Made by a program: the position numbers and the translations under genes. Source: an uncultured Clostridia bacterium (GTDB lineage Bacteria; Bacillota; Clostridia; Christensenellales; Aristaeellaceae). From it: a DNA stretch of 64,000 nt. Location of the stretch: NCBI GenBank assembly GCA_946414315.1, contig CAMKNZ010000007.1, positions 1-64,000 on the forward strand, written 5' to 3'. The notes below the pieces were generated by a model. That model was given only the letters and a program-made list of their open reading frames with translations, was not told where the DNA came from and did no database searches. Below are positions 1 through 64,000 of the stretch, in pieces; within the stretch, counting starts at the first letter, position 1; every line of letters begins with the position of its first letter.

Positions 1-251
1 TCTTCGCAAAGACCGCCTCACGCCATTCCGGTTTCCAGCCCGCCAGGTCGCTCATGCCCGTCAGCAGGAAGTTCTGCGGGCGGGGCTTGTCCATCAATCG
101 CAGCTTGCCCGGAAAGAACTCCGGCTGTGAGAAATCATCGATCATGTGATAACGCTTCACATTGTTTCGCGCGTAGCAGTACGGACAGCCCACCGTACAA
201 CCGATCACCAGGTTCATGTTCTGGATCAGATCCTTGATGCATACGCTCATG
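1..251 (-). CDS. Radical SAM protein, N-terminal part (cut by window edge)
   Basis: The gene runs leftward off the window, so only about 83 N-terminal residues are visible. Residues 18-25 read CTVGCPYC, the CX3CX2C motif that holds the 4Fe-4S cluster of radical SAM enzymes. The following text (YARNNVKRYH, then LTGMSDLAGW) resembles the phage- and mobile-element-associated DUF5131-type radical SAM proteins. The ATG at 251 overlaps the stop of the MarR gene in an ATGA arrangement, so the two form one minus-strand operon. Radical SAM genes paired with a MarR regulator are known as the radical SAM mobile pair system. A second radical SAM gene beyond the left edge would support that reading. The substrate is unknown. 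Confidence 0.7.
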
Positions 252-684
252 ACTTCAGCTTCTCCTCCAGATTCCGCTGTATCCGCTGCAGGTATTCCTC
301 AAACTGCCGGACTTCATCATCCGTGAAATCCTGATAATATAGCGCCCCCATCTGGTCGGAAACGGCGTCATAGTCGGCCTTCAGCGCTCTGGCCTTATCG
401 GTCAGGAACAACAGGGTCTTCCGCTTGTCCCGGCTGTCAGGCTCTCTGCGGAGCAGGCCCTGGCGTTCCATGCGCTCCAGCATTGTGGTCAGGGATGTGA
501 TGGCAAGACCGCATGTTTCAGAGATTGTTTTGATCGGCACGCCGTCCTGCTGCCAGAGGACATACAGGATCCGTCCCTGTGCGCCGTTGAAGGCGTCAAC
601 GCCTTTTTCGGCCAGCACCTTCTCAAAGATACGGTCACCCAGCTGCTTGATCTTTGTGACCAGAAAACCGCCGTTCGTTACCAT
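247..684 (-). CDS. MarR family transcriptional regulator
   Basis: The protein has 145 residues, the normal MarR length. A winged-helix region is visible: GAQGRILYVLW, then the helix-turn-helix around TISETCGLAITSLTTMLERME and the wing segment LLRREPDSRDKRKTLLFLT, where the DxRDKR pattern is typical of MarR. I chose the ATG at 684 because TAGGAG lies just upstream. The reading frame stays open further upstream, but that part does not look like MarR. The gene overlaps the start of the downstream radical SAM gene by four bases and probably controls the operon through the dyad at 691-734. It may be the MarR member of a radical SAM mobile pair system. Confidence 0.85.
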   Translation of the reverse strand: MVTNGGFLVTKIKQLGDRIFEKVLAEKGVDAFNGAQGRILYVLWQQDGVPIKTISETCGLAITSLTTMLERMERQGLLRREPDSRDKRKTLLFLTDKARALKADYDAVSDQMGALYYQDFTDDEVRQFEEYLQRIQRNLEEKLKS

Positions 685-690
685 GAAAAC

Positions 691-734
691 AACTCCTACA
701 TAGTAGTACTTTGAAATTGTACCATATAGGAGTT
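691..734 (-). promoter_or_regulatory. Inverted repeat, likely MarR autoregulatory operator
   Basis: The arms aactcctaca (691-700) and tataggagtt (725-734) are near-perfect inverted repeats separated by 24 bases. They lie immediately upstream of the MarR start. A TACAAT-like -10 on the minus strand falls between them. Binding of MarR to its own promoter is inferred from the family. Confidence 0.5.
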
Positions 735-740
735 TTTCTG

Positions 741-851
741 TCAATGAGAAATTGCAAGGAGTGATATGAACATGAGGAATCCCTTGTTGATGTTGATGAC
801 TGCGTAGCGCTTGACCTTGATCCGGCTCCGAATCAGCATGAAGCAGTACAT
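741..851 (-). pseudogene. Possible remnant of a membrane-protein gene (36 codons)
   Basis: A short minus-strand frame begins MYCFMLIRSRIKVKRYAV and ends GFLMFISLLAIS before a stop. It reads like the end of a longer membrane protein. Bases 852-1041 have no convincing gene, although a frame starting near 936 is open in another register. I cannot identify the parent gene. It could also be a chance reading frame. Confidence 0.25.
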
Positions 852-1041
852 CGGCGTGGTAGCCTGAGGTAGAAATAAAATAGCCCACGGGGAGCAGCAG
901 AAAACTCCTCGCGGGATTTTTGTCGGTATCCGTCATTCCGTTTACATCATGAAAAAACGCTCTTGCGGGGAGGATTTGAACGCCCCGGGGGAGAAGACAA
1001 AAAAGAAGAAAGTCCCTGATTTCTCAAGGACTTTCTTGGGT

Positions 1042-1117
1042 TGGTGGTCGCAACAGGACTCGAACCTGTGACCCCATCGATGTGAACGATGTGCTCTACC
1101 GACTGAGCCATGCCACC
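1042..1117 (-). tRNA. tRNA-Val (anticodon CAC)
   Basis: The minus strand reads as a full cloverleaf of 76 bases with encoded CCA. It has acceptor GGTGGCA, D arm GCTC...GAGC, anticodon stem CATCG/CGATG around the loop TTCACAT, and T arm ACAGG-TTCGAGT-CCTGT. The anticodon CAC reads GUG valine codons. Position 4 of the acceptor stem appears mispaired (G opposite G), which is unusual. The gene lies about 0.5 kb from the holin end of the phage-derived region, a common position for an attachment site. Confidence 0.85.
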
Positions 1118-1237
1118 TAATTCCGAACTTTCTGGCATTTCCCTTGTAAATCGTTCGGTGAATTCTCAAGGACTTTTGCGTACCCTTGTGTGAACGGTTT
1201 GCCAGTCAACTCGTTCACCATACGGCATGGTTTGATG

Positions 1238-1381
1238 TTTCGACCACAAGGGACTACCGACTGAGCCATGCCACCACGCTTCGGTTTGAAGTTCCTACCA
1301 AGGTGTCCTACCGACTGAGCCATGCCACAACGCATTTGATATTCCTACCCCAAGGGACTACCGACCGAGCCCATAAATCAT
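1238..1381 (-). repeat. Three tandem degenerate copies of the tRNA-Val 5' part
   Basis: Upstream of the tRNA (minus sense), the acceptor/D-arm sequence recurs at about 1255-1276, 1308-1330 and 1355-1375. On the plus strand it reads taccgactgagccatgccac, changing to taccgaccgagcccat in the last copy. The units are about 50 bases long and include spacer text such as ccaagg(g/t)(a/t)c. No anticodon or T arm accompanies them, so they are not tRNA genes. They may be remnants of repeated integration or slippage events. Confidence 0.7.
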
Positions 1382-1478
1382 GATTTTTCGACAATCCTGC
1401 CGGAAGATTCTGCCGTTATTGCTCCCCGGCAATTGTCAACTGAGCGTTGCTTCTATAGACTTTTCAGCACTTTAACAC

Positions 1479-1512
1479 GACAGAATCCGAGATGTTAACC
1501 TCGGATTCTGTC
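1479..1512. terminator. Strong hairpin, possible terminator or recombination site
   Basis: GACAGAATCCGAG (1479-1491) and CTCGGATTCTGTC (1500-1512) form a perfect 13-bp stem with an 8-base loop. It lies downstream of the holin gene on the minus strand. The T-run is weak, so the terminator assignment is tentative. I see no gene in the rest of 1118-1579 apart from the tRNA fragments. Confidence 0.5.
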
Positions 1513-1579
1513 TGCAGTCTGAGCTCCCCGAAGGCGGCAAATCTCATCCCGTGCCGGCAGCAATGCGGCGCTTATTCAC

Positions 1580-1849
1580 TTATTCCCTGTTATCGTCCCA
1601 CGGCTCAATATACCCCATCGCCCTGTCCGAATCCCCCACTCCCGCCGTGGTCGGATCCACCAGCACGCCCACCAAGCCGAGGAAAGTCAGCACCTGATTC
1701 AGAATATTCACGATCTGGTTTTCCGTCACAGCGGGGTAGATATCAAACAGTCTGAGCATATTGAACACAAACCCGATGATCAGGCTCAGGAACATAAACA
1801 GCCAGGTCTTATTGCGGAAGCGCACTTTCCAGTTCAGTTTCATACTCAC
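1580..1849 (-). CDS. Phage holin, phi-LC3-like family
   Basis: The 89-residue protein has two hydrophobic segments (about residues 14-32 and 44-63). It also has the family signature LVDPTTAGVGDSDRAMGY near the C-terminus, typical of phi-LC3-type holins, which open the membrane to release the endolysin. The start is GTG at 1849, in a GTGA overlap with the upstream gene. An ATG at 1843 is an equally reasonable alternative given the position of GAGGAGG. It is the last gene of the phage cassette in transcription order, next to the endolysin, as expected for a lysis module. Confidence 0.85.
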   Translation of the reverse strand: MSMKLNWKVRFRNKTWLFMFLSLIIGFVFNMLRLFDIYPAVTENQIVNILNQVLTFLGLVGVLVDPTTAGVGDSDRAMGYIEPWDDNRE

Positions 1850-2070
1850 TTTTCCTCCTCATTTTTCATATCCAGTTTGGTTTCAATGGCCACCAGCCTG
1901 CGGTCGAAATTGTTGTGCTTGTCCACCTTGTCGGACAGGGCCCTGACCTGCTTCTCCACCAGTTCCATCCGGTAGTCGATGAAATGCGACTGCTGCCGGA
2001 TGGTCAGGATGGTGCCGATCAGCGGCCCCAGCGCCGCGATCAGCGCAACGACAATTGTTTCCCAGTTCAT
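1846..2070 (-). CDS. Small lysis-module membrane protein with coiled coil
   Basis: Starting at the ATG at 2070 (GGAGGT ten bases upstream), this protein has one N-terminal membrane segment (WETIVVALIAALGPLIGTIL). A heptad-like stretch follows (MELVEKQVRALSDKVDKHNNFDRRL). This is a common layout for small proteins between endolysin and holin in Firmicutes phages (XhlA-like accessory lysis proteins). It overlaps the holin start. An in-frame extension to 2109 is encoded by the AT-rich repeat and is probably not translated. Confidence 0.6.
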   Translation of the reverse strand: MNWETIVVALIAALGPLIGTILTIRQQSHFIDYRMELVEKQVRALSDKVDKHNNFDRRLVAIETKLDMKNEEEK

Positions 2071-2095
2071 ACTTTGTCGTACCTCCATTTCCGCA

Positions 2096-2122
2096 AATTC
2101 ATAATTCACAATTCATAATTCA
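2096..2122. repeat. AT-rich dispersed repeat (AATTCATAATTCACAATTC type)
   Basis: A run of short overlapping AATTCATAATT/AATTCACAATT words. Related copies occur at about 2471-2504, 20170-20209, 53061-53075, 53123-53142, 60900-60935, 62390-62420 and 62818-62852, mostly in intergenic positions. Confidence 0.6.
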
Positions 2123-3010
2123 GTCTTCTTTCAGCACACTTCCCGGGTAATTTCTCATCAGCGCCTGCGCCTGTGTGAGATCCAGGCCCCCAATGGTGAC
2201 ACTGTACGTCACTTCTATCGGTTTCACTGAAATCACATTCATCGACTTTTCCAGCTCAGCCCAGGTATTCTTCCCGCAGATCCCGTCCACCGCCAGCCGG
2301 TGATCCGACTGGAAGCTCCGGACCGCAGCCTCCGTCGCCTTCCCGAAGTCTCCATCGATCCCGCATGGGCCCAGGTCATACCCCAGCTTCAGGAGCATGG
2401 TCTGTAGTTCCCTGACCGCATCCCCTTTGCTTCCTTTCCGCAGTGTCTGTTTCACGGTTTCGGACTCATATAATTCTGAATTCTGAATTATGAATTCTGA
2501 ATTGTCGGTGTTGACGTAGTCAACGCCGACAAGCTCGCCCCAGTGCGTCCACTTCCCGGCGGTGACCTTGCTGGTTGTCACCCCGTTGATCGTCCCCATG
2601 GCCTCGATGACCGTATCCCCGCCGGAATACAGCCCCACATGACTGTATTTCTTCCCGTTCCACACGAAGACCGCCGTCCCGGGTTTCAGCGTTCCGCAGT
2701 CCGTCCGCTTTCCTTTCCTCAGTTCGCCTTTGTTCACACAGTACTTCCGGAACATGGTGTCGGATCCGTGGTACATATATCCGCCCAGCTGTTTGAACGC
2801 CCACGAAAAAAGGCCGCTGCAGTCAGCGACCTTATGCCCGATCCATTTGCTCCCGTAGGCCCGTCCCTGGGCCCGGTCGGCGTCCGTTGTCTTTTCCAGT
2901 TCCTTCTGTTTCGCGGCGGTCCACTGTTCCCCCGCCGTTCCCCAAATATAGCCCCATTTCTCCGTCAGGGCCTGTCTGAATCTGTCGGTCAGTTGTTGTG
3001 TCGAAATCAT
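2120..3010 (-). CDS. Phage endolysin: NlpC/P60 peptidase with C-terminal peptidoglycan-binding domain
   Basis: The 296-residue enzyme should cut cell-wall peptides at the end of a lytic cycle. Residues 1-165 form an NlpC/P60 domain with the catalytic cysteine in VADCSGLFSW (about Cys64) and the histidine in YSHVGLYSG (about His124). A linker (about 168-186) is followed by a PG_binding_1 domain (about 188-256; LRKGSKGDAVRELQ, YDLGPCGIDGDFG, TWAEL). A short C-terminal tail follows. There is no signal peptide, so it would need the neighbouring holin. AGGAGG lies just upstream of the ATG. The linker NSEFIIQNSELYES is encoded by the AT-rich dispersed repeat at 2471-2504, suggesting an in-frame repeat insertion between domains. 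Confidence 0.9.
   Translation of the reverse strand: MISTQQLTDRFRQALTEKWGYIWGTAGEQWTAAKQKELEKTTDADRAQGRAYGSKWIGHKVADCSGLFSWAFKQLGGYMYHGSDTMFRKYCVNKGELRKGKRTDCGTLKPGTAVFVWNGKKYSHVGLYSGGDTVIEAMGTINGVTTSKVTAGKWTHWGELVGVDYVNTDNSEFIIQNSELYESETVKQTLRKGSKGDAVRELQTMLLKLGYDLGPCGIDGDFGKATEAAVRSFQSDHRLAVDGICGKNTWAELEKSMNVISVKPIEVTYSVTIGGLDLTQAQALMRNYPGSVLKED
2471..2504. repeat. AT-rich dispersed repeat inside the endolysin gene
   Basis: Tandem AATTCTGAATTATG-type words inside the endolysin coding sequence. They keep the frame open and encode the inter-domain linker. This is the same repeat type seen in intergenic positions elsewhere in the window. Confidence 0.65.
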
Positions 3011-3024
3011 TTTTGTACCTCCTG

Positions 3025-3435
3025 TTAGTTATGTATTGCCCGGATTCCTGCCGGAAGCGGCAGGAGATCCGGAGTCACTCCCGCCGGGCTCACCGTGACC
3101 GTTCCGTTCAGGTTGTCCGTTTCCGTCACGCCTTCCGGCAGTACCGCCGGCACCCCAAGGTTCGTTCCGTCCCAGCTCCACAGCTTCAGCTTCTGCAGCA
3201 GGTATGCCCGGAACGCCTCATCCGTCATGCCCGGCTCCCGGCTGAGCCCCGCCGCCCCTGCGGCGGCGTCCAGCTGGACTCCCTCCGCCGTGGCAAAGGA
3301 AAACCCTGACCGGATTTCTCCGATCAGGGCCATCAGGTCCGCTGCCTGCCGCAGCACCGCCTCCGCCAGCGCCATGAACCGCGCTTTTCCCCGGCTTGCC
3401 CCCGGGAATAAAGCAAGATACTTGGTTATGTCCAT
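3025..3435 (-). CDS. Phage baseplate/tail protein, tail protein I or DUF2612-like
   Basis: The 136-residue protein has the helical pattern and the VQLDAAAGAAGLSREPGMTDEAFRAYL segment seen in small phage proteins encoded just after baseplate J. In those, an 'is the tail component new or old' style GAxLDxxGxxxGxxR motif is common. It overlaps the end of the baseplate J gene by ten bases, which indicates translational coupling. It is probably a baseplate wedge part linking the J protein to receptor-binding parts. No tail-fibre gene follows it. Confidence 0.65.
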   Translation of the reverse strand: MDITKYLALFPGASRGKARFMALAEAVLRQAADLMALIGEIRSGFSFATAEGVQLDAAAGAAGLSREPGMTDEAFRAYLLQKLKLWSWDGTNLGVPAVLPEGVTETDNLNGTVTVSPAGVTPDLLPLPAGIRAIHN

Positions 3436-4343
3436 CTTATTGACACCCCTCCCGTGTTCGGCGCCACGATGATCTCATCCCAGCCGGCCCGGATCATGCT
3501 CCGGACCACGGAGGACCCGCCGGGCTCCGCCACCTGGATGTCCGTCACCACAAAGGTGCCGGCAAGATCCGGATCGGCGCCGTAGATCACGCCGTAAAGC
3601 TGGGGGATATTCAGGGGCTCCCCGATTCCCAGCCTGCCGACAAAGCCCCGGACGGCCGGCACCACCGCCGCCTCGATGGCGGCCTGGCTGCCGCCGGGCA
3701 GGACAGAGATAAACGGATAAATGAACACCAGCCGGTCCGTGTACCGGGTGAAATTGATGGAATACGAATTTCCGGCGGCGTCCTTCGCCGTTCCCGTCGT
3801 ACTGCCGTAGGTCCCGATACCCGGCGGCTTATGATCAAAGATCGCCTGGGCCACGGATTTGGTGGTGCCGTATTTCGTTACCACGGCAATATTGTGCGCC
3901 GGGATGCCGTTGGCATCCGTGGTATCCGTATCGTTCACATACAGCTTTGCGTCCTCGATGCTCTTCGCATTCAGCACTGCCGCCAGCAGGGCGTCATACG
4001 AATTGGTACTCCGGGCAGCCAGGCTGGTACGGATCCTCGCCCGGACGGAAGCGTCCGTCTCCCCCGGGTTCCTGACCAGCCCGTACTGCGGCAGCAGCAG
4101 GTCCAGGGCTGTGCCGGAGGCATAGAACGGATTCCGGGAATTGAAGTCCTGCACTACCAGGGCGGACGTGTCGTCCAGGGCCCTGGCAAAGACGGACAGC
4201 AGCTGGTAGTCCGGCATGGCGGCGGACAGTTCCGCCTCCACGCCAAAGATGTTCCGGTAGGCCGTCACCAGATCCTCCAGCCGGTCTTCATAGGTCGGCA
4301 TATGAATGCCGGTAGCGTCAATGTAAGGTGTGAAATACGGCAC
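3426..4343 (-). CDS. Baseplate J-like protein
   Basis: The 305-residue protein is a typical size for gpJ-type baseplate wedge proteins of contractile-tail phages. Visible family features are MPTYEDRLEDLVTAYRNIFG near the start, DSRNPFYASGTALDLL-like text (NPFYASGTALDLLLPQYGL), RNPGETDASVRARI, and a C-terminal part with VEAAVVPAVRGFVGRLGIGE. The start is GTG at 4343, with AAGGAGG at good spacing. The next phage gene upstream in canonical order (gp25-like) lies beyond 10.3 kb, separated by two large surface-protein genes. Confidence 0.85.
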   Translation of the reverse strand: MPYFTPYIDATGIHMPTYEDRLEDLVTAYRNIFGVEAELSAAMPDYQLLSVFARALDDTSALVVQDFNSRNPFYASGTALDLLLPQYGLVRNPGETDASVRARIRTSLAARSTNSYDALLAAVLNAKSIEDAKLYVNDTDTTDANGIPAHNIAVVTKYGTTKSVAQAIFDHKPPGIGTYGSTTGTAKDAAGNSYSINFTRYTDRLVFIYPFISVLPGGSQAAIEAAVVPAVRGFVGRLGIGEPLNIPQLYGVIYGADPDLAGTFVVTDIQVAEPGGSSVVRSMIRAGWDEIIVAPNTGGVSIRWT

Positions 4344-4434
4344 GCAGCCAACCTCCTTTCTATTTTTCCATCAGAAAAGCAGTCCCTCAGCTGAGAGACT
4401 GCTGTTTTGTTTCACCTGTTTCGTCTGATCCGCC

Positions 4435-7059
4435 TTAGCCGATCAGTTTGGATAAATCATCGGGCGACAGGAAAAACGAATAGCTGATATCCGGGTGTGC
4501 CGGCCAAATGAAGGAGAACGCGCCTTCCGGGATGGCCCGAACGGTATATTCAGCATAGTACAGCACCAGCGAGTCGATATCGTATTTATAGGTACCTTTT
4601 ACCTGGCTGCCGTCTTCCATGTACGCGATAAACGTGTTGTCTGAAAAGAAACTGATCCTGATTTGGTTTCCCTCATCCTCGGCTTCCACGAGCTTGATCT
4701 TCGATATCATATTGGACGGTGCCGGTGCGGGAGCAGGGTCGGGCTGCGGCAGCGGTGTGATGTTTATGACGGTCCGGTTGAGCTCCGTGCCGCACACGGT
4801 GCAGTAAACCACCTTTTCATAGCCGCCCGTCTGGCCGGGCTGGGCAGCTTTTTCATTCTCCCTCACCGCATCGCCGGGGGTATGACCCTTGGCCGGAATG
4901 GTCTTCCGCTCTGCAAGAATTGTGCAGCACACGGAGCAGTGCTTCCCTGCCGTCAGGCCGGTGTGAGTGCAGTCCGGATCAACCGCCGGGTCTACAACTT
5001 CGGTATGGCCCTTGGCCTTTACCACTTCCTGCGCCACCAGCACTTCGTTGCAGACAGAGCAGTGTTTCCCTTCCGTCAGGCCGGTATGCGTGCAGTCCGG
5101 TTCCACCGCCTTGTCGATGACTTCGGTGTGGCCCAGGGCTTTCACAACAGTCTGCTCCACCAGCACTTCACCGCATACGGAGCAGTGCTTGCCTTCCGTC
5201 AGACCGGTGTGGGTGCAGTCCGGTTCCACCGCCTTATCGATGACCTCGGTATGGCCCAGGGCATCGACAGTAACCTGCTTTGTCGCGTCGCACTTGCTGC
5301 ACTTATAGATATCCGTTCCGGTCGTCGTGCAGGTTGGTTTCGTGAGGGTACTCTGATATACCGTGAATTCATGCGTATGGGTCGTCAGGCCGCCCAGCTT
5401 CATTCCGCCGGCGCTCCTCATCTTGACGACAAAGGAGTTGATCGTATTAGCGACAGCAGCAATACCGTTTCCGATCGTCAGCAGATCCTCTTCCATTCCT
5501 GCTTCTTCATTATCATCACAGTAATAGTAAATGGAATCCAGGCCTTCATTCTCGCCAAGAGTGATGGTAACATCTTCGTCCTGCTTTGCCGTCTGCCAGA
5601 ACCGTTCCCATGCCTGTTCTCCCTCGCCGATCGTCACTTTCTTTGTATTGTCAGTAGCAATCGTCGCCATTTCCTTTAAAGCATCTGTCGCCTTGACGAT
5701 GTAGTTGATGGTCTTTTCAAATGCTCTGACCTCATCATCGGAAATTCCTGTTCCAGAGACAACAACTCCGTTCGTAGAGGTTTCCAGCTTCCAGACAGTC
5801 ACTTCGGCATTCTCCCCAGAAGTGCCACCCAGATATATCGCCGCCGAATCGCCGTATAGGGTGCCTTCGACCACTACATCAGATTTTTCTTCCTCCAGCA
5901 GTAAGCCCATGGATTCCAGACCGCCGGGTGTTGTTGTTTTATTGCTGGTCGCCGTTACATTGCCGCTTGCCTCCGGATTCTCCGCATCCTCCGCAACAAT
6001 AACCGTCCCGCCTCTAATCCAGAGTCCGATTGCCTGATTTCCGGATTCGCCGCCCGTCATGGAAGCCAATACTTCACCTGCTCTGACAGTAGCGCCATTT
6101 CCTATTGTTGAAACCCCTCTAGCACTCGTATCACTCTCTGCAGACACCTTACTGTTCACGGTTATGATGGTGCTGTCAGAATCTGATAAATCGTAGGCAG
6201 AAACACCGGTAAACGTACTGACGACACTTTCGGCATTCACTACCGTGGAGGATTCAGCCGTGGAGGATTCATTATAAATACTTATCCCTACCTGACCGTC
6301 ATTAATCTCTCCCGCTGTAAGGTTGATGCTTCCTTGATTATTATCAACATATATACCCCATCCATCACCGTTGATATCCCCGGGTGTGGCATCTTCTCCC
6401 TGGTTCAAATTGACTGTTCCGGTATTGTTATGAATAAATATACCAGCGTTACTACCACTGATACTTGTTTCAGTCGTTTCATTCGTGTCCGGATCAGTTT
6501 TGGTTTTCTGCTCAATATTCACTTCTCCGGCATTGTTCATTATCGTAATACCGTTTTCATGTTTTTTGCTACTGGTATCAGCATCCTGTCCTTCAACATC
6601 CCCCACATTGAGGTTGATGGTTCCGCTGTTAATATTAGTTCCATCTGAGGAGCCAATGAAAATCCCGGACCCATCTTTTCCCGTAACGGTATTTGCATCA
6701 ATATCAACTGTGTCCGTATTGCTTTGAATCTCGATGCCGTTCTCTGCGCCGGTCACGGTGCCCGCGTCGATATCAATTTCGCCCTCATTGGTTTGAATCG
6801 TGATACCGTCCTCTTCTTTGCCGGTCACGGTATCCGCATCAATATCAATTTCGCCCGCATTGGTTTGAATCGTGATACCGTCGGAGACCACATCACCAAA
6901 GTCAAGGTCAAGTTTATCCCCTGCAGGATTAGCATCGATAAAGACGCCGTCAACGTTAGGCTTTGTACTGTTTTCATCTCCCGCCAGCGCACTGCCAAAG
7001 ATCATCACAAAAGCCAGCAGCAGCGCCGCGATTGTCCGGATCCCCTTCGCCAGTTTCAT
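4435..7059 (-). CDS. Secreted surface protein with beta-helix-like and Cys/His-rich repeats
   Basis: The 874-residue protein begins with a signal peptide ([21 protein letters not shown]...ALAG). Residues of about 45-330 consist of short repeated units such as [20 protein letters not shown], which look like a parallel beta-helix. Residues of about 600-740 hold tandem 40-residue repeats containing [18 protein letters not shown] and GKHCSVCxEVL. Each repeat has a C-x-H...HC-x-x-C set that could bind zinc. No LPXTG sorting motif or transmembrane anchor is evident at the C-terminus. The repeat block is nearly identical to that of the next gene. It sits between two baseplate genes but has its own promoter region and signal peptide, so it is probably cargo rather than a virion part. 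Its function is unknown. Confidence 0.75.
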
Positions 7060-7129
7060 ATCTTCAAACCTCCGCCTGTTCAGTTTTGTTAAGCATTTAT
7101 ACTGAATTGATTATATACTTTTTTTGCTT

Positions 7130-10100
7130 TTACTTCCAGATGCCCACGAAGGTCTTATTCTCCGTCACTTTATACTCTGTTCCCCCTGTCAGGATACCTG
7201 CGTTGCCTTCAACAGGCGCCACCCAGGACGGATCCGTCGGCGGAACATCCGATAATGCCCAGCCCATAAAGGTCTTTCCTTCCCTCACGGGCGTCGGCAG
7301 GGTGTAGGTGGCGCCGGCCTTCACCTTGACGTTATTGACCATTGCCCCCGCGTCCTCATAGAAGGACAGCGTATAATAGGTATCTGTAACGGCAATTTCA
7401 GGTTTCGGTTCGGGATCAGGCAAAGCCGGCACAGTTACCGTTCTCCGGGCGAGTTCCGCTCCGCAGTCCTTGCAGTAGATCACATCGTCATAGCTGCCCG
7501 CCACACCAACCTGGGCGGCTTTCTCGTTTTCCTTCACAGGCGCAGCCTCTTTATGACCCTTGGCGTTCACGGCAGTCTGTGCCACCAGCACTTCGTTGCA
7601 GACAGAGCAGTGTTTGCCTTCCGTCAGGCCGGTATGGGTGCAGTCCGCAGCCACCGCCTTGTCAGTGACCTCAGTATGGCCCTTGGCGTCCACGACGGTC
7701 TGCGCTGTCAGCACTTCATCGCAGACGGAGCAGTGTTTGCCTTCCGTCAGGCCGGTATGGGTGCAGTCCGGTTCAACCGCCTTGTCGATGACTTCGGTAT
7801 GGCCCTTAGCGTTCACGACAGTCTGCGCCACCAGCACTTCGTTGCAGACGGAGCAGTGCTTCCCTTCCGTCAGGCCGGTGTGGGTGCAGTCCGGTTCAAC
7901 CGCCTTGTCGGTGACCTCGGTATGGCCCTTGGCTTTTACAACAGTCTGCTCCACCAGTACCTCATTGCATACGGAGCAGTGCTTGCCTTCCGTCAGGCCG
8001 GTGTGGGTGCAGTCCGGTTCCACCGCCTTGTCGATGACCTCGGTATGGCCCAGGGCTTTGGTCGGGGTATCCTTGTAGCTGTATCCGCAGACGCTGCAGG
8101 TATGTGTCGTGTAGCCGTCATCCGTACAGGTGGGTTTTATCACCACAGCCGTGTACTGATGTTTATGCGTCTTCAGACCAAGCAGCATGGAACCGCGGAC
8201 GTGGTCAAACACTGCGCCCATCACCAGCTTGAATACGCCGTTTTCGCTTTTGTCGACTAAGCCGGCGGTATTCTCCGTTCCTTCGCTGTCCTTGTCATAG
8301 TAGTAATATACGCCGTCCACGCAGTCATCGTCTTCCAGGTTCAGATCACTGACGCTGACCGATACCTCTTCCCCTTCTTTGGCGGTCAGGTAAGTCTGTT
8401 CATCCTTTTTCCCTTCATTGAAGACCGCGACACCGCTGCCGGTTATTGCTTCTGCCGTCAGCACGGACTTCCAGGACTCCGCCACGCGGATAATATAATT
8501 AATCTGACTCTCAACCGACTTGACGAAATCCGTGTCATGGTTGTCGCTGGAATCAACCGCGACCGCGCCGTCGCTGTTTTCAGCCGCCTCCCAGACAGTC
8601 ACGTTCAGGTTTTCAACCGAAGTGTTTTCACTGTCTGCCGCAATCGCTGCTGTCGTGCCGGAAAGCCTTCCGTCCACCTGCACATCCACGATGCTCAGCT
8701 CGTCTACCTCCGTCGCTTTCAGTCCGTAAGCCTGCCCGTTGTCTCCTGTGCTGACCGCAGCCACATCACCGTTTACCTCAGTCCGGATGATACTCTCTTT
8801 CATAGCATTGACGGCTATTCCGTTTGATTCTCCGTCGGACGCCGTAGCGGAGATCCCGCCCTGGACAGCGATGTCATTCTGGCCATCTCTGTACGCAGAC
8901 GCTTTCACGCCGGATGCGTTCAGGCCGTTGACGACAATTTCCCCTATGTCCGCCTCGTTCCGGCCGCTGGCTTGTGCATCTGCATCCAAACCGACAGCCT
9001 CTCCGTAAGTGGAATTGTCGACAGTCACGGTCATCCCGCCGATATTTGTTACGGTTTCGCCGGAATCGGACGCAGAAACAAGCGCTCCTGTCGCTTTTCC
9101 TGCGTCTTCGTTTGTATTATTACTCGCTGTAACCGTCAGTGTGCAGACCTCAGTTTCCGTTTTTCCTGAATTGCTGCCGCTGACGGTAACTCCCGTTGCA
9201 TTTCCGTTTCCCTTGCTTTCAACCTCCAGGACTTCTATGGATATATCCGTCACAGGTTTGTATACTTCTTCATTAAGCTCCGGCTCCCCATTGTATCTTG
9301 AGAACCCCCTGACACCGATGGCTTCAGCATTTTGTCCGTATGCGCTCAGGCCGCTCGATGCACTGACCGTAACTTTACCGTTATCGACCTGTGTATACGC
9401 AATCGGCTTCGTTTCATCTTCCGGTACGCCATGTTTATCCCGTTCACCGTATGCCATTGATACAGCCTCGACACCGACTGCCAGCACAGTACAACCACTG
9501 TTTGCAGTACCGGCTTCCACTTCCACATCACCGGAAGCATATACTGCCGCCGTTCCTCCGTCATTACTGGTAGCAAACAGATCCATACCGGTGGCCTTCA
9601 CATTCCCGTATTCACCGCTTGCCGACGCCTTGACATCACCACTGAAGATAATTTCAGCTTCACCGCCGTCATTCCCTGTGGCAGACGCATTCACACCGGT
9701 TACCACCTGATCGCTGCCCTCCGTTCCGGCTGTTATACCGATCACAACCGTCTCCGCATGTCCGCCGTTTGTTCCCTCTGCAGAAAGCTGAATAGCCGTT
9801 TTACCCGTTTCGTCCTCTGATTCAGTTTTATAAATATTTAACTCATCGGGCCCCCAGCGTTCAAATTCCAGCGTAGCATCATTGTTTTCACCGTTTGCAT
9901 ATGTCTCCGCATGAATACCGGGACCGGTATAATCGCCGCCCCACACATGAACGACAATGTAGTCTGCCTCGGTCTCATCAAATACTTGTGTCTGGGGCTT
10001 GTTATCCGCGCCGTTATTCACAACCGCAGAAACCGGCAGATTTGTAAAAGGGTTACCAAGGGATCCATCCTCCAAATATTCAGTCGAACTGCTGTTCACA

Positions 10101-10192
10101 TAGATATCTCCCAGCGTAGATACACACGGCAAAACCATCACCGCAACAAGCAGCATCACGATGAACGCCCGGATCCCCTTCATCTTCTTCAT
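7130..10192 (-). CDS. Large secreted surface protein, paralogue of the 4435-7059 protein, with InlB B-repeat end
   Basis: I take the ATG at 10192 ([10 protein letters not shown], with a signal peptide ending near TLGD), giving 1020 residues. The N-terminal two thirds is a low-complexity beta-rich region ([15 protein letters not shown] and similar units). It is followed by a CxxC-containing unit (CSVCGYSY) and five GHTEVxDKAVxxDCTHTG...HCSVC repeats. The end ([20 protein letters not shown], then GKTFMGWAL and NKTFVGIWK) matches the InlB B-repeat/flg_new fold. The upstream regions of this and the neighbouring paralogue are alike (aacctccg...ttttgtta...cattta), indicating duplication of the whole unit. 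Probably a cell-surface adhesin-like protein; the ligand is unknown. Confidence 0.75.
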
Positions 10193-10297
10193 ATCGGCAA
10201 ACCTCCGTTTATTCGGTTTTGTTACACATTTATTACCAAATCCATTATATGCCTGTTTTTGTGTAACAATCAAGGGCTTATTTGCCTTTTCTGCAAT

Positions 10298-10654
10298 TTA
10301 TAACATGTAATCAATCTGTGCGGTTCCGTCCTCCGTATCCACCCGGCAGGAACAGGAAAAAGTATTCCCCTCCAAAGCAATCGCCACGTCTTCCACCTCC
10401 AGCACGCCGGGTGTCTGGCGAATATACGACGTGATGTAATTCGCCAGCGCCTGGATATCCGCTTCCGTCAGCCGGGATTCCTTCAGCATCTCCAGGATCC
10501 CGTTCCCCCGGGCCGGGTTCTCCCACCAGTCCCCGGAAAGCAGTTCCAGCCGGTCCTTCACCAGCCGGGCCACGGCTTCCGGCCCCCTCAGCAGGGAGGC
10601 GGAAGAAAGCACCGGCAGGATATCGCCGTTACTGTCAACAGGACGTAATATCAT
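10298..10654 (-). CDS. Phage baseplate wedge protein, gp25/DUF2634-like
   Basis: The 118-residue protein carries the pattern of lysozyme-less gp25-like baseplate proteins. It starts with RPVDSNGDILPV, then ARLVKDRLELLSGDWWENPARGNGILEML, and ends IALEGNTFSCSCRVDTEDG. AAGGAGG precedes the ATG. In canonical order it should follow the spike gene and precede baseplate J. The first holds here, while J is displaced 6 kb away by the two surface-protein genes. Confidence 0.75.
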   Translation of the reverse strand: MILRPVDSNGDILPVLSSASLLRGPEAVARLVKDRLELLSGDWWENPARGNGILEMLKESRLTEADIQALANYITSYIRQTPGVLEVEDVAIALEGNTFSCSCRVDTEDGTAQIDYML

Positions 10655-10674
10655 GCGGCCGAACCTCCTTAACC

Positions 10675-10792
10675 ATTTGGACGTCTCCTCGTTTGCGATC
10701 GTCGCAACCGCTCTGTCTTCGCCTTCGGCTTACCAATCGCGGGCTCCTGTAGCAGGGGAGCCGTTACCCAAATCAAAGATTTGGACGTCTCC
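10675..10792. repeat. About 100-bp insertion flanked by a 14-bp direct repeat
   Basis: ATTTGGACGTCTCC occurs at 10675-10688 and again at 10779-10792. It flanks a hairpin-rich stretch (with gggctcctgtagcaggggagcc and gcgatcgtcgc). This is the pattern of a small non-coding insertion with target-site duplication. Part of its text (gacagagcggttgcg-gat-cgcaa on the minus strand) recurs near 27370-27400. The right copy overlaps the 3' end of the Gp138-like gene. Confidence 0.55.
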
Positions 10793-11135
10793 GCCACCCG
10801 ACAAACGCAAACGCGTCCGACAGGCTGTGCATCCTTCCGGATGCCGGTGCCGCATTGTCCTCCCCGTCGAACCAGGCATCCGTATCCCGGTCCGCAAAGA
10901 TCACCAGGCAGGCGTCCCCGGGGCTGGCCTCGCAGCCGGCGAATACCGGCACGTCCCGCAGGATCGGCATACCGCGGAGCGCCGGGCGGATGCAGGCGGT
11001 GCCGGTTTCCGCGTCACAGCTTTCCACGGTGCCCGGCAGGGCGCAGTGCAGGGAGGTAAAGATCTCTTTTTTCAGCGCCCGGACTTCCGCCGGGCCCAGG
11101 AAACCATTCATCTTTCGATCATCCTTTTTGTTCAT
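10773..11135 (-). CDS. Phage baseplate spike protein, Gp138 N-terminal-like
   Basis: The roughly 120-residue protein matches the OB-fold region of Gp138/gpV-type membrane-puncturing spike proteins. It has GTVESCDAETGTACIRPAL, then LRDVPVFAGCEASPGDACLVIFADRDTDAWF and RMHSLSDAFAFVGW. I chose the ATG at 11135 because GGAAGG is correctly spaced; an ATG at 11141 is also possible. The C-terminus (WRRRPNL) is encoded by the flanking direct repeat of the small insertion. The plus-strand promoter of the next cargo gene overlaps its start codon. Confidence 0.75.
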   Translation of the reverse strand: MNKKDDRKMNGFLGPAEVRALKKEIFTSLHCALPGTVESCDAETGTACIRPALRGMPILRDVPVFAGCEASPGDACLVIFADRDTDAWFDGEDNAAPASGRMHSLSDAFAFVGWRRRPNL

Positions 11136-11163
11136 TGACATCCTTCCCTGCTCATGTCATACT
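11135..11163 (+). promoter_or_regulatory. Sigma-A-type promoter for the 11200 gene
   Basis: TTGACA (11135-11140) and CATACT (11158-11163) are separated by 17 bases. The -35 box overlaps the start codon of the minus-strand spike gene, so transcription of the two genes should conflict. Confidence 0.6.
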
Positions 11164-11199
11164 GTGGGCAGAGAGAAACTGAATACAGGAGGTGTTTTT

Positions 11200-11634
11200 G
11201 TGGGTCTGTTTTCCAGGAACAGCGACCAGAAAAAGGCGTACAGCGTCATCGCCGCCAGCGGCATGCAGCAGAATACCGGCCTTGCGTTTATCATGCAGAT
11301 GAGCCAGAAGGGAGCGGCATGCATCGAGGACTTCAAGAAGAAATTCCCCGAGGCCGGGCAGAAATACCAGGCGCTCTATGACCAGATCGGAAAAAAGGGA
11401 ACCTATAAACTGGTATCCGAAATGGTCAGCAATCCGCTGACCGTCATCTCCCTTCCCAAGCCCTATGACCCGGTGGACGGCGCAGAGCAGATGATCGTCA
11501 AAAAGACCGGCCGTTCGCTGTCCTCGCTCAAGGCGGAAGAAGGAGAGCGCTTCTTCATGCACACCTATGAGTACGCCCCGCAGCGGAAAGACATCGAATA
11601 CAAAGTGTGCGTCATCTACTATTTCGAGCCCTGA
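11200..11634 (+). CDS. Hypothetical cytoplasmic protein, 144 residues
   Basis: The start is GTG at 11200, seven bases after ACAGGAGGTG. The protein (MGLFSRNSDQKKAY, later MQMSQKGAACIEDFKKKFPEAG, ending KVCVIYYFEP) has no signal peptide or membrane segment. I recognise no family. It is preceded by its own sigma-A-type promoter and followed by a strong terminator at 11657, so it is a single-gene cargo unit placed divergently to the phage spike gene. Confidence 0.7.
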   Translation: MGLFSRNSDQKKAYSVIAASGMQQNTGLAFIMQMSQKGAACIEDFKKKFPEAGQKYQALYDQIGKKGTYKLVSEMVSNPLTVISLPKPYDPVDGAEQMIVKKTGRSLSSLKAEEGERFFMHTYEYAPQRKDIEYKVCVIYYFEP

Positions 11635-11656
11635 GATCTTTCGTATCCGTTCCTTC

Positions 11657-11686
11657 CCGGCGGTCCGTTATGGACCGCCGGTTTTC
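11657..11686 (+). terminator. Rho-independent terminator after the 11200 gene
   Basis: CCGGCGGTCC (11657-11666) pairs with GGACCGCCGG around a short loop and is followed by TTTT. It ends the single-gene unit. Confidence 0.75.
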
Positions 11687-11785
11687 ATACGCAGGTCCCG
11701 CTGACAGGAATCCCCTGCCGGATGCCGAAATATATATCCATACCTTTCGCAAACCGGAATCAAGCGGAGAGGGAGGAGATGCGGG

Positions 11786-12478
11786 ATGGCTTCCTGGATG
11801 GTTCACCTGAGAATCGCGGACCGGCTGCTTGACCGGATCCCCGGCCTGGACGAAACCGCCTTTGCGGTGGGCAATATCGCGCCGGACAGCGGCGTTCCCA
11901 ACGCGGACTGGTCCGCCTATTCTCCCCCGAAAGACGTTTCCCATTACAAGGTCAGAAGGGGAAACGAATCCTTTTTTGACCTGGACCATTTCATTGCGGA
12001 GCATTTCTCACCGGAACTGATCCGCTCTTATTCCCTCCGGGCCTTTTCCTTCTTCCTGGGCTACTATGCCCATCTGCTGACCGACATGGAATGGATCTCA
12101 GAAGTCCTGCGGCCTTCCCTGGAAGCGCACCCGGATAAGGCGGAAAAAGACCGGACGGCCTTTGTCTGGGAACTGAAGCGGGACTGGTATGACCTGGATT
12201 TCAGGTACCTGGAAGAGCATCCGGATTTCAGGGCTTTCCGGATCTATGAGCAGTCCGGCGGATTCCGCAACGACCTGATTGACATCTTCAGCGAAGACGC
12301 TTTCAGCGTCCGGCGCGAATACATCTGCGGCTATTACCGCGGAGAACACGGGGACCTGTACCGGGACTATCCCTATATGACACCGGCGCAGGCGGACAAA
12401 TTCGTCTCCGGCGCGGCGCAGAAGGTCCTTTCCGTCCTGCAGGCGTCCCTGGCCGTCCGGAAAGGACAGCCGGAATGA
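11786..12478 (+). CDS. Zinc-dependent phospholipase C-like protein
   Basis: The 230-residue protein has the layout of the bacterial Zn_dep_PLPC family. Metal-ligand positions appear as MVHLRIADRLL (His6), AVGNIAPDSG, the DVSHYK segment, FFDLDHFI and FFLGYYAHLLTDMEW. These supply His/Asp residues in the family's usual order. There is no signal peptide, so it probably acts in the cytoplasm on an unknown substrate. GGGAGGAG precedes the ATG. It is followed 29 bases later by a P-loop kinase-like gene and may share its transcript. Confidence 0.75.
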   Translation: MASWMVHLRIADRLLDRIPGLDETAFAVGNIAPDSGVPNADWSAYSPPKDVSHYKVRRGNESFFDLDHFIAEHFSPELIRSYSLRAFSFFLGYYAHLLTDMEWISEVLRPSLEAHPDKAEKDRTAFVWELKRDWYDLDFRYLEEHPDFRAFRIYEQSGGFRNDLIDIFSEDAFSVRREYICGYYRGEHGDLYRDYPYMTPAQADKFVSGAAQKVLSVLQASLAVRKGQPE

Positions 12479-12507
12479 ACATCTTTTGAACGGAGCAAGG
12501 AAACAGC

Positions 12508-13086
12508 ATGAAAAACAACCTGATCATCGCCGGGGTTCCCCGGGCCGGGAAGAGCACCGTTTCCCATCTGCTTTCCAGACGGTACGGATACCAGCACGTC
12601 AGCATGGATTCCATCATCGCGGGCTTTGAGAAGTGTTTCCCCGAAACCGGGGTGAACACGTACCAGGGCCTGTCCTCCCTGGACACGCTGCGCGTGATCA
12701 GCGGCAGGATGGCTCCCTTTGTCCGCGCCATGCTGGAAAGCGGCGAATACGACGAGTTTGAGCCCGGCATGGTGCTGGATATGTATCAGCTCCTGCCGGA
12801 AGACTATGACAAATACATCCGCGGGGCGAACTGCAAAATCGCTTACTTCATTACGTCGGATGTCACGCCGGAAGAGCGTTACCTGATCCAGAAAAAGTAT
12901 GATACGGAAAAAGACTACACATTCTACAAACCGGACGACGAACTCCGGGAAGGCGCGAAGTACATCGTGGAACAGAGCCTCCTGATGAAGGAGCAGTGCG
13001 AAAAATACGGCCTGCCGTATTATGAGACGGCCCGGGAGCGGGAGTCGGCCATCCGGCAGTTCCTGCGGGACTTCCGTTTTGAATGA
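12508..13086 (+). CDS. P-loop NTPase / small kinase-like protein
   Basis: The 192-residue protein begins MKNNLIIAGVPRAGKST, a Walker A motif (GVPRAGKST, about residues 9-17). SMDSIIAGFEKCFPE follows, as in shikimate-kinase or 2-phosphoglycerate-kinase-like proteins. A lid-like basic or acidic helical part and CEKYGLPYYETARERE near the end fit nucleotide or small-molecule kinases. The substrate cannot be deduced. GGAGCAAGGA upstream supports the start, and it is likely co-transcribed with the phospholipase-like gene. Confidence 0.7.
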   Translation: MKNNLIIAGVPRAGKSTVSHLLSRRYGYQHVSMDSIIAGFEKCFPETGVNTYQGLSSLDTLRVISGRMAPFVRAMLESGEYDEFEPGMVLDMYQLLPEDYDKYIRGANCKIAYFITSDVTPEERYLIQKKYDTEKDYTFYKPDDELREGAKYIVEQSLLMKEQCEKYGLPYYETARERESAIRQFLRDFRFE

Positions 13087-13115
13087 CGGAATAAAAGGCG
13101 CAATTTTTCTGTTAA

Positions 13116-13148
13116 CCCTTTCGCGAAAGGGCCGGTGTATAGTATAAT
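13116..13148 (+). promoter_or_regulatory. Palindrome and -10 box upstream of the GGDEF gene
   Basis: CCCTTTCGCGAAAGGG (13116-13131) is a perfect 16-base palindrome. It ends eleven bases before a TATAAT (13143-13148). It occupies the -35 region, so it is a good operator candidate for the diguanylate cyclase gene. It could also act as a short hairpin ending the upstream gene, but no T-run follows. Confidence 0.45.
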
Positions 13149-13187
13149 CATATAAAAGATAACCTGTGAAGAAAGAAGGCGGCTGCG

Positions 13188-14228
13188 GTGCGCACAAAGC
13201 TGAGCGCTGTTCTCACTGACGACAACAAGCGCAAAGAACTGCAATACAACAGTATCTTTCTTCTTTTCTTCTGTGTTTCCTTATTCATGACGGTGCTGAA
13301 CGTGATCACCCGCAAAGGCGCACTGACGATTGCGACAGCGGTTTTCGCCGTCCTGTGCCTGGTGGATTTCCTCCTGATCAAAAAAGGCGGCAAATCCGGG
13401 ACCATGATTGCCTCCGTCCTTTTCTCCGCTGAAATGGTGGCGCTTTTCACCTTCTTCCTGATCTCCGGAAACCCGGACGGTTTCTCCGCCCTGTGGATTG
13501 CCATGCTGCCCGCCTGCGGCATGCTGCTGTTCGGGCGGAAGCGCGCGGCCATCCTCAGCGGCGTCATGTTTGCCATTCTCATCTTTTTCTTCTGGATTCC
13601 CGCGGGCCGGTCCCTGCTGCAGTACGAATACAGTCAAACCTTCATGATGAGGTTCCCGATTTTCTACCTGGCGTTTTTCCTGCTCTCCGCGCTGCTGGAG
13701 ACGATCCGGTCCGTTACGCAGAAAGAGCTGGACAAGCTGAGGGAAAAATACAAGTATTACGCCGCCCATGATTACCTGACCAACCTGCTGAACCGCCAGG
13801 GGCTGGAGGAGTGGTATTCCACCTTCGGCGCGCTGGGAGAACAGGCCGTCCTGATGATCGATATCGACCATTTCAAGAACGTCAACGACTCCTGCGGCCA
13901 CGACGTCGGCGACCTGGTCCTGGCAAGCGTTGCCCGGGAGATCCAGTGCCTGGCGGATACCAGGGTGTGCCGCTGGGGCGGCGAGGAATTCGTGGTCTGG
14001 TTCTCGGACAGCGGCAAAATGTGCGACCCGGAAGCAATACGAAGCAGCATTGAAAAAACAGATATTGAGATTCCGAACAGTGGAAAAGTGCTTCATGTCA
14101 CCATCAGCATCGGTGTTGCCAAAGGAACGGAACCGTTAGGCACACTGGTCAAAAATGCCGACGAAGCCATGCTGCAGGCGAAGAACAAGGGCCGGAACCG
14201 GATCGAATACTATGCCCGGCCCGATTGA
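13188..14228 (+). CDS. Membrane-bound diguanylate cyclase (GGDEF domain)
   Basis: The 346-residue protein starts at GTG 13188. It has about five to six hydrophobic segments in residues 20-175 and then a GGDEF domain (about 195-345). The active site reads CRWGGEEFVVWF (GGEEF variant, expected to be active). DHFKNVNDSCGHDVGD carries the metal- and GTP-binding residues. No I-site RxxD is obvious immediately before GGEEF (LADTRVCRWGGEEF), so product inhibition may be weak. It should make cyclic di-GMP from GTP at the membrane in response to a signal sensed by the N-terminal part. It is a cargo gene in the phage-derived region, with its own promoter. Confidence 0.9.
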   Translation: MRTKLSAVLTDDNKRKELQYNSIFLLFFCVSLFMTVLNVITRKGALTIATAVFAVLCLVDFLLIKKGGKSGTMIASVLFSAEMVALFTFFLISGNPDGFSALWIAMLPACGMLLFGRKRAAILSGVMFAILIFFFWIPAGRSLLQYEYSQTFMMRFPIFYLAFFLLSALLETIRSVTQKELDKLREKYKYYAAHDYLTNLLNRQGLEEWYSTFGALGEQAVLMIDIDHFKNVNDSCGHDVGDLVLASVAREIQCLADTRVCRWGGEEFVVWFSDSGKMCDPEAIRSSIEKTDIEIPNSGKVLHVTISIGVAKGTEPLGTLVKNADEAMLQAKNKGRNRIEYYARPD

Positions 14229-14253
14229 CGGCTTTCCTGTTTATGACTATACT
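14225..14253 (+). promoter_or_regulatory. Sigma-A-type promoter for the 14299 gene
   Basis: TTGACG (14225-14230) and TATACT (14248-14253) are 17 bases apart. The -35 box contains the stop codon of the GGDEF gene. Confidence 0.6.
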
Positions 14254-14298
14254 GAGCGCAGGTAATAAAACTGAAATACTGAAAGGAGATCCCTGTAA

Positions 14299-15036
14299 AT
14301 GAACATGAAAAAACTCTTTGCCCTGCTGGCCGCCATGGCGCTGCTGTTCAGCTGTGCTGCCTTTGCGGAAGAAGAACTCCCCCAGTTACAGACAGGCGTC
14401 TACACCATCTTCAACAAAACCGGTGAACTGGTGACCGAAGTGAAGCTCACCGACAACGTGACCGGCGAGGTCAACGACTGGTCCGCTGATGAAAATTTCA
14501 CCTTCAACGGCGACGGAATTATCGTCCTGTATTTCGACGTTCCTGCCACCGAAGCCGCCGACCACACGCTGACGCTGTCCTACAAGACGGAAAGCGGCCG
14601 GGAGGAAGCCTTCACCACCCTGAAGATTGAGGAAGCGACCATTGAACTGCTGGCCGCCGACGCGATGACCGGCGCCACCCCGATCGCCTTCACCATGCCG
14701 GAAGCGAAACAGGAAGGCAAATACACCCTCTACAACCGGACCGGTGAAACTGTCAAAGTCCTGAACCTGATCGACAATGATGACGGAACGGTCATCCGCC
14801 AGGTCTTCCAGAACGGACTTGAGCCCAATGAAACCTACGAGATGGGTTATATCGCTCCGGCTGACCGGGAAAATGTGACCCTGACCCTGCAGTTCGTGAC
14901 CGAGAGCGGCAAGATCGGCATCTTCAGCACCCTGAAGATCGAGGAAGTTCCGATCACCCTGCTGGACGTTGATTCTGTCAGCGGCGCCACACCCATTTCC
15001 TTCTCAGTCCCCGAACCCGTCGCTACCGGGGAATGA
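14299..15036 (+). CDS. Secreted protein with two internal repeats, unknown function
   Basis: The 245-residue protein has a signal peptide (MKKLFALLAAMALLFSCAAFA). Two homologous halves of about 105 residues follow. The first has TGVYTIFNKTGELVTEVKLTDN...LTLSYKTESGREEAFTTLKIEEATIELL, the second KYTLYNRTGETVKVLNLIDN...LTLQFVTESGKIGIFSTLKIEEVPITLL. Both end with a GATPIxFxxPE motif. This suggests a duplicated beta-sandwich. GAAAGGAG precedes the start. No family was recognised. Confidence 0.75.
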   Translation: MNMKKLFALLAAMALLFSCAAFAEEELPQLQTGVYTIFNKTGELVTEVKLTDNVTGEVNDWSADENFTFNGDGIIVLYFDVPATEAADHTLTLSYKTESGREEAFTTLKIEEATIELLAADAMTGATPIAFTMPEAKQEGKYTLYNRTGETVKVLNLIDNDDGTVIRQVFQNGLEPNETYEMGYIAPADRENVTLTLQFVTESGKIGIFSTLKIEEVPITLLDVDSVSGATPISFSVPEPVATGE

Positions 15037-15047
15037 TCCGTATCCCC

Positions 15048-15076
15048 CGGCCGGGCAAGCGCCCGGCCGTTTTTTT
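15048..15076 (+). terminator. Rho-independent terminator
   Basis: CGGCCGGGC and GCCCGGCCG form a strong stem, followed by seven T residues. It ends the secreted-protein gene. Confidence 0.85.
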
Positions 15077-15379
15077 GCCCGGATTTCCGCAGGGTCCGGA
15101 GATTCATGCATGACAGACCTCCTTTCCGGAATTGACTTCCCTGGCTGAATTCATCTTTTTTCTTCATCGGATGGCAGGTTGACAATCATCGGCGTGAATG
15201 TTGAAAAAGTACAGTTTTTCAGTACAATTAAAATGGATGCGGAACTGCCGCTGAAAACAGAAGATGCAGGCGCAATGCGCTGTCCGGGTCTGAAAACGGG
15301 GAAAGTCCCAAAGCCGGAACACAGGAAAAAGAAGCCCGGGAATACCGGAGCACAAATGAGATACGGGAGGGGTAGCTGT
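15077..15379 (+). other. Intergenic leader upstream of the C1 peptidase gene
   Basis: No convincing gene is present. A possible promoter is TTGAAA (15201-15206) with TACAAT (15223-15228), 16 bases apart. The peptidase reading frame is open through most of this stretch, but the signal peptide and GGGAGGGG site place the real start at 15380. Confidence 0.45.
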
Positions 15380-17461
15380 ATGGAGAAAAAACTGCGGAAA
15401 ATGAAAAAAGCGGTTGCGGTGACGCTTGCCGTGGCGATGTCGCTCATCTCCGCGGGCATGGCCGCCCGGGCTGAAGACGCGCCGGTAAATGCCGCAGATG
15501 ACAGGGTAATGTCGGAAGAGGTCAAAAGCCAGCTGAAAGCGGATGCGGATGAGCTTCCCGAAAAGCTCGACCTGCGCGACTACGATAAGGACGGCGACGG
15601 AAAGGGAGAGAACTATGTGACCCCGGTCAAGGCGCAGCATCCTTTCGGAACCTGCTGGGCCTACGGGACCATCGCGGCCGCGGAGATATCCTATCTCTTC
15701 GGGAACGATCTCGGCACCCCCGCCGGAACGCCGAATAACAATATTGACCTCTCCGAGAAGGATTTCGCCTGGTATTATTACCATGGCATCACCGCTGACG
15801 ATATCAGGACTGACCTGATCCCCGCGTCGCAGGCCGGCGAGGGATTTGACTATTCGGAAGCGGACGCGAAGGACAGGAACAGCTGCTATAACGCTGGGGG
15901 CACGATCAATCACGGTTCAGCCTTCTTTATGTCCGGCCAGGGACCTGTGCATGAACTGGATACGGTTGAAGGATGGGCCGCGGACCAGCCCGGCGCGGCG
16001 GATGATCATCCTTATGAGTACAAGGGGCTGCATGGCTGGAAGATCATGGATCAGAACGAGTCTGACGAGGCGAAGGAAGCCCGGAAAGAATATTACTATC
16101 GCCAGTTTTCAGCATATCCCGGAACGGAACTGGAAGCAACGGTCCGGGGGCTGGGATACACGGATGACATGGATTTCAGGACCTGGTTTGACAGCGTTTA
16201 TGAGGAGAGTATCCGGCCGGGAACCTATATTGATGATCTGGATTATTATGCCGCTTTTGACGACTGGACGCTTCCTTTAAACGCCAGGTACCGCTTTGGC
16301 GGCGACCGTCTTTACCTGAAGGAGAGCCGCATCATTCAGACGCCGCCCGGCGCCGCGACAGGGATCTTTACGCTGAATGAAGACACCTTGTGGAGCATCA
16401 AGAACGAACTGAAAAACGGTCACGGCGTGGCGCTCGCCTACTTTGCGGATCAGTCGAGGCCCGGAGATGAGATCAGCGGGCAGAGCTATATGAACACCGA
16501 AACCTGGGCGCAGTACACCAGCAGCCGGGAGATGGCAAACCATGCGGTGTGCGTTGTGGGTTACGATGACACGTATCCCAAGGAAAACTTTACGAGAAGG
16601 GTCGACGGAAAAGAAATTGAAGGCAGCACCCCGCCGGGAGACGGCGCGTTTATCGCCAAAAACAGCTGGGGCTCCCTGGACGGGCCGTCCGGAAGGGACT
16701 GGGGCATAAACGGCTCAGGCTATTTCTTCCTCTCGTACTATGACCAGTCCGTCATCAGCGCTGAGTCTTACTGCTTCTACACAGAAGAGGAAAAGAAAGC
16801 GATCGGCAGCACGACGATCGCCCAGTATGACCTGCTTCCCGCAGGTTCATATATCAGCCTGGCAGAGGCGGACATTGGCAGCGGCGCGAAAGCATCCAGG
16901 ATGGCCAATGTGTTTACCGCGGCCCAGGGCAATTCCCTGTATTCGATCTCGGTCATCACAAGCACCCCGGGAACCTTTGTGGACTATGCGGTGTATAAAG
17001 ACCTGAAGGATCCGGGGGACCCTCTTTCCGGAACCCCGGCAGCCGAGGGAACCGAAGTCTTTCTCTACGGCGGATACCAGAGGATCGACCTGAAAGAAGA
17101 GGTGCCTGTCCGGGAAGGAGAGGTATACGCTGTTGTGGTCTCCGAGTACTGCATAGATAATGACGGCCGGAAAACCTATAAAGAAGCGATCCCGTTTTTC
17201 ATGGCAACCGGCAGCCAGAAACTGAAAGGCGTGATCAATGCCAACGAGAGTTTCCTGTTTGACGGAGAATCATGGAAGGATCTCACGGAGTACAGGGACA
17301 TCATGATCAGCACCATCTGGGAGCAGAACAATAAAGAGGTGGCGGAACTGCTGGGGTTTGATATCCCAAAGGAGTCCTTCCAGATTGACAACTTCCCGAT
17401 CAAGGCCTACGGACACGGAAGCTATTCCGAAAGCGCCGCCCGGTCCGGCGAATCCGACTGA
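15380..17461 (+). CDS. Secreted C1 (papain-like) cysteine peptidase with C-terminal lectin-like domain
   Basis: The ATG at 15380, after ATACGGGAGGGG, gives a 693-residue protein with a signal peptide ending near AARA-ED. The catalytic core opens with LPEKLDLRDYDKDGDG and VTPVKAQHPFGTCWAYGT, where the cysteine of GTCWAYG is the nucleophile. The histidine is in MANHAVCVVGYDD and the asparagine in FIAKNSWGS, the full C1 set. A large insert between Cys and His is typical of bacterial surface C1 peptidases. The region after YFFLSYYDQS (about residues 455-690) resembles the lectin-like domain that often follows. It should degrade extracellular proteins. Confidence 0.85.
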   Translation: MEKKLRKMKKAVAVTLAVAMSLISAGMAARAEDAPVNAADDRVMSEEVKSQLKADADELPEKLDLRDYDKDGDGKGENYVTPVKAQHPFGTCWAYGTIAAAEISYLFGNDLGTPAGTPNNNIDLSEKDFAWYYYHGITADDIRTDLIPASQAGEGFDYSEADAKDRNSCYNAGGTINHGSAFFMSGQGPVHELDTVEGWAADQPGAADDHPYEYKGLHGWKIMDQNESDEAKEARKEYYYRQFSAYPGTELEATVRGLGYTDDMDFRTWFDSVYEESIRPGTYIDDLDYYAAFDDWTLPLNARYRFGGDRLYLKESRIIQTPPGAATGIFTLNEDTLWSIKNELKNGHGVALAYFADQSRPGDEISGQSYMNTETWAQYTSSREMANHAVCVVGYDDTYPKENFTRRVDGKEIEGSTPPGDGAFIAKNSWGSLDGPSGRDWGINGSGYFFLSYYDQSVISAESYCFYTEEEKKAIGSTTIAQYDLLPAGSYISLAEADIGSGAKASRMANVFTAAQGNSLYSISVITSTPGTFVDYAVYKDLKDPGDPLSGTPAAEGTEVFLYGGYQRIDLKEEVPVREGEVYAVVVSEYCIDNDGRKTYKEAIPFFMATGSQKLKGVINANESFLFDGESWKDLTEYRDIMISTIWEQNNKEVAELLGFDIPKESFQIDNFPIKAYGHGSYSESAARSGESD

Positions 17462-17552
17462 TCGGGGTGCCGGACCCGGGTGAAAGCATACCTGATGAAG
17501 CGGTAATCATTGACGGATGAGACAGAACCAATATCAATGGATGGAGGGTATC

Positions 17553-18062
17553 ATGGATCAATGGCTGGAAACCAAACAGCTTCCGGTACATTTTGTCTCA
17601 GCGGCAGGCGTGGTGTATAAAGACGGCAAGGTTTTGCTGATCCGGTCGGAAAGAAGGGGATGGGAGTTCCCCGGCGGGATCGTGGAACAGGGCGAAGCAC
17701 TCCTGGACGGCCTGAGACGCGAGATCTTCGAAGAAAGCGGAACCTCCGCTGAACCGGAAGCTGTCACAGGAATCTATCAGAACCTGGCCTGCAAAAAGGG
17801 ATACGGTCCGTTGGAGGGCATGACGCTGCCCACTACCGTCAATCTCGTTTTCAGGTGCAGGTATGTCAGCGGAAAGGAATTCGTATCGGATGAATTCCAG
17901 GATGCCGGATGGTTTACACCGGACGAAGCCCTGCAGCTTATCCGGTATCCCTATATGAAAAAAGCTTTTGAGGATGCCGATGGGTACAGCGGAAAACCGC
18001 ATTTTGCCACTTTCAGGAAAGCGGATCGTGACATTGAGTTCGTAAGCGACTGCATCCTCTGA
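17553..18062 (+). CDS. NUDIX hydrolase
   Basis: The 169-residue protein carries a clear Nudix box, GGIVEQGEALLDGLRREIFEE followed by SGT (pattern GX5EX7REUXEEXGU), at about residues 45-67. I chose the ATG at 17553 because ATGGAGGG precedes it; earlier in-frame starts lack one. The enzyme should hydrolyse a nucleoside-diphosphate-linked compound. The substrate is not apparent. Its transcript is likely ended by the hairpin in the hub-gene remnant at 18175-18286. Confidence 0.88.
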   Translation: MDQWLETKQLPVHFVSAAGVVYKDGKVLLIRSERRGWEFPGGIVEQGEALLDGLRREIFEESGTSAEPEAVTGIYQNLACKKGYGPLEGMTLPTTVNLVFRCRYVSGKEFVSDEFQDAGWFTPDEALQLIRYPYMKKAFEDADGYSGKPHFATFRKADRDIEFVSDCIL

Positions 18063-18174
18063 CAGAAAAATGTCTGCCGGGTATCTTTGGGTTTTGTTTA
18101 TGATCGACAAATCTGCGTCTGCAGAAAAACGAAGGAACTTTTGGAGAACGCATCATGGCCGATTATCCCGGAAG

Positions 18175-18286
18175 TCAAACTGCATTCTCAATCAGCATCT
18201 CACTCTCCCACTTCCCTTCCAGGTTATCCGCGTCCACAGATCTTTCCAGGACGAGTCCCTCTTGGGACCCGTCCTTTCTTTTTGAC
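18175..18286 (-). pseudogene. Remnant of the phage hub gene 3' end
   Basis: The minus strand still encodes about 35 residues (KRKDGSQEGLVLERSVDADN, then LEGKWESEMLIENAV and a stop). These match the C-terminus of the intact hub protein at 19021-19800 (KWKDGSRSGLVLERAVDADN, LEGKWESELL). The rest of the gene is missing. On the plus strand the fragment contains ggacgagtccc-tctt-gggacccgtcc followed by tttcttttt. It therefore works as a plausible terminator for the NUDIX gene. It lies on the opposite side of the comB-like gene from the intact copy. Confidence 0.85.
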
Positions 18287-18348
18287 CCGGAGTGTGATAG
18301 GATTTGGCTGGTATGAAACCACCAACAACCGAACGGAGCGCAGACATC

Positions 18349-19053
18349 TTGAAGATTGAAATTTATCATCTGATCGACGGCGCGAAGCAGGCGGACGGCC
18401 TGACCGTGATCATCGACGTTTTCCGGGCTTTTTCCATGGAGTGCTGGCTTTATGCCCTCGGGGCGGAAGAAGTCCGCCCGGTCGGCAGTATTGAGGATAC
18501 CTTTGCCTGGCGGAAAAAAGACCCCGGCTGCATCCTGGTCGGTGAACGGCAGGGGAAAAAGATCGACGGCTGCGACCTGGGAAACTCCCCTTCCTCCATC
18601 GACCCGGAAATGGTCCGGGGCAAGCGGATCATTCATACCACCAGCGCCGGCACCCAGGGCATCGTCAGCGCCGTCCATGCGGAAGAGATCCTCACCGGCA
18701 GCTTTGTGAACGGAAAAGCCGTCGCAGACTATATCCGGAAGAAGAATCCGGAAAAGGTATCCCTGGTCTGCATGGGAAAAGCCGGCCTGGAACCCGCGGA
18801 AGAGGACGAGCTCTGCGCGGTCTGGCTCCGGTCTTTGCTGACAGGCCGGGAGATGCCGGATATTGATCAGAAGCTGCAGGCCCTCGCCCACGGGGGCGGC
18901 CGGCACTTTTTCGACCCCGCCCGGCAGGAGGTCTATCCCGAAAAAGACTTCTGGATGTGCATCGACCGGAACCGGTTTGACTTCGTGCTGAGGATCGAAA
19001 AGGATCAGGACGGACTGGTTTCAGGAATGATCAGGCCGGACAGCAATCAATAG
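18349..19053 (+). CDS. comB: 2-phosphosulfolactate phosphatase family protein (ComB-like)
   Basis: The protein of about 234 residues matches the ComB family: TVIIDVFRAFSMECWLYALGAEEV, GERQGKKIDGCDLGNSPS, RIIHTTSAGTQGI and VCMGKAGLEPAEEDELCAVWL. ComB removes phosphate from 2-phosphosulfolactate in coenzyme M or sulfolactate metabolism. Many bacterial homologues are annotated only by similarity. I took TTG at 18349, where the conserved KIEIYHLIDG begins. ATG 18313 and TTG 18304 are in frame and possible. The last 33 bases overlap the 3' end of the convergent phage hub gene. A hub-gene fragment lies just upstream, so the gene sits between two copies of hub-gene sequence. Confidence 0.8.
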   Translation: MKIEIYHLIDGAKQADGLTVIIDVFRAFSMECWLYALGAEEVRPVGSIEDTFAWRKKDPGCILVGERQGKKIDGCDLGNSPSSIDPEMVRGKRIIHTTSAGTQGIVSAVHAEEILTGSFVNGKAVADYIRKKNPEKVSLVCMGKAGLEPAEEDELCAVWLRSLLTGREMPDIDQKLQALAHGGGRHFFDPARQEVYPEKDFWMCIDRNRFDFVLRIEKDQDGLVSGMIRPDSNQ

Positions 19054-19800
19054 CTCGCTCTCCCATTTTCCTTCCAGGTTATCCGCATCCACGGCTCTTT
19101 CCAGGACGAGTCCCGACCGGGACCCGTCCTTCCATTTGACCCGGATCCCTTTTCCCAGCGGCCAGCCGGTGATCCGGGTCCGGAGGAGCAGCTGCCCGTC
19201 CCCCACAAAGACCGGGTCCGACAGCAGGTCGGCGGAAGACAGCTCCATGCTCACCGGCAGCCCCTCCGCCGGCACGACGCACAGGCCGGATCCGGTGAGA
19301 TATCCCCGGGCGCCGGCGGCGGACAGCGCCTCTTCGATACATTCCGCTGCACGGCCGTAAAATGCCTGGCCCCGGGAGCGCACCGGGTCCGTTCCCGGAA
19401 AGGAAAGCAGCGGGATCCCCGTCCCGCTGGCTTCCAAAATCCGACGTACAGTCTCAGATACCGAAACGCCGGCCTCCACACTCAGGGAGACCGGCGCTTC
19501 CCACAGCCCCAGCCCGGCGGCAAAGACCACTTCCGTGATCTTCCCCTCCGGCACGAGGCGCAGGTATACGTCCGAAACCCTGCCGGCAGCAAGCACGGAC
19601 TGCCCGTGCATGACGGAAATACCCACTGCTGCCCGGAGCAGATGGTAATCCGAATCCGCCAGGTTCCAGAGCCGCAGGATGAAGGGCATGGGGTACAGGC
19701 CCAAAGCGTCCCTGCCGGTCAGGCAGGCATGGCGAAAGCCGGTGAGCGCTTTACCGTCCGCATAGACGGATAAAGCGCGGGATAATTCATCATTCATCAT
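19021..19800 (-). CDS. Phage baseplate hub protein (late control D-like)
   Basis: The 259-residue protein has the hub-domain pattern of gpD/gp27-like proteins. Early text is PFILRLWNLADSDYHLLRAA, with ISVMHGQSVLAAGRVSDVYL. VSVSETVRRILEASG follows, and it ends GIRVKWKDGSRSGLVLERAVDADN. In contractile phages this ring connects tube and spike. Its 3' end overlaps comB by 33 bases. It also holds a hairpin (ggacgagtcccgaccgggacccgtcc on the plus strand) that could terminate comB transcription. It overlaps the plug gene by four bases. Confidence 0.75.
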   Translation of the reverse strand: MMNDELSRALSVYADGKALTGFRHACLTGRDALGLYPMPFILRLWNLADSDYHLLRAAVGISVMHGQSVLAAGRVSDVYLRLVPEGKITEVVFAAGLGLWEAPVSLSVEAGVSVSETVRRILEASGTGIPLLSFPGTDPVRSRGQAFYGRAAECIEEALSAAGARGYLTGSGLCVVPAEGLPVSMELSSADLLSDPVFVGDGQLLLRTRITGWPLGKGIRVKWKDGSRSGLVLERAVDADNLEGKWESELLIAVRPDHS

Positions 19801-20153
19801 TGATAAGTATCGGTCCAGATAAGCTGGAACTCATTCAGATTGGTGCCTGTCGGATCCTGCGTGGACGGTTCATCCGTTCCCCGCAGGCAGATCAGGCTGC
19901 CCAGGCCTTTTCCGCCCCGCAGGAAACGGAAGGGCGCCAGCAGGTCATTGACCTCCTCATAGGAACAGACCAGCGGGATCATATTCACCAGCAGTTCGCC
20001 GGAAGAGTGATCCCAGATGCTCACCACCCACTGATCCGGCGCCGGCAGGTACCGGACTTCCACCTGGGCATGGAACTCCTCCCCGTCAATGACCACGTCC
20101 AGGGTCATCACCTGCCAGGGATCAGTGGTGAGGGGCAGGATATATCCCGACAA
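19797..20153 (-). CDS. Phage baseplate plug-like protein
   Basis: The TTG at 20153, after AAGGAGG, gives 118 residues starting SGYILPLTTDPWQVMTLDVVIDGEEF. It continues with APDQWVVSIWDHSSGELLVNMIPLV and ends TNLNEFQLIW. Proteins of this size and pattern between the Dit-like and hub genes correspond to the baseplate plug described for Pam3-type myophages. An upstream in-frame extension is partly encoded by the AT-rich repeat at 20170-20209 and is unlikely to be translated. Confidence 0.65.
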   Translation of the reverse strand: MSGYILPLTTDPWQVMTLDVVIDGEEFHAQVEVRYLPAPDQWVVSIWDHSSGELLVNMIPLVCSYEEVNDLLAPFRFLRGGKGLGSLICLRGTDEPSTQDPTGTNLNEFQLIWTDTYQ

Positions 20154-20169
20154 AGTCTTTACCTCCTTG

Positions 20170-20209
20170 TAATTCTGATTTTTTAATTCTGAATTCTGAA
20201 TTAATTGAT
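20170..20209. repeat. AT-rich dispersed repeat between plug and Dit-like genes
   Basis: AATTCTGATTTTTTAATTCTGAATTCTGAATTAATTG-type words. This is the same family as the copies at 2096, 2471, 53123, 60900, 62390 and 62818. Confidence 0.55.
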
Positions 20210-20725
20210 TCCTGCCCTTGACAGCAGCTGCTGCTGCGGCGTGCCGGAGATCTTCCCGGCGCCGCTGCTGCCGGTGTTCGTGCGGACAGAAGAATTGGTA
20301 TTTGTCTTCAGGGCCTCCGCGTTTTCCTCCGTCACCGGAATGTATTCCATAAAGGCCAGGGACCCGCTCCATCCGAACTGGTTTTCCTCGTCCTGGGTGG
20401 CGTTGATCTCCGTCAGGAGCATATCCTCATAGGTGGCCAAGGAGGTGACGACCTTGCACAGCACCCGCTTTTTCTTCAGGGCGGTCATGCATTCCAGCAT
20501 CCTTGCAGCCCAGCCGGCGGCCTGCTCCGTATCCGTTTCCACTACGGACAGGGTCACCTGGTTCGCCAGGTTCCGGGCGCCGTTGATGATGTCCGATCCT
20601 TCCGAGGCCTCATTGTTCAGGTTCAGGGCCAGGTTGTGCTCAATTGCCGTCACACCGGTGAAGTGATAGGTATATGTTTTCCCGCCGACAACGCAGGTCA
20701 CATATGCAGTGGATGATTTTGCCAC
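20201..20725 (-). CDS. Phage Dit-like tail protein
   Basis: The GTG at 20725 gives 174 residues (AKSSTAYVTCVVGGKTYTYH). Internal segments are NLALNLNNEASEGSDIINGARNLANQVTLSVVETD and FGWSGSLAFMEYIPV. This fits the Dit-like proteins of contractile phages that bridge tail tube and hub. The C-terminus is Ser/Thr/Gly-rich. It lies between the tape measure and plug genes in canonical order, although 3.5 kb of plus-strand cargo separates it from the tape measure gene. Confidence 0.65.
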   Translation of the reverse strand: MAKSSTAYVTCVVGGKTYTYHFTGVTAIEHNLALNLNNEASEGSDIINGARNLANQVTLSVVETDTEQAAGWAARMLECMTALKKKRVLCKVVTSLATYEDMLLTEINATQDEENQFGWSGSLAFMEYIPVTEENAEALKTNTNSSVRTNTGSSGAGKISGTPQQQLLSRAGIN

Positions 20726-20835
20726 AGAACAGCGTCCTTTCCGCCGCCGGCGCTGTTGACCGGCAGGCTCTTTATGCATATGATAAGGTCAGTTACAAGG
20801 ATTAACTTTGAATTTTCCGATCCAAGGGGATGAGC

Positions 20836-21159
20836 ATGATGATCACAGTGAATCTGTATTATAAAGGTTCCAACGGCAATGCAAGGGCATTCGCTGAAGA
20901 AATGGAATCATCCGGTATTGCAGCAGACATCCGGGCTGAAAAAGGAAATCTGCGTTATCAGTATTTCCAGCCGTTGGATGATCCGGAAACAATCCTGCTG
21001 ATTGACAGTTGGACCGACCAGACTGCGATTGACGCGCATCACTCTTCGCCCATGATGATCCGGCTTGCAGCGCTCCGGGAAAAGTATGATCTGCACATGA
21101 CTGTGGAACGTTTTGTGAGCGAAGATATCGGAGCAGATGAGAAGTTCATCAGAAAATGA
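20836..21159 (+). CDS. Antibiotic biosynthesis monooxygenase (ABM)-type small protein
   Basis: The roughly 107-residue protein has the dimeric alpha/beta pattern of the ABM/quinol monooxygenase family: NLYYKGSNGNARAFAEEMESSG, LRYQYFQPLDDPETILLIDSW and IDAHHSSPMMIRLAALREKY. The HH pair and DSWTDQ are characteristic. The product is usually a small redox or detoxifying enzyme. Starts at 20830, 20836 and 20839 are all possible. It is cargo between two baseplate-region genes. Confidence 0.7.
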   Translation: MMITVNLYYKGSNGNARAFAEEMESSGIAADIRAEKGNLRYQYFQPLDDPETILLIDSWTDQTAIDAHHSSPMMIRLAALREKYDLHMTVERFVSEDIGADEKFIRK

Positions 21160-21214
21160 TCCAAGTGTTTAATTTCCAAATTTGAGTTTTCTGTTCCATG
21201 AGGTGATTGTCGAT

Positions 21215-22216
21215 ATGGAAACTGTTTCCTTCAGCATCGCAAACTACTGCGTACCATGTCAGGCACATTGCAGCTATTGTTTGCTGTCCTCATGCGGCCA
21301 GACTTCCGGTGTGAACTACCGGCAGAGTACACAGTTTGCCCACCGTGTGTTGGCAGAATTGTCCGAAAAGAAGCCTGATATCCGGGGTAGCTTTTATATC
21401 GGGTACTGTATGGACACTCCGGATCTTTGGGATTACATCCGGTTTTCCAGAGAGCATCTTTCTCCCGGCGCCGGTTTTCTTCAGATGAACGGTTTTGCAT
21501 TCCGGGAAGAAAAAGAGCTTCATTCAATCATGCAAAGAATCCACGATGAAGGCGTGAAACTGATCGATCTGACAATATACGGGGCCGAGGAATACCACGA
21601 CCGTTTTGCCGGGAGAAAAGGCGATTTTAAGCTTGTTATGCAGATGATGTCCGCAGCGGCTAAGTCGGATCTTCCGGTTAACATCAGTATTCCTCTGCTG
21701 CAAAGCAATCTGAATCAGTTGGAAGAACTTACAAAGATTCTTTCGGATTACCCTGTTCATAAATTCAGCTGTTTTCTGCCCCACAGCAAGGGTCGGGGGA
21801 AAACGTTACAGGATCAACGAATCACGCTGGAACAGTTTGAAAGCCTGCCAGACCGGATCCGAAACGCTTTCTCGAAGATTCCACATAGAACTGAAGCAGA
21901 ATGGCTGAAATCCGGAGAATGGGAGCAGCCTGAAAAACGGAATCTGACACTTGTACTGAAAAGGGATAATATCCGGTCATTCGAATTGATGAATGCTGTG
22001 GAGATTATTGCTTATCTTGAAGAACTTGATGATCGCTTTCTTATACAGATGCCCACCATATCGGAATTGGCAGAGCGTTACGGAGATCCTGAGAATGATC
22101 AGCTTTTCAGATTTCGGGACCTTCTGCTGAAGTGGCAGCAATGTTATATAGCTAATGCCGGAAACACAATTTACGACATGCATGATGAAACTCATCATTT
22201 CAGTGTGCATATATAG
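21215..22216 (+). CDS. Radical SAM protein, uncharacterised
   Basis: The ATG at 21215 (GAGGTG nine bases upstream) gives 333 residues. Near the N-terminus CVPCQAHCSYCLLSSC contains CX3CX2C (CQAHCSYC), the cluster-binding motif of radical SAM enzymes. Additional cysteines flank it. Later text (FLQMNGFAFREEKELHSIMQRIHDEGVKLIDLTIYG) fits the TIM-barrel strands. There is no SPASM-like C-terminal cysteine cluster, and no substrate is evident. No precursor peptide lies directly beside it, although double-glycine peptides begin about 3 kb downstream. Confidence 0.75.
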   Translation: METVSFSIANYCVPCQAHCSYCLLSSCGQTSGVNYRQSTQFAHRVLAELSEKKPDIRGSFYIGYCMDTPDLWDYIRFSREHLSPGAGFLQMNGFAFREEKELHSIMQRIHDEGVKLIDLTIYGAEEYHDRFAGRKGDFKLVMQMMSAAAKSDLPVNISIPLLQSNLNQLEELTKILSDYPVHKFSCFLPHSKGRGKTLQDQRITLEQFESLPDRIRNAFSKIPHRTEAEWLKSGEWEQPEKRNLTLVLKRDNIRSFELMNAVEIIAYLEELDDRFLIQMPTISELAERYGDPENDQLFRFRDLLLKWQQCYIANAGNTIYDMHDETHHFSVHI

Positions 22217-22343
22217 GGATTCTTCCCCAAGTTGGGGCAGTTTTACGAATTGATAGCAAGCAAACCCGGAAGTTACAAAGCATAAGGCATTCAGTCAGAT
22301 CCGATGCGGTCTGACTGTTTTTATTTGCGTTACCTTTTGCATA

Positions 22344-22385
22344 TTGACATATTCAACAAGTGGAATTATTATTCCATATGTGGAA
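22344..22385 (+). promoter_or_regulatory. Promoter and palindromic operator of the PadR operon
   Basis: TTGACA (22344-22349) and TATTAT (22367-22372) have an ideal 17-base spacer. TTCCATATGTGGAA (22372-22385) is a palindrome directly after the -10 box. A half-site (GTGGAAT) occurs in the spacer. This is a convincing autoregulatory operator for the PadR protein. Confidence 0.75.
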
Positions 22386-22403
22386 TATATGGGAGGTGCT
22401 TTC

Positions 22404-23006
22404 ATGCTGAAGCATGGCATTCTCGGACTGATCAACAACGGAGACAAGACCGGGTACGAGATTATGACGGTGTTCAGGGATTCGCTGAATCATTTCTGGA
22501 CAGCCCAAACCAGCCAGATTTACAGGGAACTGCAAACAATGGAAAAAGCCGGCTGGATCAGCCAGACTCATGTGGTTCAGGCAGGCAAACCGGATAAAAA
22601 TGTATTTTCGATTACGCCTGCTGGACACGAAGAACTGCTGCGATGGCTCAGGCAGGATCATATTCCTGCAGGGTACCGCAATCCGTTTCTGCTGAAGACC
22701 TTTTTCATGGGTGAGCTGCCGGTGCAGGAAAATATTGAATTCTTCAAGGCGTTTCAGCATGCCGCTGTTTTCGCGGATGAAGGAAAACAGGTGTCAGCCA
22801 ATGCTGACATGTATCAACAGGCGCTCAGCCATCCGGAAAAAGCGTTGTACTGGAAGCTGACCATCGAATTCGGACGCATGTATGAAAAAATGCAGCGGGA
22901 ATGGTGCAAATACTGCATCGGGGAACTTGAGAAGCTTCAACATATGACAGAAACCGGGAACTATCACGACTCGCCTGCCATTGCCAAACAGGAGGAAATA
23001 CAATGA
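22404..23006 (+). CDS. PadR family transcriptional regulator
   Basis: The 200-residue protein follows GGGAGGTG. The PadR winged helix is visible at residues 1-85: LKHGILGLINNGDKTGYEIM, QTSQIYRELQTMEKAGWI and KNVFSITPAGHEELLRWL. The C-terminal VirR-like helical domain (about 95-185) serves dimerisation. It overlaps the next gene by four bases and probably represses this three-gene operon until a ligand or stress signal releases it from the palindrome in its promoter. Confidence 0.9.
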   Translation: MLKHGILGLINNGDKTGYEIMTVFRDSLNHFWTAQTSQIYRELQTMEKAGWISQTHVVQAGKPDKNVFSITPAGHEELLRWLRQDHIPAGYRNPFLLKTFFMGELPVQENIEFFKAFQHAAVFADEGKQVSANADMYQQALSHPEKALYWKLTIEFGRMYEKMQREWCKYCIGELEKLQHMTETGNYHDSPAIAKQEEIQ

Positions 23007-23491
23007 AAGTCATTCTGTACGACCTGGATCACTCTTATGCCGCGGTCGTTGAATCCAAATGCGATCACGCGATCGTGGCTGACGGAAAATATGCCCCCTG
23101 TCAGGGCTGCTTTGGCTGCTGGACCAAGCATCCCGCTGAATGCTTCATGAAGGATAAACTGCAGCAGGTTTGCAGGATCATCGGACAGGCAGATGAGCTG
23201 GTCATTATCACGAAAAACCTGTACGGCGGATACAGCGCCGCTGTCAAAAATATACTGGACCGCTCCATCGGAACATCCACGCCTTTCAGCACCTACCGGG
23301 GAAGACAGATGCATCATACACTCCGATACGGGAAGCATGATCTGTGGAAGGTGATTGTTTACGGCGAAATAACCGAAGCAGAAAAAGCCAGCTTCCGTTA
23401 TCTGGCGGAGCGCAACGCAATCAATGACGGCTTTGAGCGTTCTGATACGGTGTTTGTTCAGAACTTCGAAGAATTGGAGGGATTACTGTGA
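23003..23491 (+). CDS. Flavodoxin/NADPH-dependent FMN reductase-like protein
   Basis: The 162-residue protein lacks the usual GSPR phosphate loop at its start (MKVILYDLDHSYAAVVES). It keeps CQGCFGCWTKHPAECFMKDKL and ADELVIITKNLYGGYSAAVKNILDR, features of the iron-sulfur-flavoprotein-like FMN reductases. The CxxCxxC cysteines may hold a cluster or be redox-active. It overlaps both neighbours by four bases (ATGA, GTGA), so the three are translationally coupled. It is likely a redox enzyme controlled by the PadR regulator. Confidence 0.7.
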   Translation: MKVILYDLDHSYAAVVESKCDHAIVADGKYAPCQGCFGCWTKHPAECFMKDKLQQVCRIIGQADELVIITKNLYGGYSAAVKNILDRSIGTSTPFSTYRGRQMHHTLRYGKHDLWKVIVYGEITEAEKASFRYLAERNAINDGFERSDTVFVQNFEELEGLL

Positions 23492-24231
23492 AAACGGTAT
23501 ACATTAACTGCAGCCCCAAGAAGAAGTTCTGTGCCTCTTCCTATTTTCTGTTCCTGCAGCGTCTGTTCGCCGGAGGAGAAAAGGTTACTGAAAAGCTGCA
23601 CACCCCGGCCGATTATCCCCGTATCCTGGATCAGCTTCATGACGCGCAGACAGTCGTGTTCGGCGTTCCGCTTTATGTGGACGGCATTCCTTCCAGTGTG
23701 CTCCGGTTTATGGAAGCAATGGAGTCTTTCTGTAAAGAAAACGAAATCCATCTCAATGTATACTGCATCGCCAACAACGGTTTTATTGAAGGAAAGCAGA
23801 ATGAACCGCTGATGCAAAGCTTTGAACATTTCTGCAGCCGCGCAGGGCTGACCTGGGGAGGCGGTGTCGGAATAGGCGGCGGCGTCATGCTGAACGTGAC
23901 CCGGATTCTGTTTATTGTAAATATCGGGCTGCTGTTACTGAATACTGTGCTCAGTATTGCCAGAACCGGCGATTTCTTCCCGCAGGACGCATGGATCAGT
24001 TTTGGGGAAAGCGCGGCGTTTCTGGTGTTCTTTAATCTGGGGGTGCTGTTTTATCTGGGCCGTATGGGTCATTTCATTCGTAAAGGCACTTTCTCCGGAA
24101 AAAAGTATACCCGGATCATGGTACCTTCATTCCTGTTCATCATTTTCGCGGACATTTTCTTTATTATCATCTCCCTGTTCCAGGGAGGGCTTTTCCGTGG
24201 CTGGCTCGCAAGGAAACAATCGGCGGAGTAA
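23488..24231 (+). CDS. NAD(P)H-dependent oxidoreductase-like protein with C-terminal membrane segments
   Basis: The start is GTG at 23488. Residues 1-125 resemble a flavodoxin-fold reductase: VYINCSPKKKFCASSYFL, VVFGVPLYVDGIPSSVLRFMEAM and NNGFIEGKQNEPLMQSFEHFCSRAG. From about residue 135 the protein becomes hydrophobic, with three predicted membrane segments (ILFIVNIGLLLLNTVL, FLVFFNLGVLFYLG, FLFIIFADIFFIIISLF). Such a fusion would tether the redox domain to the membrane. It is coupled to the previous gene and ends before a terminator at 24276. Confidence 0.65.
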   Translation: MKTVYINCSPKKKFCASSYFLFLQRLFAGGEKVTEKLHTPADYPRILDQLHDAQTVVFGVPLYVDGIPSSVLRFMEAMESFCKENEIHLNVYCIANNGFIEGKQNEPLMQSFEHFCSRAGLTWGGGVGIGGGVMLNVTRILFIVNIGLLLLNTVLSIARTGDFFPQDAWISFGESAAFLVFFNLGVLFYLGRMGHFIRKGTFSGKKYTRIMVPSFLFIIFADIFFIIISLFQGGLFRGWLARKQSAE

Positions 24232-24275
24232 TGCCCAGGAAAGCCGGAAGTTATCATTCAGAATGTCCCCTTCCC

Positions 24276-24299
24276 GCACCGCTCCGGCGGTGCTTTTTC
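24276..24299 (+). terminator. Terminator between the PadR operon and the tape measure gene
   Basis: GCACCG-ctcc-GGCGGTGC followed by TTTTT on the plus strand. Its end touches the stop codon of the convergent phage tape measure gene. Confidence 0.65.
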
Positions 24300-25111
24300 T
24301 ATCCCATCGCCCCCTGCAAGGTCCTCAGCAGATACCGCTCCGCCGTGTCATACAGCTTCTGCCCGATCTGCTCGGCGTTTGCCCCGGTGGAATGTACCTG
24401 GATCGTCACCGGCGCGGAGACATTGGAATTGTTCTGGGTGATCTGCGCCCCGGCGGGCTGCCCGGCAGCAAGGTCACCGGAGATCAGCGAAGAGGCACCG
24501 TCCCCCAGGGACAGGCTGGCCCGGGCCGAAGGCGATAGTTCCGACAGAAGCTGCTTCACCAGCGGCACCGCCCGGTTTTCCTTTTTCACGGGAATGATGT
24601 ATTCCGCGTCCCCATCCTCCGCCACCTGGACGTCGGTGGGTTTCGTAAATCTTCCGCCGGCGGACATCTTCAGGGTCGATCCGCCGGCGTCCCCGCCGCC
24701 CTCCGTTTCCACCCTCCCGGTGATCGGGATCGGCTGGGAAAAGATGCTCTTCACGCTGCCATAGGCCGACCGGGCGGCGGAGACGATGCCGGAGGCGTTG
24801 GCGGAAAGCGGCAGGGGCGTCTTCGCCAGGGCGATGAAGGAAGCCAGGTCCGTTTCCGCGGCGGACGTATCCAGCCCCAGGGCCAGGCCGCCCGGACCGG
24901 ACATGCCCTCCGTGACCAGGCCCCCGGCGGAAAAGCCGGGCAGGATGCCCAGTTCGTCCGCAAAGGACTGAATGGCGGAAGCCGCCGCATTGAACGCGGC
25001 GGCCAGGCCGTCCGCCAGCTCCCGGTTTTCCTCCAGGACAGCCTGCAGGCGGGATACGCCGGCCTCGTCAATCTCGACCGCGAAGGACGCAAGGAATTCC
25101 TGGGAAGCCAT
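24299..25111 (-). CDS. Short phage tail tape measure-like protein
   Basis: The 270-residue protein has an N-terminal helical part (EFLASFAVEIDEAGVSRLQAVLEENRELADGLAAAF). A Gly/Ser/Ala-rich middle follows. The segment GGRFTKPTDVQVAEDGDAEYIIPVKKENRAVPLVKQLL is typical of the end of phage tape measure proteins. It sits between the tail chaperone and the Dit-like genes, as expected for a tape measure. At 270 residues it is far shorter than usual (often 600-1500), which predicts a very short tail if it sets length. No second tape-measure piece was seen. Confidence 0.6.
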   Translation of the reverse strand: MASQEFLASFAVEIDEAGVSRLQAVLEENRELADGLAAAFNAAASAIQSFADELGILPGFSAGGLVTEGMSGPGGLALGLDTSAAETDLASFIALAKTPLPLSANASGIVSAARSAYGSVKSIFSQPIPITGRVETEGGGDAGGSTLKMSAGGRFTKPTDVQVAEDGDAEYIIPVKKENRAVPLVKQLLSELSPSARASLSLGDGASSLISGDLAAGQPAGAQITQNNSNVSAPVTIQVHSTGANAEQIGQKLYDTAERYLLRTLQGAMG

Positions 25112-25128
25112 TCTTTATCTCTCCATAT

Positions 25129-25215
25129 CGCAATTTTTGAGAAATGCACGCCAGTTATTGCTGACTTTTCCCGCCTGCCTGCCACCCGCTTCCGGGCAGC
25201 GTATATACAGGTGTC
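25129..25215 (+). promoter_or_regulatory. Conserved cis-element copy 1 (dyad + CGTA promoter) for the 25279 peptide
   Basis: CGCAATTTTTGA (from 25129) and TTATTGC form a GCAAT...ATTGC dyad. TGCCACC starts at 25180, 51 bases after CGCAA. Then 13 bases on comes CGTATATACAGGTGTCAGG (CGTA at 25200). The ATG lies 79 bases further. Other copies are at 25844, 26343, 28230, 28674, 33352, 35059, 35854, 39387 and 45249. The -35/-10 geometry resembles ECF sigma factor promoters. Confidence 0.7.
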
Positions 25216-25278
25216 AGGAGCAAAACAGCTCAACTGAAACGGAAAGCAAGAAGCGCACAGCGCGGAAAGGACAAGCAT

Positions 25279-25461
25279 ATGAATACCAACATGAAGGAAC
25301 TGAACCTGAACGAAATGGAACAGGCTAACGGCGGCAGCATCATCGGGCTGATCTGTGTGCTCAGTCTGGTCGGCGGCGCCATCGGCCTGGCCTGCGGCAT
25401 CGGATACGCCCAAAAAGGTTCCGGCAAGAGCAGCGGCACGAACTACAACGCCTTCCATTGA
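25279..25461 (+). CDS. Double-glycine leader peptide, bacteriocin-like
   Basis: The 60-residue peptide begins MNTNMKELNLNEMEQANGG, a double-glycine leader of the type cut by peptidase-containing ABC exporters (ELNLNEMEQANGG). The 41-residue core is hydrophobic (SIIGLICVLSLVGGAIGLACGIGYAQKG) with small-residue GxxxG-like spacing and a polar tail (SSGTNYNAFH). It is preceded by the conserved element and AGGACAAGCAT, followed by a strong terminator, and then by a small membrane protein that could provide immunity. No exporter gene is present in the window. Confidence 0.8.
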   Translation: MNTNMKELNLNEMEQANGGSIIGLICVLSLVGGAIGLACGIGYAQKGSGKSSGTNYNAFH

Positions 25462-25483
25462 TTCCTTAACCCTCTTTATTCCT

Positions 25484-25516
25484 GCCGCGCAGCAGCTGCT
25501 GCGCGGTTTTTTGTTT
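25484..25516 (+). terminator. Rho-independent terminator
   Basis: CCGCGCAGCAG pairs with CTGCTGCGCGG and is followed by TTTTTTGTTTT. It ends the 25279 peptide unit. Confidence 0.85.
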
Positions 25517-25525
25517 TCCCTCCGT

Positions 25526-25554
25526 TTGCAAGGGATGCTGTTTTCTGATAAAAT
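25526..25554 (+). promoter_or_regulatory. Sigma-A-type promoter for the 25583 gene
   Basis: TTGCAA (25526-25531) and TAAAAT (25549-25554) with a 17-base spacer. The small membrane-protein gene is therefore controlled separately from the peptide genes. Confidence 0.55.
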
Positions 25555-25582
25555 CCACTTAACAGGCGTAAGGAGAAACAAT

Positions 25583-25810
25583 ATGAAGAGCAGGACAATT
25601 GTAACCATCCTCTGCGGGATCGGCGGCTTTGCCGCTTCCATCCTCATCCTGGCCGGCGGGCGTTCCCTGATCCACGGCGGGACATTCGCGGACGGATTCA
25701 GGGAATTCTGGAACTGGGCCATTGCCGCCATGGCCGGCGTATCCTGCGGATATTCCTACTGGTATAACGGGACGAAAAAGAAAGACAAAGACGATCAGGA
25801 AAAGCAGTGA
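25583..25810 (+). CDS. Small two-segment membrane protein, possible immunity protein
   Basis: The 75-residue protein has two membrane segments (VTILCGIGGFAASILILAGG and FWNWAIAAMAGVSCGYSYW) and a highly charged tail (TKKKDKDDQEKQ). It is a paralogue of the 34721-34948 protein. Both share a G-x-F-x-(D/E)-x-x-N-W-x-x-A-A-(M/L) central motif and a lysine/glutamate tail. Small membrane proteins beside double-glycine bacteriocin genes commonly give self-protection; that role is inferred here. AAGGAG precedes the ATG at 25583. Confidence 0.65.
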   Translation: MKSRTIVTILCGIGGFAASILILAGGRSLIHGGTFADGFREFWNWAIAAMAGVSCGYSYWYNGTKKKDKDDQEKQ

Positions 25811-25843
25811 TCCGGCCGTCCGGAGAAAAACAGGCTGTTTTCC

Positions 25844-25883
25844 TGCCATCTGGTCCGGTTGCTGCGTATAAACAGGTGTCAGG
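25844..25883 (+). promoter_or_regulatory. Conserved CGTA promoter element copy 2
   Basis: TGCCATC (25844-25850), 14 bases, then CGTATAAACAGGTGTCAGG (CGTA at 25865). The GG-leader LysM gene starts 78 bases later. The far-upstream dyad is not obvious in this copy. Confidence 0.65.
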
Positions 25884-25942
25884 CGGATCACGATCCGCAA
25901 TAATATTACAAGCACACTGCACAACAAAGGAGGAAAACAACA

Positions 25943-26191
25943 ATGGAAAACAATATGGAACTGAACATGAATGAAATGGAAGAAGTCACCGGCGGAAAGA
26001 ACGAAGGCGGCTACCTGAAGAAGCCCGCTGCCCGTGCCGGCCGGAAGATCTACCGCATCGAGCATGGCGACACCCTGATCAAGATCGCCCATCGCTACAA
26101 CACGACCGTGGACAAGATCATGGCCATGAACCCGGAACTGAAGAACAGGAACTTCATCGTTTCCGGCTGCTACATCTACGTCCCCGCCTGA
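25943..26191 (+). CDS. Double-glycine leader peptide with LysM domain
   Basis: The 82-residue protein starts MENNMELNMNEMEEVTGG, a double-glycine leader matching those of the neighbouring bacteriocin-like peptides. After a short basic linker (KKPAARAGRK), residues of about 37-82 form a complete LysM domain: YRIEHGDTLIKIAHRYNTT, then IMAMNPELKNRNFIV and YIYVPA. If the leader is cut, a small mature LysM protein would be exported and could bind peptidoglycan or chitin-like sugars of self or competitors. I do not know a described family with this architecture. It is preceded by the conserved promoter and followed by a hairpin at 26216. Confidence 0.8.
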   Translation: MENNMELNMNEMEEVTGGKNEGGYLKKPAARAGRKIYRIEHGDTLIKIAHRYNTTVDKIMAMNPELKNRNFIVSGCYIYVPA

Positions 26192-26215
26192 TCCATTCCC
26201 TATCCATGATCCCAG

Positions 26216-26245
26216 GCCGCCCGGCAGACGCCGGGCGGCTTTATT
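26216..26245 (+). terminator. Terminator-like hairpin after the LysM peptide
   Basis: GCCGCCCGGC-agac-GCCGGGCGGC followed by TTTATT. The T-run is short. Confidence 0.65.
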
Positions 26246-26291
26246 GTATGCTTCCAGCAAAGGATGCGGGGAATTCCCAGCCGGCCAGGAT

Positions 26292-26380
26292 CGCAATTTC
26301 TGAGAAACAGACACCAGTTGTTGCTGAGTTTTCTCACCTGCCTGCCACCCGGCTCCCGGGCTGCGTATTTACAGGTGTCA
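26292..26380 (+). promoter_or_regulatory. Conserved cis-element copy 3 (dyad + CGTA promoter)
   Basis: CGCAATTTCTGA starts at 26292. TGCCACC starts at 26343 (again 51 bases later). CGTATTTACAGGTGTCACG has CGTA at 26364. The 26442 start lies 78 bases downstream. The spacing matches copy 1 almost exactly. Confidence 0.7.
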
Positions 26381-26441
26381 CGAGCAAACAAGCTCAGAAG
26401 AAAACAAAAATAAGAAGCCCACAGGGCAGGAGGAAAATAAT

Positions 26442-26645
26442 ATGAATACCAACATGAAAGAACTCACAAAGGATCAGATGGATATGGTGAACGGAGGTTT
26501 TGACCTCATCGGTTGTATCAAGGGTGCTGTGATCGGCGGCATCGGCGGCGCGGTTGCAGGCGGATGCCTCGGCGGACCTGCCGGAGCCGTTCTCGGCGGT
26601 GTTATGGGCGGCGCTGTCGGCGCCATCACCGGCGGAGACTTCTGA
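26442..26645 (+). CDS. Bacteriocin-like double-glycine peptide (two-peptide type, first gene)
   Basis: The 67-residue precursor has the leader MNTNMKELTKDQMDMVNGG. The Gly/Ala-rich core is FDLIGCIKGAVIGGIGGAVA plus GGCLGGPAGAVLGG, ending ITGGDF. Repeated GxxxG spacing is the mark of class IIb two-peptide bacteriocins, whose helices pair in the target membrane. The next gene, 52 bases later without a promoter of its own, encodes a similar peptide and is the natural partner. The start has AGGAGG upstream. Confidence 0.8.
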   Translation: MNTNMKELTKDQMDMVNGGFDLIGCIKGAVIGGIGGAVAGGCLGGPAGAVLGGVMGGAVGAITGGDF

Positions 26646-26697
26646 TAGATCACCAGACAGAAATGAAGCCTACAGGGCAGAAAGAGAGGAACAGACA

Positions 26698-26895
26698 ATG
26701 AATAGCAATATGATGGAACTGAACATTAACGAAATGGAACTGGTAAACGGCGGCTTTGACTGGGTGAAAGCCGTGGTCTGGGGAACTGTTGGTGCGACAG
26801 TCGGCGCAGGAGTCGGCGCTTCGGTCGGTGGAATCCCCGGCATGGTGTTCGGTGGCGTCGTCGGCGGTGCGATCGGCGTAGCCGGGAGCAATTAA
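26698..26895 (+). CDS. Bacteriocin-like double-glycine peptide (two-peptide type, second gene)
   Basis: The 65-residue precursor begins MNSNMMELNINEMELVNGG. The core is FDWVKAVVWGTVGATVGAGV plus GASVGGIPGMVFGG and ends GVAGSN. It shares the start FDW/FDL and the GxxxG texture with its upstream partner. It is probably co-transcribed with 26442 from copy 3 of the conserved promoter. The convergent tail chaperone gene ends 46 bases downstream. Confidence 0.8.
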   Translation: MNSNMMELNINEMELVNGGFDWVKAVVWGTVGATVGAGVGASVGGIPGMVFGGVVGGAIGVAGSN

Positions 26896-26940
26896 TAAAC
26901 AAGCGTTCATCCCTGGATAAGAAACCCGGAAGATAGGGCC

Positions 26941-27608
26941 TCATGCCCGGACTGCATCAGCAGCCCGGGCCTGATTTTCATTTTTCACCCGGATCAGTTC
27001 CACAATATCCAGCAGGTCGTCCAGGGTATAGGTCCCGTCCCAGAGCTCATGCTGTTTCCAGTGGCCGGCGGCCACGGGCAGGAACAGGAACTCATCGATG
27101 TTCGGGCAGGTTACGGGGCAGTATCCGCAGGCGCGGTCTCCCCCTTCGACTGCCCGCCGCCGAAAAAACCGGACAGGCTCCAGGCGATGCCCTCCAGCAG
27201 GAGTTTCATGCAGGTGGGCGTATCGTGTTCCAGCTCCGGATATCCCCACTCGCTGCCGGTCATGACCGGATGGGGACCGGCGGGCAGCAGGACGGAAATG
27301 TGGTTGAACACCGCCGTCATGACGGAACGAAGTTCGTCCTCCGACAGGGAGGCAATCAGATCCAGCATGGTAAAAGAGTTGCGGGCATCCGCAACCTCTG
27401 TCGGCGCGACTCCGCACTGCGGAGCTCGCTTGCTTCGGTTGACCTCACCGCCGACGGAATTTCCGCCACCGGCGGCCCTCGGCGGTTCGCCCAGCCTCAT
27501 CAGCAGCCGGAGCAGCATGACGCCGGAAAAAGCGTCCAGTTTGGATAGGCGGAAGCCGGTCCGGATTCCGCCAACGGTGATTTCAATATCTCTTGTAATG
27601 GTACGCAT
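26941..27608 (-). CDS. Phage tail assembly chaperone with programmed -1 frameshift
   Basis: The zero-frame product (27608 to 27111, 165 residues) begins MRTITRDIEITVGGIRTGFRL, as in tail assembly chaperones of gpG type. It ends GFFGGGQSKGETAPADTAP. At 27162-27168 the minus strand reads T TTT TTC, an ideal slippery heptamer. A -1 shift there continues into a frame open to 26941 that encodes NIDEFLFLPVAAGHWKQHEL...VKNENQARAADAVRA. That is a conserved-looking second domain (gpGT type) with no good start of its own. The gene lies between the tube and tape measure genes as expected. The middle of the zero-frame protein (about residues 47-75) looks like an inserted segment. Confidence 0.75.
27162..27168 (-). 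promoter_or_regulatory. Slippery heptamer U UUU UUC for -1 frameshifting
   Basis: In the chaperone frame the codons are GGT TTT TTC. Slippage by one base restores pairing of both tRNAs and continues as CGG CGG CGG GCA into the second open frame. A GC-rich stem just downstream could stimulate it. Confidence 0.65.
27375..27465. repeat. Hairpin-rich insertion inside the tail chaperone gene
   Basis: This stretch contains ctccgcactgcggag and, on the minus strand, gacagaggttgcggatgcccgcaac. The latter resembles gacagagcggttgcgacgatcgcaaac of the 10675-10792 insertion. It adds about 25-30 residues (GEVNRSKRAPQCGVAPTEVADA) in frame. It is probably a small mobile repeat of the same family. Confidence 0.5.
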
Positions 27609-27718
27609 AAAACCCTCCCCTGATTAACTGGAAAATATAAACAGTTGCAATGGGTTCGCTTGTCAGGTAACATGGTTGACAGCAGACAAGTGTGAAAAAT
27701 GAAAGGAGCTGACCTCCA

Positions 27719-28099
27719 ATGAAGAAAACCATCGCACTGGCGCTTTCCATTGTCCTCGTACTCGTTTCACTTTCATGCGTCGCGCTGGCGGAAGAAGCGC
27801 CTAAATTCGTTACCATTCAGGAATGGCTGGATGCCAAGGGAGAGTGCGGCAACTGCATGCTCGTCCTGAAAGTCATCGAGGAACTCAATCCCACAGTTGC
27901 CCTCGTGGCGGACGAAACAGGATCAGTTAATCTTTTCTCCGGCATCAATGAAGAAAGCTCATTTGTTGAATTCATGAGCCAGGAAACCGGATCCAAAGTG
28001 GGATATATCCTGGTCGTTGCCAATCCGAAATACAACCCGTATGAAGGAAACATCGAGATGGCAGCATGGACGCTGCTTCGAATCATTCCGAACATCTGA
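27719..28099 (+). CDS. Small secreted protein, unknown function
   Basis: The 126-residue protein has a signal peptide (MKKTIALALSIVLVLVSLSCVALA-EE). An approximately 100-residue mature domain follows, beginning APKFVTIQEWLDAKGECGNCML with a CxxC pair, then VIEELNPTVALVADETGSVNLF. The pattern is reminiscent of an OB-fold nucleic-acid-binding-like domain (bOB type), but this is uncertain. GAAAGGAG precedes the ATG, and a terminator follows at 28119. Confidence 0.65.
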   Translation: MKKTIALALSIVLVLVSLSCVALAEEAPKFVTIQEWLDAKGECGNCMLVLKVIEELNPTVALVADETGSVNLFSGINEESSFVEFMSQETGSKVGYILVVANPKYNPYEGNIEMAAWTLLRIIPNI

Positions 28100-28118
28100 T
28101 AACACGGATCATCAACAA

Positions 28119-28146
28119 TACCGCGCAGCGCTGCGCGGTATTTTTC
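28119..28146 (+). terminator. Rho-independent terminator
   Basis: ATACCGCGCAG pairs with CTGCGCGGTAT and is followed by TTTTT. Confidence 0.8.
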
Positions 28147-28178
28147 TGTTCGTGAACGGCAATCGCCCCGGCCAATAT

Positions 28179-28268
28179 CGCAATTTTTGATTGACGCATA
28201 CCAACTATTGCGGAGTTTGAACCTCCGCCTGCCATCCCATCCTGCTGCTGCGTATGAACAGGTGAAAG
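28179..28268 (+). promoter_or_regulatory. Conserved cis-element copy 4 (dyad + CGTA promoter)
   Basis: CGCAATTTTTGA starts at 28179 and the second dyad arm is TATTGC. TGCCATC starts at 28230 (51 bases). CGTATGAACAGGTGAAAGG has CGTA at 28251. The 28310 gene starts 59 bases later. Confidence 0.7.
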
Positions 28269-28309
28269 GCAACAACCGCTGAATCAGACATCGAAAGGAG
28301 CTGGGATCA

Positions 28310-28630
28310 ATGGCAACCACCGCAAAGAATAACACTCTTACAAATCAGGAACAGTATGAGCTGACGCTGCTCCAGATGGAGCGCGCAGCAGGCGGAAAGA
28401 GACCTAAGCCGACCGACGGAATTGTTGACTTCTTCATCTGGGCTGCCTGCGGTTTCCATCACCGCTATGTCCCCACCGGCAAGACCAAAACGGACATTGA
28501 CCTGGTCTTCCCGGTTAAGTTCTACCAGGTGAAATGCATCGACTGCGGCCATATCTCCTGGGAACGCGGAGAAGCGCCCAATATCCAGGGGCCGAAAATC
28601 AACCCGGATGCGATCAATCCCCCGCAATAA
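28310..28630 (+). CDS. Double-glycine leader protein with FHH...CxxCG core
   Basis: The 106-residue protein carries a leader ending EQYELTLLQMERAAGG. The core contains WAACGFHHRYVPTGKTKTD, then FPVKFYQVKCIDCGHISWERG. The same layout (FHH, TGK, FP, YQCxxCG, W) occurs in the 45330-45533 peptide, so these are paralogues of a new-looking family. The cysteine and histidine residues could form a zinc site. It is driven by conserved element copy 4. GAAAGGAGCTGG precedes the start. The function is unknown. Confidence 0.7.
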   Translation: MATTAKNNTLTNQEQYELTLLQMERAAGGKRPKPTDGIVDFFIWAACGFHHRYVPTGKTKTDIDLVFPVKFYQVKCIDCGHISWERGEAPNIQGPKINPDAINPPQ

Positions 28631-28673
28631 CAAACCCACTGAAACCTGCCGGGCTCTGAAGCCTGACCTTTAC

Positions 28674-28708
28674 TGCCAGTCAGTCATGTACGATCGTATA
28701 AACTGATG
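28674..28708 (+). promoter_or_regulatory. Conserved CGTA promoter element copy 5 (weak match)
   Basis: TGCCAGT (28674-28680), 14 bases, then CGTATAAACTGATGAAGG (CGTA at 28695). The 28774 start is 79 bases downstream, the same distance as in copies 1-3. Confidence 0.55.
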
Positions 28709-28773
28709 AAGGCAGGAACCCCGGCACAAACGAACAAACACAAAAATCAGGATTGAAGAAGGAGGATACCACG

Positions 28774-28989
28774 ATGAAAGAGAGAAAACTGACGCTCGCC
28801 GACCTGGAAAAAGCTGTCGGCGGAAAACTTGATTCAGATATCACAGATCATCTGAACGAGGTAATCCATCTGGCAAAAAAAGCCGATAAAACGATGGAGC
28901 AATGCATCCAGGATTTCTACCGCTATAACAAGGATTTCACTCCGGAACATGAAGCGTATATCAGGGAAAACTGGAATCAGGTCAAGTAA
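28774..28989 (+). CDS. Double-glycine leader small helical protein
   Basis: The ATG at 28774, after AAGGAGG, gives 71 residues. The leader-like start MKERKLTLADLEKAVGG is followed by an acidic, helical core (DSDITDHLNEVIHLAKKADK, then FYRYNKDFTPEHEAYIREN) without GxxxG motifs. It is unlike a pore-forming bacteriocin. It may be a regulatory or signalling peptide, or a non-bacteriocin substrate of the same exporter. It ends five bases before the convergent tail tube gene. Confidence 0.65.
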   Translation: MKERKLTLADLEKAVGGKLDSDITDHLNEVIHLAKKADKTMEQCIQDFYRYNKDFTPEHEAYIRENWNQVK

Positions 28990-28994
28990 ACCCG

Positions 28995-29429
28995 TCACTG
29001 CTCTGTGATCGTCGTCGCCAATAAGGTATACGTCACATTGGTTGCGGTCCGGTCATAAGTCCGGTCCGGTGCCTTCTGCAGGCTCACGCCGGTACACACC
29101 GTCTTAAACCCGGAGACATTGTCCGTAATGGTCAGCGTTCCCAGGGCGATGCGGTTCGGACTGTTCGTACTCCTCGCCCACTTCGCCCAGCGGCGGAGAA
29201 AATCATCCCCGATAGAATTCTGCGGCACCTCAATCTGGACGGTGCCGTTTGTCGTTTTCAGGCGGTTTACCACCACATACCCGTCCGCGGTGGTCGTATG
29301 GGACGTCAGGTCCCCCGCCGCGGAAACCGTGATCTTCCCGATCCCGCACAGGTGCAGGTTCGCCGTGCCCACGTCAGGATGATAAAGCACCGATTTAACA
29401 TCAGGCAGACTGTATACGTTATACGCCAT
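28995..29429 (-). CDS. Phage tail tube protein (DUF3277-like)
   Basis: The 144-residue protein starts MAYNVYSLPDVKSVLYHPDVG. It contains GKITVSAAGDLTSHTTTADGYVVVNRLKTTNGTVQI and LGTLTITDNVSGFKTVCTGV, the pattern of tube proteins in DUF3383-sheath phages. AAGGAGGG precedes the ATG. In the cassette it directly follows the sheath gene, as in other contractile phages. Confidence 0.75.
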   Translation of the reverse strand: MAYNVYSLPDVKSVLYHPDVGTANLHLCGIGKITVSAAGDLTSHTTTADGYVVVNRLKTTNGTVQIEVPQNSIGDDFLRRWAKWARSTNSPNRIALGTLTITDNVSGFKTVCTGVSLQKAPDRTYDRTATNVTYTLLATTITEQ

Positions 29430-29443
29430 GAATCAATCCCTCC

Positions 29444-29531
29444 TTGTGATCGCCGTTACCAAAGCCGCTTCGCGCCTTTGACGGCTGTAACATGGGAGCC
29501 ATTCGCCGCGCTGAAGCGCGGATGGCTCCGC
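29444..29531. repeat. Hairpin-rich spacer with GGTAACGGCGATCACA junction motif
   Basis: On the minus strand, after the sheath stop, the text contains atccgcgcttcagcgcggcgaat (hairpin), gttacagccgtc, and GGTAACGGCGATCACAAGGAGG just before the tube gene. The GGTAACGGCGATCACA motif recurs just after the stops of the 31920 and 32786 phage genes. A shorter GGTAACGG follows the 10773 gene. Confidence 0.5.
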
Positions 29532-29532
29532 A

Positions 29533-30648
29533 TCAAACCTGCACGTTAACGGTAATGACAATCGACTCAATAGAACCTGCCAGCGTCAGGGCGCACTGCA
29601 CCGGCACCGCCTTATGCGCCGCCCGGTCGGCGTCGGACTGGTCGTCGTAGCTGTCCGCCCAGAGCAGGAAACCGTTCTCCACCACGTCCCCGTTCTTCAC
29701 CGGGCCTGCGTCGGATCCGCGCCAGAGACCGGAAGCCAGCACACCCCGGTCGGTATAGCCCATGAGGATGGACGAGAACCGGTTGATAAACTGGGCCGTG
29801 CTGTCGTCCGTCTGGGGCAGCTTGTCCGGATTCTCCGCCAGCAGGGTCACCGCCGCATTCTGCAGGTCCTCAGCGATCTTGTCCACATAAAGGACTTCGT
29901 CATAACGTCTGCCGGAGGCAACGGATCCATTCTCCAGCAGGAGATGGGTATAGCCCCTCGCAACATATACGTTGCAGCCCAGGGCTTTCAGGCTGTCCAC
30001 CTCCGTCTGCGTCAGCGCGGACGGCTGAATCCCCTGCACGGTCTTGTAGCACAGGGCAAAGGCGGAATCTTTGTGCGAAAGTTCCAGGCCCATGGCCGTG
30101 CCCATGACCGCCGCGCAGTCCGAAGCGGCAGCGCAGTAGAACGGCACGGCTCTTTTGATACTTGCGCCGTGCAGTTTGTCCAGTACACTGTCGGAGGCTG
30201 TCGCCGAGGCCGCCGTACCGGTCACCGGCACAAAGAGCATGAGGGGCTGGGAAAGGGACTCCACATGCCGGGCGAAGGTCAGGTAATCCGCGGCGGAAAC
30301 GGCATCGCAGGTCATGACCCCGTAGAACTCCGCCGTCCGGTCCAGGACCGCGTCCAGGGCCTGGCCGGGAGTTTCCGACGCCGGGTAGCAGGAGACCAGG
30401 AGCCGGGAAGGCGCCGAGGAGGCGGCGAAGTATTTGACGGCCGCCCGGTACACGTCCGACGTGGGCAGGAAGCCCATCTCCGTCAGTCCCGCCACGGCTT
30501 CCGCCGCCGAGCCGTAGGCTTGCAGCCGGTCGGACGCGGAGAAGGGATTCTCCTGGGCCAGCAGCAGGCCGGTATCGAAAGACGCCGGGGACGCGGAAGC
30601 ATGGACCGTGTTGACAACGACCCGGGCGATGGTATTGACAGAAAGCAT
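29533..30648 (-). CDS. Phage contractile tail sheath protein (DUF3383-like)
   Basis: The ATG at 30648, after GGAGGG, gives 371 residues (MLSVNTIARVVVNTVHASAS). Segments such as AYGSAAEAVAGLTEMGFLPTSDVYRAAVKYFA, YFAASSAPSRLLVSCY and GNVVENGFLLWADSY-like text (GDVVENGFLLWADSYDDQSD) are typical of DUF3383 sheath proteins of small myophages. With sheath, tube, gp25-like and spike proteins present, the encoded tail is contractile. Confidence 0.8.
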   Translation of the reverse strand: MLSVNTIARVVVNTVHASASPASFDTGLLLAQENPFSASDRLQAYGSAAEAVAGLTEMGFLPTSDVYRAAVKYFAASSAPSRLLVSCYPASETPGQALDAVLDRTAEFYGVMTCDAVSAADYLTFARHVESLSQPLMLFVPVTGTAASATASDSVLDKLHGASIKRAVPFYCAAASDCAAVMGTAMGLELSHKDSAFALCYKTVQGIQPSALTQTEVDSLKALGCNVYVARGYTHLLLENGSVASGRRYDEVLYVDKIAEDLQNAAVTLLAENPDKLPQTDDSTAQFINRFSSILMGYTDRGVLASGLWRGSDAGPVKNGDVVENGFLLWADSYDDQSDADRAAHKAVPVQCALTLAGSIESIVITVNVQV

Positions 30649-30788
30649 TGGTTTTCCCTCCAAAATTTGTTCTGTTGCTACTGGACATTTATCGAATAAT
30701 ATGGTATATACCAATTAATGGTAAGTTTTCTTCATAATCTCCTTCTTTTTCTCCCTCTGCGTCGGGCAGAGGGAGTTTTCTCCGGCTG

Positions 30789-31328
30789 TCAGTGAATCAC
30801 AATTGCCGGAGGCGAGTTGATTGAATTCCTTGCCTGAGACCTCAGTTCATCCCGGACGCGAAGTTGAATCGTCAGGTCCGCCCGTTTCCGCCACAGGCTT
30901 CCCTCCTCCTCATACAGAAGCGAGGGCTGCGGCGGATCGGGCACCGGAAAGATCCCGGCATTCCGCAGGATCCGGCGGGGAAAGCCTGCTCCGTCCAGAA
31001 AGAGCATATGCCGGATGCGCCGGACATATGTTTCGGAAGCGGGGCCGTAGCAGACGATGATCAGCTGATATTTCAGCGTCGTGTACACCACGGGCGTGTT
31101 TCTGCCGGCCCCGCCTTCCGGGTGATATACCGTCGATACCGGATCCGCGGACAGATCCTGCAGCACGGTCCAGTAAATGACGTTCCTGTTCCTCGCCGGC
31201 CGGGGAACATTCTCCGGCTCGGCATAGGCTTCATGGATCAGTTTGATGCCCTCCGCCGCGGAAAGATCCAGGCAGGCGCAGAGGGCGTCGAAGATCACGG
31301 TATGAAAAGCAGAAGATTCAGAGATCAT
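30789..31328 (-). CDS. Phage neck/tail terminator protein (LIC_12616-like)
   Basis: The ATG at 31328 gives 179 residues. Text such as AEPENVPRPARNRNVIYWTVL, VVYTTLKYQLIIVCYGP and YVRRIRHMLFLDGAGFPRRIL matches the neck-terminator family that caps the tail tube at the head side. It precedes the sheath gene as expected. A 120-base gap with AT-rich text separates the two genes. Confidence 0.65.
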   Translation of the reverse strand: MISESSAFHTVIFDALCACLDLSAAEGIKLIHEAYAEPENVPRPARNRNVIYWTVLQDLSADPVSTVYHPEGGAGRNTPVVYTTLKYQLIIVCYGPASETYVRRIRHMLFLDGAGFPRRILRNAGIFPVPDPPQPSLLYEEEGSLWRKRADLTIQLRVRDELRSQARNSINSPPAIVIH

Positions 31329-31418
31329 GAAGCCTCCCGGAAGCAATAAAGAGATGTGAACAAAAATGCTTTATGATATAATCCTGATACAGATCAGATC
31401 GATTGTGAGGAATGCATA

Positions 31419-31880
31419 ATGGACAGAGAACAGATAACCGCCCTGTTTGAAAAATACTGCAGAAAACTCCGGATCACCCCGGCATGGGATGTGAAACTGG
31501 AGCTGATCGACGATCCTTCCTGGCCCAAGACCGGAGACTTCAAGATCGACTGCGATGACAGAAAAGCCATCCTCATGCTGAACGTCATCAATCCGAAGCA
31601 GGAAAACATGGAAGAAGTCATCATCCATGAGCTGATGCATCTCAAAATGTATCCGCTGGACCAGGTCACAGAGTCCCTGATCCGGAGCACCTTCCCGGAA
31701 GAATCTCCGGCTCAGGATTTCGCTTACCGTCAGTTCTTCAACACGCTGGAACAGACTGTGGAGGAACTGGCCAAGTGTTTCCTGCTCGAATTCGGGGATG
31801 ACAAAACATTCTCATACGGCAGATGCGACAGGATGAAATCCTTCAATGAGCTGTATGACGGCCTGAACAATATTGAATGA
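31419..31880 (+). CDS. Small zinc metalloprotease-like protein (HELMH motif)
   Basis: The 153-residue protein contains VIIHELMHLKMYP (HExxH, about residues 69-73), the zinc-binding and catalytic motif of gluzincin/SprT-like peptidases. FFNTLEQTVEELAKCF follows, where a glutamate may be the third ligand. There is no signal peptide, so it is cytoplasmic. It has its own TATAAT at 31377-31382. Neighbouring phage neck genes are unrelated. The substrate is unknown. Confidence 0.7.
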   Translation: MDREQITALFEKYCRKLRITPAWDVKLELIDDPSWPKTGDFKIDCDDRKAILMLNVINPKQENMEEVIIHELMHLKMYPLDQVTESLIRSTFPEESPAQDFAYRQFFNTLEQTVEELAKCFLLEFGDDKTFSYGRCDRMKSFNELYDGLNNIE

Positions 31881-31919
31881 TCAGCTTTCATGCATCAGTT
31901 GTGATCGCCGTTACCCGAA

Positions 31920-32291
31920 TCAGGATTCAGACGGCTCCGCAATAGCATAGGCCTGATAATACCCGAACATCTGCCAGTCCCTCACCCTGACGACCCGCCA
32001 GGTCTGCCCGCCCCAGTGGATACGGTCAGGCGCAATAAACGAAGCACCGGAACTTTCAGGCGTTCCGGTGCTTAAAGCATAGTCCGTATAGATCGCGATG
32101 AACTGTTCTCCCCGTTCTTCCTCCGGCAGCAGCCGGAGCATTTCCGGCGTTCCCGGGTGGATGCAGCCCATCGCCCGGGCCGTCGTACTTCGGGAAGTTG
32201 TTCCCGCCCGGCTCCGGGTATAGGTGATCCGTTCCACGGTGAAGGCTGTACAGCCCAGCTCGGGATCAAAGATAGCGTCGGTTATGTTCAC
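31920..32291 (-). CDS. Phage neck / head-closure-like protein
   Basis: The 123-residue protein starts at GTG 32291 (GGAGGG nearby). It contains YALSTGTPESSGASFIAPDRIHWGGQTWRVVRVRDWQMFGYYQAYA, the WGGxxWRVxxVxDW pattern common to head-closure and head-tail joining proteins. Its position between the HK97 gp10-like and the neck-terminator genes supports the call. GGTAACGGCGATCACA follows its stop, next to where cargo begins. Confidence 0.6.
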   Translation of the reverse strand: MNITDAIFDPELGCTAFTVERITYTRSRAGTTSRSTTARAMGCIHPGTPEMLRLLPEEERGEQFIAIYTDYALSTGTPESSGASFIAPDRIHWGGQTWRVVRVRDWQMFGYYQAYAIAEPSES

Positions 32292-32346
32292 AAGCCCTCC
32301 GGTATGATATACTCATGCAGGCAACAGCCTGCGGGAGGATATCCGA

Positions 32347-32718
32347 ATGATAAGAAAAACAGCAGGATTTTTCCGGCGATTATTCAGAAGCCGCGGATTT
32401 CGTCGCGGAACGCGGTTCCTGTTTGGGGTTTCGATCGCTATCGTCATCTACAATCTGGTCATGATCCTGATTGCGTTTTTGCGTACCGACATACCGTTCC
32501 GGGATGCGCTCCGGTTCTTTTTCAGCCTCTCGCCGTTTGAGGCTGATTTTGCCTGGCCCTTTTTTATCCTTATCTTCGTTACTATTGCCCTTGGCCTGAT
32601 CTGTTATTTTCAGGGTAAAGAGGAGAACGGGAATACAGAAGAAGAGAAACCCGTCGAAGCGCCAAACCCTGTTCAGGAAGAGGAACTGTCCGAACCGAAA
32701 CATTATCAGCAGCACTGA
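32347..32718 (+). CDS. Small two-segment membrane protein, paralogue of 38999-39367
   Basis: The 123-residue protein starts MIRKTAGFFRRLFRSRGFRRG and has two membrane segments (LFGVSIAIVIYNLVMILIAFL and WPFFILIFVTIALGLICYF). The tail is acidic and proline-containing, ending SEPKHYQQH. The 38999 protein shares FFRRLFxxRGFRRG, LP/IPxxxALRxxF and a tail ending HYKFF. No family was recognised. Because both lie among bacteriocin-like genes, a protective role is possible but unproven. Confidence 0.65.
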   Translation: MIRKTAGFFRRLFRSRGFRRGTRFLFGVSIAIVIYNLVMILIAFLRTDIPFRDALRFFFSLSPFEADFAWPFFILIFVTIALGLICYFQGKEENGNTEEEKPVEAPNPVQEEELSEPKHYQQH

Positions 32719-32785
32719 AACGCTTTCGGCTCTTCACTGTCTGTCTCCCCGTAATCTCCTGTGATCGCCGTTACCCGGATAGTTC

Positions 32786-33295
32786 CTATCTGGATGTAAT
32801 CTCATAATCGAAATCGTTATACAGCGCGCCGGTGTCAAACATAGGTTTGGCACCGGCTTTTCCGCTTACCAGGACGCTTTTTTTTGCCACCCGGTTATAA
32901 ATCCAGCCGCCGGACAGCGTCACCGGGCTGTTGGGCGGGCCGATTCCCCCGTCGATGTATTCCCGGATGCCGTCGGCGCCCCGCTGCCCGCAATTCTCCA
33001 TGCCGCCGGCCGTACCGGCCATATCCCCGTCAAAAGCTGCCTGGCAGGATTCCAGGAGGAAATCCCCCATCTCGGTTTTCAGGCTTTCCTTCGCAAGGGC
33101 CGGGGCCACCACCGGCCGGGGCGGGATATGCATGACGGGGCTCCCCCTTGTATGGATCCCCAGGAGGAAACAGGACCGGCCGGAAGCTTTGGACGTCAGG
33201 CCCACGTCCACCTTGTTCTTCCGGAGAAATTCCAGGCACTTTTCGCGTTTTTCAAGCCGTTCGGTATCTTCGGTCATTTTCAGGGACAGCGCCAC
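32786..33295 (-). CDS. Phage neck protein, HK97 gp10-like
   Basis: The 169-residue protein starts at GTG 33295. The segment HIPPRPVVAPALAKESLKTEMGDFLLESCQAAFDGD is the hallmark of HK97-gp10/tail-completion proteins. It is followed by GIREYIDGG and a variable end with LYNDFDYEITSR. It joins head and tail in this family. It lies between the DUF4054 connector and the head-closure-like gene, split from them by cargo on both sides. Confidence 0.7.
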   Translation of the reverse strand: MALSLKMTEDTERLEKREKCLEFLRKNKVDVGLTSKASGRSCFLLGIHTRGSPVMHIPPRPVVAPALAKESLKTEMGDFLLESCQAAFDGDMAGTAGGMENCGQRGADGIREYIDGGIGPPNSPVTLSGGWIYNRVAKKSVLVSGKAGAKPMFDTGALYNDFDYEITSR

Positions 33296-33351
33296 AATAC
33301 TTCACTTCCTGTCTGTCTCCGAAACGGAGACAAATTTTTTTCATTCGTCAC

Positions 33352-33388
33352 TGCCACCTCATATTTGTGATGCGTATATACAGGTGAA
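33352..33388 (+). promoter_or_regulatory. Conserved CGTA promoter element copy 6
   Basis: TGCCACC (33352-33358), 13 bases, CGTATATACAGGTGAAAAGG (CGTA at 33372). The 33453 peptide starts 81 bases later. Confidence 0.7.
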
Positions 33389-33452
33389 AAGGCAATGAAG
33401 CCTTTGAGAAAAAAAAGAACAAGCGCAAAGCGCAGAAAGAGAGAATAAGAAA

Positions 33453-33653
33453 ATGAATACCAACACAATGGAACTGAATCTGGACGAGATGGAAATGGTC
33501 AATGGCGGCTGGAACTGGAAGGAATCCATCTTCTGGGGAGTTGTCGGCGGTACTGCCGGAGCAGGAGTCGGTGGCCAATTCAGGGGCGTCCCCGGCGCCA
33601 TAATCGGCGGAGCCGTCGGTGCCGGTATCGGCATCATGGCGGGCTGGGAATAA
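33453..33653 (+). CDS. Bacteriocin-like double-glycine peptide
   Basis: The 66-residue precursor begins MNTNTMELNLDEMEMVNGG. The core starts WNWKESIFWGVVGGTAGAGV, has GGQFRGVPGAIIGGAVGAGI, and ends MAGWE. It closely parallels the 26698 peptide (xDW/WNW start, GxxxG repeats, GIPG/GVPG turn). Two-peptide bacteriocin activity is inferred. The partner could be the next gene, 33763. It follows element copy 6. Confidence 0.8.
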   Translation: MNTNTMELNLDEMEMVNGGWNWKESIFWGVVGGTAGAGVGGQFRGVPGAIIGGAVGAGIGIMAGWE

Positions 33654-33664
33654 TTCGGACAGGT

Positions 33665-33700
33665 CTACGGCACATATACGCTCCGCGCATACATTCTAAT
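33665..33700 (-). pseudogene. Remnant of the DUF4054 connector gene, extreme 3' end
   Basis: The minus strand encodes IRMYARSVYVP and a stop, against IRMYARPVYVP and a stop at the end of the intact connector gene (35363). It lies just after a plus-strand peptide gene, exactly as the intact 3' end lies just after the 35157 gene. The rest of the remnant resumes at 34030. Confidence 0.8.
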
Positions 33701-33762
33701 GTAAGGCGGGAAAACAGGCCGGCGGAAATAAAAGAAAGAGTTAATAAAAGGAGATAAAGAAT

Positions 33763-34023
33763 ATGAATACCAACACAATGGAACTGAACCTGAACGAAAT
33801 GGCAATGGTGGCCGGCGGCGAAACAGGCGACGTCATGGACCATGTAGGAGGAGCTATCACGGGCGTGACGGTCGGAGCCATGGTCGGAGCCGGAGTCGGC
33901 TGCGTCGCCGGCGCGCCGGGCTGCGTAATCGGAATGTGCGTCGGAGCAGTCGGCTGCGGCGTGGCAGGCGGAGTTGTCGGTCTTAATAAGGTCGGGAACT
34001 GGGTCAGAAGCATCTTCAACTGA
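33763..34023 (+). CDS. Bacteriocin-like double-glycine peptide with Cys-containing core
   Basis: The 86-residue precursor begins MNTNTMELNLNEMAMVAGG. The 67-residue core is Gly/Ala/Val-rich with many GxxxG spacings and four cysteines (VGCVAGAPGCVIGMCVG, VGCGVAGG), ending KVGNWVRSIFN. The cysteines might form disulfides. It lies between two remnant pieces of the DUF4054 connector gene, so it was probably inserted into a duplicated copy of that gene. AAAGGAG precedes the start. It may be transcribed with 33453. Confidence 0.8.
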   Translation: MNTNTMELNLNEMAMVAGGETGDVMDHVGGAITGVTVGAMVGAGVGCVAGAPGCVIGMCVGAVGCGVAGGVVGLNKVGNWVRSIFN

Positions 34024-34029
34024 AATCGT

Positions 34030-34104
34030 TCATCTGACGGATACAAAAGCAGGGGAGGTCCCGGACGGATACGTCACGGCGGCCTCCCCGCTTTTTTTGA
34101 TTCC
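34030..34104 (-). pseudogene. Remnant of the DUF4054 connector gene, internal part; also terminator hairpin
   Basis: The minus strand encodes KKSGEAAVTYPSGTSPAFVSVR, against KKIGEVSVTYSSGTSSSSLSVR in the intact gene. On the plus strand the same bases form ggggaggtc...ggcctcccc followed by a run of seven T residues. They therefore can terminate the 33763 transcript. Together with 33665-33700 this is a copy of the connector gene interrupted by the peptide gene. Confidence 0.8.
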
Positions 34105-34182
34105 TGCCTCACGATCCGCCGCTGTCCAGGATACGCTTCCTGTGGTATACTCTGCAGTATCAACCGATTGTGAGGAAGAGAA

Positions 34183-34635
34183 ATGATCAGGAAAGCCGGA
34201 CCCGGGGATCTGTCGCGAATCGCCGAAATACTCGTGTTTGTGAAGAGAATCAAATTCCGCCCGATCTTCCAGGATGACGATTACTCTTTCGGAGAGCTGC
34301 AGGTCCTGCCTGTAGCAAAGCAGTATTCCGAACTGCTGGACCGCATATGGGTATACGATGACAACGGCATCGTAAAAGGCCTGATCCGTATTGAGGGAGA
34401 AGAGGTCAAAGAGCTGTATGTGGACTATTTCTTCCAGAACATGGGGATCGGCGGCAGACTGATTGAGTTCGCCAAGGAAGAATACGATGTGCGTTTCCTG
34501 TGGGCCATCGAAAAGAACACGGACGCCATCCGGTTTTATGAAGCCCACGGTTTCCGCCTGACTGAAAAGAAACAGTTTGAAGAAGGAACCACTGAATACC
34601 TTGTCATGATGGAAAGGGATCCGGTCTCCCCGTAA
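34183..34635 (+). CDS. GNAT family N-acetyltransferase
   Basis: The 150-residue protein has the GNAT order: MIRKAGPGDLSRIAEIL at the start, GLIRIEGEEVKELYVDYFFQNMGIGGRLIEFAKEEY (QNxGIGxxL acetyl-CoA loop, about residues 82-95), and DAIRFYEAHGFRLTEKK as motif B. It is cytoplasmic. The acceptor is unknown. It lies in plus-strand cargo between the connector remnant and the small membrane protein gene. Confidence 0.88.
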   Translation: MIRKAGPGDLSRIAEILVFVKRIKFRPIFQDDDYSFGELQVLPVAKQYSELLDRIWVYDDNGIVKGLIRIEGEEVKELYVDYFFQNMGIGGRLIEFAKEEYDVRFLWAIEKNTDAIRFYEAHGFRLTEKKQFEEGTTEYLVMMERDPVSP

Positions 34636-34650
34636 CCGGCAGCGCTCCGA

Positions 34651-34679
34651 TTGCATAAAGAGTGGTTTTCTGGTACAAT
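34651..34679 (+). promoter_or_regulatory. Sigma-A-type promoter for the 34721 gene
   Basis: TTGCAT (34651-34656) and TACAAT (34674-34679), 17 bases apart. Confidence 0.65.
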
Positions 34680-34720
34680 TTTGAAAAAGCTGTGAAAACA
34701 ACTGAAAGAAGGAGACCGCC

Positions 34721-34948
34721 ATGAATAAACTGACCAAAAACATTCTCTACGGCGTCGGCACCTTTGTGTTCGTCATCGTGATCCTGGCTGTCATCCGTTC
34801 CGTGATGAAAGGCCTCCCGATCGAAAACGGGTTCAAAGACACATCGAACTGGCTGCTTGCCGCCCTCAGCGGCGCCTGCGCCGGCTGGTCCTCCTACAAC
34901 AAGGACCTCAAAAAAGAAGAGAAGGAAAAGAAAGACAACAAGGAATAA
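34721..34948 (+). CDS. Small two-segment membrane protein, paralogue of 25583-25810
   Basis: The 75-residue protein has segments ILYGVGTFVFVIVILAVI and NWLLAALSGACAGWSSY, with a lysine/glutamate-rich tail (KDLKKEEKEKKDNKE). Compared with the 25583 protein it conserves length, segment spacing, the NG(F) ... NW motif and the charged tail. Its own promoter and terminator make it a separate unit. A bacteriocin-immunity role is a reasonable guess from context only. Confidence 0.65.
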   Translation: MNKLTKNILYGVGTFVFVIVILAVIRSVMKGLPIENGFKDTSNWLLAALSGACAGWSSYNKDLKKEEKEKKDNKE

Positions 34949-34969
34949 TACAGCCAGCGAACCACTGCT

Positions 34970-34998
34970 CCCGCGCCTTCCCGGCGCGGGTTTCTTTT
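34970..34998 (+). terminator. Rho-independent terminator
   Basis: CCCGCGCC-ttc-CCGGCGCGGG followed by TTTCTTTT. Confidence 0.75.
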
Positions 34999-35008
34999 AT
35001 GCCTGTTT

Positions 35009-35098
35009 CGCAACTTCTGATGATTTATCGCAGCAATTGCCCATTTGTGTTTCCGCACTGCCCGCTTCTTTCGCCGCGCGTATCTACAGGTGGCCGGG
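35009..35098 (+). promoter_or_regulatory. Conserved cis-element copy 7 (dyad + CGTA promoter)
   Basis: CGCAACTTCTGA at 35009 with CAATTGC as second arm. TGCCCGC starts at 35059 (50 bases). CGTATCTACAGGTGGCCGG has CGTA at 35079. The ATG at 35157 is 78 bases downstream, which supports choosing it over the ATG at 35151. Confidence 0.65.
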
Positions 35099-35156
35099 GT
35101 AAATTGCCCCGGAACAAACGCCGAAATGAACGCGTACTGCGAAAGGAGCGATGAAT

Positions 35157-35360
35157 ATGAACGCCAGCATGCATCCGGTTCCCCGCAGCCTGGCAGGACT
35201 TCATTTTGATCCGGTCCGGGACGTGACCGGATTTATCCGGGACTGCCGGAACAGCGGGATGAACAAATCAAGGACCGTCGGGGCGATGGTGGATCAGCTG
35301 CATTACATGCCGACGGAAGCGGACATCATCGTCGATGAATTCTGGGATAAGACCGCGTAA
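35157..35360 (+). CDS. Small helical protein without double-glycine leader
   Basis: The protein of about 67 residues (MNASMHPVPRSLAGLHFDPV, then DVTGFIRDCRNSGMNKSRTV and ADIIVDEFWDKTA) lacks a leader or membrane segment. GAAAGGAG is correctly spaced for the ATG at 35157. Its expression element is the same as that of the double-glycine peptides. It is loosely similar in length and acidic helical texture to the 28774 core. It ends two bases before the convergent connector gene. Its function is unknown. Confidence 0.6.
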   Translation: MNASMHPVPRSLAGLHFDPVRDVTGFIRDCRNSGMNKSRTVGAMVDQLHYMPTEADIIVDEFWDKTA

Positions 35361-35362
35361 GC

Positions 35363-35770
35363 TTACGGCACATAGACCGGCCGCGCGTACATCCTGATCA
35401 GCGAAAGCAGCTGGAGCCCGAAATCCGTTTCGGTCAGATCCGCCAGGCCTGTCCTGACGGACAGGGAAGAAGAGGAGGTTCCGGACGAATACGTCACGGA
35501 GACCTCCCCTATTTTTTTGCCGGTGATCTTCTGCCGGGCCTCCCCGGCGGCGGCAATGGCGCTTTTCGACGAAACCGCGTCTTCAGGCAGGGCCGTGCGG
35601 GCGTACATCGTCAGCTTATGGGCCGTATAAAGCCGGCGGGCCTCCTCCGCGTCCTCCGGAACAAAGCCCGCAAAACGGGCGTTGGCCTGCCGGATATATT
35701 CCGCCAGCACAACAGCCGGCGTAAAGCCGGCGAACTGGGGGTAGAACGCCGTGAAATCCGCTGCGGTCAC
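35363..35770 (-). CDS. Phage head-tail connector protein (DUF4054)
   Basis: The GTG at 35770, with AAGGAGG, gives 135 residues. The DUF4054 pattern is clear: ADFTAFYPQFAGFTPAVVLAEYIRQANARF, RLYTAHKLTMYAR, and KKIGEVSVTYSSGTSSSSLSVRTG. It forms part of the head-tail adaptor. The plus strand inside it (around 35470-35520) carries a hairpin followed by TTTTTTT that can terminate the convergent 35157 cargo gene. Two partial copies of this gene lie at 33665-33700 and 34030-34104. Confidence 0.8.
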   Translation of the reverse strand: MTAADFTAFYPQFAGFTPAVVLAEYIRQANARFAGFVPEDAEEARRLYTAHKLTMYARTALPEDAVSSKSAIAAAGEARQKITGKKIGEVSVTYSSGTSSSSLSVRTGLADLTETDFGLQLLSLIRMYARPVYVP

Positions 35771-35853
35771 GCTGCCGGGCCTCCTTTTCCGCACGCCGGA
35801 GACGCCCTGTATACGCCCCGGAAAAATAATTCAAAAAAATTCTGCCGTTTTAC

Positions 35854-35893
35854 TGCCACCCCGTCCACTTGCTGCGTATATACAGGTGTCAGG
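35854..35893 (+). promoter_or_regulatory. Conserved CGTA promoter element copy 8
   Basis: TGCCACC (35854-35860), 14 bases, CGTATATACAGGTGTCAGG (CGTA at 35875). The PepSY gene starts 66 bases later. Confidence 0.7.
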
Positions 35894-35940
35894 GATGAAG
35901 CACCCGACAGTAAATAAAAAAAGCTGAGGAGAGAAAGAAA

Positions 35941-36273
35941 ATGAAGAAACTGATTGCTGGCCTCGTCGCCATTATGATCCTGGTGTGCGGATGCACCGCC
36001 GCCTTTGCCGACCAGAATTCCGTGACCCGTGAAGAAGCCATTCAGATCGCGCTTGAACGGGTTGGACTGAAAGAAGAAGCCGTTACCTTTACCAAGATCG
36101 AGCTGGACCGGGACGACGGCCGCCAGATCTGGGAGATCGAGTTCGTCAGCGCCGGCGTTGAATATGAGTTCGACATCGACGCCCGGACCGGAATCGTCCG
36201 CGAGATGGACATCTCCCGCCGCCACGGCCACGACACCGACTGGGACGACTGGGACGACCTCTTCGATGACTAA
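35941..36273 (+). CDS. Secreted PepSY-domain protein with acidic His tail
   Basis: The 110-residue protein has an N-terminal export signal (MKKLIAGLVAIMILVCGCTAAFA-DQ), possibly a lipoprotein (VCGC). The PepSY domain spans about residues 30-90: SVTREEAIQIALERVGLKEEAVTF, IWEIEFVSAGVEYEFDIDARTGIV. The tail RRHGHDTDWDDWDDLFDD is rich in His and Asp and could bind metal. PepSY domains often inhibit peptidases. Under the same promoter element as the double-glycine peptides, it could restrain a protease outside the cell (inference). Confidence 0.8.
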   Translation: MKKLIAGLVAIMILVCGCTAAFADQNSVTREEAIQIALERVGLKEEAVTFTKIELDRDDGRQIWEIEFVSAGVEYEFDIDARTGIVREMDISRRHGHDTDWDDWDDLFDD

Positions 36274-36306
36274 GACATCCAGGGCACAAGTCCTTTCTCC
36301 TTCCTT

Positions 36307-36336
36307 CCGGAGTGCGTAAGCACTCCGGTTTTTTTG
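36307..36336 (+). terminator. Rho-independent terminator
   Basis: CCGGAGTGC-gtaa-GCACTCCGG followed by TTTTTTT. Confidence 0.85.
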
Positions 36337-36349
36337 TCCCCGGCGTTCC

Positions 36350-36378
36350 TTGTCCGGCGGCCGGCTGTATAGTATAAT
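36350..36378 (+). promoter_or_regulatory. Sigma-A-type promoter for the 36451 gene
   Basis: TTGTCC (36350-36355) and TATAAT (36373-36378) with a 17-base spacer. Confidence 0.65.
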
Positions 36379-36450
36379 CCTGTGCGGAACAAACGGAACC
36401 GCTGCCGCGTCTGAATTGGCGGAACTGTCAATATAAAGGAGTCCTGCCAT

Positions 36451-38946
36451 ATGAAGAAACTGATCCTGATCCTGACCGCCGTCGTTTTCCTGTTTTCGGC
36501 CGCCCTGGCAGAAGACCTGTCCGCCCTGACAGACGAAGAACTGCAGGCGCTGTATCAGAACGTGGAAGCGGAGATGGCGCGCAGGGAGCTTACAGCCGGA
36601 CAGGGAACGGAGTTCGAGGCCGGCGAAGTACGGGACCGCGTCACGGTCTTTTTCACTTACTGGAGCGTCAACAACCTGGACAAAATGCTGGAGCTGTGCT
36701 CTTCCGGCTGGAAAGCGTCCGCGGCGGATCCCCGGACGGAACTGTTCAAAATCCTGCTGAACCGGACGCCTGTGGACCTGGAGATCGAGTCGGCCGCTCC
36801 GATCGCCGGGGAAAGCCCGGACGGTTTCTCCTATTACTATGTAACGGCGACCTCCCACATAGACCGAAACAACGGTACCGCTTACAGGAAATACCGTTTC
36901 CGTTTCCTGGTCCGGAAAGAGGAAGACGGCCTCTGGTATATCGATCCCACCGGCCTGAACGACTGCGAAGACGCGGAAGCGGAATCCCCGGCGGAAGCCA
37001 CGGCGGCGCCCGAAGGCGATACCGGCGCGTACACGGCAGATACGGTGCTGTATTACCAGCCATCCGGCGGGGAATACTATCACGCGGACCAGAACTGCCC
37101 GCGGGTCAATCCGACGTTCCTGCCGCTGCAGGGCTGTTTCCTGTATTCACAACTGAACGACGAACCCTACCGGAACCTGAAGCGCTGCGAAATCTGCGGC
37201 GCGCCTTTCCGGCAGGAAGATCCGCCCGTATCCGGGCTTTTCCGTGATGCGGTTTACGCCGCGGGAGAATACGCCGCGGTCGGCGGAGATGCGGATTACC
37301 TCTCCCTTGTGACGGAGAAAGGCGGCCGGTATTACCGCACCGTGACGCTGCTGGACGACCGCGCGAAGGAACTGTACGCAGCCCTCATGGAAGCCGAGGA
37401 TATGGACGCCGCGTATGAAGCATTCGATACCTATGCCTGGTCCCTGCCGGTCTGCTATACCGAAGAGATTGCCGGGCAGCCGAAAGACCAAGCTGAACTG
37501 GACGCCCTGACCGGAAAGACCGTGGGCGAGCTCCTGGAGGAAGAATATTCCTTCTACGGCCTCGGCGGAGGCGACGGTTACCAGACGGCTGTTTACCTCT
37601 CCTCCGGATTGTTTGTCTACGAATTTGCGGTCGACGCCCCTGTTGACTATTACCGGGATCATGAGGGCTGGGACGGCCTGAATGTCCTGAAGGTGCAGAG
37701 CGGCAAACTGACTCCCTGGTCCAACCTTGCCACAGACCTGAACTGGCGTGCCGACGGGACATTCCGGCTGCAGACGGAGCTTCCTGTTTCCGCGGAAGAA
37801 TCCGCCTCTGCTGTGCCGCCGATTGAGGAATACAGCCGGAAAGCCTGGCCGGTCACCGCGGAAGGATATGCCGACCTGCAGGAAAACATAAAAGCCAGAT
37901 ACGGCCAGGTATACATGGTCGAGGGCGCCGTCCTCCAGGTGCTTTCCCGGAGCCCGCTGCGGGCGGTCATCTGTACCGGCGAAGACGGGAAATCGCAGCC
38001 GGTCGTGGTGGAATGTCCGGAAGACCGCAGCTTCCGATGGGAGGAAGGACAGACCTGCAAAATCTACGCGGATGTTTCTTCCGCCTTATACACCCTGCCC
38101 GTCCTGACTGCCCGCTATACGTTTTATACTTCATCCGAAGATACGGCGGACGAAGAAGACCCTGTCCGTTTTGAAACGTTCAGGGACGCTGTGGTCTCCA
38201 TGGAGGAAGGCGACTCATACACCGTGTCCGACGGATATGCTGTTGCCGTGGTCCGGCGGGACGGGCGCTGTTTCCGGGTTGTCGCGCAGTTTGACAGCCA
38301 TGCGGAGGAACTGTATGCCGCTTATCTTGAAAACGGGGATTTTTCGGACGAAGAATTCCGGGCCCTGTCTGAATATGCCAAAACGCTGCCGGTTCAGTAT
38401 ACGGAGGAGCTGAACGTCACTCCCTTCTCCCAGGCGGAACTGGACGCCATGACCGGCGTTACCCTTGAGCAGGCCATGGCCGGACCGTGGGAACTGAAAA
38501 TGTGCAATTATCCGGAAGACGCCGAAGCGGGAAAAGAGATCGCTTTCCCGATGGTAAAGGGTTTCTGCAATTACGAACTGGTCATCAACGAGCCCTATGA
38601 AGTGTACGCGGAACGCCGGGCGGCCGATCACTATGATCCCGTGACGGTCATGAGCCTGCAGAACTACCTGGACCTGACCGTCAAATGCGTCCGGTATACC
38701 GGCATTTCCTCCCTGAACGCGCTGGATCTGCGTTACCAGGCGGACGGAACCCTGAAGCTCGATGTTGAACCCTTCCCTGAAGACTACGACTATGACCTGA
38801 TGGTGGAGATCGCGGATCACCTGGCCGAAACCTGGGGATACAGCGACCCGGACCGGGAAACGAGAGAGGCCATGATCGCGGAGCTGACGGAGAAACATCC
38901 CGAAGCCGCGGAAATGATCCGGCAGATCGTGGAGAGCTTCCGCTGA
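36451..38946 (+). CDS. Large secreted protein with duplicated domains, unknown function
   Basis: The 831-residue protein has a signal peptide (MKKLILILTAVVFLFSAALA-ED). A short helical stretch and an NTF2-like segment (VFFTYWSVNNLDKMLELCSSGW) follow. Next is a small metal-site-like module (YYHADQNCPRVNP...RCEICGAPF). Two long homologous units follow at about 265-470 and 570-790. Each contains (R/E)xxRxVxxxDxxAEELYAA and LPVxYTEE then QAELDAxTGxTxxE. The function is not recognised; surface or cell-wall location is likely. It is followed 52 bases later by a small membrane protein gene. Confidence 0.7.
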   Translation: MKKLILILTAVVFLFSAALAEDLSALTDEELQALYQNVEAEMARRELTAGQGTEFEAGEVRDRVTVFFTYWSVNNLDKMLELCSSGWKASAADPRTELFKILLNRTPVDLEIESAAPIAGESPDGFSYYYVTATSHIDRNNGTAYRKYRFRFLVRKEEDGLWYIDPTGLNDCEDAEAESPAEATAAPEGDTGAYTADTVLYYQPSGGEYYHADQNCPRVNPTFLPLQGCFLYSQLNDEPYRNLKRCEICGAPFRQEDPPVSGLFRDAVYAAGEYAAVGGDADYLSLVTEKGGRYYRTVTLLDDRAKELYAALMEAEDMDAAYEAFDTYAWSLPVCYTEEIAGQPKDQAELDALTGKTVGELLEEEYSFYGLGGGDGYQTAVYLSSGLFVYEFAVDAPVDYYRDHEGWDGLNVLKVQSGKLTPWSNLATDLNWRADGTFRLQTELPVSAEESASAVPPIEEYSRKAWPVTAEGYADLQENIKARYGQVYMVEGAVLQVLSRSPLRAVICTGEDGKSQPVVVECPEDRSFRWEEGQTCKIYADVSSALYTLPVLTARYTFYTSSEDTADEEDPVRFETFRDAVVSMEEGDSYTVSDGYAVAVVRRDGRCFRVVAQFDSHAEELYAAYLENGDFSDEEFRALSEYAKTLPVQYTEELNVTPFSQAELDAMTGVTLEQAMAGPWELKMCNYPEDAEAGKEIAFPMVKGFCNYELVINEPYEVYAERRAADHYDPVTVMSLQNYLDLTVKCVRYTGISSLNALDLRYQADGTLKLDVEPFPEDYDYDLMVEIADHLAETWGYSDPDRETREAMIAELTEKHPEAAEMIRQIVESFR

Positions 38947-38998
38947 CGCGGAGCAGCGCAAAACCCGGCAGTTTTACTCAAAGGAGGATCAGCACGTT

Positions 38999-39367
38999 AT
39001 GTTCCGGCAGATTGGGGCTTTCTTCCGGCGCCTGTTCGCCAACCGCGGATTCCGCCGCGGGCTCCGGATCTTTTTCTGGCTTTTACTGGCCTGGTACCTG
39101 TACAATATCTACAAGTATCTCGTGGCGCTGATGCACACCGGCCTCCCCCTCGGGAAAGCCCTGCGCATCCTTTTCCGTACGCCGCTGTCCGGAAGCGTGA
39201 TCCCCCTGCCTTTTGCCAGTGTCGCCCTGGGCGTCGTCATCGGTGTGGTCTGGTTTTACCACCGGAAAAAACAGAAGCAGCAGGCGCAGGAGAAAAAGGC
39301 CGGCGAAACGCCTGCCCCCAAACAGGAAGAGGAGATCATCGAAACCACCCATTACAAATTTTTCTGA
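38999..39367 (+). CDS. Small two-segment membrane protein, paralogue of 32347-32718
   Basis: The 122-residue protein begins MFRQIGAFFRRLFANRGFRRG. It has membrane segments LRIFFWLLLAWYLYNIY and ASVALGVVIGVVWFY and ends EEEIIETTHYKFF. It parallels the 32347 protein along its length. It may be co-transcribed with the large secreted-protein gene. No family was recognised. Confidence 0.65.
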   Translation: MFRQIGAFFRRLFANRGFRRGLRIFFWLLLAWYLYNIYKYLVALMHTGLPLGKALRILFRTPLSGSVIPLPFASVALGVVIGVVWFYHRKKQKQQAQEKKAGETPAPKQEEEIIETTHYKFF

Positions 39368-39386
39368 TTTATTTTTCCCTGCCGGC

Positions 39387-39422
39387 TGCCATCCCCGGTT
39401 CTGCCGCGTATAAAAAGATGTA
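39387..39422 (+). promoter_or_regulatory. Conserved CGTA promoter element copy 9, no coding gene downstream
   Basis: TGCCATC (39387-39393), 13 bases, CGTATAAAAAGATGTAAGG (CGTA at 39407). The next plus-strand feature is a repeat-containing stretch ending in a terminator, with no reading frame. Confidence 0.55.
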
Positions 39423-39597
39423 AGGTGACGATCTTCCGGCAGGCCGAAGGAATGCGAAACGCTGCAGGCTGAAAGGAATTTACGATAGAGGCAAGGTCAG
39501 TCCCCCGAAAAAGCCGAAGGAATGCGTAATGCTGCAGGCTGCGGAGGCGAACGAAAAGCCCGGGCAAAGATCCCGGGCTTTTGCTTTGTCTTTTTTT
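39415..39597 (+). ncRNA. Candidate small RNA with two repeated stem-loops
   Basis: Downstream of element copy 9, the unit gccgaaggaatgcg-(a/t)aa-(c/t)gctgcaggctg occurs twice (about 39443-39472 and 39511-39540). The loop-side change from C to T keeps a G-U pair in the small GCG/CGC stem. The stretch ends in AAAAGCCCGGG-caaagat-CCCGGGCTTTTGC and T-rich text. No protein-coding frame with a ribosome binding site is present. The repeated GCCGAAGGA...GCAGGCTGAAAGGA text faintly recalls a glycine aptamer core, but the necessary first stem is not evident. Confidence 0.45.
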
Positions 39598-39600
39598 GTT

Positions 39601-40584
39601 TTACCGGATGACAGCGAAGGCGATCACGGCCGCGTAGACCAGGACCATGAGGGCGCCCTCCGCGCGGTTGATCCGCTTGCCCACCAGGGCGAAGATCCAG
39701 GTGATCAGCGTGATGGCGATCAGGATCAGCAGGTCCCAGACGGAGGCGACGTTCACTGTCACCGGATGAATGGAAGCGGAGACGCCGAGGATCATCATCA
39801 TGTTGAAGATGTTCGAGCCGATCACGTTGCCGACGGCCAGCTCCGTTTCCTCCTTCTTCGCGGCCACCAGGGAGGTGACCAGTTCCGGAAGGGAGGTGCC
39901 TACGGAGCACACCGTCAGGCCGATCAGGGTCTCGGTCATGCCCAGGGTCCGGGCGATCTCCTTGGCGCTGTAAACGACCGCCTGGCCGCCGGCGACGATC
40001 AGGACCGTGCCGGCGAGGATCAGCAGGGCGCATTTGCCCTTGGTATACTTGAAGCCGAAGCTGTCCTCCTCTTCCCGGCGGCTTTTCTTCGCCTCCCGGG
40101 TCAGAAGGTAAATATACCCGATGAAAACCACCAGCAGCGCCAGCGCGATAGGCCGGGTCACGGTTCCCGCGACGGACTGCATCGGCGCACGGAGCAGTTC
40201 CCCGCCGAAGAGCCCCAGGCCGCCCATCAGCAGGAACATCGCAATGGTGGGCACGGTGACGACGGCAAAATCCTTCTTCAGCACCTTGCCGTCCACCGGG
40301 ATCGGCCGCACCACCGCGCAGACGCCCAGCACCATCAGGATATTAAAGATATTGGAACCGACGACGTTGCTGAAAGCGATCTCGTTGGAGCCTTCCACCG
40401 CCGCGACCGTACTGACCGCCAGCTCAGGCGCGCTGGTGCCCATGGCCACGATCGTCAGGCCGACGATCATGGCGGGTACGCGGAAGATCCGCGCCAGCGA
40501 GGCGCTTCCGTCGACAAAAAGATCCGCGCCTTTGATCAGCGCGGCAAAACCGATAATAAGGATCAGGATGTTCAGGAAAATCAT
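39601..40584 (-). CDS. Calcium/sodium antiporter-type membrane protein (CaCA family, YrbG-like)
   Basis: The 327-residue protein has about ten membrane segments in two inverted halves. Each half carries an alpha-repeat: MGTSAPELAVSTVAAVEGSNEIAFSNVVGSNIFN and SVGTSLPELVTSLVAAKKEE...AVGNVIGSNIFN. The G(T)SxPE and GNxxGSNxFN motifs hold the cation site. It exchanges a cation (usually Ca2+) for Na+ or H+. It starts four bases after the stop of the upstream BspA-like gene, so the two form a minus-strand operon driven from 42095-42123. Confidence 0.9.
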   Translation of the reverse strand: MIFLNILILIIGFAALIKGADLFVDGSASLARIFRVPAMIVGLTIVAMGTSAPELAVSTVAAVEGSNEIAFSNVVGSNIFNILMVLGVCAVVRPIPVDGKVLKKDFAVVTVPTIAMFLLMGGLGLFGGELLRAPMQSVAGTVTRPIALALLVVFIGYIYLLTREAKKSRREEEDSFGFKYTKGKCALLILAGTVLIVAGGQAVVYSAKEIARTLGMTETLIGLTVCSVGTSLPELVTSLVAAKKEETELAVGNVIGSNIFNMMMILGVSASIHPVTVNVASVWDLLILIAITLITWIFALVGKRINRAEGALMVLVYAAVIAFAVIR

Positions 40585-40588
40585 GGGG

Positions 40589-42046
40589 TTATTCCTCGAT
40601 CAGGTCGCTCAGGTCCGGCAGGATGCTCAGCTGCGCCTCGTCAAATGTGTTCGGTCCGATCACTTCCAGGTCTTCCGGAAGCTCGATCGAATCCAGTTTC
40701 ACGCACAGGGAGAAGGCGTAGTCGCCGATATACTCCACCGGGTCGGGGATCACGATCTCCGTGAGGGCGGTGCAGCAGAAGAAGGCCCGTTCGCCGATTT
40801 CTTCCAGTTCTTCCGGCAGGGTGATCTCCGTCAGGCCGCTGCAGCCCGAGAAGGTGGAGGGATTGATCGTATACAGTTCGGAGGGAAGGGTCAGGCTCGT
40901 CAGGGACATGCACTTGTTGAAAGCGGAGGGCCCGATATATCCGCAGCCGTCCGGGATCAGGATCTCTTCCAGGCCGGTGCATTCGCTGAAGGCTTCGCTG
41001 CCGATATAGTCCACGGATTCGGGCAGGACGACCTTTTTAAGGCTCCTGTCGCCCATGAACGCGCCGCCGCCGATGTAGGTCAGGCCGTCCGGCAGGATGA
41101 TCTCTTCCAGGTCGCTGCAGCCGGCGAAGGTGTTCTTGCCGATGGTGGTCACACCCTGGGGCAGTTTCACGGAAACCAGGCTGGAACAGTCGCGGAACGC
41201 CTGTTCCCCGATGGAGGTGATCGTTTCCGGCATGTTCAGTTCCTTCAGGCTTTCGCAGCGGGAGAAGGCGCGCTCGGCAATGGAGGTCACTTCGTCCGGG
41301 AAGGTCACGTTGTCCAGCTTGACGCAGCCGAAGAACGCGTCTGAACCGATGGTGGAGATCTCCGTATCCTCAAGGTTGATCTGCGCCAGGTTCTCACAGC
41401 CGTAGAAGGCCCGGCGGCCGATGGCGGTCAGCGCGACAGCGCCTTCCTCATCCGACTTTTTCCGGATCTTCAGCCTGGTGATGTTCGTGCACTCATAGAA
41501 CGCTTCCGCACCGATGATGCGGGTGCCGTTCTTGACCTCATATTTTCCTTTTTCATTCATCCTGGAGTAATAGACCAGGCGGTAGTCATTCTGGCTGTAG
41601 AGGACGCCGTCCACCATCTTCAGGTTTTTGTTGTCCGGATCAATGATGAGATCGTAGAGCACTTCGCAGCCGGCGAAGGGATTCACGCCGACCTCGGTCA
41701 GGCTTGCCGGGATCTCCACGCTTTCCAGGCTGGAGCAGCGCTTGAAAACGGAATCACCCAGGGAAACGATCCCTTCCGGGATGATCACGTCCGTAACATT
41801 GGTGTTCGACTGGAAAGCCGAAGGGCCGATCGCCGTCACGGCGACGCCCTCCAGCTCGGAAGGGATCGTTACGGAGACGGCCTGGCCGGTATACTTTTTG
41901 ATCATGGCCGTTCCGTCGTCCTGGATTGTATAAAGATAATCGCCGGAAGTAAGTTCCTGGCCGGTTACAGACTCGCCGCAGGCAGCAAAAAGGGTACAGC
42001 AAAGAAAGAGAAGGCTGATCAGCAGACAAGAAATACGCTTTCTCAA
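40589..42046 (-). CDS. BspA-like leucine-rich repeat surface protein
   Basis: The 485-residue protein starts with a lipoprotein-type signal (MRKRISCLLISLLFLCCTLFAACGES). About 13 BspA/TpLRR repeats of 23 residues follow, of the form AFxxCxxLxxIxLPxxVxxIGxxAF. Such proteins are exported and bind host or plant surface molecules or other cells. It is the first gene of a two-gene operon with the antiporter and is one of the few cargo genes on the same strand as the phage genes. Confidence 0.85.
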   Translation of the reverse strand: MRKRISCLLISLLFLCCTLFAACGESVTGQELTSGDYLYTIQDDGTAMIKKYTGQAVSVTIPSELEGVAVTAIGPSAFQSNTNVTDVIIPEGIVSLGDSVFKRCSSLESVEIPASLTEVGVNPFAGCEVLYDLIIDPDNKNLKMVDGVLYSQNDYRLVYYSRMNEKGKYEVKNGTRIIGAEAFYECTNITRLKIRKKSDEEGAVALTAIGRRAFYGCENLAQINLEDTEISTIGSDAFFGCVKLDNVTFPDEVTSIAERAFSRCESLKELNMPETITSIGEQAFRDCSSLVSVKLPQGVTTIGKNTFAGCSDLEEIILPDGLTYIGGGAFMGDRSLKKVVLPESVDYIGSEAFSECTGLEEILIPDGCGYIGPSAFNKCMSLTSLTLPSELYTINPSTFSGCSGLTEITLPEELEEIGERAFFCCTALTEIVIPDPVEYIGDYAFSLCVKLDSIELPEDLEVIGPNTFDEAQLSILPDLSDLIEE

Positions 42047-42094
42047 CTCGGATATCCCCCTTGCGTTTGGCTATGTTTCACCTGTCTTTCATTT

Positions 42095-42123
42095 ATCATA
42101 CCGGTTTTTGGCCGGTTCGTCAA
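42095..42123 (-). promoter_or_regulatory. Sigma-A-type promoter for the BspA-like/antiporter operon
   Basis: On the minus strand TTGACG (42123-42118), a 17-base spacer and TATGAT (42100-42095). The spacer contains ccggccaaaaaccgg, a small dyad. Confidence 0.65.
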
Positions 42124-42148
42124 ATGTTTTGTTGCCTGCGGTCAAGCG

Positions 42149-42412
42149 TTATTCCGCGGTTTTCCTGGCGGGAGCGCGTTTGCGTCCCGCCGCGTCCGCC
42201 CCCTCCCCGGGATCGGCCTCCAGCTGCTTCTTCTGCGCCGGGGTGACGGAGGCTTCCAGGGAGCCTTCGTCCACCAGCATCCGGAACAACGGATCCTCCC
42301 GGATCGCTTCGGGGGCCTCGTGGAAGGTCAGTCGGTTGGCGGCGCTGATCCGGTGGATCAGCTCGCCTTTGGCGTTGTGGAAGTCCGCGCAGACGCGGGA
42401 CAGGATGAGCAT
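42149..42412 (-). CDS. Small phage head-region protein, unknown function
   Basis: The 87-residue protein (MLILSRVCADFHNAKGELIHRI, then HEAPEAIREDPLFRMLVDEGSLEAS) has GGAGGAAT upstream. It directly follows the capsid gene in transcription order. Many phages have a small protein here with a disordered lysine/alanine-rich end, as in this case (RKRAPARKTAE). I cannot assign it to a family. Confidence 0.55.
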   Translation of the reverse strand: MLILSRVCADFHNAKGELIHRISAANRLTFHEAPEAIREDPLFRMLVDEGSLEASVTPAQKKQLEADPGEGADAAGRKRAPARKTAE

Positions 42413-42427
42413 GGGTCATTCCTCCTT

Positions 42428-43399
42428 TCAGATTCCGTCTAAATATCTGACCGTGGAAGGATACAGGAACCGGACCTCGCTGAACTGCGCGATGTAGGGG
42501 ATCTTGATGCGCATGTCAGAGTATTCCGTGTCCATCCGGCGCAGGGGCTGGGTCAGGTTGAAGCAGATGCGGTCCACCCGGTTCATATAGACCACCATGC
42601 GGTCGGAGCCGTTGGAGCCGATGCCGCTGCACCATTTGCAGGGAGAGATCGTCAGCTCGCCGCCCTGCTGGGCGGACAGGTTGTTCTCCAGCACATAGGT
42701 GAGGATGGACCGTTCCGAATCGTCGGACACCTTGCGGGTGACCAGGGCGCCGAACTGCTGCACCGGGATCAGGATATGGTTGGGCAGGGCGTCGGAGGAG
42801 CAGTCGTTGTCCCGCCAGAGGGCGGAGATGGCGGTGTTGATATCGTTCAGGATCTCGTCCGCGGTCTTGTACTGCCACTGGGTGTCGGAGCCGCCGGAGG
42901 TGTGGGGATCCGCGGAGGCGCGGAGCACCGAGGGGTTGTTGCACAGGCCGGTGGAGGTCACCTTCGTGAAGCCGGTGTAGACGTTCCGGTCGATCAGCTT
43001 ATCGCAGTGGAGCCGGATGCCCTTGTTCAGGAAGGTTTCCGGATCCCGGCCCACCTGCATCATCTTTTCCCGCTCCAGGGTGGAAAAGGACATGTATTCG
43101 GCAAAATTGAAGGTCCGGGCCACCTGCTTGGACATGTCCGCCTGGATGACGGGAATGTCGTTGGCCGCCTCAAAGAAAAGGTTGTCGTCGTCCCCGCCGG
43201 AAGAGGCGTAGGTGACGTCCACGGAGGCGATGGACTCCAGCAGCCCGCCGCCGGTGATGACCGGCATATCCCGGGGCCAGTCCGTGCCGGAAAGGGGTTC
43301 CAGGATCACGTCGTCCACCTTCTCCAGCTCCTTCATGAGGAAGGTGTAGGAATCGTTCACCGCCAGGCGGCGGGTCCGGATGGGAGGGGTTTTATACAT
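42428..43399 (-). CDS. Phage major capsid protein (DUF2184-like)
   Basis: The 323-residue protein has the DUF2184 capsid pattern: IPVIQADMSKQVARTFNFAEYMSFSTLEREKMMQVGRDPETFLNKGI, HCDKLIDRNVYTGFTKVTSTGLCNN, ILNDINTAISALW, PNHILIPVQQFGALV and RMVVYMNRVDRICFNLTQPLRR. It would form the head shell. GAAAGGAG precedes the ATG. The frame is intact, without stops, so the gene has been kept under selection or is recently acquired. Confidence 0.85.
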   Translation of the reverse strand: MYKTPPIRTRRLAVNDSYTFLMKELEKVDDVILEPLSGTDWPRDMPVITGGGLLESIASVDVTYASSGGDDDNLFFEAANDIPVIQADMSKQVARTFNFAEYMSFSTLEREKMMQVGRDPETFLNKGIRLHCDKLIDRNVYTGFTKVTSTGLCNNPSVLRASADPHTSGGSDTQWQYKTADEILNDINTAISALWRDNDCSSDALPNHILIPVQQFGALVTRKVSDDSERSILTYVLENNLSAQQGGELTISPCKWCSGIGSNGSDRMVVYMNRVDRICFNLTQPLRRMDTEYSDMRIKIPYIAQFSEVRFLYPSTVRYLDGI

Positions 43400-43427
43400 A
43401 ATGATCTCCTTTCATATATGGGTATGA

Positions 43428-43940
43428 TCAAATGATGTTCCGCCTGTTGACGACGGCTTCGCAGCAGCCGGACCAGCCGGTCCGGGGATTGCGGATGCGG
43501 ACGTTCTCCAGCAGGACCGTGGATCCCGAGGACCCGGCCGTGGCCGTCAGCTTGCCGTCGGACTTGCGGATATACAGCTTGCCGCCCCGGCCGCCGGAAA
43601 CGGTGGTCGCCAGCGCCACGCTGCCCCGGACCAGGACTTCCATCAGATCGTTGGCGTGCCAGGCGCCGGTCTCACCGGCGGAGTCCGGGTCGTTGAACTG
43701 CCCCCGGGGATAGGCGTCCGGGGTCTTGTCCGCCACCCGGACGGCGAAGCCCAGGAAACTTGCAAACTCCTGGGGCGATTCCAGGTCGAACGGCACGGCG
43801 CCGTTCTCGGTCATGAAGACCGGAGTGCCGAAGGGGATATCGACCCCCGAAGCGTTCCGGACAGAGATCACGATATCGTCCACGGAGCGGGTGACCGTCC
43901 CCGGGTATCCGTATCCGAAAGCGTCCAGTACTTTGCCCAT
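43428..43940 (-). CDS. Phage head structural cement protein (Gp24-like)
   Basis: The 170-residue protein includes DIVISVRNASGVDIPFGTPVFM, FASFLGFAVRVADKTPDAYPRGQFNDPD and HANDLMEVLVRGSVALATT. These are typical of Gp24/DUF2190-like cement proteins that stabilise the shell. It lies between the DUF2213 and capsid genes in the standard order, with a close ribosome binding site (GGAAAGGAG). Confidence 0.75.
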   Translation of the reverse strand: MGKVLDAFGYGYPGTVTRSVDDIVISVRNASGVDIPFGTPVFMTENGAVPFDLESPQEFASFLGFAVRVADKTPDAYPRGQFNDPDSAGETGAWHANDLMEVLVRGSVALATTVSGGRGGKLYIRKSDGKLTATAGSSGSTVLLENVRIRNPRTGWSGCCEAVVNRRNII

Positions 43941-43961
43941 ATTCGTTTCTCTCCTTTCCGG

Positions 43962-45215
43962 TCACTTATGGTAATTAGCGTTGCGCTTTTCCATAATCTT
44001 CCGGCCCAGGTCCGCGGAGGCGGGCGCCGTCCGCCTGCGGGCGGAAGCCAGAGCCGCGTAGGCGTCCGTTCCGGTGGTTCCCCGCCCGGAGCCGCGGGTG
44101 CGGCGGAGGCGGGCGGCGATATCGCCGGCCATCTTCCGGCGCGCCTTCTTCGGCATCCGGACCAGCACCGGCCGCACGGCCGCCAGGGCTGCCCGCAGCG
44201 CGTCATCCGTCCGGAGGGTCTCCGGCAGCGGTTCTTCCTCCCCGTCTCCTTCCTCCTCCAGGATCACTGAGGCCACGGGTTCCAGGATCTCCTCCATGGC
44301 GGCGGAAACCTCTTCCGCCATCGGATCCGCGGCTTCCGAAGCTTCAAGGGCTTCTTCGACCGCTTCCGCGATCTCTTCGGGGATGTCGTCCGCGGCGGCA
44401 GGCGTCAGCAGGGCGATGATCTGATCCAGGCGGGAAAGGATGTCGGCAAGGGACGCTTCGTCGATGGCGATCACGGTCTCCGCGTTTTCGACGGCAGGCG
44501 TTTCTTCGGGTCCGGCTGCCCCGGCAACGGCTTCGGCGACAGCTTCGGCAGCGGCTTCAGCCGGTTCCGTTTCCGGTTCGATCATCTCTTCGATGAATTC
44601 GGCGACGGTCTCGATATCGCCGTCTTTGGCCATCCGGGCCAGGACTTTGGACAGGGATTTCTTCATGTGTGTGTCTCCTTTCATTTCGGTTGCTTTATGA
44701 TCATGTATCGAAACGCGGGCGCCCGCGCGGCCGGCATCGACTACCGCCACGTGGTTCCCGCGGATCTTCCGCTGGAGATACTGTCCGTTCTCCTCGCACA
44801 GCTCATAGGTGTAGCCGCAGGAGATCTCCCGCTTGCCCTCCTCCAGGATGGCGGTGATCAGCGCCGGATCGGTGATGATCAGGTCCGCCAGGAGCAGGTC
44901 GGACTCTTCCCCGCTGCCCCGCCGCACATTGTGGGCGTGGCCTTTCTGCAGGGCGCGGATATTGAAAACATCCACCCCGTCGGGCGGATGATCGTTGGTG
45001 ACCGGCATCCCTTCAAAGGACGCGATCGTCGCTTCGGAAAAAACTTCTTCTTCCGTCCGGATGACCGGAACCGGGCTGTTCCCGGGCATTCCTAACTCCT
45101 CCGGCAGGTACTCCTGCACGCCCGTGCGTGCCACCGGCACATTCAGGCATAAGAGGTAGCCTTCAGGTTCCCTGCGGGATATATTCTCCGACAGGCGCGT
45201 TCCGTAATACTGCAA
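43962..45215 (-). CDS. Phage head scaffold/protease protein (DUF2213)
   Basis: The 417-residue protein starts at TTG 45215, with AAAGGAGG. Residues 1-170 match DUF2213: EGYLLCLNVPVARTGVQEYLPEELG, ATIASFEGMPVTNDHPP, LLADLIITDPALITAILEEGKREISCGYTYEL and GNHVAVVDAGRAGARVSI. A long Glu/Ala-rich, probably disordered scaffold-like middle (about 200-340) and a basic helical end follow. This fits a protease-scaffold fusion for head assembly. Confidence 0.8.
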   Translation of the reverse strand: MQYYGTRLSENISRREPEGYLLCLNVPVARTGVQEYLPEELGMPGNSPVPVIRTEEEVFSEATIASFEGMPVTNDHPPDGVDVFNIRALQKGHAHNVRRGSGEESDLLLADLIITDPALITAILEEGKREISCGYTYELCEENGQYLQRKIRGNHVAVVDAGRAGARVSIHDHKATEMKGDTHMKKSLSKVLARMAKDGDIETVAEFIEEMIEPETEPAEAAAEAVAEAVAGAAGPEETPAVENAETVIAIDEASLADILSRLDQIIALLTPAAADDIPEEIAEAVEEALEASEAADPMAEEVSAAMEEILEPVASVILEEEGDGEEEPLPETLRTDDALRAALAAVRPVLVRMPKKARRKMAGDIAARLRRTRGSGRGTTGTDAYAALASARRRTAPASADLGRKIMEKRNANYHK

Positions 45216-45248
45216 TCTTTTTTCCTCCTTTTTTTCTGGTTTTCCCGG

Positions 45249-45288
45249 TGCCAGCCCCTTCCGCCGGCCCGTATAAACAGACGGACCC
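45249..45288 (+). promoter_or_regulatory. Conserved CGTA promoter element copy 10
   Basis: TGCCAGC (45249-45255), 14 bases, CGTATAAACAGACGG (CGTA at 45270). The downstream CAGGTG block is degenerate. The 45330 gene starts 60 bases later, as in copy 4, which drives the homologous 28310 gene. Confidence 0.55.
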
Positions 45289-45329
45289 CCATTTCAGGCG
45301 CAAGCCGCAGAAGAAGGAGCAGGAAAGCT

Positions 45330-45533
45330 ATGACGATCGACGAACTGGAACTGACCCCCGACGAGATTCTCCGGATTACCCGGGGCGGACAACGGCCCCT
45401 CCTGGCCAATGTATGCTTCCATCATTTTGTTTCCACCGGGAAACAGCGGGAAGGCCGGTTTTTCTTCCCCCGGATCCGGAAGGAATATGAGTATCAGTGC
45501 GAATACTGCGGCAAGGTGAGATGGTCTGCCTGA
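45330..45533 (+). CDS. Double-glycine leader peptide with FHH...CxxCG core (paralogue of 28310)
   Basis: The 67-residue peptide has the leader MTIDELELTPDEILRITRGG. The core contains ANVCFHHFVSTGKQREGRFF, then PRIRKEYEYQCEYCGKVRW. It aligns with the core of the 28310-28630 protein (FHH, TGK, F-P, Y-x-C-x-x-CG, W). AAGGAGCAGGAAAGC precedes the ATG. Possibly an exported small zinc-binding peptide; its activity is unknown. Confidence 0.7.
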   Translation: MTIDELELTPDEILRITRGGQRPLLANVCFHHFVSTGKQREGRFFFPRIRKEYEYQCEYCGKVRWSA

Positions 45534-45548
45534 CCATCCCTTCTTTCT

Positions 45549-45578
45549 TTGACAAAAGCGCCTCTTTTTCAGTATGAT
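45549..45578 (+). promoter_or_regulatory. Sigma-A-type promoter for the phosphoesterase gene
   Basis: TTGACA (45549-45554) and TATGAT (45573-45578), 18 bases apart. Confidence 0.65.
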
Positions 45579-45626
45579 AAAAGCAGCAACAACGCCGCCT
45601 GGAATCAGCGGGAAAAGAGGCCGGAT

Positions 45627-46109
45627 ATGGATCAGACCGGTACGGTGAAAGTCGCTGTGATCTCGGATACCCACGGGCTCCTGCGCAGGGAGGTCGTGGC
45701 GGAGCTCCGGGACTGCACCCACATCATCCACGCGGGCGATATCGTCCGGGAATCAGACCTGGACGAGCTCAGGCTTTACGGCTCGATCTATGCCGTCCGG
45801 GGCAACAACGACCTGTGGCAGAGCGGGCTCAGCGACCTGGCAGGCGTCCTGTGGTTTCAGATCGCAGGCGTTTCCTTTGTCATGACCCACGACCGGTATG
45901 ACGTTCCCCGGAACCTGGACGGCGTCCAGGCTGTGATTTTCGGCCATTCCCACCGCTACAGTGAAGTCTGGTCCGACGGCAGGCTCTGGCTGAATCCCGG
46001 AAGCTGCGGCCGCGCCCGTTTCGGCGGGGACGTGACCATGGCGAAGATGACCCTGCGGAACGGAAAGATCCTGGGCGTACAGCGGATTGACTTTGAGAAA
46101 GAAGGCTGA
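45627..46109 (+). CDS. Metallophosphoesterase (YfcE/MJ0936-like)
   Basis: The ATG at 45627 gives 160 residues. The calcineurin-like motifs are all present: VAVISDTHG (DxH), IIHAGDIV (GDxV), VRGNNDL (GNND), FVMTHDR (GH-type His) and VIFGHSH (GHSH). It should be a two-metal phosphodiesterase of the YfcE type acting on small phosphodiesters. It is followed two bases later by the repeat-protein gene, so the two are one operon. Confidence 0.88.
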   Translation: MDQTGTVKVAVISDTHGLLRREVVAELRDCTHIIHAGDIVRESDLDELRLYGSIYAVRGNNDLWQSGLSDLAGVLWFQIAGVSFVMTHDRYDVPRNLDGVQAVIFGHSHRYSEVWSDGRLWLNPGSCGRARFGGDVTMAKMTLRNGKILGVQRIDFEKEG

Positions 46110-46111
46110 CC

Positions 46112-47029
46112 ATGAAGATCCTTGATCAGATCAGAAACCTGTTTTTCGGCAAAAAAGCTGAAGAGGCTCCCCCGCCCAAATCCCCGGATCAGTACGCCTG
46201 GCCGGAGGACCGGGAACTGATCCTGCAGCTGCTGGACAGCGGGGACGATTTCAGGGCCCGGGCACAGGCGGTCACCCTGCTGCCGTACCCGGAGGAACGG
46301 GAGCGGATCATCCGGATCGCGAAGGAAGACCGGGACGACTTCGTCCGGGACTTCGCGATCGAAAAGCTGCGGTATCCCGATGACCGGGACGTGCTGGCCG
46401 CCCTGGCGGAAAGCGAGACCAACTACCAGCTGGTCAGGCGCGCCGTGGAAATGCTGCCCTGGCCGGAAGAAAAGGAAGAGCTGCTGAAACTTGCCCGGGC
46501 GGACAATTATCCGGTGTTCGCCGTGAAGAAGCTGGACAGCACCGTCGATCCGGCCGTCCCGGAAGGCATCGCGCTGAACGCCTTCGACCGGGAGGCGCGG
46601 CAGGCCGCCGCGGCCCTGCTGGAATATCCCCGGAGCAAAGACGCGCTGGAACAGTATGTCCTGTCGGACGATCCCCTGCTGGACCGCCGGGCCGCCATCG
46701 AAAAGCTGCCTTATCCGGAATGCCGGGAAACGCTGGTGAAAGCCGCAACGTCCTGCCCCCATGAAATATCCCGGGCCTTCGCCGTCAGCCGGCTGCCCTG
46801 GCCGGAGGAAAAGGAACTCCTCGAAACCCTCGCCCATTCAGGGGAAGAGAGCTTCGCCAAAGCCGCCGCGATGCTGGCCATGGCCAGGGGCGGCATATGC
46901 CCGGCCTGCGGCAAGCCTGTCAAAAACTATACGAAGACCGTCTATATGAACGACGATCCCAACGACGTTTCAAAGGAATGCGAGGCCTGCCTGTGCGAAG
47001 CCTGCGGCTGGGAATGGGTGAACGACTGA
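46112..47029 (+). CDS. HEAT-like repeat protein with C-terminal zinc-ribbon-like motif
   Basis: The 305-residue protein is built of helical repeats marked by (L)PYPEERERI, LRYPDDRDVL, LPWPEEKEELL, LPYPECRETLV and LPWPEEKELLE, each about 27-30 residues apart. The end holds CPACGKPVKNY...KECEACLCEACGWEW, which could bind zinc. It may act as a scaffold. Its last 88 bases overlap the 3' end of the convergent phage portal gene. It lies two bases after the phosphoesterase gene. Confidence 0.7.
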   Translation: MKILDQIRNLFFGKKAEEAPPPKSPDQYAWPEDRELILQLLDSGDDFRARAQAVTLLPYPEERERIIRIAKEDRDDFVRDFAIEKLRYPDDRDVLAALAESETNYQLVRRAVEMLPWPEEKEELLKLARADNYPVFAVKKLDSTVDPAVPEGIALNAFDREARQAAAALLEYPRSKDALEQYVLSDDPLLDRRAAIEKLPYPECRETLVKAATSCPHEISRAFAVSRLPWPEEKELLETLAHSGEESFAKAAAMLAMARGGICPACGKPVKNYTKTVYMNDDPNDVSKECEACLCEACGWEWVND

Positions 47030-48375
47030 GGAGACGGGATTCCGATCTTCGTATACACGCCCAGTTCCCCGCCCCTGGATTTCAGCTCGGCAAGCGCTTC
47101 CTCCCGGGTCAGAAGGCCCGCCCGGAACGCCTCGATGACATCTGAAGAAAGTTTCTGTACCAGCTCCGCCCGTTCGGCGGGGCTGGTTGTCATTACCGGC
47201 TCAAAAACAAACTCCAGGTCCTCCGGCACATATCCCCAGCAGGAGACCGCCATCACCGGCAGGAGCTTTTCCAGTGCCGGGCGGAGCTGGCGTTCCTGGA
47301 GGGAGGCGATCATGTCGTAGTAATTCCGCAGGTCCGATTCGCCGGTGGCGTTCATGCCCTGGGGTGAGCGGCCGAAGAGCTTCGTCGCGGGGATCTCCGC
47401 CGCGCCGGCCATGTCCATCATGAACTGCTCGTAGATCTCGCTCAGCCCCGCGAAGGAATAGGCATGGTTCTCATAAGCGTCGTCCTTCGACAGCAGCTGG
47501 ACGCCGAAGGAGGTCCGGAAGCGGTTCTCCATCTGCATGGCGTTGATCACGCTCCGTTTCTGCTCCTCGGTGCCGGAAGCCAGCAGGTCCCCGAAATCCG
47601 CCATCTTCAGGGTGGTCACGTTGGCCTGGAAGAGCAGCTGGGCGATATTGGCCGAGGCGGCGCTGCGCTTCAGCAGCTCTTCATAAATATGCTCCATCTC
47701 GCTGGCGCCCCAGAAGTTTTCGCGGACGGTCTCCGTGCGCGGCAGTTCCCGGCCCACAAAGCGCAGCACCCGGGAATGGTGCAGGGTCACGGAGCGGCAG
47801 TCCTCCGTATCCAGGTTCACGGTATAGCTGGCCGGCAGGCCGAAGTCCGGATCGTCCAGGTCGGAAACCAGCTCCGGGGAAGGTTCGATCCCCTGGGCCC
47901 GGTCCAGCACCAGCAGGCCCTGGAAGCAGTCCGGCAGGAGCGTCTCCGGGACCAGCGGCTGATCCAGCCGGTCTTCCTCGCCCCGGACCACCATCAGGGC
48001 CAGGGATCCGCCGTAAAGCCGGGCCCAGCGCAGGGCGTTGGTGATCTCCTGCTTTACGCTGTGGCGGGCCTCCAGGCTGCGCAGGGCGTGAAGCGCGGCA
48101 TCCGGCAGGGCGGCGGAGAGCCTGTACCAGGCCCGGGTCATGTCCTCGGAAGGCATATCAATGATCCGCATGGTCAGCCAGGATTCCCGGTACATGGCCG
48201 TGAGCAGGTCCGGGTCGGAGGTCAGGCCCGAGCGGACAAAGGCGCCCGCGGTGAACAGCAGGGCGTCGTCCCCCGGAAACACGGCGGCGTTGGAATAGCC
48301 GTCGTTCGCGAACGGCGGGCTTTCCGGCCGGCGGGCGGAGGGCGGCTTTTTTGCCGTATGATTCTTTTTCATCAT
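46942..48375 (-). CDS. Phage portal protein (DUF1073-like)
   Basis: The 477-residue protein matches the DUF1073 portal family: LTAMYRESWLTMRIIDMPSEDMTRAWY, ALRWARLYGGSLALMVV, SRVLRFVGRELPR, NFWGASEMEHIYEEL, IPATKLFGRSPQGMNATGESDLRNYYDMIASLQERQLRPALEKLLPV. The portal is the DNA gate of the head. The last ~28 residues (FTHSQPQASHRQASHSFETS) are encoded antisense to the HEAT-like gene and look unnatural. The original 3' end was therefore probably replaced when the cargo was inserted. Confidence 0.8.
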   Translation of the reverse strand: MMKKNHTAKKPPSARRPESPPFANDGYSNAAVFPGDDALLFTAGAFVRSGLTSDPDLLTAMYRESWLTMRIIDMPSEDMTRAWYRLSAALPDAALHALRSLEARHSVKQEITNALRWARLYGGSLALMVVRGEEDRLDQPLVPETLLPDCFQGLLVLDRAQGIEPSPELVSDLDDPDFGLPASYTVNLDTEDCRSVTLHHSRVLRFVGRELPRTETVRENFWGASEMEHIYEELLKRSAASANIAQLLFQANVTTLKMADFGDLLASGTEEQKRSVINAMQMENRFRTSFGVQLLSKDDAYENHAYSFAGLSEIYEQFMMDMAGAAEIPATKLFGRSPQGMNATGESDLRNYYDMIASLQERQLRPALEKLLPVMAVSCWGYVPEDLEFVFEPVMTTSPAERAELVQKLSSDVIEAFRAGLLTREEALAELKSRGGELGVYTKIGIPSPQSFTHSQPQASHRQASHSFETSLGSSFI

Positions 48376-48388
48376 CTGTTTGTCTGAA

Positions 48389-49636
48389 TTATCTCCTGAA
48401 CCTCGTGGCGCGGGTATGGCAGAGATAGCGGAGGGCGTCCATGGCGTGGTCGTGGTCCTTCACCGGGCGTTCCTCCCCTTTCCGGCGGGCCTTGTCGTCC
48501 CAGACATAGCTGTGGATTTCCCGCAGGAGCGCGGGGCAGCGGTTCCGCTCCGCCCGGACCAGCCGGTTTCCGATGAGCACCGCCGTGGTGGCGACGCCCT
48601 CCCGGACGTCGTTCTTCGCGTCCAGCACCCGGAAACCGCGGTTCCGCAGTTCCGCCTTGAAGCTGGCGGCGCTGGGGTCCACGATCACCTGGATATTCCG
48701 GTCCCCTTCAAGGAAGCGCTCCAGGTCGGCGGCGTACTCCGCGTCGGTCTTTTGGCGGCGCCGGACGGCGGAGTCCCAGTAATACTCCTTCATGATCCAG
48801 AAGGTCTTTCCGTCGTCCCGCACATCCAGGAAGACGCAGGGATTCACCGTGCCGTAGTCCACGGCGCAGAACCGGCGCATATCCCGGAAGGGGATCTCTT
48901 CCTCCCCCCGTTCCTCCGCCAGGAAGGTGTTCGCCCGGTCGTCCCACATGGGATAGACGGCGCCCTCGGCGCTGACCCATTCCCCCAGGATATACTGGCG
49001 GTAAAAAACGCCCGAAAAGCTTCGGGCGTAACTCTCCCGGATCTGCGGGGAGAGGGTCAGGTTGTCGTCCATGGTGAAGTGAAGCCGGTACAGGCCGATC
49101 TCCTCCGCCCGGTCGATAAAATCCGTCTTGAGGTAATGGTAGGCCCCGTTCGGGTTGCAGTTGAGGAAGATCCGGCTGCCCTCCACGGAGCAGCGACCGA
49201 TCATCTGGTCGATAAAGGAGCGGGGAAACAGGGCCGCCTCGTCGGCGTAGGCGCCGGCGGCGGTCATGCCCTGGAGCTTGTCCTGGGCGTTGTCCTTGTC
49301 CGCGCCGAACAGGTAATAGCTGTTTCCGCCCACCAGCAGGCGGGCCTCGCCCCGTTTCCATTCCGCCGGGATGCCCAGGGTTTCGAGCATGGCCAGCATG
49401 GGGCCGAGCACGTTGCGCGCCAGCGCGCCGGAGGTGACCCCGGCCAGGATGAAATCCTGTCCCCGGAAACTGTCCAGGCTCCAGAGAAGGAAGGAAAGGA
49501 TCATCGCCACGGTCTTGCCGCTGCGGATGGCGCCGTCCGCCAGGACGATGCGCCTGTCCTCAACCCCCGAGCCGGGCCGCCACCAGTTCAGCAGCTGACG
49601 CTGTTTGCGCGAGAAAGGCTGAAACCGGAAACTCAT
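48389..49636 (-). CDS. Phage terminase large subunit
   Basis: The 415-residue protein has the ATPase Walker A-like motif VLADGAIRSGKTVAMILS (about residues 33-45) and Walker B GAYADEAALFP. The coupling segment FLNCNPNGAYHYLK and the nuclease part FCAVDYGTVNPCVFLDV, QVIVDPSAASFKAEL and DHDHAMDALRYL follow. All acidic nuclease positions expected for the RNase H-like fold seem present, so it looks able to package DNA. It overlaps the small subunit gene by four bases. Confidence 0.9.
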   Translation of the reverse strand: MSFRFQPFSRKQRQLLNWWRPGSGVEDRRIVLADGAIRSGKTVAMILSFLLWSLDSFRGQDFILAGVTSGALARNVLGPMLAMLETLGIPAEWKRGEARLLVGGNSYYLFGADKDNAQDKLQGMTAAGAYADEAALFPRSFIDQMIGRCSVEGSRIFLNCNPNGAYHYLKTDFIDRAEEIGLYRLHFTMDDNLTLSPQIRESYARSFSGVFYRQYILGEWVSAEGAVYPMWDDRANTFLAEERGEEEIPFRDMRRFCAVDYGTVNPCVFLDVRDDGKTFWIMKEYYWDSAVRRRQKTDAEYAADLERFLEGDRNIQVIVDPSAASFKAELRNRGFRVLDAKNDVREGVATTAVLIGNRLVRAERNRCPALLREIHSYVWDDKARRKGEERPVKDHDHAMDALRYLCHTRATRFRR

Positions 49637-50049
49637 TCCCCGCCGCCTTCCTGCCCTGCCTCCGGATACAGCTCCCGCAGTTCCTCCCGCGTAGGGGCCA
49701 TGGCGGCGTTCAGCGCCTGGATGGCGGCCTCGGCGCTCTCCCCGGGATCCTTTCCCGCGTCCGGCAGGAAGCGGTTATACTGCTGGGAGATGATCGTGGC
49801 GCTCTTCTTCAGCTGGTCGAAGCTGGCCCGGCGGATGGCGATGAGCCCGTCCTGCCGGATCATGGAAAGCATCTCTTTCAGGGAATGGCGGCTGTAGTTT
49901 TTCCGGCACCAGGCTTCCAGTTTCCGTTCCGTGGTGCCCACATAGCCGAGGATCTCCTCCGTGGCGCACTGCAGCGCCCCCAGTTCCTCAAACAGTTCCT
50001 TCGTCAGGTCCCGGCGCAGGCCGGTCAGTACGGTGGGTTCGGCAGGCAT
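49633..50049 (-). CDS. Phage terminase small subunit-like protein
   Basis: The ATG at 50049, after GGGGGG, gives 138 residues. The pattern FEELGALQCATEEILGYVGTTERKLEAWCRKNY is a helix-turn-helix of the type found in small terminases. SFDQLKKSATIISQQYNRFLPDAG and an acidic tail follow. It recognises DNA for packaging. A terminator hairpin of the upstream gene lies only about 30 bases before its start, leaving no room for a promoter. Confidence 0.75.
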   Translation of the reverse strand: MPAEPTVLTGLRRDLTKELFEELGALQCATEEILGYVGTTERKLEAWCRKNYSRHSLKEMLSMIRQDGLIAIRRASFDQLKKSATIISQQYNRFLPDAGKDPGESAEAAIQALNAAMAPTREELRELYPEAGQEGGGE

Positions 50050-50079
50050 GCATATCCCCCCTTTCCGGGAAAAATAAAG

Positions 50080-50107
50080 AAGCTTCGGCTGCAGCCGAAG
50101 CTTTTTC
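50080..50107. terminator. Bidirectional terminator at the upstream end of the phage cassette
   Basis: AAGCTTCGGC-tgca-GCCGAAGCTT is followed by TTTTC on the plus strand and by CTTTATTTTT on the minus strand. On the minus strand it ends the BspA-like gene and lies directly before the terminase small subunit gene. Confidence 0.8.
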
Positions 50108-50174
50108 ATTTTGAAGATATCGCGGGACCATACTCCGTGTCAAGTGCCGCGGGACTCCGGGGGAACTCCGGCGG

Positions 50175-52112
50175 TCATTCGTCGTCTTCGCCGCTGTCCG
50201 CTTCCCCGACTTTCTCCCAGATGGAACCGTCCCAGTTGCGCAGGTTCTCCTCGTCGACCATTCTCTCATTCTCCGCGCAGTGCCTGGCGGCGACGGTTCC
50301 CTCGTTCGCGTAAATGATCATATCATCCGGGCAGTCGTTGAAAATAAACGAGCCGATGGAAGTAATCTCGTCCGGGAAGATCACGGTCATCAGGCTGGTA
50401 CAGCCTTCAAACGCGTTTTTCTTGATCTGTCTGGTGCTGTGGGGGAAGGTGATGCTTTCCAGGCCGGAACAGTGGGCGAACGCTTTCTCGCCGACGGTCC
50501 GGATCCTGTTCGGCAGCTGGATCTCCTTCAGCGCGTAGCAGGACTCGAATGCCCTGTCGCCGATGGTCTTCGTCCGGGGAGGAAGGACCACGTCGGTCAG
50601 GTTTGTGCAGCTGTTAAAGGTGTCCGCGGGAAGGATCGTCATGTCCTGCGGCAGCGTGACGCCGGTCAGGCCGGTGCAGCCCCTGAACACGTTGACGCCG
50701 AGGGTGGTCACCGTGTCGGGAATCGCGACCTCCTTCAGGGAGACGCAGGTGGCGAAGGCGCCGGCACCGATCGTCTCGAGCCCTTCGGGCAGGTTGATTT
50801 CCTTCAGGCTCTTGGCCAGCGCGAAGGCACTGTCCCCGATGACCTTCAGGCCTTCCGGCAGGATCACTTCCTCCATCTGCTCGTTATGGGCGAGACAGAG
50901 CGTGGGCAGCGTATCGACGCCTGCCGGGATCCGGATGCTGCGCAGAGACGTGCAGTATTCAAACGCCCAGTTGCCGATGGACGTCACCGTATCGGGCAGG
51001 CTGATTTCCTCCAGGTTTTCACAGTAGGAGAAAGCCAGTTCCCTGATGACCGTGACGGAATCCGGCACGTTGATCCTTTTCAGCCGGCTGCTCTCAAAGG
51101 CGCTGATCCCGATGATCTCGGTCCCTTCCGGAACGTCGTATACCCCGTCGTATTCGCCCATCGTCTTGACCTGGGGGCAGCAGAGGAGTTCGTTCCGCTC
51201 TTTGTTGAACAGCACGCCGCCCCGCATCTCCAGCGTGGGATGGGTGGCGGAGATCACCAGCCGGGTCAGCATCGAGCAGCCGGTGAAGGGATTGCCGGCC
51301 AGGTCCGTCAGCTGGTCCGGAATAATCACTTCCTCCAGCTTGTTGCAGTCCTGGAAGGCTTTGTTCCCCAGGAGCTTCAGGCTCTGGGGCAGGATGAGTT
51401 CCGTCAGCTCGGTGCAGCCGTTGAACGCGCTCTCTTCGATGACCTCCAGGCCTTCCTGCAGGATCACTTCCTTCAGGTCCTGGCAGGTGCAGAAAGCGTT
51501 CTCCCCGATGATCTTGATATCTTTCGGGACCGTATAGCTGTCCTCCGTCCCCAGCGCGTGGAACCAGCTGATCAGGCAGTGGTCCGCTTTGCGGATCAGC
51601 GCGCCGTTCCGGATCTCATAGAGCTTGTTCTCTCCGGAGAAGGAGACGTCCGTCAGGTTGTCGCACAGGTTGAAAGGATTGTAGCCGATGTCCTCCAGGC
51701 TTTCCGGCAGCTCGATGGAGCGGAGGCCCTTGCAGTTGCTGAACGCCTTGAAGCCGAGGCTCTTCAGGTTCTTTGACAGCCTGATCTCCTCAATGCCGTC
51801 GCAGGAGGAAAACGCCTGCGATCCGATGGCGGTCACCGTGTCCGGAATATAGACGGAATAGATCGTCCTTTTGAGCTTGAACGCTTCATTCCCGATCTCG
51901 GTGACCGGGTAGCCGTCCAGTTCTTCCGGAATGATCACACTCTCCAGGGAGCCGTGGAACCTGACGATCCGGGCCGTATTTTCCTCCGTGACCTCGTATT
52001 CATAGTTCCACTTGGTGGTTGTGTCAGCGCAGGAAACGCTGACCTGCAGGCACAGCAGCGCCGCTGTCAGCAGCAGGCAGAACAGCCTTTTCACATTGTT
52101 GTTTCGATCCAT
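50175..52112 (-). CDS. BspA-like leucine-rich repeat surface protein, large
   Basis: The ATG at 52112 gives 645 residues with a signal peptide (MDRNNNVKRLFCLLLTAALLCLQVSVSCA). A WNYEYEVTEENTARIVRF lead-in is followed by about 20 repeats of 23 residues of the BspA/TpLRR type (AFxxCxxLxEIxLPxxVxxIGxxAF). The first section is similar to the lead-in of the 40589 protein (SGDYLYTIQDDGTAMIKKYTG). It is probably a surface adhesin. The end is acidic and lacks a recognised anchor. Downstream is a terminator at 50080. Confidence 0.85.
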   Translation of the reverse strand: MDRNNNVKRLFCLLLTAALLCLQVSVSCADTTTKWNYEYEVTEENTARIVRFHGSLESVIIPEELDGYPVTEIGNEAFKLKRTIYSVYIPDTVTAIGSQAFSSCDGIEEIRLSKNLKSLGFKAFSNCKGLRSIELPESLEDIGYNPFNLCDNLTDVSFSGENKLYEIRNGALIRKADHCLISWFHALGTEDSYTVPKDIKIIGENAFCTCQDLKEVILQEGLEVIEESAFNGCTELTELILPQSLKLLGNKAFQDCNKLEEVIIPDQLTDLAGNPFTGCSMLTRLVISATHPTLEMRGGVLFNKERNELLCCPQVKTMGEYDGVYDVPEGTEIIGISAFESSRLKRINVPDSVTVIRELAFSYCENLEEISLPDTVTSIGNWAFEYCTSLRSIRIPAGVDTLPTLCLAHNEQMEEVILPEGLKVIGDSAFALAKSLKEINLPEGLETIGAGAFATCVSLKEVAIPDTVTTLGVNVFRGCTGLTGVTLPQDMTILPADTFNSCTNLTDVVLPPRTKTIGDRAFESCYALKEIQLPNRIRTVGEKAFAHCSGLESITFPHSTRQIKKNAFEGCTSLMTVIFPDEITSIGSFIFNDCPDDMIIYANEGTVAARHCAENERMVDEENLRNWDGSIWEKVGEADSGEDDE

Positions 52113-52135
52113 CTTGCTGAATCCATCCTTCTGTA

Positions 52136-52939
52136 TCAATAAATCAGGTCCAGGTCGTCGGCGTTGAAGAACAGGAAGGTCCTGAAATGGGACTCGCTCT
52201 CTTTTTTGCTCCGGAAAACGATGCCCAGGATCGGGTTGTGCTCCTTGTCGGGGCTGTGGAACTTCGGCGGATTGCTGAAACACAGGAGTACGCGGGTACC
52301 GTCCGGCACCGTGCCCCGGTGGGATTTCCGGTCAATAGGCTCCCAGCGGCTCTTGTCCCGGTAGACGGCGATGGCGTATCCGTACCGGACGGCCTCGGTC
52401 AGGCTCCGGGTCCAGTAAGGAACGGTCACGAACTGGGTCACGTCGATCCAGGTCTCCTTCATCGTGTCCAGCCGGATCACATTGAGGTAACCGGTGTATT
52501 TATGCCCTATCCCTTCCCGGATGGACTGGTCCACCACCAGCACCGGGGTCTTGTGGCGGATCATGTCGTCGGACTGCTCTGTCCAGTCGGGCCCGTAGAC
52601 CGGCAGGATCCAGGGCGTCGAGGTAAAGGTGTTGAAACGGCTGACCTCCCAGCCGGTCTGCAGCGCGGCGTAACCGACGACGCCGCGGTAATCCGGTTCT
52701 TCCCCGGGGGTGTCCGGATTGCCCCGGCCCTTCATCTCCGGCGCGCTCCGCGGCCTGAGGGGCTGCCCCTCCGCGTTTTTCAGCCCGAGCTCGTCCGCCG
52801 CGTTCTGCGCCAGCAGGATCGTGACGTCCGGTACATCCGTGCCCTGTTCCGCCAGGGCGGAAGAACAGCCGGACAGAAGCAGCAGCGCCAGGACCAGCGC
52901 ACCTGCCCTGAAACAAACCGACCGTCTTCCCGTTCCCAC
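52136..52939 (-). CDS. Predicted lipoprotein, unknown function
   Basis: The GTG at 52939, with GGGGAGGAA, gives 267 residues. The lipoprotein signal ALVLALLLLSGCSS is clear. The mature part contains EPDYRGVVGYAALQTGWEVSRFNTFTSTPWILPVYG and WTEQSDDMIRHKTPVLVVDQ, KYTGYLNVIRLDTMKETWIDVTQFV. It has no recognised domain. It lies 23 bases before the BspA-like gene and is likely in the same operon. An in-frame upstream extension to 53005 lacks a good signal. Confidence 0.65.
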   Translation of the reverse strand: MGTGRRSVCFRAGALVLALLLLSGCSSALAEQGTDVPDVTILLAQNAADELGLKNAEGQPLRPRSAPEMKGRGNPDTPGEEPDYRGVVGYAALQTGWEVSRFNTFTSTPWILPVYGPDWTEQSDDMIRHKTPVLVVDQSIREGIGHKYTGYLNVIRLDTMKETWIDVTQFVTVPYWTRSLTEAVRYGYAIAVYRDKSRWEPIDRKSHRGTVPDGTRVLLCFSNPPKFHSPDKEHNPILGIVFRSKKESESHFRTFLFFNADDLDLIY

Positions 52940-53122
52940 GGCGTTTCCTCCCCGCCCGCCGGCACGAAACCAGGCCGCCGGCAGCCGATTTTTTATGTGA
53001 AACAAGTATCTTGAACCCTTTGTTGTTGAATCAGTATACCACGAACCGGACTTTTTGTCTAATTCTTAATTCTGTATGCTTCCGCGGCTGTATCCCCTGT
53101 CTTTATTGTGCATTGCCCCGGT

Positions 53123-53142
53123 CAATTCCGAATTATGAATTG
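53123..53142. repeat. AT-rich dispersed repeat
   Basis: CAATTCCGAATTATGAATTG, flanked at 53061-53075 by AATTCTTAATTCTG. The remaining intergenic text (52940-53224) holds only a GC hairpin at 53174-53198 just upstream of the COG0523 gene. Confidence 0.5.
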
Positions 53143-53224
53143 ACAAAGGCCGAAGCAAGCGATATAAAAGGATTGCCGCCGGGTTTTGCGGCGGCGCAGC
53201 GTAAAGAAAGAAGGATACTGAAAA

Positions 53225-54379
53225 ATGGTTAAAGTAAATGTGATCTCCGGCTTCCTGGGCGCGGGCAAGACCACGCTCATCCGGAAACTGCTGACCGGCC
53301 GTCTCCGGAACGAAAAGGTCGTACTGCTGGAGAATGAATACGGCGAGATTGGAATCGACGGCGGCTTCATGAAGGACGCCGGCATCACCGTGACCGAGCT
53401 GAACGCGGGCTGCATCTGCTGCACCCTGGCCGGGGACTTCCAGGCCGCGGTGGACCAGCTGATCGACACCTATCATCCGGACCGGATCCTGGTGGAGCCC
53501 ACCGGCGTGGGCAAGCTCAGCGAGATCCTGGCCGCCGTGGAAAAGGCGAAGGCCCGCCATCCCGAGATCGAGACCGGCGGCAGCGCCACCGTGGTGGACG
53601 CCGGCAAGTGCCGCATGTATATGAAGAACTTCGGCGAATTCTTCCTGGACCAGGTGAAGAGCGCCTCCACCGTCATCTTCAGCCGCACCCAGCTGCTGGA
53701 CCCGGAACGGGTGGAAAAGAGCCGCCTGCTGATCGCCGAGGCCCATCCGGACGCCCGGATCATCACCACGCCCTGGGACGACATGGAGCCGGACTTCATG
53801 CTGGACGTCATCGAGAACGGCAAGCCGATCTGGTTCGCGCCGCTGGAAGACGAGGACGATGACGACGAAGACGAGCATGAGCATCATCACCACCATCACG
53901 ACGACGACGATGACGACGATGATGAGGATGAACATGAGCATCATCACCACCATCACGACGATGACGACGATGATGACGATGATGACGATGAGGATGAGGA
54001 GCATGAGCATCATGACCATCACGGCCATGAGCACCATCATGACCATGACCATGAGCATCACCATCACCACCATCACCACCACGGCGCGGACGAGCACGAC
54101 GCGGACGAGGTCTTCGGCACCATCGGCCTGGAGACCGCGCAGCGCTATGAGATCGACGAGATCCGCGCCATCCTGGCAAAGCTGTCCGACGAAGAGGAAT
54201 ACGGCCGGGTGCTGCGCTCCAAGGGCATCCTGCAGAACGCCGCGGGCGGCTGGTTCCAGTTTGACTACGTGCCCGGCGAAATCGATATCCGCGAAGGCAG
54301 CGCCGACTATACCGGCCGCCTGTGCGTGATCGGCGCCGACCTGAACGAAAAAGCGCTGACGGAGTTGTTTCATCTATGA
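53225..54379 (+). CDS. COG0523/CobW-type GTP-dependent metal chaperone with long His/Asp region
   Basis: The 384-residue protein begins VNVISGFLGAGKTTLIRKLL (Walker A GFLGAGKTT) and has the family metal motif NAGCICCTL (CxCC) near residue 62. VEPTGVGKLSEIL and SRTQLLD-type G-motifs follow. Residues of about 215-295 are almost entirely His, Asp and Glu, a large metal-binding region. The C-terminal CobW_C domain (GRVLRSKGILQNAAGGWFQFDYVPGE) completes it. Such proteins deliver or sense Zn, Ni or Co. It overlaps the next GTPase gene by four bases. Confidence 0.88.
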   Translation: MVKVNVISGFLGAGKTTLIRKLLTGRLRNEKVVLLENEYGEIGIDGGFMKDAGITVTELNAGCICCTLAGDFQAAVDQLIDTYHPDRILVEPTGVGKLSEILAAVEKAKARHPEIETGGSATVVDAGKCRMYMKNFGEFFLDQVKSASTVIFSRTQLLDPERVEKSRLLIAEAHPDARIITTPWDDMEPDFMLDVIENGKPIWFAPLEDEDDDDEDEHEHHHHHHDDDDDDDDEDEHEHHHHHHDDDDDDDDDDDEDEEHEHHDHHGHEHHHDHDHEHHHHHHHHHGADEHDADEVFGTIGLETAQRYEIDEIRAILAKLSDEEEYGRVLRSKGILQNAAGGWFQFDYVPGEIDIREGSADYTGRLCVIGADLNEKALTELFHL

Positions 54380-55326
54380 TCCGAAGATTTGTACCGGTCT
54401 ACCTGATCACCGGCTTCATTGAATCCGGCAAGACCACCCTCGGCCTGACAGTGCTGGCCAACGACCGCTTCACCAACGGCGGGAAGGTGCTGGTGCTGTG
54501 CTGCGAGGAAGGCGAAACCGAGTGGGACGACAAGAGCCTGGAAAAGTATAAGGGCGTGCTGGTTACCCTGGACAGCGCGGACGAGCTGACCACGGCGAAG
54601 CTCGCGCAGCTGGACAAGGAGATCGAGCCCACCTGCGTCATCATGGAATACAACACCATGTGGGGCATGGAAAAGCTGGACGAGATCAGCCTGCCGAAGC
54701 TGTGGGACTGGGCCCAGGTGGTCACCACGGCGGACGCCACCACCTTCGACAACTACATGACCAACATGCGGAAGATCCTGACGGACCCGATGAAGGCCGC
54801 GGACATGATCTACGTCAACCGCTGCGGGGAAAACTTCAACAAGAGCTCCTGGCGCAAACAGCTGCGCGCCATGAACAGCGCCGCCACGATCCTCTTTGAG
54901 AACCTGGACGGCACCGTGGACGACGGCATCCGGGACGAGGACCTGCCCTACGACATGAAGGCGGACATCATCCGGATCTCGGACGAACAGTTCGGCCTGT
55001 TCTACGTGGACAGCATGGACCATCCGGAACGCTACGACGGCAAGGTCGTTTCCCTCACGGGCCAGGCCTGGAAGCGCCGGGAATTCCCGAAGGGCTTCTA
55101 CTACTTCGCCCGGGAGGCCATGACCTGCTGCGCCAACGACATCGCACCCTGCGGCTGGGTCTGCAAGGGCGAGCGCACGCCGGACAACAAGACCTATTTC
55201 AACCTGACGGCCCGGTGCAAACTGGTACAGGGCCCGGACGGCCAGACCGCGCTGATGCTCAACGAGCTGAAGTGCGAACGGGGCAAGGCGCCCCGGGAAA
55301 CCCTGGTCAACTTTGTCAATCTGTAA
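54376..55326 (+). CDS. Second COG0523-related GTP-binding protein (TIGR03943-like partner)
   Basis: The ATG at 54376 overlaps the preceding stop (ATGA) and gives 316 residues. It has Walker A GFIESGKTTLGL and the LCCEEGETEWDD cysteine/glutamate motif near residue 42. YNTMWGMEKL and a C-terminal half of about 120 residues (VVSLTGQAWKRREFPKGFYYFAREAMTCCANDIAPCGWVCKGE) follow. The latter resembles the TIGR03943 domain that often accompanies such GTPases. It probably works with the upstream His-rich chaperone in metal handling. Confidence 0.8.
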   Translation: MIRRFVPVYLITGFIESGKTTLGLTVLANDRFTNGGKVLVLCCEEGETEWDDKSLEKYKGVLVTLDSADELTTAKLAQLDKEIEPTCVIMEYNTMWGMEKLDEISLPKLWDWAQVVTTADATTFDNYMTNMRKILTDPMKAADMIYVNRCGENFNKSSWRKQLRAMNSAATILFENLDGTVDDGIRDEDLPYDMKADIIRISDEQFGLFYVDSMDHPERYDGKVVSLTGQAWKRREFPKGFYYFAREAMTCCANDIAPCGWVCKGERTPDNKTYFNLTARCKLVQGPDGQTALMLNELKCERGKAPRETLVNFVNL

Positions 55327-55347
55327 GATAGAGGAGATGATCCCCTG

Positions 55348-56181
55348 ATGTGGCACCTGGTTGCTGACACAGCCTGCGATCTCTATACGCTCGACGGCGG
55401 CGAAGGCGCGCTTGACTTCACCACCATCCCCTTCTCGATCCGGATCGGCGGGAAGGAATATATCGACGACGAGCGGATGCCCATCGACGAGATGCTCGAG
55501 GCAAACGAGACCCACGCGGAGATCGCCCAGACCGCCTGCCCTTCCCCGGAAGACTGGCGGCAGAAGTTCTCGGCCCCCGGTCCCGTGATCGCCTTCACGA
55601 TCTCCAGCGCCCTGTCCGGCAGCTACAACAGCGCCTGCACCGGGCGGGACATGATCCTGGAAGAGGAACCGGACAAGCAGATCGCCGTCATCGACAGCAA
55701 GGCCACCGGCCCCGAGGAAGCGATGCTGATCTGGCGCGCCCGGGACCTGATCCTGGCGGGCAAAACCATTGAGGAAATCGAAAAGGACCTGAACGAAACC
55801 GCCGAAAAGATCCATACCAGTTTCGCCCTGTCCTCCTACCGCAACCTGATCAAGAACGGCCGGGTCAGCCGCCTGATCGGCTTCATCGCCGGCCACCTGG
55901 GTTTCTGGGGCATCGGCATCGGGGACGAAAAGGGCGAGATCGCCATCCGCGGCAAAGCCCGGGGCAGCAAGAGCATGGTCCGCTTCCTGGTGGAAGAGAT
56001 CACCCGGGTCGGCGTGGCCGGCAAACAGATCCTGATCAGCCACTGCCGGAACCTGAAGGACGCCGAAGCGCTGAAAGCCGCGCTGGAAGCCGCCTTCTCC
56101 GGCATCGAGGTCCTGGTCCAGGAGGCCCGCGGGCTCGACAGCTTTTACGCTGAGCGCAGCGGGCTGATCATCGGATACTGA
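55348..56181 (+). CDS. DegV family fatty-acid-binding protein
   Basis: The 277-residue protein has the DegV landmarks: LVADTACDL at the start, TIPFSIRIGGKEYIDDERM, TACPSPEDWRQKF, VIAFTISSALSGSYNSA (SGSY loop), VIDSKATGPEEAMLI, and SSYRNLIKNGRVSRL. It ends with ERSGLIIGY, close to the usual AGPGxxGxxF end but altered. These proteins bind fatty acids for FakA. No fakA gene is nearby. GATAGAGGAG precedes the start, and the gene lies 21 bases after the GTPase gene. Confidence 0.9.
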   Translation: MWHLVADTACDLYTLDGGEGALDFTTIPFSIRIGGKEYIDDERMPIDEMLEANETHAEIAQTACPSPEDWRQKFSAPGPVIAFTISSALSGSYNSACTGRDMILEEEPDKQIAVIDSKATGPEEAMLIWRARDLILAGKTIEEIEKDLNETAEKIHTSFALSSYRNLIKNGRVSRLIGFIAGHLGFWGIGIGDEKGEIAIRGKARGSKSMVRFLVEEITRVGVAGKQILISHCRNLKDAEALKAALEAAFSGIEVLVQEARGLDSFYAERSGLIIGY

Positions 56182-56204
56182 GCCCTTTCAGGCTAAAAAA
56201 GAAA

Positions 56205-56236
56205 GACTGCATTCCGTCCGGAACGCAGTCCTTGTT
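56205..56236. terminator. Bidirectional terminator
   Basis: GACTGCATTCCG-tc-CGGAACGCAGTC followed by CTTGTTTT. It separates degV-type and lipocalin-like genes that converge. Confidence 0.75.
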
Positions 56237-56246
56237 TTGTTATGGA

Positions 56247-57389
56247 TTATTTGTTTTCAGCCCAGGCGAAGGCTTCCACCTGCGTCAGGGCAATGCCGTT
56301 CGCTTCGCAGTACTTTTCAACCCGGTCGTCCACGCTGGTCACCAGGGTGATGGAGCTGTTCGCGCCCAGTTCATGGTTGTAGATGCTCTCATCCTTCACC
56401 AGGTAGATATTGCCCTCGGCGTCTTCCAGGGCGTAAGCCACATGGATCCGGGACATGGGGGCGTCGGTGCCGTTGGCGACCGTCGCCTTCATGCAGGAGC
56501 TTTCATAATCGTGCTCGGGCACATAGACCGGATCCGCCGCTTCCAGGTTCACGTCGATGCTGTAGGGATCGCTGTCGAATTCCAGGTTCGCCGCGTAAGT
56601 ATACTCAGCGTTCTCGGGAACGTCTGTGTTGGTGCAGGCGATCGTGACTTCGCCGGGCTCCACGTATTTGGAACCGGTGGAGGCAAAATACTTCTCCTCG
56701 GCGACCGTGTTGCCTTCGGCGTCCGTCACGATCAGGTTGCAGCCCTTAAGATACACGGGCGCGGACGTGTTGTTCTGGAGCTTGACGGTATAATAGGCAC
56801 GGAAGCCGTTGTAGCTTTCGGCTACAAAGAACTTTTCACCCACCACGTCCAGCTTCGCTTCGCCGGCAGGTTCGGCTGCGGGCTCGGCCGCGGGCTCAGA
56901 AGCGGGTTCCGCCGCGGGTTCGGCAGGCGTTTCATCGCTGCCGACGCTTCCGCTCAGCGCCTGGGTTTCCGCCGCGAAATTCACCATGATCGAAAGCAGT
57001 TCCGCCTCGTCCATGCCTTCGGGCAGTTCATATTCTTCCCCGCCCATGTATTTCTGGATCAGGTCCATCGGCACCCTGCCCGCTTCCCGGACGACCGGGA
57101 TGGGGAGCTTGTCGCTGAAGAGCTTCTCTCCGTCCCAGGCGAAGGTGAGCGGAGATCCGTCGATCGTAATGGTTACGGAAGCGTCGTCAGCCGTCCAGCT
57201 GCCGGTAAATGTTTCTTCCTGCCCGGGCATCTCAGCGGTCGCGGTACCGTCCGCGTTCAACTCAAAATGACCGGCGGTCACATCCGCCAGGACCATATAC
57301 CAGGTTCCGGAAAAATCCTCGCCCAGGGCGGGGACAGCCGCCAGCAGCAGGCACAGCGCCAGCACCATCGCAGTCAGTTTCTTCATCAT
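56247..57389 (-). CDS. Secreted protein with lipocalin-like and FxLYD/DUF5067-like parts
   Basis: The 380-residue protein follows AAAGGAG and has a signal peptide (MKKLTAMVLALCLLLAAVPALG-ED). Residues 24-110 form a lipocalin-like unit (FSGTWYMVLADVTAGHFELNADGTATAEM...FTGSWTADDASVTITIDG). A Pro/Ala/Glu spacer and a beta domain (EKFFVAESYNGFRAYYTVKLQNNTSAPVYLKGCNLIVTDAEGNTV) follow, then a similar second beta part. The first unit resembles that of the divergent neighbour at 57609. Its function is unknown. Confidence 0.75.
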   Translation of the reverse strand: MMKKLTAMVLALCLLLAAVPALGEDFSGTWYMVLADVTAGHFELNADGTATAEMPGQEETFTGSWTADDASVTITIDGSPLTFAWDGEKLFSDKLPIPVVREAGRVPMDLIQKYMGGEEYELPEGMDEAELLSIMVNFAAETQALSGSVGSDETPAEPAAEPASEPAAEPAAEPAGEAKLDVVGEKFFVAESYNGFRAYYTVKLQNNTSAPVYLKGCNLIVTDAEGNTVAEEKYFASTGSKYVEPGEVTIACTNTDVPENAEYTYAANLEFDSDPYSIDVNLEAADPVYVPEHDYESSCMKATVANGTDAPMSRIHVAYALEDAEGNIYLVKDESIYNHELGANSSITLVTSVDDRVEKYCEANGIALTQVEAFAWAENK

Positions 57390-57608
57390 TCTTTTCTCCT
57401 TTCGGTTTACTGTATTAAACCAGCAAAGCACAGTATACCATACATTTCCAGTTTGTTCATCCTTTTTGCGGTTCTTTCATGTTTTTTGTTTTCCGGCGGA
57501 TCCGAAGGTTTTTTTGCAGTTTGCCGTAATCTGTGATAAGATAGTAAAAGCTTTTTACGCATCCATCATGCGATAAAAACAACGAAATGACAAAGGAGCG
57601 ATGAACCC

Positions 57609-58340
57609 ATGAAGAAACTGTTCTCTCTCATCCTGGCCCTGTGCATGGTATGCATGCTGGTCCCCGCAGTTGCGGAAGAAGACGTGACAGGTGAGTGGTA
57701 CCTCAAAACCATGAAGCAGGGTGAAACCGAGTACGATGCAGGGGCTATCAATTACAACATCACCATGACACTGAATGCCGACGGCACCGGCACAATGCTT
57801 TCACCCACTTCCGAAGAGCCCACGCCCGGTAGCTGGACCCTGGAAGGTGACAAGATCACTGTAACATTCGAAGACAGCCCTATCGGCGGCACTGTCGCGG
57901 ACGGCAAGATCACCCTGAGCGAAGGAGAAATAAGCATGGTCTTCACGCGCGAAAAGCCGGAAGGGATCAAAGTCGCGGACGTCAACCCCGCCGCAGCCGC
58001 GGAAGATTTTGAAGGCACCTGGGAAATTGCATATGTCGGCTATAACGGCATGATTATCGATCCTTCCACCACGGGACAGGAAATGCCCGGCCTGGTCGTT
58101 GAAAACGGCGCCATGAAGTTTACAGGCAACAGCAGCATGTCCCAGGCGTTCGGAACCAATGCCATCCCGCTGACCTTTGCCGACGGGGCGCTCGGCATGT
58201 CCGTCTCCATGGGCGAAACTTCCTACGGCATCAAGCTGGAAATGCTGGAGGACGGCATGCTGGCCCTGACAGCCAATATGGGCTCGACAGAAGTTTATAT
58301 GTATTTTGTGAAGGCCGCCGCGGAAGAACCCGCCGCCTGA
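57609..58340 (+). CDS. Secreted protein with two lipocalin-like units
   Basis: The 243-residue protein has a signal peptide (MKKLFSLILALCMVCMLVPAVA-EE). Two beta-barrel-like units follow: TGEWYLKTMKQGE...ITMTLNADGTGTML...GSWTLEGDKITVTFED, then FEGTWEIAYVGYNGMII...LKLTANMG-type text. It is related to the first domain of the divergent 56247 gene. AAAGGAG precedes the start. A terminator follows at 58360. Confidence 0.75.
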   Translation: MKKLFSLILALCMVCMLVPAVAEEDVTGEWYLKTMKQGETEYDAGAINYNITMTLNADGTGTMLSPTSEEPTPGSWTLEGDKITVTFEDSPIGGTVADGKITLSEGEISMVFTREKPEGIKVADVNPAAAAEDFEGTWEIAYVGYNGMIIDPSTTGQEMPGLVVENGAMKFTGNSSMSQAFGTNAIPLTFADGALGMSVSMGETSYGIKLEMLEDGMLALTANMGSTEVYMYFVKAAAEEPAA

Positions 58341-58359
58341 CCGATATCGTCAAACCCGC

Positions 58360-58388
58360 GCCGGGCTGTTTCAGCCCGGCTTTTTTTT
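58360..58388 (+). terminator. Rho-independent terminator
   Basis: GCCGGGCTG-ttt-CAGCCCGGC followed by eight T residues. Confidence 0.9.
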
Positions 58389-58400
58389 GTTGATTTTGAC

Positions 58401-58429
58401 TTGCACCCCTTACCCTGCTTTGCTATAAT
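58401..58429 (+). promoter_or_regulatory. Sigma-A-type promoter of the PrsA-type gene
   Basis: TTGCAC (58401-58406) and TATAAT (58424-58429) with a 17-base spacer. Confidence 0.75.
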
Positions 58430-58475
58430 ATCGGAAGTGTTCCCAATTAACCAGTGACGAATGGAGAGATTCCCA

Positions 58476-59858
58476 ATGCGTAAAAAAGCTTTACTGGCCG
58501 CCATGATGGCCCTGGTCCTGCTGCTGAGCGGCTGCGCCCTGATCGTGAAGGACGAAGCAGTGGATAACGCCACCGAGATCATCCGGATGGGTGACAAAGT
58601 GATCACCAAGAAGGAAGTCAAGGACCAGATTGATAATGTACTGTATCAGAACTATCAGCTGCATTCCATGTACGGCTATTCCTACGACGTGACCGATCCG
58701 GATATCATCGCCCAGGCGCAGGAATCCGCGGTCACCGCCCTGAAAGAGGACCTGGCCCTGACCGCCAAGATCGAAGAGCTGGGCATCACCCTGACCGACG
58801 AGGAACAGGAAGCAGTCAAAAACGCAGCCCAGGAAGATTACGACTACATCGTCAACAGCGCGAAGAGCTATGTTGAGGGCGCGGACGGGATGGACGAGGA
58901 AGCCATTGCCGAAGCTGCCAAAAAGATGGCGGAGGAAGCCGGCTACACCGTCGAAAGCTACGTCGAAAGCGAAACCAAGTCCAAGCTGGAGAGCAAGCTG
59001 CGGGACTACGCCATCAAGGATGTGGTCGTGACGGACGAAGAGATCCAGGCTGAATACGACAGCAAGGTCGAGGCCGACAAGGAGACCTACGCGGAAAACG
59101 CCGGCTCCTGGGCCACCGCCGCCAACAACAACACCACCCTGTATTACACCCCCGCCGGCGTCCGCCGCGTGAAGCAGATCCTGACCAAGTTCAAGGACGA
59201 AGACCAGACTGCCATCGACGACGCGAAGCAGAAGGTTTCCGACGCCACCACCGCCCGCAGCGCCGCCCAGGCGAAGATCGACTCCGCCAACGAGACGCTG
59301 GCCCTGGAAGGCGACACCGACGAGATCAAAGAAGCCAAAGAAGCTGCCCAGGCCGACCTGGAAGCCGCCCAGAAGGAACTGGACGAAGCTGACAAGGCCC
59401 TGACCGACGCCAGCCAGGCAGTCACCGACGCCACCGACAAAGCCTTCGCCAACCTGGACGAAGAGGTCGACGCGATCCTGGCCTCCCTGGACGCCGAAGG
59501 CGCCGACTGGCAGACCATCATGGACGAGAAGAACCAGGATCCCGGCATGACGGGCAACGAAAAAGGCTACGCCGTCGCCGAGGGCATGACCAATTTCGAC
59601 TCCGCCTTTGTGGATGCCGCCATGGCCCTTGAAAAGCCCGGTGATCATTCCGGCAAGGTAAAGGGTAACAGCTACGGCTACTACATCATCCGCTATGAAA
59701 GCGACGAAGCCGAAGGCCCTGTCGCCCTGGACGAAGTGAAAGAGAAGATTTCCTCCAGCCTGCTTTCCACCAAGCAGACCGAAGCCTACAACGCCGCCAA
59801 GGCGCAGTGGGTCGAAGAAGCCGGCATCAAGGTTGACCTGAATGCCCTGAAAGACTGA
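58476..59858 (+). CDS. PrsA-type foldase lipoprotein with coiled-coil insertion in the parvulin domain
   Basis: The ATG at 58476 gives 460 residues with a lipobox (ALVLLLSGC-A). The N-terminal SurA-like chaperone part (IIRMGDKVITKKEVKDQIDNVLYQ, about 30-215) is followed by the start of a parvulin peptidyl-prolyl isomerase domain (GVRRVKQILTKFKDEDQ). An Ala/Glu/Lys/Asp-rich coiled coil of about 85 residues interrupts it (TARSAAQAKIDSANETLALE, EAAQADLEAAQKELDEADKAL). The rest of the parvulin domain follows (DEEVDAILASLDAEGADWQ, MTGNEKGYAV, YGYYIIRY). It should help fold exported proteins on the outer membrane face. Confidence 0.85.
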   Translation: MRKKALLAAMMALVLLLSGCALIVKDEAVDNATEIIRMGDKVITKKEVKDQIDNVLYQNYQLHSMYGYSYDVTDPDIIAQAQESAVTALKEDLALTAKIEELGITLTDEEQEAVKNAAQEDYDYIVNSAKSYVEGADGMDEEAIAEAAKKMAEEAGYTVESYVESETKSKLESKLRDYAIKDVVVTDEEIQAEYDSKVEADKETYAENAGSWATAANNNTTLYYTPAGVRRVKQILTKFKDEDQTAIDDAKQKVSDATTARSAAQAKIDSANETLALEGDTDEIKEAKEAAQADLEAAQKELDEADKALTDASQAVTDATDKAFANLDEEVDAILASLDAEGADWQTIMDEKNQDPGMTGNEKGYAVAEGMTNFDSAFVDAAMALEKPGDHSGKVKGNSYGYYIIRYESDEAEGPVALDEVKEKISSSLLSTKQTEAYNAAKAQWVEEAGIKVDLNALKD

Positions 59859-59867
59859 CCGAAGCAT

Positions 59868-59897
59868 GAAGGGGATGCCGCAAGGCATCCCCTTTTG
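59868..59897 (+). terminator. Rho-independent terminator
   Basis: AAGGGGATGCC-gcaa-GGCATCCCCTTTT, followed by GCTTTA. It lies between the foldase and DUF975 genes. Confidence 0.8.
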
Positions 59898-59918
59898 CTT
59901 TATTCAAAGGAGTACCGC

Positions 59919-60833
59919 ATGTTTATTCCATCCGGCTATTACCGCAGGAAAGCCCTCGCCGCCCTGAAGGGCCACTGGCAGCCCGCGCTGCTGGTCGCGC
60001 TGATCGTCAACCTGCCGACGATGCTGATGCAGGGCTTTTCCATGTTCACCGGCAACGATCTGATGGACCGGCTGGGCGCGTTCATCGTGTCCGCTTCCCG
60101 GGACGGCGTCCTGACGCAGCAGACGCTGCTGCAGGAGATCAACACGATCGTCGCCAGTACCGCCTTCTGGCTCATCCGCGGCCTGGAGATCCTGGCCATG
60201 CTGGTCACGCCCTGCCTGTCGCTGGGCATGTACAAGTGGCTCATGGACCTGCTGCACGGAGAAGAGCAGCCCGTGAATGCCGTGTTCAGCCGGCTGCGGC
60301 TGTTCTTAAAGGCCATCGGGCTGCAGCTGCTGATCATCCTGAAGGTCCTCCTGTGGACCCTGCCGGGCCTGGCCGTGATGTTCATCGTAATGCTGCCGGT
60401 GCTCCGGGCCGGTACAACCCAGGCCCAGCTGGACGCCATGACCGCGGTCCAGGGCATGTCCTTCCTGCCGATGCTGCTGATGATCGTTCCCGGCGTGATC
60501 GCCGCCCTGCGCTACGCCCTGTCGGAATACATCATGGCGGAGAAGCCGGAAAGCAAAATCCGCTTCTGCGTCAGCCACAGCAAGGAGCTGATGAAGGACC
60601 AGAAAAAGAACCTGTTCTTCCTCCTGACCAGTTTCCTCCTGTGGTACCTGCTGGAGCTGCTGATCGCCTCCTTCCTGAGCGGCGTTCTGTCCCTGGTCTT
60701 CCAGATGTTCGCCGGCCTGGTGCTGAGCGTCTATGTCACCTGCTCCATCTCCGTTTTCTACCTGCGGCTGGAGCACGCGGCTGAAACCGGCGAGAGCCCG
60801 GAAGCCGAACCCGCCCCGGACGAACTGAACTGA
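59919..60833 (+). CDS. DUF975 family membrane protein
   Basis: The ATG at 59919, with AAGGAG, gives 304 residues. About five to six membrane segments are visible (ALLVALIVNLPTMLMQGF, TAFWLIRGLEILAMLVTPCLSLGM, LQLLIILKVLLWTLPGLAVMFIVMLPVL, MLLMIVPGVIAALRYALSEYIMAE, LFFLLTSFLLWYLLELLIASFL, AGLVLSVYVTCSISVFYL). The start RRKALAALKGHWQPAL and the RYALSEYIMAE segment are typical of DUF975. The role is unknown. The tail is acidic. Confidence 0.8.
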   Translation: MFIPSGYYRRKALAALKGHWQPALLVALIVNLPTMLMQGFSMFTGNDLMDRLGAFIVSASRDGVLTQQTLLQEINTIVASTAFWLIRGLEILAMLVTPCLSLGMYKWLMDLLHGEEQPVNAVFSRLRLFLKAIGLQLLIILKVLLWTLPGLAVMFIVMLPVLRAGTTQAQLDAMTAVQGMSFLPMLLMIVPGVIAALRYALSEYIMAEKPESKIRFCVSHSKELMKDQKKNLFFLLTSFLLWYLLELLIASFLSGVLSLVFQMFAGLVLSVYVTCSISVFYLRLEHAAETGESPEAEPAPDELN

Positions 60834-60856
60834 AATGCACTTATTCCGTACTTTGC

Positions 60857-60885
60857 TTGAGATATAAGCGCTTTACCGATATAAT
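60857..60885 (+). promoter_or_regulatory. Sigma-A-type promoter of the Re-citrate synthase gene
   Basis: TTGAGA (60857-60862) and TATAAT (60880-60885) with a 17-base spacer. Confidence 0.7.
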
Positions 60886-60899
60886 GTGGCATTGGTAAT

Positions 60900-60935
60900 G
60901 ATAATTCTGAATGATGAATTCAGAATGATGAATTG
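60900..60935. repeat. AT-rich dispersed repeat in the 5' leader of the Re-citrate synthase gene
   Basis: AATTCTGAATGATGAATTCAGAATGATGAATTG-type text between the promoter and the start codon. It can fold as a hairpin (TGAATTCA core). Confidence 0.55.
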
Positions 60936-60958
60936 AAACCATCACGGAGTGATCTGAA

Positions 60959-62353
60959 ATGCTGAGTTTTGACACCACAACCAACCTGCTGATGCAGTCC
61001 AAATACCGCTACAACCTGCAGGACGTGGCGGAGCCCAACCTGTACCGCGAAATTTACGACTATGAGCATGTTCCGAAGGTTGCCTTCAACCTCCGCCATG
61101 TGCCCATGCAGATGCCCGACGAGATCTGGATGACCGACACGACCTTCCGTGACGGCCAGCAGTCCGTCAGCCCCTTCACGCCTGAACAGATCCTGCACCT
61201 GTTCAAACTCATGAGCCGCCTGGGCGGCCCGAAGGGCATGGTCCGCCAGAGCGAGTTCTTTCTCTACACAGAGAACGACCAGAAAGCCCTGCACCTGTGC
61301 CAGGACGCGGGACTGAAATTCCCGGAGATCACCACCTGGATCCGGGCCAACGAAAAGGACTTTGAACTGGTCAAGCAGGCCGGCGTGGCCGAAACCGGCG
61401 TGCTGGTTTCCTGCAGCGACTACCATATTTTCAACAAGATGCACCTGACCCGCAAGCAGGCCATGGACAAATACCTGAGCATCGTCAAGAGCGCCCTGGA
61501 GTTCGGCATCCGTCCCCGCTGCCACTTTGAGGACATCACCCGGGCCGACTTCTACGGCTTCGTGGTACCCTTCGCCGGCGCCCTGATGGAGCTGAGCCGC
61601 GAGAGCGGAATCCCGATCAAGATCCGCGCCTGCGATACCATGGGCTACGGCGTCAGCTATCCCGGCACCGCGCTGCCCCGCAGCGTGCAGGGCATCATCT
61701 ACGGCCTGCGGCATTACGCCGAGGTTCCGGCGGAACTGCTGGAGTGGCACGGCCATAACGACTTCTACAAGGTCGTTTCCAACGCCGCCACCGCCTGGCT
61801 CCACGGCTGCGCCAGCATCAACTGCAGCCTGCTGGGCATCGGCGAGCGCACGGGCAACTGCCCGCTGGAAGCCATGGCCATCGAATACCAGAGCCTGCGC
61901 GGCGACGACGGCGGCATGGACCTGACCGCCATCACCGAGATCGCGGACTATATGGAACGGGAGATCGGTCTGGAAATCAGCCCGCGGCAGCCCTTCGTCG
62001 GCCGCCACTTCAACGTGACCCGCGCCGGCATCCATGCCGACGGCATGCTGAAGGACGAGGAGATCTACAACATCTTCGACACCGCCAAGATCCTGAACCG
62101 GCCCGCTTCCGTGGCCGTGGACAGCCGCGGCGGCACCGCGTCCATCGCCCACTGGCTGAACAACTATTTCCGCCTCACCGGCGACAACGCCGTCGACAAG
62201 AGCGATCCGCTGATCCTCGACATGCGCAAACGTGTGGACGAGCTGTACGCCAAGGGCCGCAACACGGTCATGGGCGACGAGGAACTGGAGATCATGGTCC
62301 GCCGTTGCGACCAGGACCGCTACGAGCGCCTGCTGTTCCACAAGAGCAAGTAA
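60959..62353 (+). CDS. Re-type citrate synthase (isopropylmalate synthase-like fold)
   Basis: The 464-residue protein is an HMGL-like TIM-barrel enzyme. The motifs MTDTTFRDGQQSVSPFT (metal and substrate site), RQSEFFLYTENDQKALHLCQ, VSCSDYHIFNKMHLTRKQAMDKYL, RCHFEDITRADFYGFVVPFA, RACDTMGYGVSYPGTALPRSV, ELLEWHGHNDFYKVV, LLGIGERTGNCPLEAM and FVGRHFNVTRAGIHADG closely follow the citrate (Re)-synthase of Clostridium kluyveri as I recall it. That enzyme condenses oxaloacetate and acetyl-CoA in anaerobes lacking the usual Si-type enzyme. 2-Isopropylmalate or homocitrate synthase is the alternative. GGAG precedes the start. Confidence 0.8.
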   Translation: MLSFDTTTNLLMQSKYRYNLQDVAEPNLYREIYDYEHVPKVAFNLRHVPMQMPDEIWMTDTTFRDGQQSVSPFTPEQILHLFKLMSRLGGPKGMVRQSEFFLYTENDQKALHLCQDAGLKFPEITTWIRANEKDFELVKQAGVAETGVLVSCSDYHIFNKMHLTRKQAMDKYLSIVKSALEFGIRPRCHFEDITRADFYGFVVPFAGALMELSRESGIPIKIRACDTMGYGVSYPGTALPRSVQGIIYGLRHYAEVPAELLEWHGHNDFYKVVSNAATAWLHGCASINCSLLGIGERTGNCPLEAMAIEYQSLRGDDGGMDLTAITEIADYMEREIGLEISPRQPFVGRHFNVTRAGIHADGMLKDEEIYNIFDTAKILNRPASVAVDSRGGTASIAHWLNNYFRLTGDNAVDKSDPLILDMRKRVDELYAKGRNTVMGDEELEIMVRRCDQDRYERLLFHKSK

Positions 62354-62355
62354 AC

Positions 62356-62388
62356 AAAAACGGAATCCGTGTCAGGATTCCGTTTTTT
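62356..62388 (+). terminator. Rho-independent terminator
   Basis: AAAAACGGAATCC-gtgtca-GGATTCCGTTTTTT. It ends the Re-citrate synthase gene. Confidence 0.9.
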
Positions 62389-62389
62389 C

Positions 62390-62420
62390 ATTCATAATTC
62401 ATAATTCACAATTCATAATA
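62390..62420. repeat. AT-rich dispersed repeat
   Basis: ATTCATAATTCATAATTCACAATTCATAAT-type words upstream of the four-helix bundle gene. A second copy in the opposite orientation follows that gene at 62818. Confidence 0.65.
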
Positions 62421-62448
62421 TTTTTACCTGAACACGTGAGGATAGAAA

Positions 62449-62841
62449 ATGAAAGAAGAAAACCTGGTTTTAAAGAAAAGCAAGGCATTCGCAATCAGAA
62501 CAATTCGCCTATATCAATATTTGATGGATGAAAAAAAAGAGTTTATAATGTCTAAGCAGGTGCTTCGAAGCGGAACCAGTATCGGTGCAAATATCAAAGA
62601 AAGTATCCGGGCTCAAAGCACTGCCGATTTCCTTTCAAAGATGCAGATTGCGCTTAAAGAAGCAAGTGAAACAGAGTATTGGCTTGAACTGCTGACAGAT
62701 GCAGATTATATTTCAGAAAAAGCTTCTGACAGCCTTTTACAGGATTGCAGAGAATTAATCAAACTGATAACTGCTATCGTCAGGACATCCAAAGAGAACA
62801 ACAATTTGCCACTAAATGAAATTATGAATTATGAATTGTGA
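62449..62841 (+). CDS. Four helix bundle protein (S23-like)
   Basis: The 130-residue protein matches the S23/TIGR02436 four-helix-bundle family: AFAIRTIRLYQYLMDEKKEFIMSKQVLRSGTSIGANIKES, ADFLSKMQIALKEASETEYWLELL, and DCRELIKLITAIVRTSKEN. Its base composition is distinctly more AT-rich than its neighbours. It is flanked by inverted copies of the AT-rich repeat, and its last residues (NEIMNYEL) are encoded by the right copy. This suggests a mobile or recently acquired cassette. The function of the family is not established. Confidence 0.8.
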   Translation: MKEENLVLKKSKAFAIRTIRLYQYLMDEKKEFIMSKQVLRSGTSIGANIKESIRAQSTADFLSKMQIALKEASETEYWLELLTDADYISEKASDSLLQDCRELIKLITAIVRTSKENNNLPLNEIMNYEL

Positions 62842-62852
62842 ATTATGAATTG
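62818..62852. repeat. AT-rich dispersed repeat, inverted relative to 62390
   Basis: AAATTATGAATTATGAATTGTGAATTATGAATTG-type words. They include the last codons and stop of the four-helix bundle gene and lie just before murG. Confidence 0.65.
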
Positions 62853-62870
62853 CAAAACACGAGGTGTTTT

Positions 62871-63932
62871 ATGAAGAAGATCGTTCTGACCGGCGGCGGG
62901 ACCCTGGGCCATGTGACGCCTCACCTGGCCATCATTCCGCGGCTGAGGGAAGCCGGATATGAGATCCACTACATCGGCACGGAAAACGGCATGGAAGCGC
63001 CGAAGATGCGCGCCGTGGAAGGCGTGACCTATCACGCGGTAAAGAGCGGCAAGCTCCGCCGGTATCACAGCTGGCAGAACTTCACCGATCCCTTCCGGGT
63101 CATTGCCGGCGCGTTCCAGAGCGCCCGGCTGATGGGAAAGATCAAGCCGGACGTGGTGTTCTCCAAGGGCGGCTTCGTAGCGGTGCCGGTGGTGTTCGGC
63201 GCCTGGCTGCATCGGATCCCGGTGCTCTGCCATGAGAGCGACCTGACCCCCGGCCTGGCCAACAAGCTGTGCAAGCCCTTCGCCAGCCGCTTCGCCACCA
63301 CCTTCCCGGAATGCGCCGAGGCGCTGGGAAAGAAAGCGGAGATGACCGGCACGCCCCTGCGGCCGGAGCTCTTCACCGGCAGCCGGGAAAAGGGCCTGGA
63401 GCTGCTGGGCTTCGACGGAAGCCGGCCGGTGCTGCTGATGATGGGCGGCTCCTCCGGCGCTCAGAGCGTGAACGCCTGCCTGCGGGAAGCGCTGCCGAAG
63501 CTGACGGAATTTGATATCGCCCATATCTGCGGCAAGGGCAACCTGGACCCGATGCTGAACAATACCCCCGGCTATAAGCAGATCGAGTTCCTGGACGCGG
63601 AACTGCCGGACGTGCTCGCCTGCACGGACATGGTGCTTTCCCGGGCCGGGGCCAACGCCCTGTGCGAATTCCAGGCCCTGGGCCGGCCGATGCTGCTGAT
63701 CCCCTATCCGAAGGGCGCCAGCCGCGGCGACCAGATCCTGAACGCGAAGAGCCTGGCAAAACGCGGCCTCTGCCGCGTGCTGATGCAGGAGGACATGACC
63801 GTCGACACGCTGGTCGAAGGGATCCAAACGACCTGGGCGGACCGGGACCAGCTGACGGAGGCATTGAGGAATGCCCCGCCCGCTGACGGCACGGAGCGCG
63901 TGCTGCAGATGATTGAGGAAATACAAAAATGA
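62871..63932 (+). CDS. murG: UDP-N-acetylglucosamine:lipid I transferase MurG
   Basis: The ATG at 62871, after CACGAGGTG, gives 353 residues, the usual MurG length. Motifs are IVLTGGGTLGHVTPHLAI (glycine-rich loop with His), YIGTENGMEAPKM, PDVVFSKGGFVAVPVV, CHESDLTPGLANKL, VLLMMGGSSGAQSVN, SRAGANALCEFQALGRPMLLIPYP and GDQILNAKSL. The enzyme adds GlcNAc to lipid I at the inner membrane face, the last intracellular step of peptidoglycan precursor synthesis. The HxExDxxPG motif reads HESDLTPG. The downstream partial frame overlaps its stop. Confidence 0.93.
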   Translation: MKKIVLTGGGTLGHVTPHLAIIPRLREAGYEIHYIGTENGMEAPKMRAVEGVTYHAVKSGKLRRYHSWQNFTDPFRVIAGAFQSARLMGKIKPDVVFSKGGFVAVPVVFGAWLHRIPVLCHESDLTPGLANKLCKPFASRFATTFPECAEALGKKAEMTGTPLRPELFTGSREKGLELLGFDGSRPVLLMMGGSSGAQSVNACLREALPKLTEFDIAHICGKGNLDPMLNNTPGYKQIEFLDAELPDVLACTDMVLSRAGANALCEFQALGRPMLLIPYPKGASRGDQILNAKSLAKRGLCRVLMQEDMTVDTLVEGIQTTWADRDQLTEALRNAPPADGTERVLQMIEEIQK

Positions 63933-64000
63933 GATTTCGCGCCTGTGAGTGCGACCAGGGCTTTCCTCCTGCCCGGGGCTGCAGCCCGTTCTTCGCTGAA
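63929..64000 (+). CDS. Start of a further gene, cut by window edge
   Basis: An ATG at 63929 overlaps the murG stop (ATGA) and opens a frame to the window end (MRFRACECDQGFPPARGC). Only 24 codons are visible, so no family can be given. The coupling to murG suggests the same operon. Confidence 0.4.
   Translation, partial: MRFRACECDQGFPPARGCSPFFAE

Follow-up and report, generated by a model that had tools for sequence, protein, structure and literature searches.

Phage-type particle genes dispersed among accessory genes in ruminant-gut Clostridia: a candidate contractile-tailed gene transfer agent or PBSX-like particle

A phage particle gene set interrupted at ten places is nonetheless maintained by selection, as a dispersed locus shows, and this layout prompts the question of how such genes are expressed. 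The locus comes from an uncultured Clostridia bacterium (assembly GCA_946414315.1, contig CAMKNZ010000007.1), of which the first 64,000 nucleotides, here called the window, were analyzed. The host of the locus is a genus of ruminant-gut bacteria, in some species of which unrelated genes are slotted between the particle genes. A sequence-only reading had proposed either a domesticated particle resembling a gene transfer agent (GTA) or an old, moron-saturated prophage with structural frames still under selection, and the gene order recurring in relatives and the dN/dS values reported below both support that proposal. The best reading of the locus is a candidate contractile-tailed GTA or PBSX-like particle, interleaved with mostly opposite-facing accessory genes.

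Gene content and layout of the window

By means of PHROGs matches, position and comparison with relatives, 25 phage-type genes were counted, beginning with the terminase and ending with the holin; each is an open frame on the minus strand, and together they span positions 1580 to 50109 (about 48.5 kb). The contractile-phage set of about 24 genes in canonical order described from the sequence was thus recovered with its start at 1580, and its end moves from 50049 to 50109. The PHROGs scan of 30 minus-strand ORFs gave 22 family matches at E≤0.01, including TerL, portal, head protease, major head protein, neck, sheath, tail chaperone, tape measure, hub, two baseplate proteins, endolysin and holin; three of the 22 were weak (the gpI-type protein, P185 and the second lysis protein). 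Three genes without a family match (49633–50109, 42149–42412 and 10773–11141) were assigned via position and conservation in relatives. The packaging and head genes are:

49633..50109, minus: putative small terminase (TerS), directly upstream of TerL; 21 genus sequences aligned
48389..49636, minus: large terminase, chromosomal type (TerL-A); phrog_2, 4.6e-57; solved phage terminase 5oe8, 5e-112
46942..48375, minus: portal; phrog_146, 1e-109
43962..45215, minus: head maturation protease; phrog_530, 1e-56
43428..43940, minus: virion structural protein, likely for decoration or stabilisation; phrog_563, 1.4e-12
42428..43399, minus: major capsid protein; phrog_264, 7e-58; dN/dS 0.006–0.17
42149..42412, minus: small conserved protein after the capsid (P87), same place in relatives; no PHROG match
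35363..35794, minus: head-tail connector type protein; phrog_302, 4.6e-17
32786..33295, minus: neck/tail completion protein; phrog_222, 3e-19
31920..32291, minus: head protein (head123); phrog_939, 4.5e-18

The putative TerS, which probably starts at an internal MPAEPTV, had no PHROG match in any of the 21 genus sequences and no PDB match. The TerL motifs of TerL-A were invariant, with the Walker A sequence GAIRSGKT kept in 22 of 22 sequences. The tail, baseplate and lysis genes follow:

30789..31346, minus: conserved 185-aa protein before the sheath (P185), present in relatives; phrog_1973, 6e-4
29533..30714, minus: contractile tail sheath; phrog_205, 5e-55; PDB sheath 7kh1, 1.5e-6
28995..29429, minus: tail tube type protein, following the sheath; phrog_280 (listed as virion structural protein), 6.5e-16
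27111..27608, minus: tail assembly chaperone; phrog_1688, 1.1e-5
24299..25111, minus: tape measure of only 270 aa; phrog_167, 1.4e-7
20201..20779, minus: baseplate-region protein, presumably LysM/XkdP-like from its position; phrog_817 (listed as tail fiber), 8e-10
19797..20372, minus: baseplate-region protein; phrog_349, 4.8e-7
19021..19800, minus: baseplate hub; phrog_196, 1.3e-6
10773..11141, minus: 122-aa baseplate-region protein, possibly the spike, placed by position; 17 sequences aligned; no PHROG match
10298..10654, minus: baseplate wedge (gpW/gp25 type); phrog_120, 1e-12
3426..4343, minus: baseplate wedge (gpJ type); phrog_6, 1e-17
3025..3435, minus: baseplate/tail protein (gpI type), weak; phrog_587, 1e-3; phrog_1160, 1.5e-3
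2120..3010, minus: endolysin; phrog_2649, 5e-22
1846..2109, minus: second small lysis-region protein; phrog_1863, 3e-6; phrog_689 holin, 2e-3
1580..1849, minus: holin; phrog_297, 1e-20

The true start of the sheath is probably near residue 23 and that of the 19797..20372 protein probably near residue 70, where several relatives begin. The short tape measure was discarded as a mark of domestication, since phage-type copies (G186, L244) are likewise of about 280–290 aa. No receptor-binding protein was identified in the gene set, and the gene content seen is in keeping with the lack of a tail fibre noted in the initial description; this is not diagnostic of domestication, given that the phage record G191 also runs from the gpI-type gene directly to the endolysin.

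At ten junctions the phage genes are separated by 0.5–7.9 kb of other DNA (32 kb in total), in agreement with the at least ten cargo blocks originally described. The following was found between the phage genes:

45330..47029, plus: portal/protease junction; metallophosphatase, HEAT-repeat protein
40589..42046, minus: BspA-type LRR protein; PF13306
39601..40584, minus: Na/Ca exchanger; PF01699, 2.5e-64
35941..39367, plus: plus-strand part of the P87/connector junction
33453..35360, plus: connector/neck junction; GG-leader peptides, GNAT
32380..32715, minus: 111-aa ORF between neck and head123; no PHROG match
31419..31880, plus: head123/P185 junction; no Pfam match
27719..28989, plus: tube/chaperone junction; GG-leader peptides
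25279..26645, plus: chaperone/tape measure junction; GG-leader peptides
20830..24231, plus: tape measure/LysM-like gene junction; ABM, radical SAM-like, PadR, flavin reductase-like
11786..19053, plus: hub/spike candidate junction; GGDEF, C1 peptidase, NUDIX, 2-phosphosulpholactate phosphatase
4435..10273, minus: gpW/gpJ junction; two large repeat-bearing surface proteins

The opposite orientation attributed to the cargo holds for most of it; seven of the 37 cargo ORFs picked, including the exchanger, the LRR protein and the two large surface proteins, share the phage strand. Cargo was mostly opposed to the phage genes (155 of 191). Leading-strand bias was rejected as the sole cause, as 97 of 147 flanking genes of seven loci were co-oriented with the phage genes, albeit not uniformly: in G091 (13/36) and G000 (4/12) the flanks were mostly opposed, like the cargo. 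A terminator scan of both strands with an over-permissive detector counted 202 versus 192 in the loci and 104 versus 114 in the flanks. The idea that the phage genes share a promoter motif was also discarded: the repeat that was found precedes cargo instead, with at most two weak matches in the locus of any relative. Some cargo is kept at the identical junction across several species.

Conservation, chromosomal site and selection

TerL-A was present in 29 of 45 genomes of the genus (10 of the 13 good ones), once per genome except for 45%-identical extras in G160; it was not found in G177 and G186, both good genomes. All 25 genes were also found in G132, G150, G176 and G165, and in the window's clade the particle genes are scattered across 29–48 kb. 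The interleaved order recurs in related genomes, and its presence in single-contig genomes of the genus excludes an assembly artefact.

The locus is flanked on the chromosome by x289, cobW1, cobW2 and DegV (52136..56181). The cobW1 gene lies at this side of the locus in seven of seven clade relatives whose flank was read, and this cobW site is common to the eight clade species with a flank read. In deeper clades the locus occupies other chromosomal sites, and the compact loci of other lineages sit among ordinary genes, such as those for CTP synthase, PurA and capsule. A candidate activator (ArpU/sigma-like) is unlinked to the locus in the window's clade.

Among the 59 distinct window proteins scanned (30 against PHROGs and 30 against Pfam, one in both, with small ORFs such as those of the GG peptides outside the scan) no integrase, phage repressor or replication gene was detected, as had been stated from the sequence; a PHROG labelled integrase matched the endolysin, via its C-terminal part. 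In the window's genome, PF00589 matches fell on contigs C33, C1 and C10 and none on the window contig, C7. Moreover, no PF00589 tyrosine integrase lies within about 300 kb of the locus in four closed or nearly closed genomes (G132, G150, G176 and G091), which argues against an intact prophage alongside; in G151 the contig that carries the locus also has an integrase, about 26 kb past its terminase side. The layout of an active temperate prophage, with integrase and replication genes next to the structural set, was seen neither in the window nor in those four genomes, and phage-derived head, tail and packaging genes that lack such neighbours are what a GTA retains. For the compact loci this is judged from 25 of 102 matched families listed and from protein starts read by eye.

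Vertical inheritance as part of the chromosome, a further GTA property, is borne out by the shared site and by the trees. Terminase and rpoB trees had 11 of 19 splits in common, while 2000 label shuffles gave at most three, and Mantel rho was 0.62 for TerL (n=22) and 0.52 for the capsid (n=21). The structural genes are also under purifying selection, as in GTAs: dN/dS ranged from 0 to 0.48, below 0.5 in every pair, for 24 of the 25 phage genes (1846–2109 left out). Capsid and TerL were among the most constrained, and head and packaging genes were constrained at least as much as tail genes. Median dS inside versus flank was 0.22 versus 0.19 and 0.165 versus 0.14 in two close pairs; in the G000/G165 pair the inside value exceeded that of the flank (0.82 versus 0.51). 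The flanking genes were taken for this comparison after rpoB dS (0.02–0.39) proved lower than that in the locus; the list also includes cargo and some shadow frames, a few with dN/dS >0.5.

Frames are mostly intact among relatives, and the frame breaks expected of a decaying locus occurred in some of them. The capsid gene is interrupted by an inserted element in G151 and G166; what was found of the capsid in G066, G155 and G163 is the C-terminal part, and in G066 and G163 an element is presumed from this remnant. The protease of G066 is reduced to a 43-residue piece and TerL of G155 is cut to residues 3–139, while in G180 the capsid C-terminal part lies beside a full copy.

What the particle may be

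That the locus encodes a domesticated phage-like particle, kept by the host, passed on vertically and working as a GTA is regarded as fairly probable, because TerL-A occurs in 29 of 45 genomes, one site is shared by eight species, the terminase tree is congruent with that of rpoB, dN/dS stays below 0.5 and tyrosine integrases are absent within about 300 kb in four genomes. Such a particle would comprise a head, a short contractile tail and its own motor (TerS/TerL-A); lysis genes accompany it, and genes for integration or replication do not. Some signal would cause the dispersed minus-strand genes to be expressed together, the motor would load fragments of the host chromosome into heads, the cell would be opened by holin and endolysin, and the particles would reach relatives. 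The window's clade would have gathered accessory genes between the particle genes, mostly facing the other way; the unlinked candidate may serve as activator, and the cargo may benefit the host.

It is possible, but unlikely, that the locus instead specifies a killing particle of the PBSX kind, in which random host DNA is packaged and not delivered, and the contractile tail kills relatives while producers are spared. PBSX has a contractile tail and a gene order similar to that of the window, where contractile tail, head and packaging genes are all found, and the GG-leader, bacteriocin-like cargo peptides would suit a weapons locus. PBSX itself packages its host's DNA in 13.4-kb pieces and is said to act as a tailocin (PMC12946183). 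Against this, neither a variable fibre nor an immunity gene was recognised at the locus. The strong constraint on head and packaging genes does not separate the two readings, because PBSX also retains its head.

Considerably less probable is an old prophage remnant of no use to the host, whose frames stay open since related phages overwrite them. Exchange of structural genes with phages has taken place: phage modules nest among chromosomal ones in the tree, the IMG/VR module L241 groups as sister of that in the window (SH-aLRT 89, quick tree), three mosaic copies in G186 contain stretches of 100% identity, and the raised dS of the G000/G165 pair would fit such overwriting. However, TerL-A follows the host tree, is strongly constrained and differs from the terminase found in the phages read. 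In true phages of these hosts the structural genes are shared and the terminase is a different one; the phage record G191 and the copy G186_C18 carry another TerL, and among the matches listed TerL-A was found at ≥74% in at least three IMG/VR contigs, all short. Inside and flank dS also agree in the two close pairs, and of 24 loci that have TerL-A or are presumed to have it, 11 carry the LRR gene at one junction and in one orientation, versus none of 11 other copies.

An R-type tailocin derived from a phage would account for the contractile tail, baseplate and lysis genes and for the lack of replication genes seen; it is highly improbable because capsid, portal, protease and terminase, which such a tailocin loses, are all present, and capsid and TerL rank with the most strongly constrained genes. 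An ordinary prophage in decay and laden with morons, which the many unrelated insertions and the broken copies in some relatives might suggest, is scarcely credible and already largely contradicted by the 25 open genes, low dN/dS, single site in eight species and rpoB-congruent tree.

Returning to the domesticated particle, a fuller account is put forward tentatively: a functional contractile-tailed GTA may serve as an inherited scaffold that carries cargo at fixed junctions, mostly antisense. It would retain a terminase of its own, be switched on by a phage-type activator encoded elsewhere, and swap structural modules with true phages of these hosts, whose terminase is a different one.

Relation to known systems

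If the GTA reading is true, the particle could move parts of its host's DNA from cell to cell, and a further Gram-positive GTA, with a contractile tail and kept by several species of ruminant-gut Clostridia, would imply that such bacteria harbour domesticated DNA-packaging particles more often than thought. Phages that have the structural genes in common but use another terminase allow the transition from phage to host particle to be compared directly. RcGTA-type agents of the Alphaproteobacteria share with the window vertical inheritance, purifying selection, a short tape measure and some unlinked parts, but they have a non-contractile tail and a compact main cluster, and belong to another phylum.

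The Bartonella GTA is likewise phage-derived, conserved in its genus and linked to accessory genes for host life; there, a dynamic 461-kb region is described as amplified by run-off replication and packaged (PMC2697382), whereas in the window the cargo sits among the particle genes themselves. In Brachyspira, the VSH-1 type GTA is similarly conserved, with rearrangements, among species of a host-gut genus, although its genes are reported as contiguous in the two strains compared (PMC2897892). Grounded prophages have been presented as insertion hotspots, immobile prophages that collect foreign genes as this locus does (PMC6379469); in contrast to them, the structural genes of the window are mostly intact and selected across species.

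PBSX and FpGTA are named as GTA or GTA-like systems of Gram-positive bacteria in PMC12946183. PBSX, the GTA-like defective prophage of Bacillus subtilis, is also Gram-positive and is described there as packaging host DNA in particles, as is proposed for the window system; compared by description, the genes of the window's clade are scattered over 29–48 kb and conserved across species of gut Clostridia. According to the same source, FpGTA of Faecalibacterium belongs, like the window system, to gut Clostridia, has TerS/TerL, portal, capsid and lysis genes without replication genes, is not in one piece (two operons) and is near-universal in its genus, to which the occurrence of the window system may be likened. 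FpGTA is given as most likely podovirus-like, with 8.4–8.9 kb of DNA (PMC12946183), whereas the window, compared by description, has sheath and tube genes. In layout and host, the window system differs from both PBSX and FpGTA.

Particle genes and their cargo

In the window, positions 1-64000 of contig C7 in a 2.24-Mb assembly that is 60% complete (G000), PHROGs families were matched by 22 of the 30 minus-strand ORFs scanned. Together with three neighbours without a family match, these genes form a phage-type set of 25, all on the minus strand; phage-type DNA makes up 16 kb of their 48.5-kb span. Their order is as follows:

TerS, TerL (TerL-A; 48389..49636, minus strand), portal, protease, decoration-type, capsid, the small protein P87, connector, neck, head123, P185, sheath, tube
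then chaperone (27111-27608, minus strand), tape measure, LysM-like, P191, hub, spike candidate, gpW, gpJ, gpI
then endolysin, small lysis protein (1846-2109, minus strand), holin

Non-phage DNA of 0.5-7.9 kb each lies at ten junctions of this set, and ordinary bacterial families (Pfam) are present in much of this cargo. Also in the window, the stretch 1042-1383, parts of which recur on other contigs of G000, holds a tRNA-Val (cac) followed by three tRNA-end-like repeats, and 123-nt tandem repeats at 4804-8143 are common to two large surface proteins, across neighbouring genes.

The sequence-only reading had named an assembly artefact as a possible source of the interleaving; this possibility was countered by the same order, likewise broken by cargo, in the congeners G150 and G176, both single-contig assemblies, and in G132 and G091, assembled in two contigs apiece. 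The locus spans 48.5 kb in G000, 29 kb in G165, 41 kb in G132, 42 kb in G150, 43 kb in G176, 44 kb in G066 and 33 kb in G091. The full 25 genes are present in G132, G150, G176 and G165, and 24 in G066. Across loci holding 24 or 25 genes, phage-type DNA amounts to 14.7-16.3 kb, except for the 13.4 kb of G066, which lacks one gene and has cut versions of protease and capsid. In other lineages, compact loci of 14-16 kb were found in G026, G149 and G160, with 19-21 genes found there, and the tail genes are rearranged in some compact loci. Some relatives' matches to window genes cross a stop codon, in our reading because the window ORF start was set too far upstream (P191, sheath) or because the match overruns the end (portal).

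Tandem duplication of a neck gene and of a tube gene was seen, at L141 (G150 C1:2221283 and 2222622) and L165 (G186 C23:34818 and 35605). Short sequences matching residues 40-74 of the tail chaperone (about 35 residues; window 27387-27491) occur at other places in several relatives, frequently on the opposite strand, which would fit the in-frame entry of a small repeat into the gene; in G165, one of them separates the two parts of a protease frame that is unusually long at 645 aa (L148, C16:134209-135169).

Cargo in the nine dispersed loci counted mostly runs against the phage genes: 155 of 191 ORFs do so (p 9e-19, the ORFs not being independent), or 87 of 107 when counted by cluster (p 4e-11). 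This count excludes 22 ORFs of G151 and G156, those of G151 being mostly its inserted element, with 15 of 17 co-oriented. Flanking genes are co-oriented with the phage genes in 97 of 147 cases, a pattern absent in G091 and G000. Opposed cargo may leave a long phage-strand transcript uninterrupted.

Cargo is common to the same junctions in G132, G150, G176 and G066, and partly in G174. The P87-connector junction is occupied, on the phage strand, by an LRR gene similar to the one at 40589-42046 in 11 of the 24 loci that have TerL-A or are presumed to have it, at 52-65% identity in close loci and 36-39% in G151, G157 and G169. It was found at this junction in none of 11 other copies, three of which (L244, G186_C18, G186_C23) have the other large terminase of these hosts, TerL-B, on the contig; G132, of the same clade, is also without it there. 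The sequence TGCGTATAWACAGGTG, preceded by a CTGCC box, is a promoter-like repeat seen at window positions 25198, 25863, 26362, 28249, 33371, 35077, 35873 and 39405 (8 copies against 0.01 expected), 5 of the 8 preceding GG-leader peptide genes; three exact core matches occur elsewhere in G000, and at most two weak matches in any relative's locus.

Distribution, selection and descent

Among 45 genomes of the genus, 13 were good (completeness of 90% or more, contamination of 5% or less). The capsid was found in 31 of 45 (12 of 13 good), TerL-A in 29 (10 of 13 good), and one or the other in 35, including all 13 good ones. Complicating this picture, in two good genomes, G177 and G186, capsids are present and no TerL of the window's type was found; the copies in G186 adjoin another TerL. 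In a family sample of 150, among the matches listed, genus members had TerL at 77% or more (six with a match; G149, whose contig stops within the protease gene, without), and the best TerL outside the genus reached 54%. Only residues 3-139 of TerL were found in G155, where the cut gene lies close to a portal-like match (L264, C55:44066-44862), resembling a decayed second or rearranged copy.

Selection was assessed by Nei-Gojobori counting of dN/dS between genome pairs and covered 24 of the 25 phage genes, all but the small lysis protein (1846-2109).

Range of dN/dS in phage genes, by genome pair
G150/G176: 0-0.48
G150/G066: 0.04-0.34
G150/G132: 0.06-0.42
G176/G174: 0.03-0.25 (eight genes)
G000/G165: 0.06-0.34

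Portal, sheath and P191, computed separately for some pairs, gave 0.04-0.33. The lowest values were those of capsid (0.006-0.17), tube (0-0.08) and TerL (0.02-0.11), with hub, gpW and gpI looser. TerL aligns nearly end to end with a solved phage terminase, and its Walker A and acidic motifs are conserved in all 22 cases.

On the terminase side, cobW1 comes next in G000, G165, G132, G112, G066, G150, G174 and G176, followed by cobW2 and DegV wherever the flank of these eight genomes was read far enough. In favour of vertical descent, the trees of TerL and rpoB, built for the 22 of 27 TerL genomes in which rpoB was available, have 11 of 19 splits in common, against a mean of 0.26 and a maximum of 3 in 2000 label shuffles, and Mantel tests gave rho 0.62 for TerL (n=22) and 0.52 for capsid (n=21), with p 0.0005 each. 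Median dS, from gene lists that include cargo and some shadow frames, was 0.22 inside the locus (n=41) versus 0.19 in the flanks (n=9) for G150/G066, 0.165 (n=42) versus 0.14 (n=22) for G150/G176, but 0.82 (n=21) versus 0.51 (n=8) for G000/G165.

Phages and mobility genes of the same hosts

The IMG/VR record G191 (36.5 kb) carries the stretch of the module that runs from endolysin up to protease and portal; its single gap, about 3 kb long, contains a Big_2-type protein. The record also has a VapE-like replication gene and TerL-B, and neither holin nor TerS was seen in it. The G186_C18 copy adjoins a primase-like gene and TerL-B. TerL-B matches, fragments included, numbered 11 in G177, 5 in G186, 6 in G173 and 2 in G175; the search gave none in G000, G150, G176, G091, G066 or G174, one isolated copy in G132 and one with a portal in G112. 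In G132 (L276-L277, C1:2244262-2250491), a lone phage-type large terminase stands beside ORFs resembling, by eye, SIR2 and TIR/SEFIR-type defence proteins, and no structural module of this kind matched around it. In IMG/VR, TerL-A at 74% or more was present on at least three contigs among the matches listed, all three short (4-8 kb), and TerL-B at 62% or more on 12, three of them 36-66 kb.

Six structural genes gave a quick tree, with SH-aLRT support only, in which the L241 module is sister to the window's (89) and L244 joins nearby (81); the copies from G186 and G177 fall together with G175_C37 and G159. It follows that phages and chromosomal loci have exchanged structural genes, whereas the terminase is the marker of the chromosomal lineage. 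Three mosaic phage-module copies in the G186 assembly (L163, L164, L165) contain blocks 100% identical between copies.

In G132, G150, G176 and G091, the locus has no PF00589 integrase closer than about 300 kb; G151 has one on the same contig, about 26 kb past the terminase end. Compact loci are surrounded by ordinary genes, such as CTP synthase, PurA and capsule genes (25 of 102 matched families listed). In ten genomes searched, large serine recombinases occurred at the locus only in G066 and G151, at a capsid insertion. A 21.5-kb element (L152-L154, C40:24008-46136) interrupts the G151 capsid gene; it encodes large serine recombinases in tandem, a sugar-type ABC transporter and enzymes of the GH2, GH3 and GH120 types. 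Near-identical element ends were seen at the same capsid codon in G066, G163 and G166, and that codon is also where contigs of G155 and G180 end or start (further loci L031, L168, L169, L170, L171).

A candidate gene transfer agent

A gene near TerS in G175, G163 and G179 is presumably ArpU/sigma-like. In the window's clade, an unlinked homologue occurs in G132, G150, G066, G176, G180, G165, G000, G174 and G112, sharing 41-55% identity with the G132 copy, and lies 28-42 kb past the holin end in the four genomes where it is on the locus contig. In the rest of the genus, matches reach at most 37%, and the genomes with any match total 24 of 45. We infer that this gene is a candidate activator of the particle genes. 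In G175 (L161:14121-15430), a helix-turn-helix protein and an ImmA-like protein (by eye) lie beside the ArpU-like gene adjoining TerS, an arrangement resembling a retained phage control switch.

Head, portal, protease and the conserved terminase would package DNA, and host DNA would be the likeliest content, given that replication genes are absent and particle genes are scattered among host genes. The lysis genes would release the particle, and sheath and baseplate would contact a cell, to which, as in a gene transfer agent (GTA), the particle would rather probably deliver its packaged DNA; that it would kill instead, as a PBSX-like particle, we consider unlikely. The locus has those features of a GTA that sequence can show, and is accordingly classed as a candidate and not as a member.

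In the literature searched, accessible in part and covering few subscription-only papers, no published description of the locus was found. Domesticated myovirus-type prophages and tailocins have been discussed in solventogenic clostridia (PMC10538166), grounded prophages have been treated as hotspots of gene gain (PMC6379469), and the Bartonella GTA has been linked with amplification of host-adaptability genes (PMC2697382). In two Brachyspira strains, GTA genes are contiguous but rearranged (PMC2897892). FpGTA, most likely podovirus-like and arranged in two operons, was called the second GTA or GTA-like system of Gram-positives, after PBSX, in a paper that also reports GTA-like packaging in Christensenellaceae (PMC12946183).
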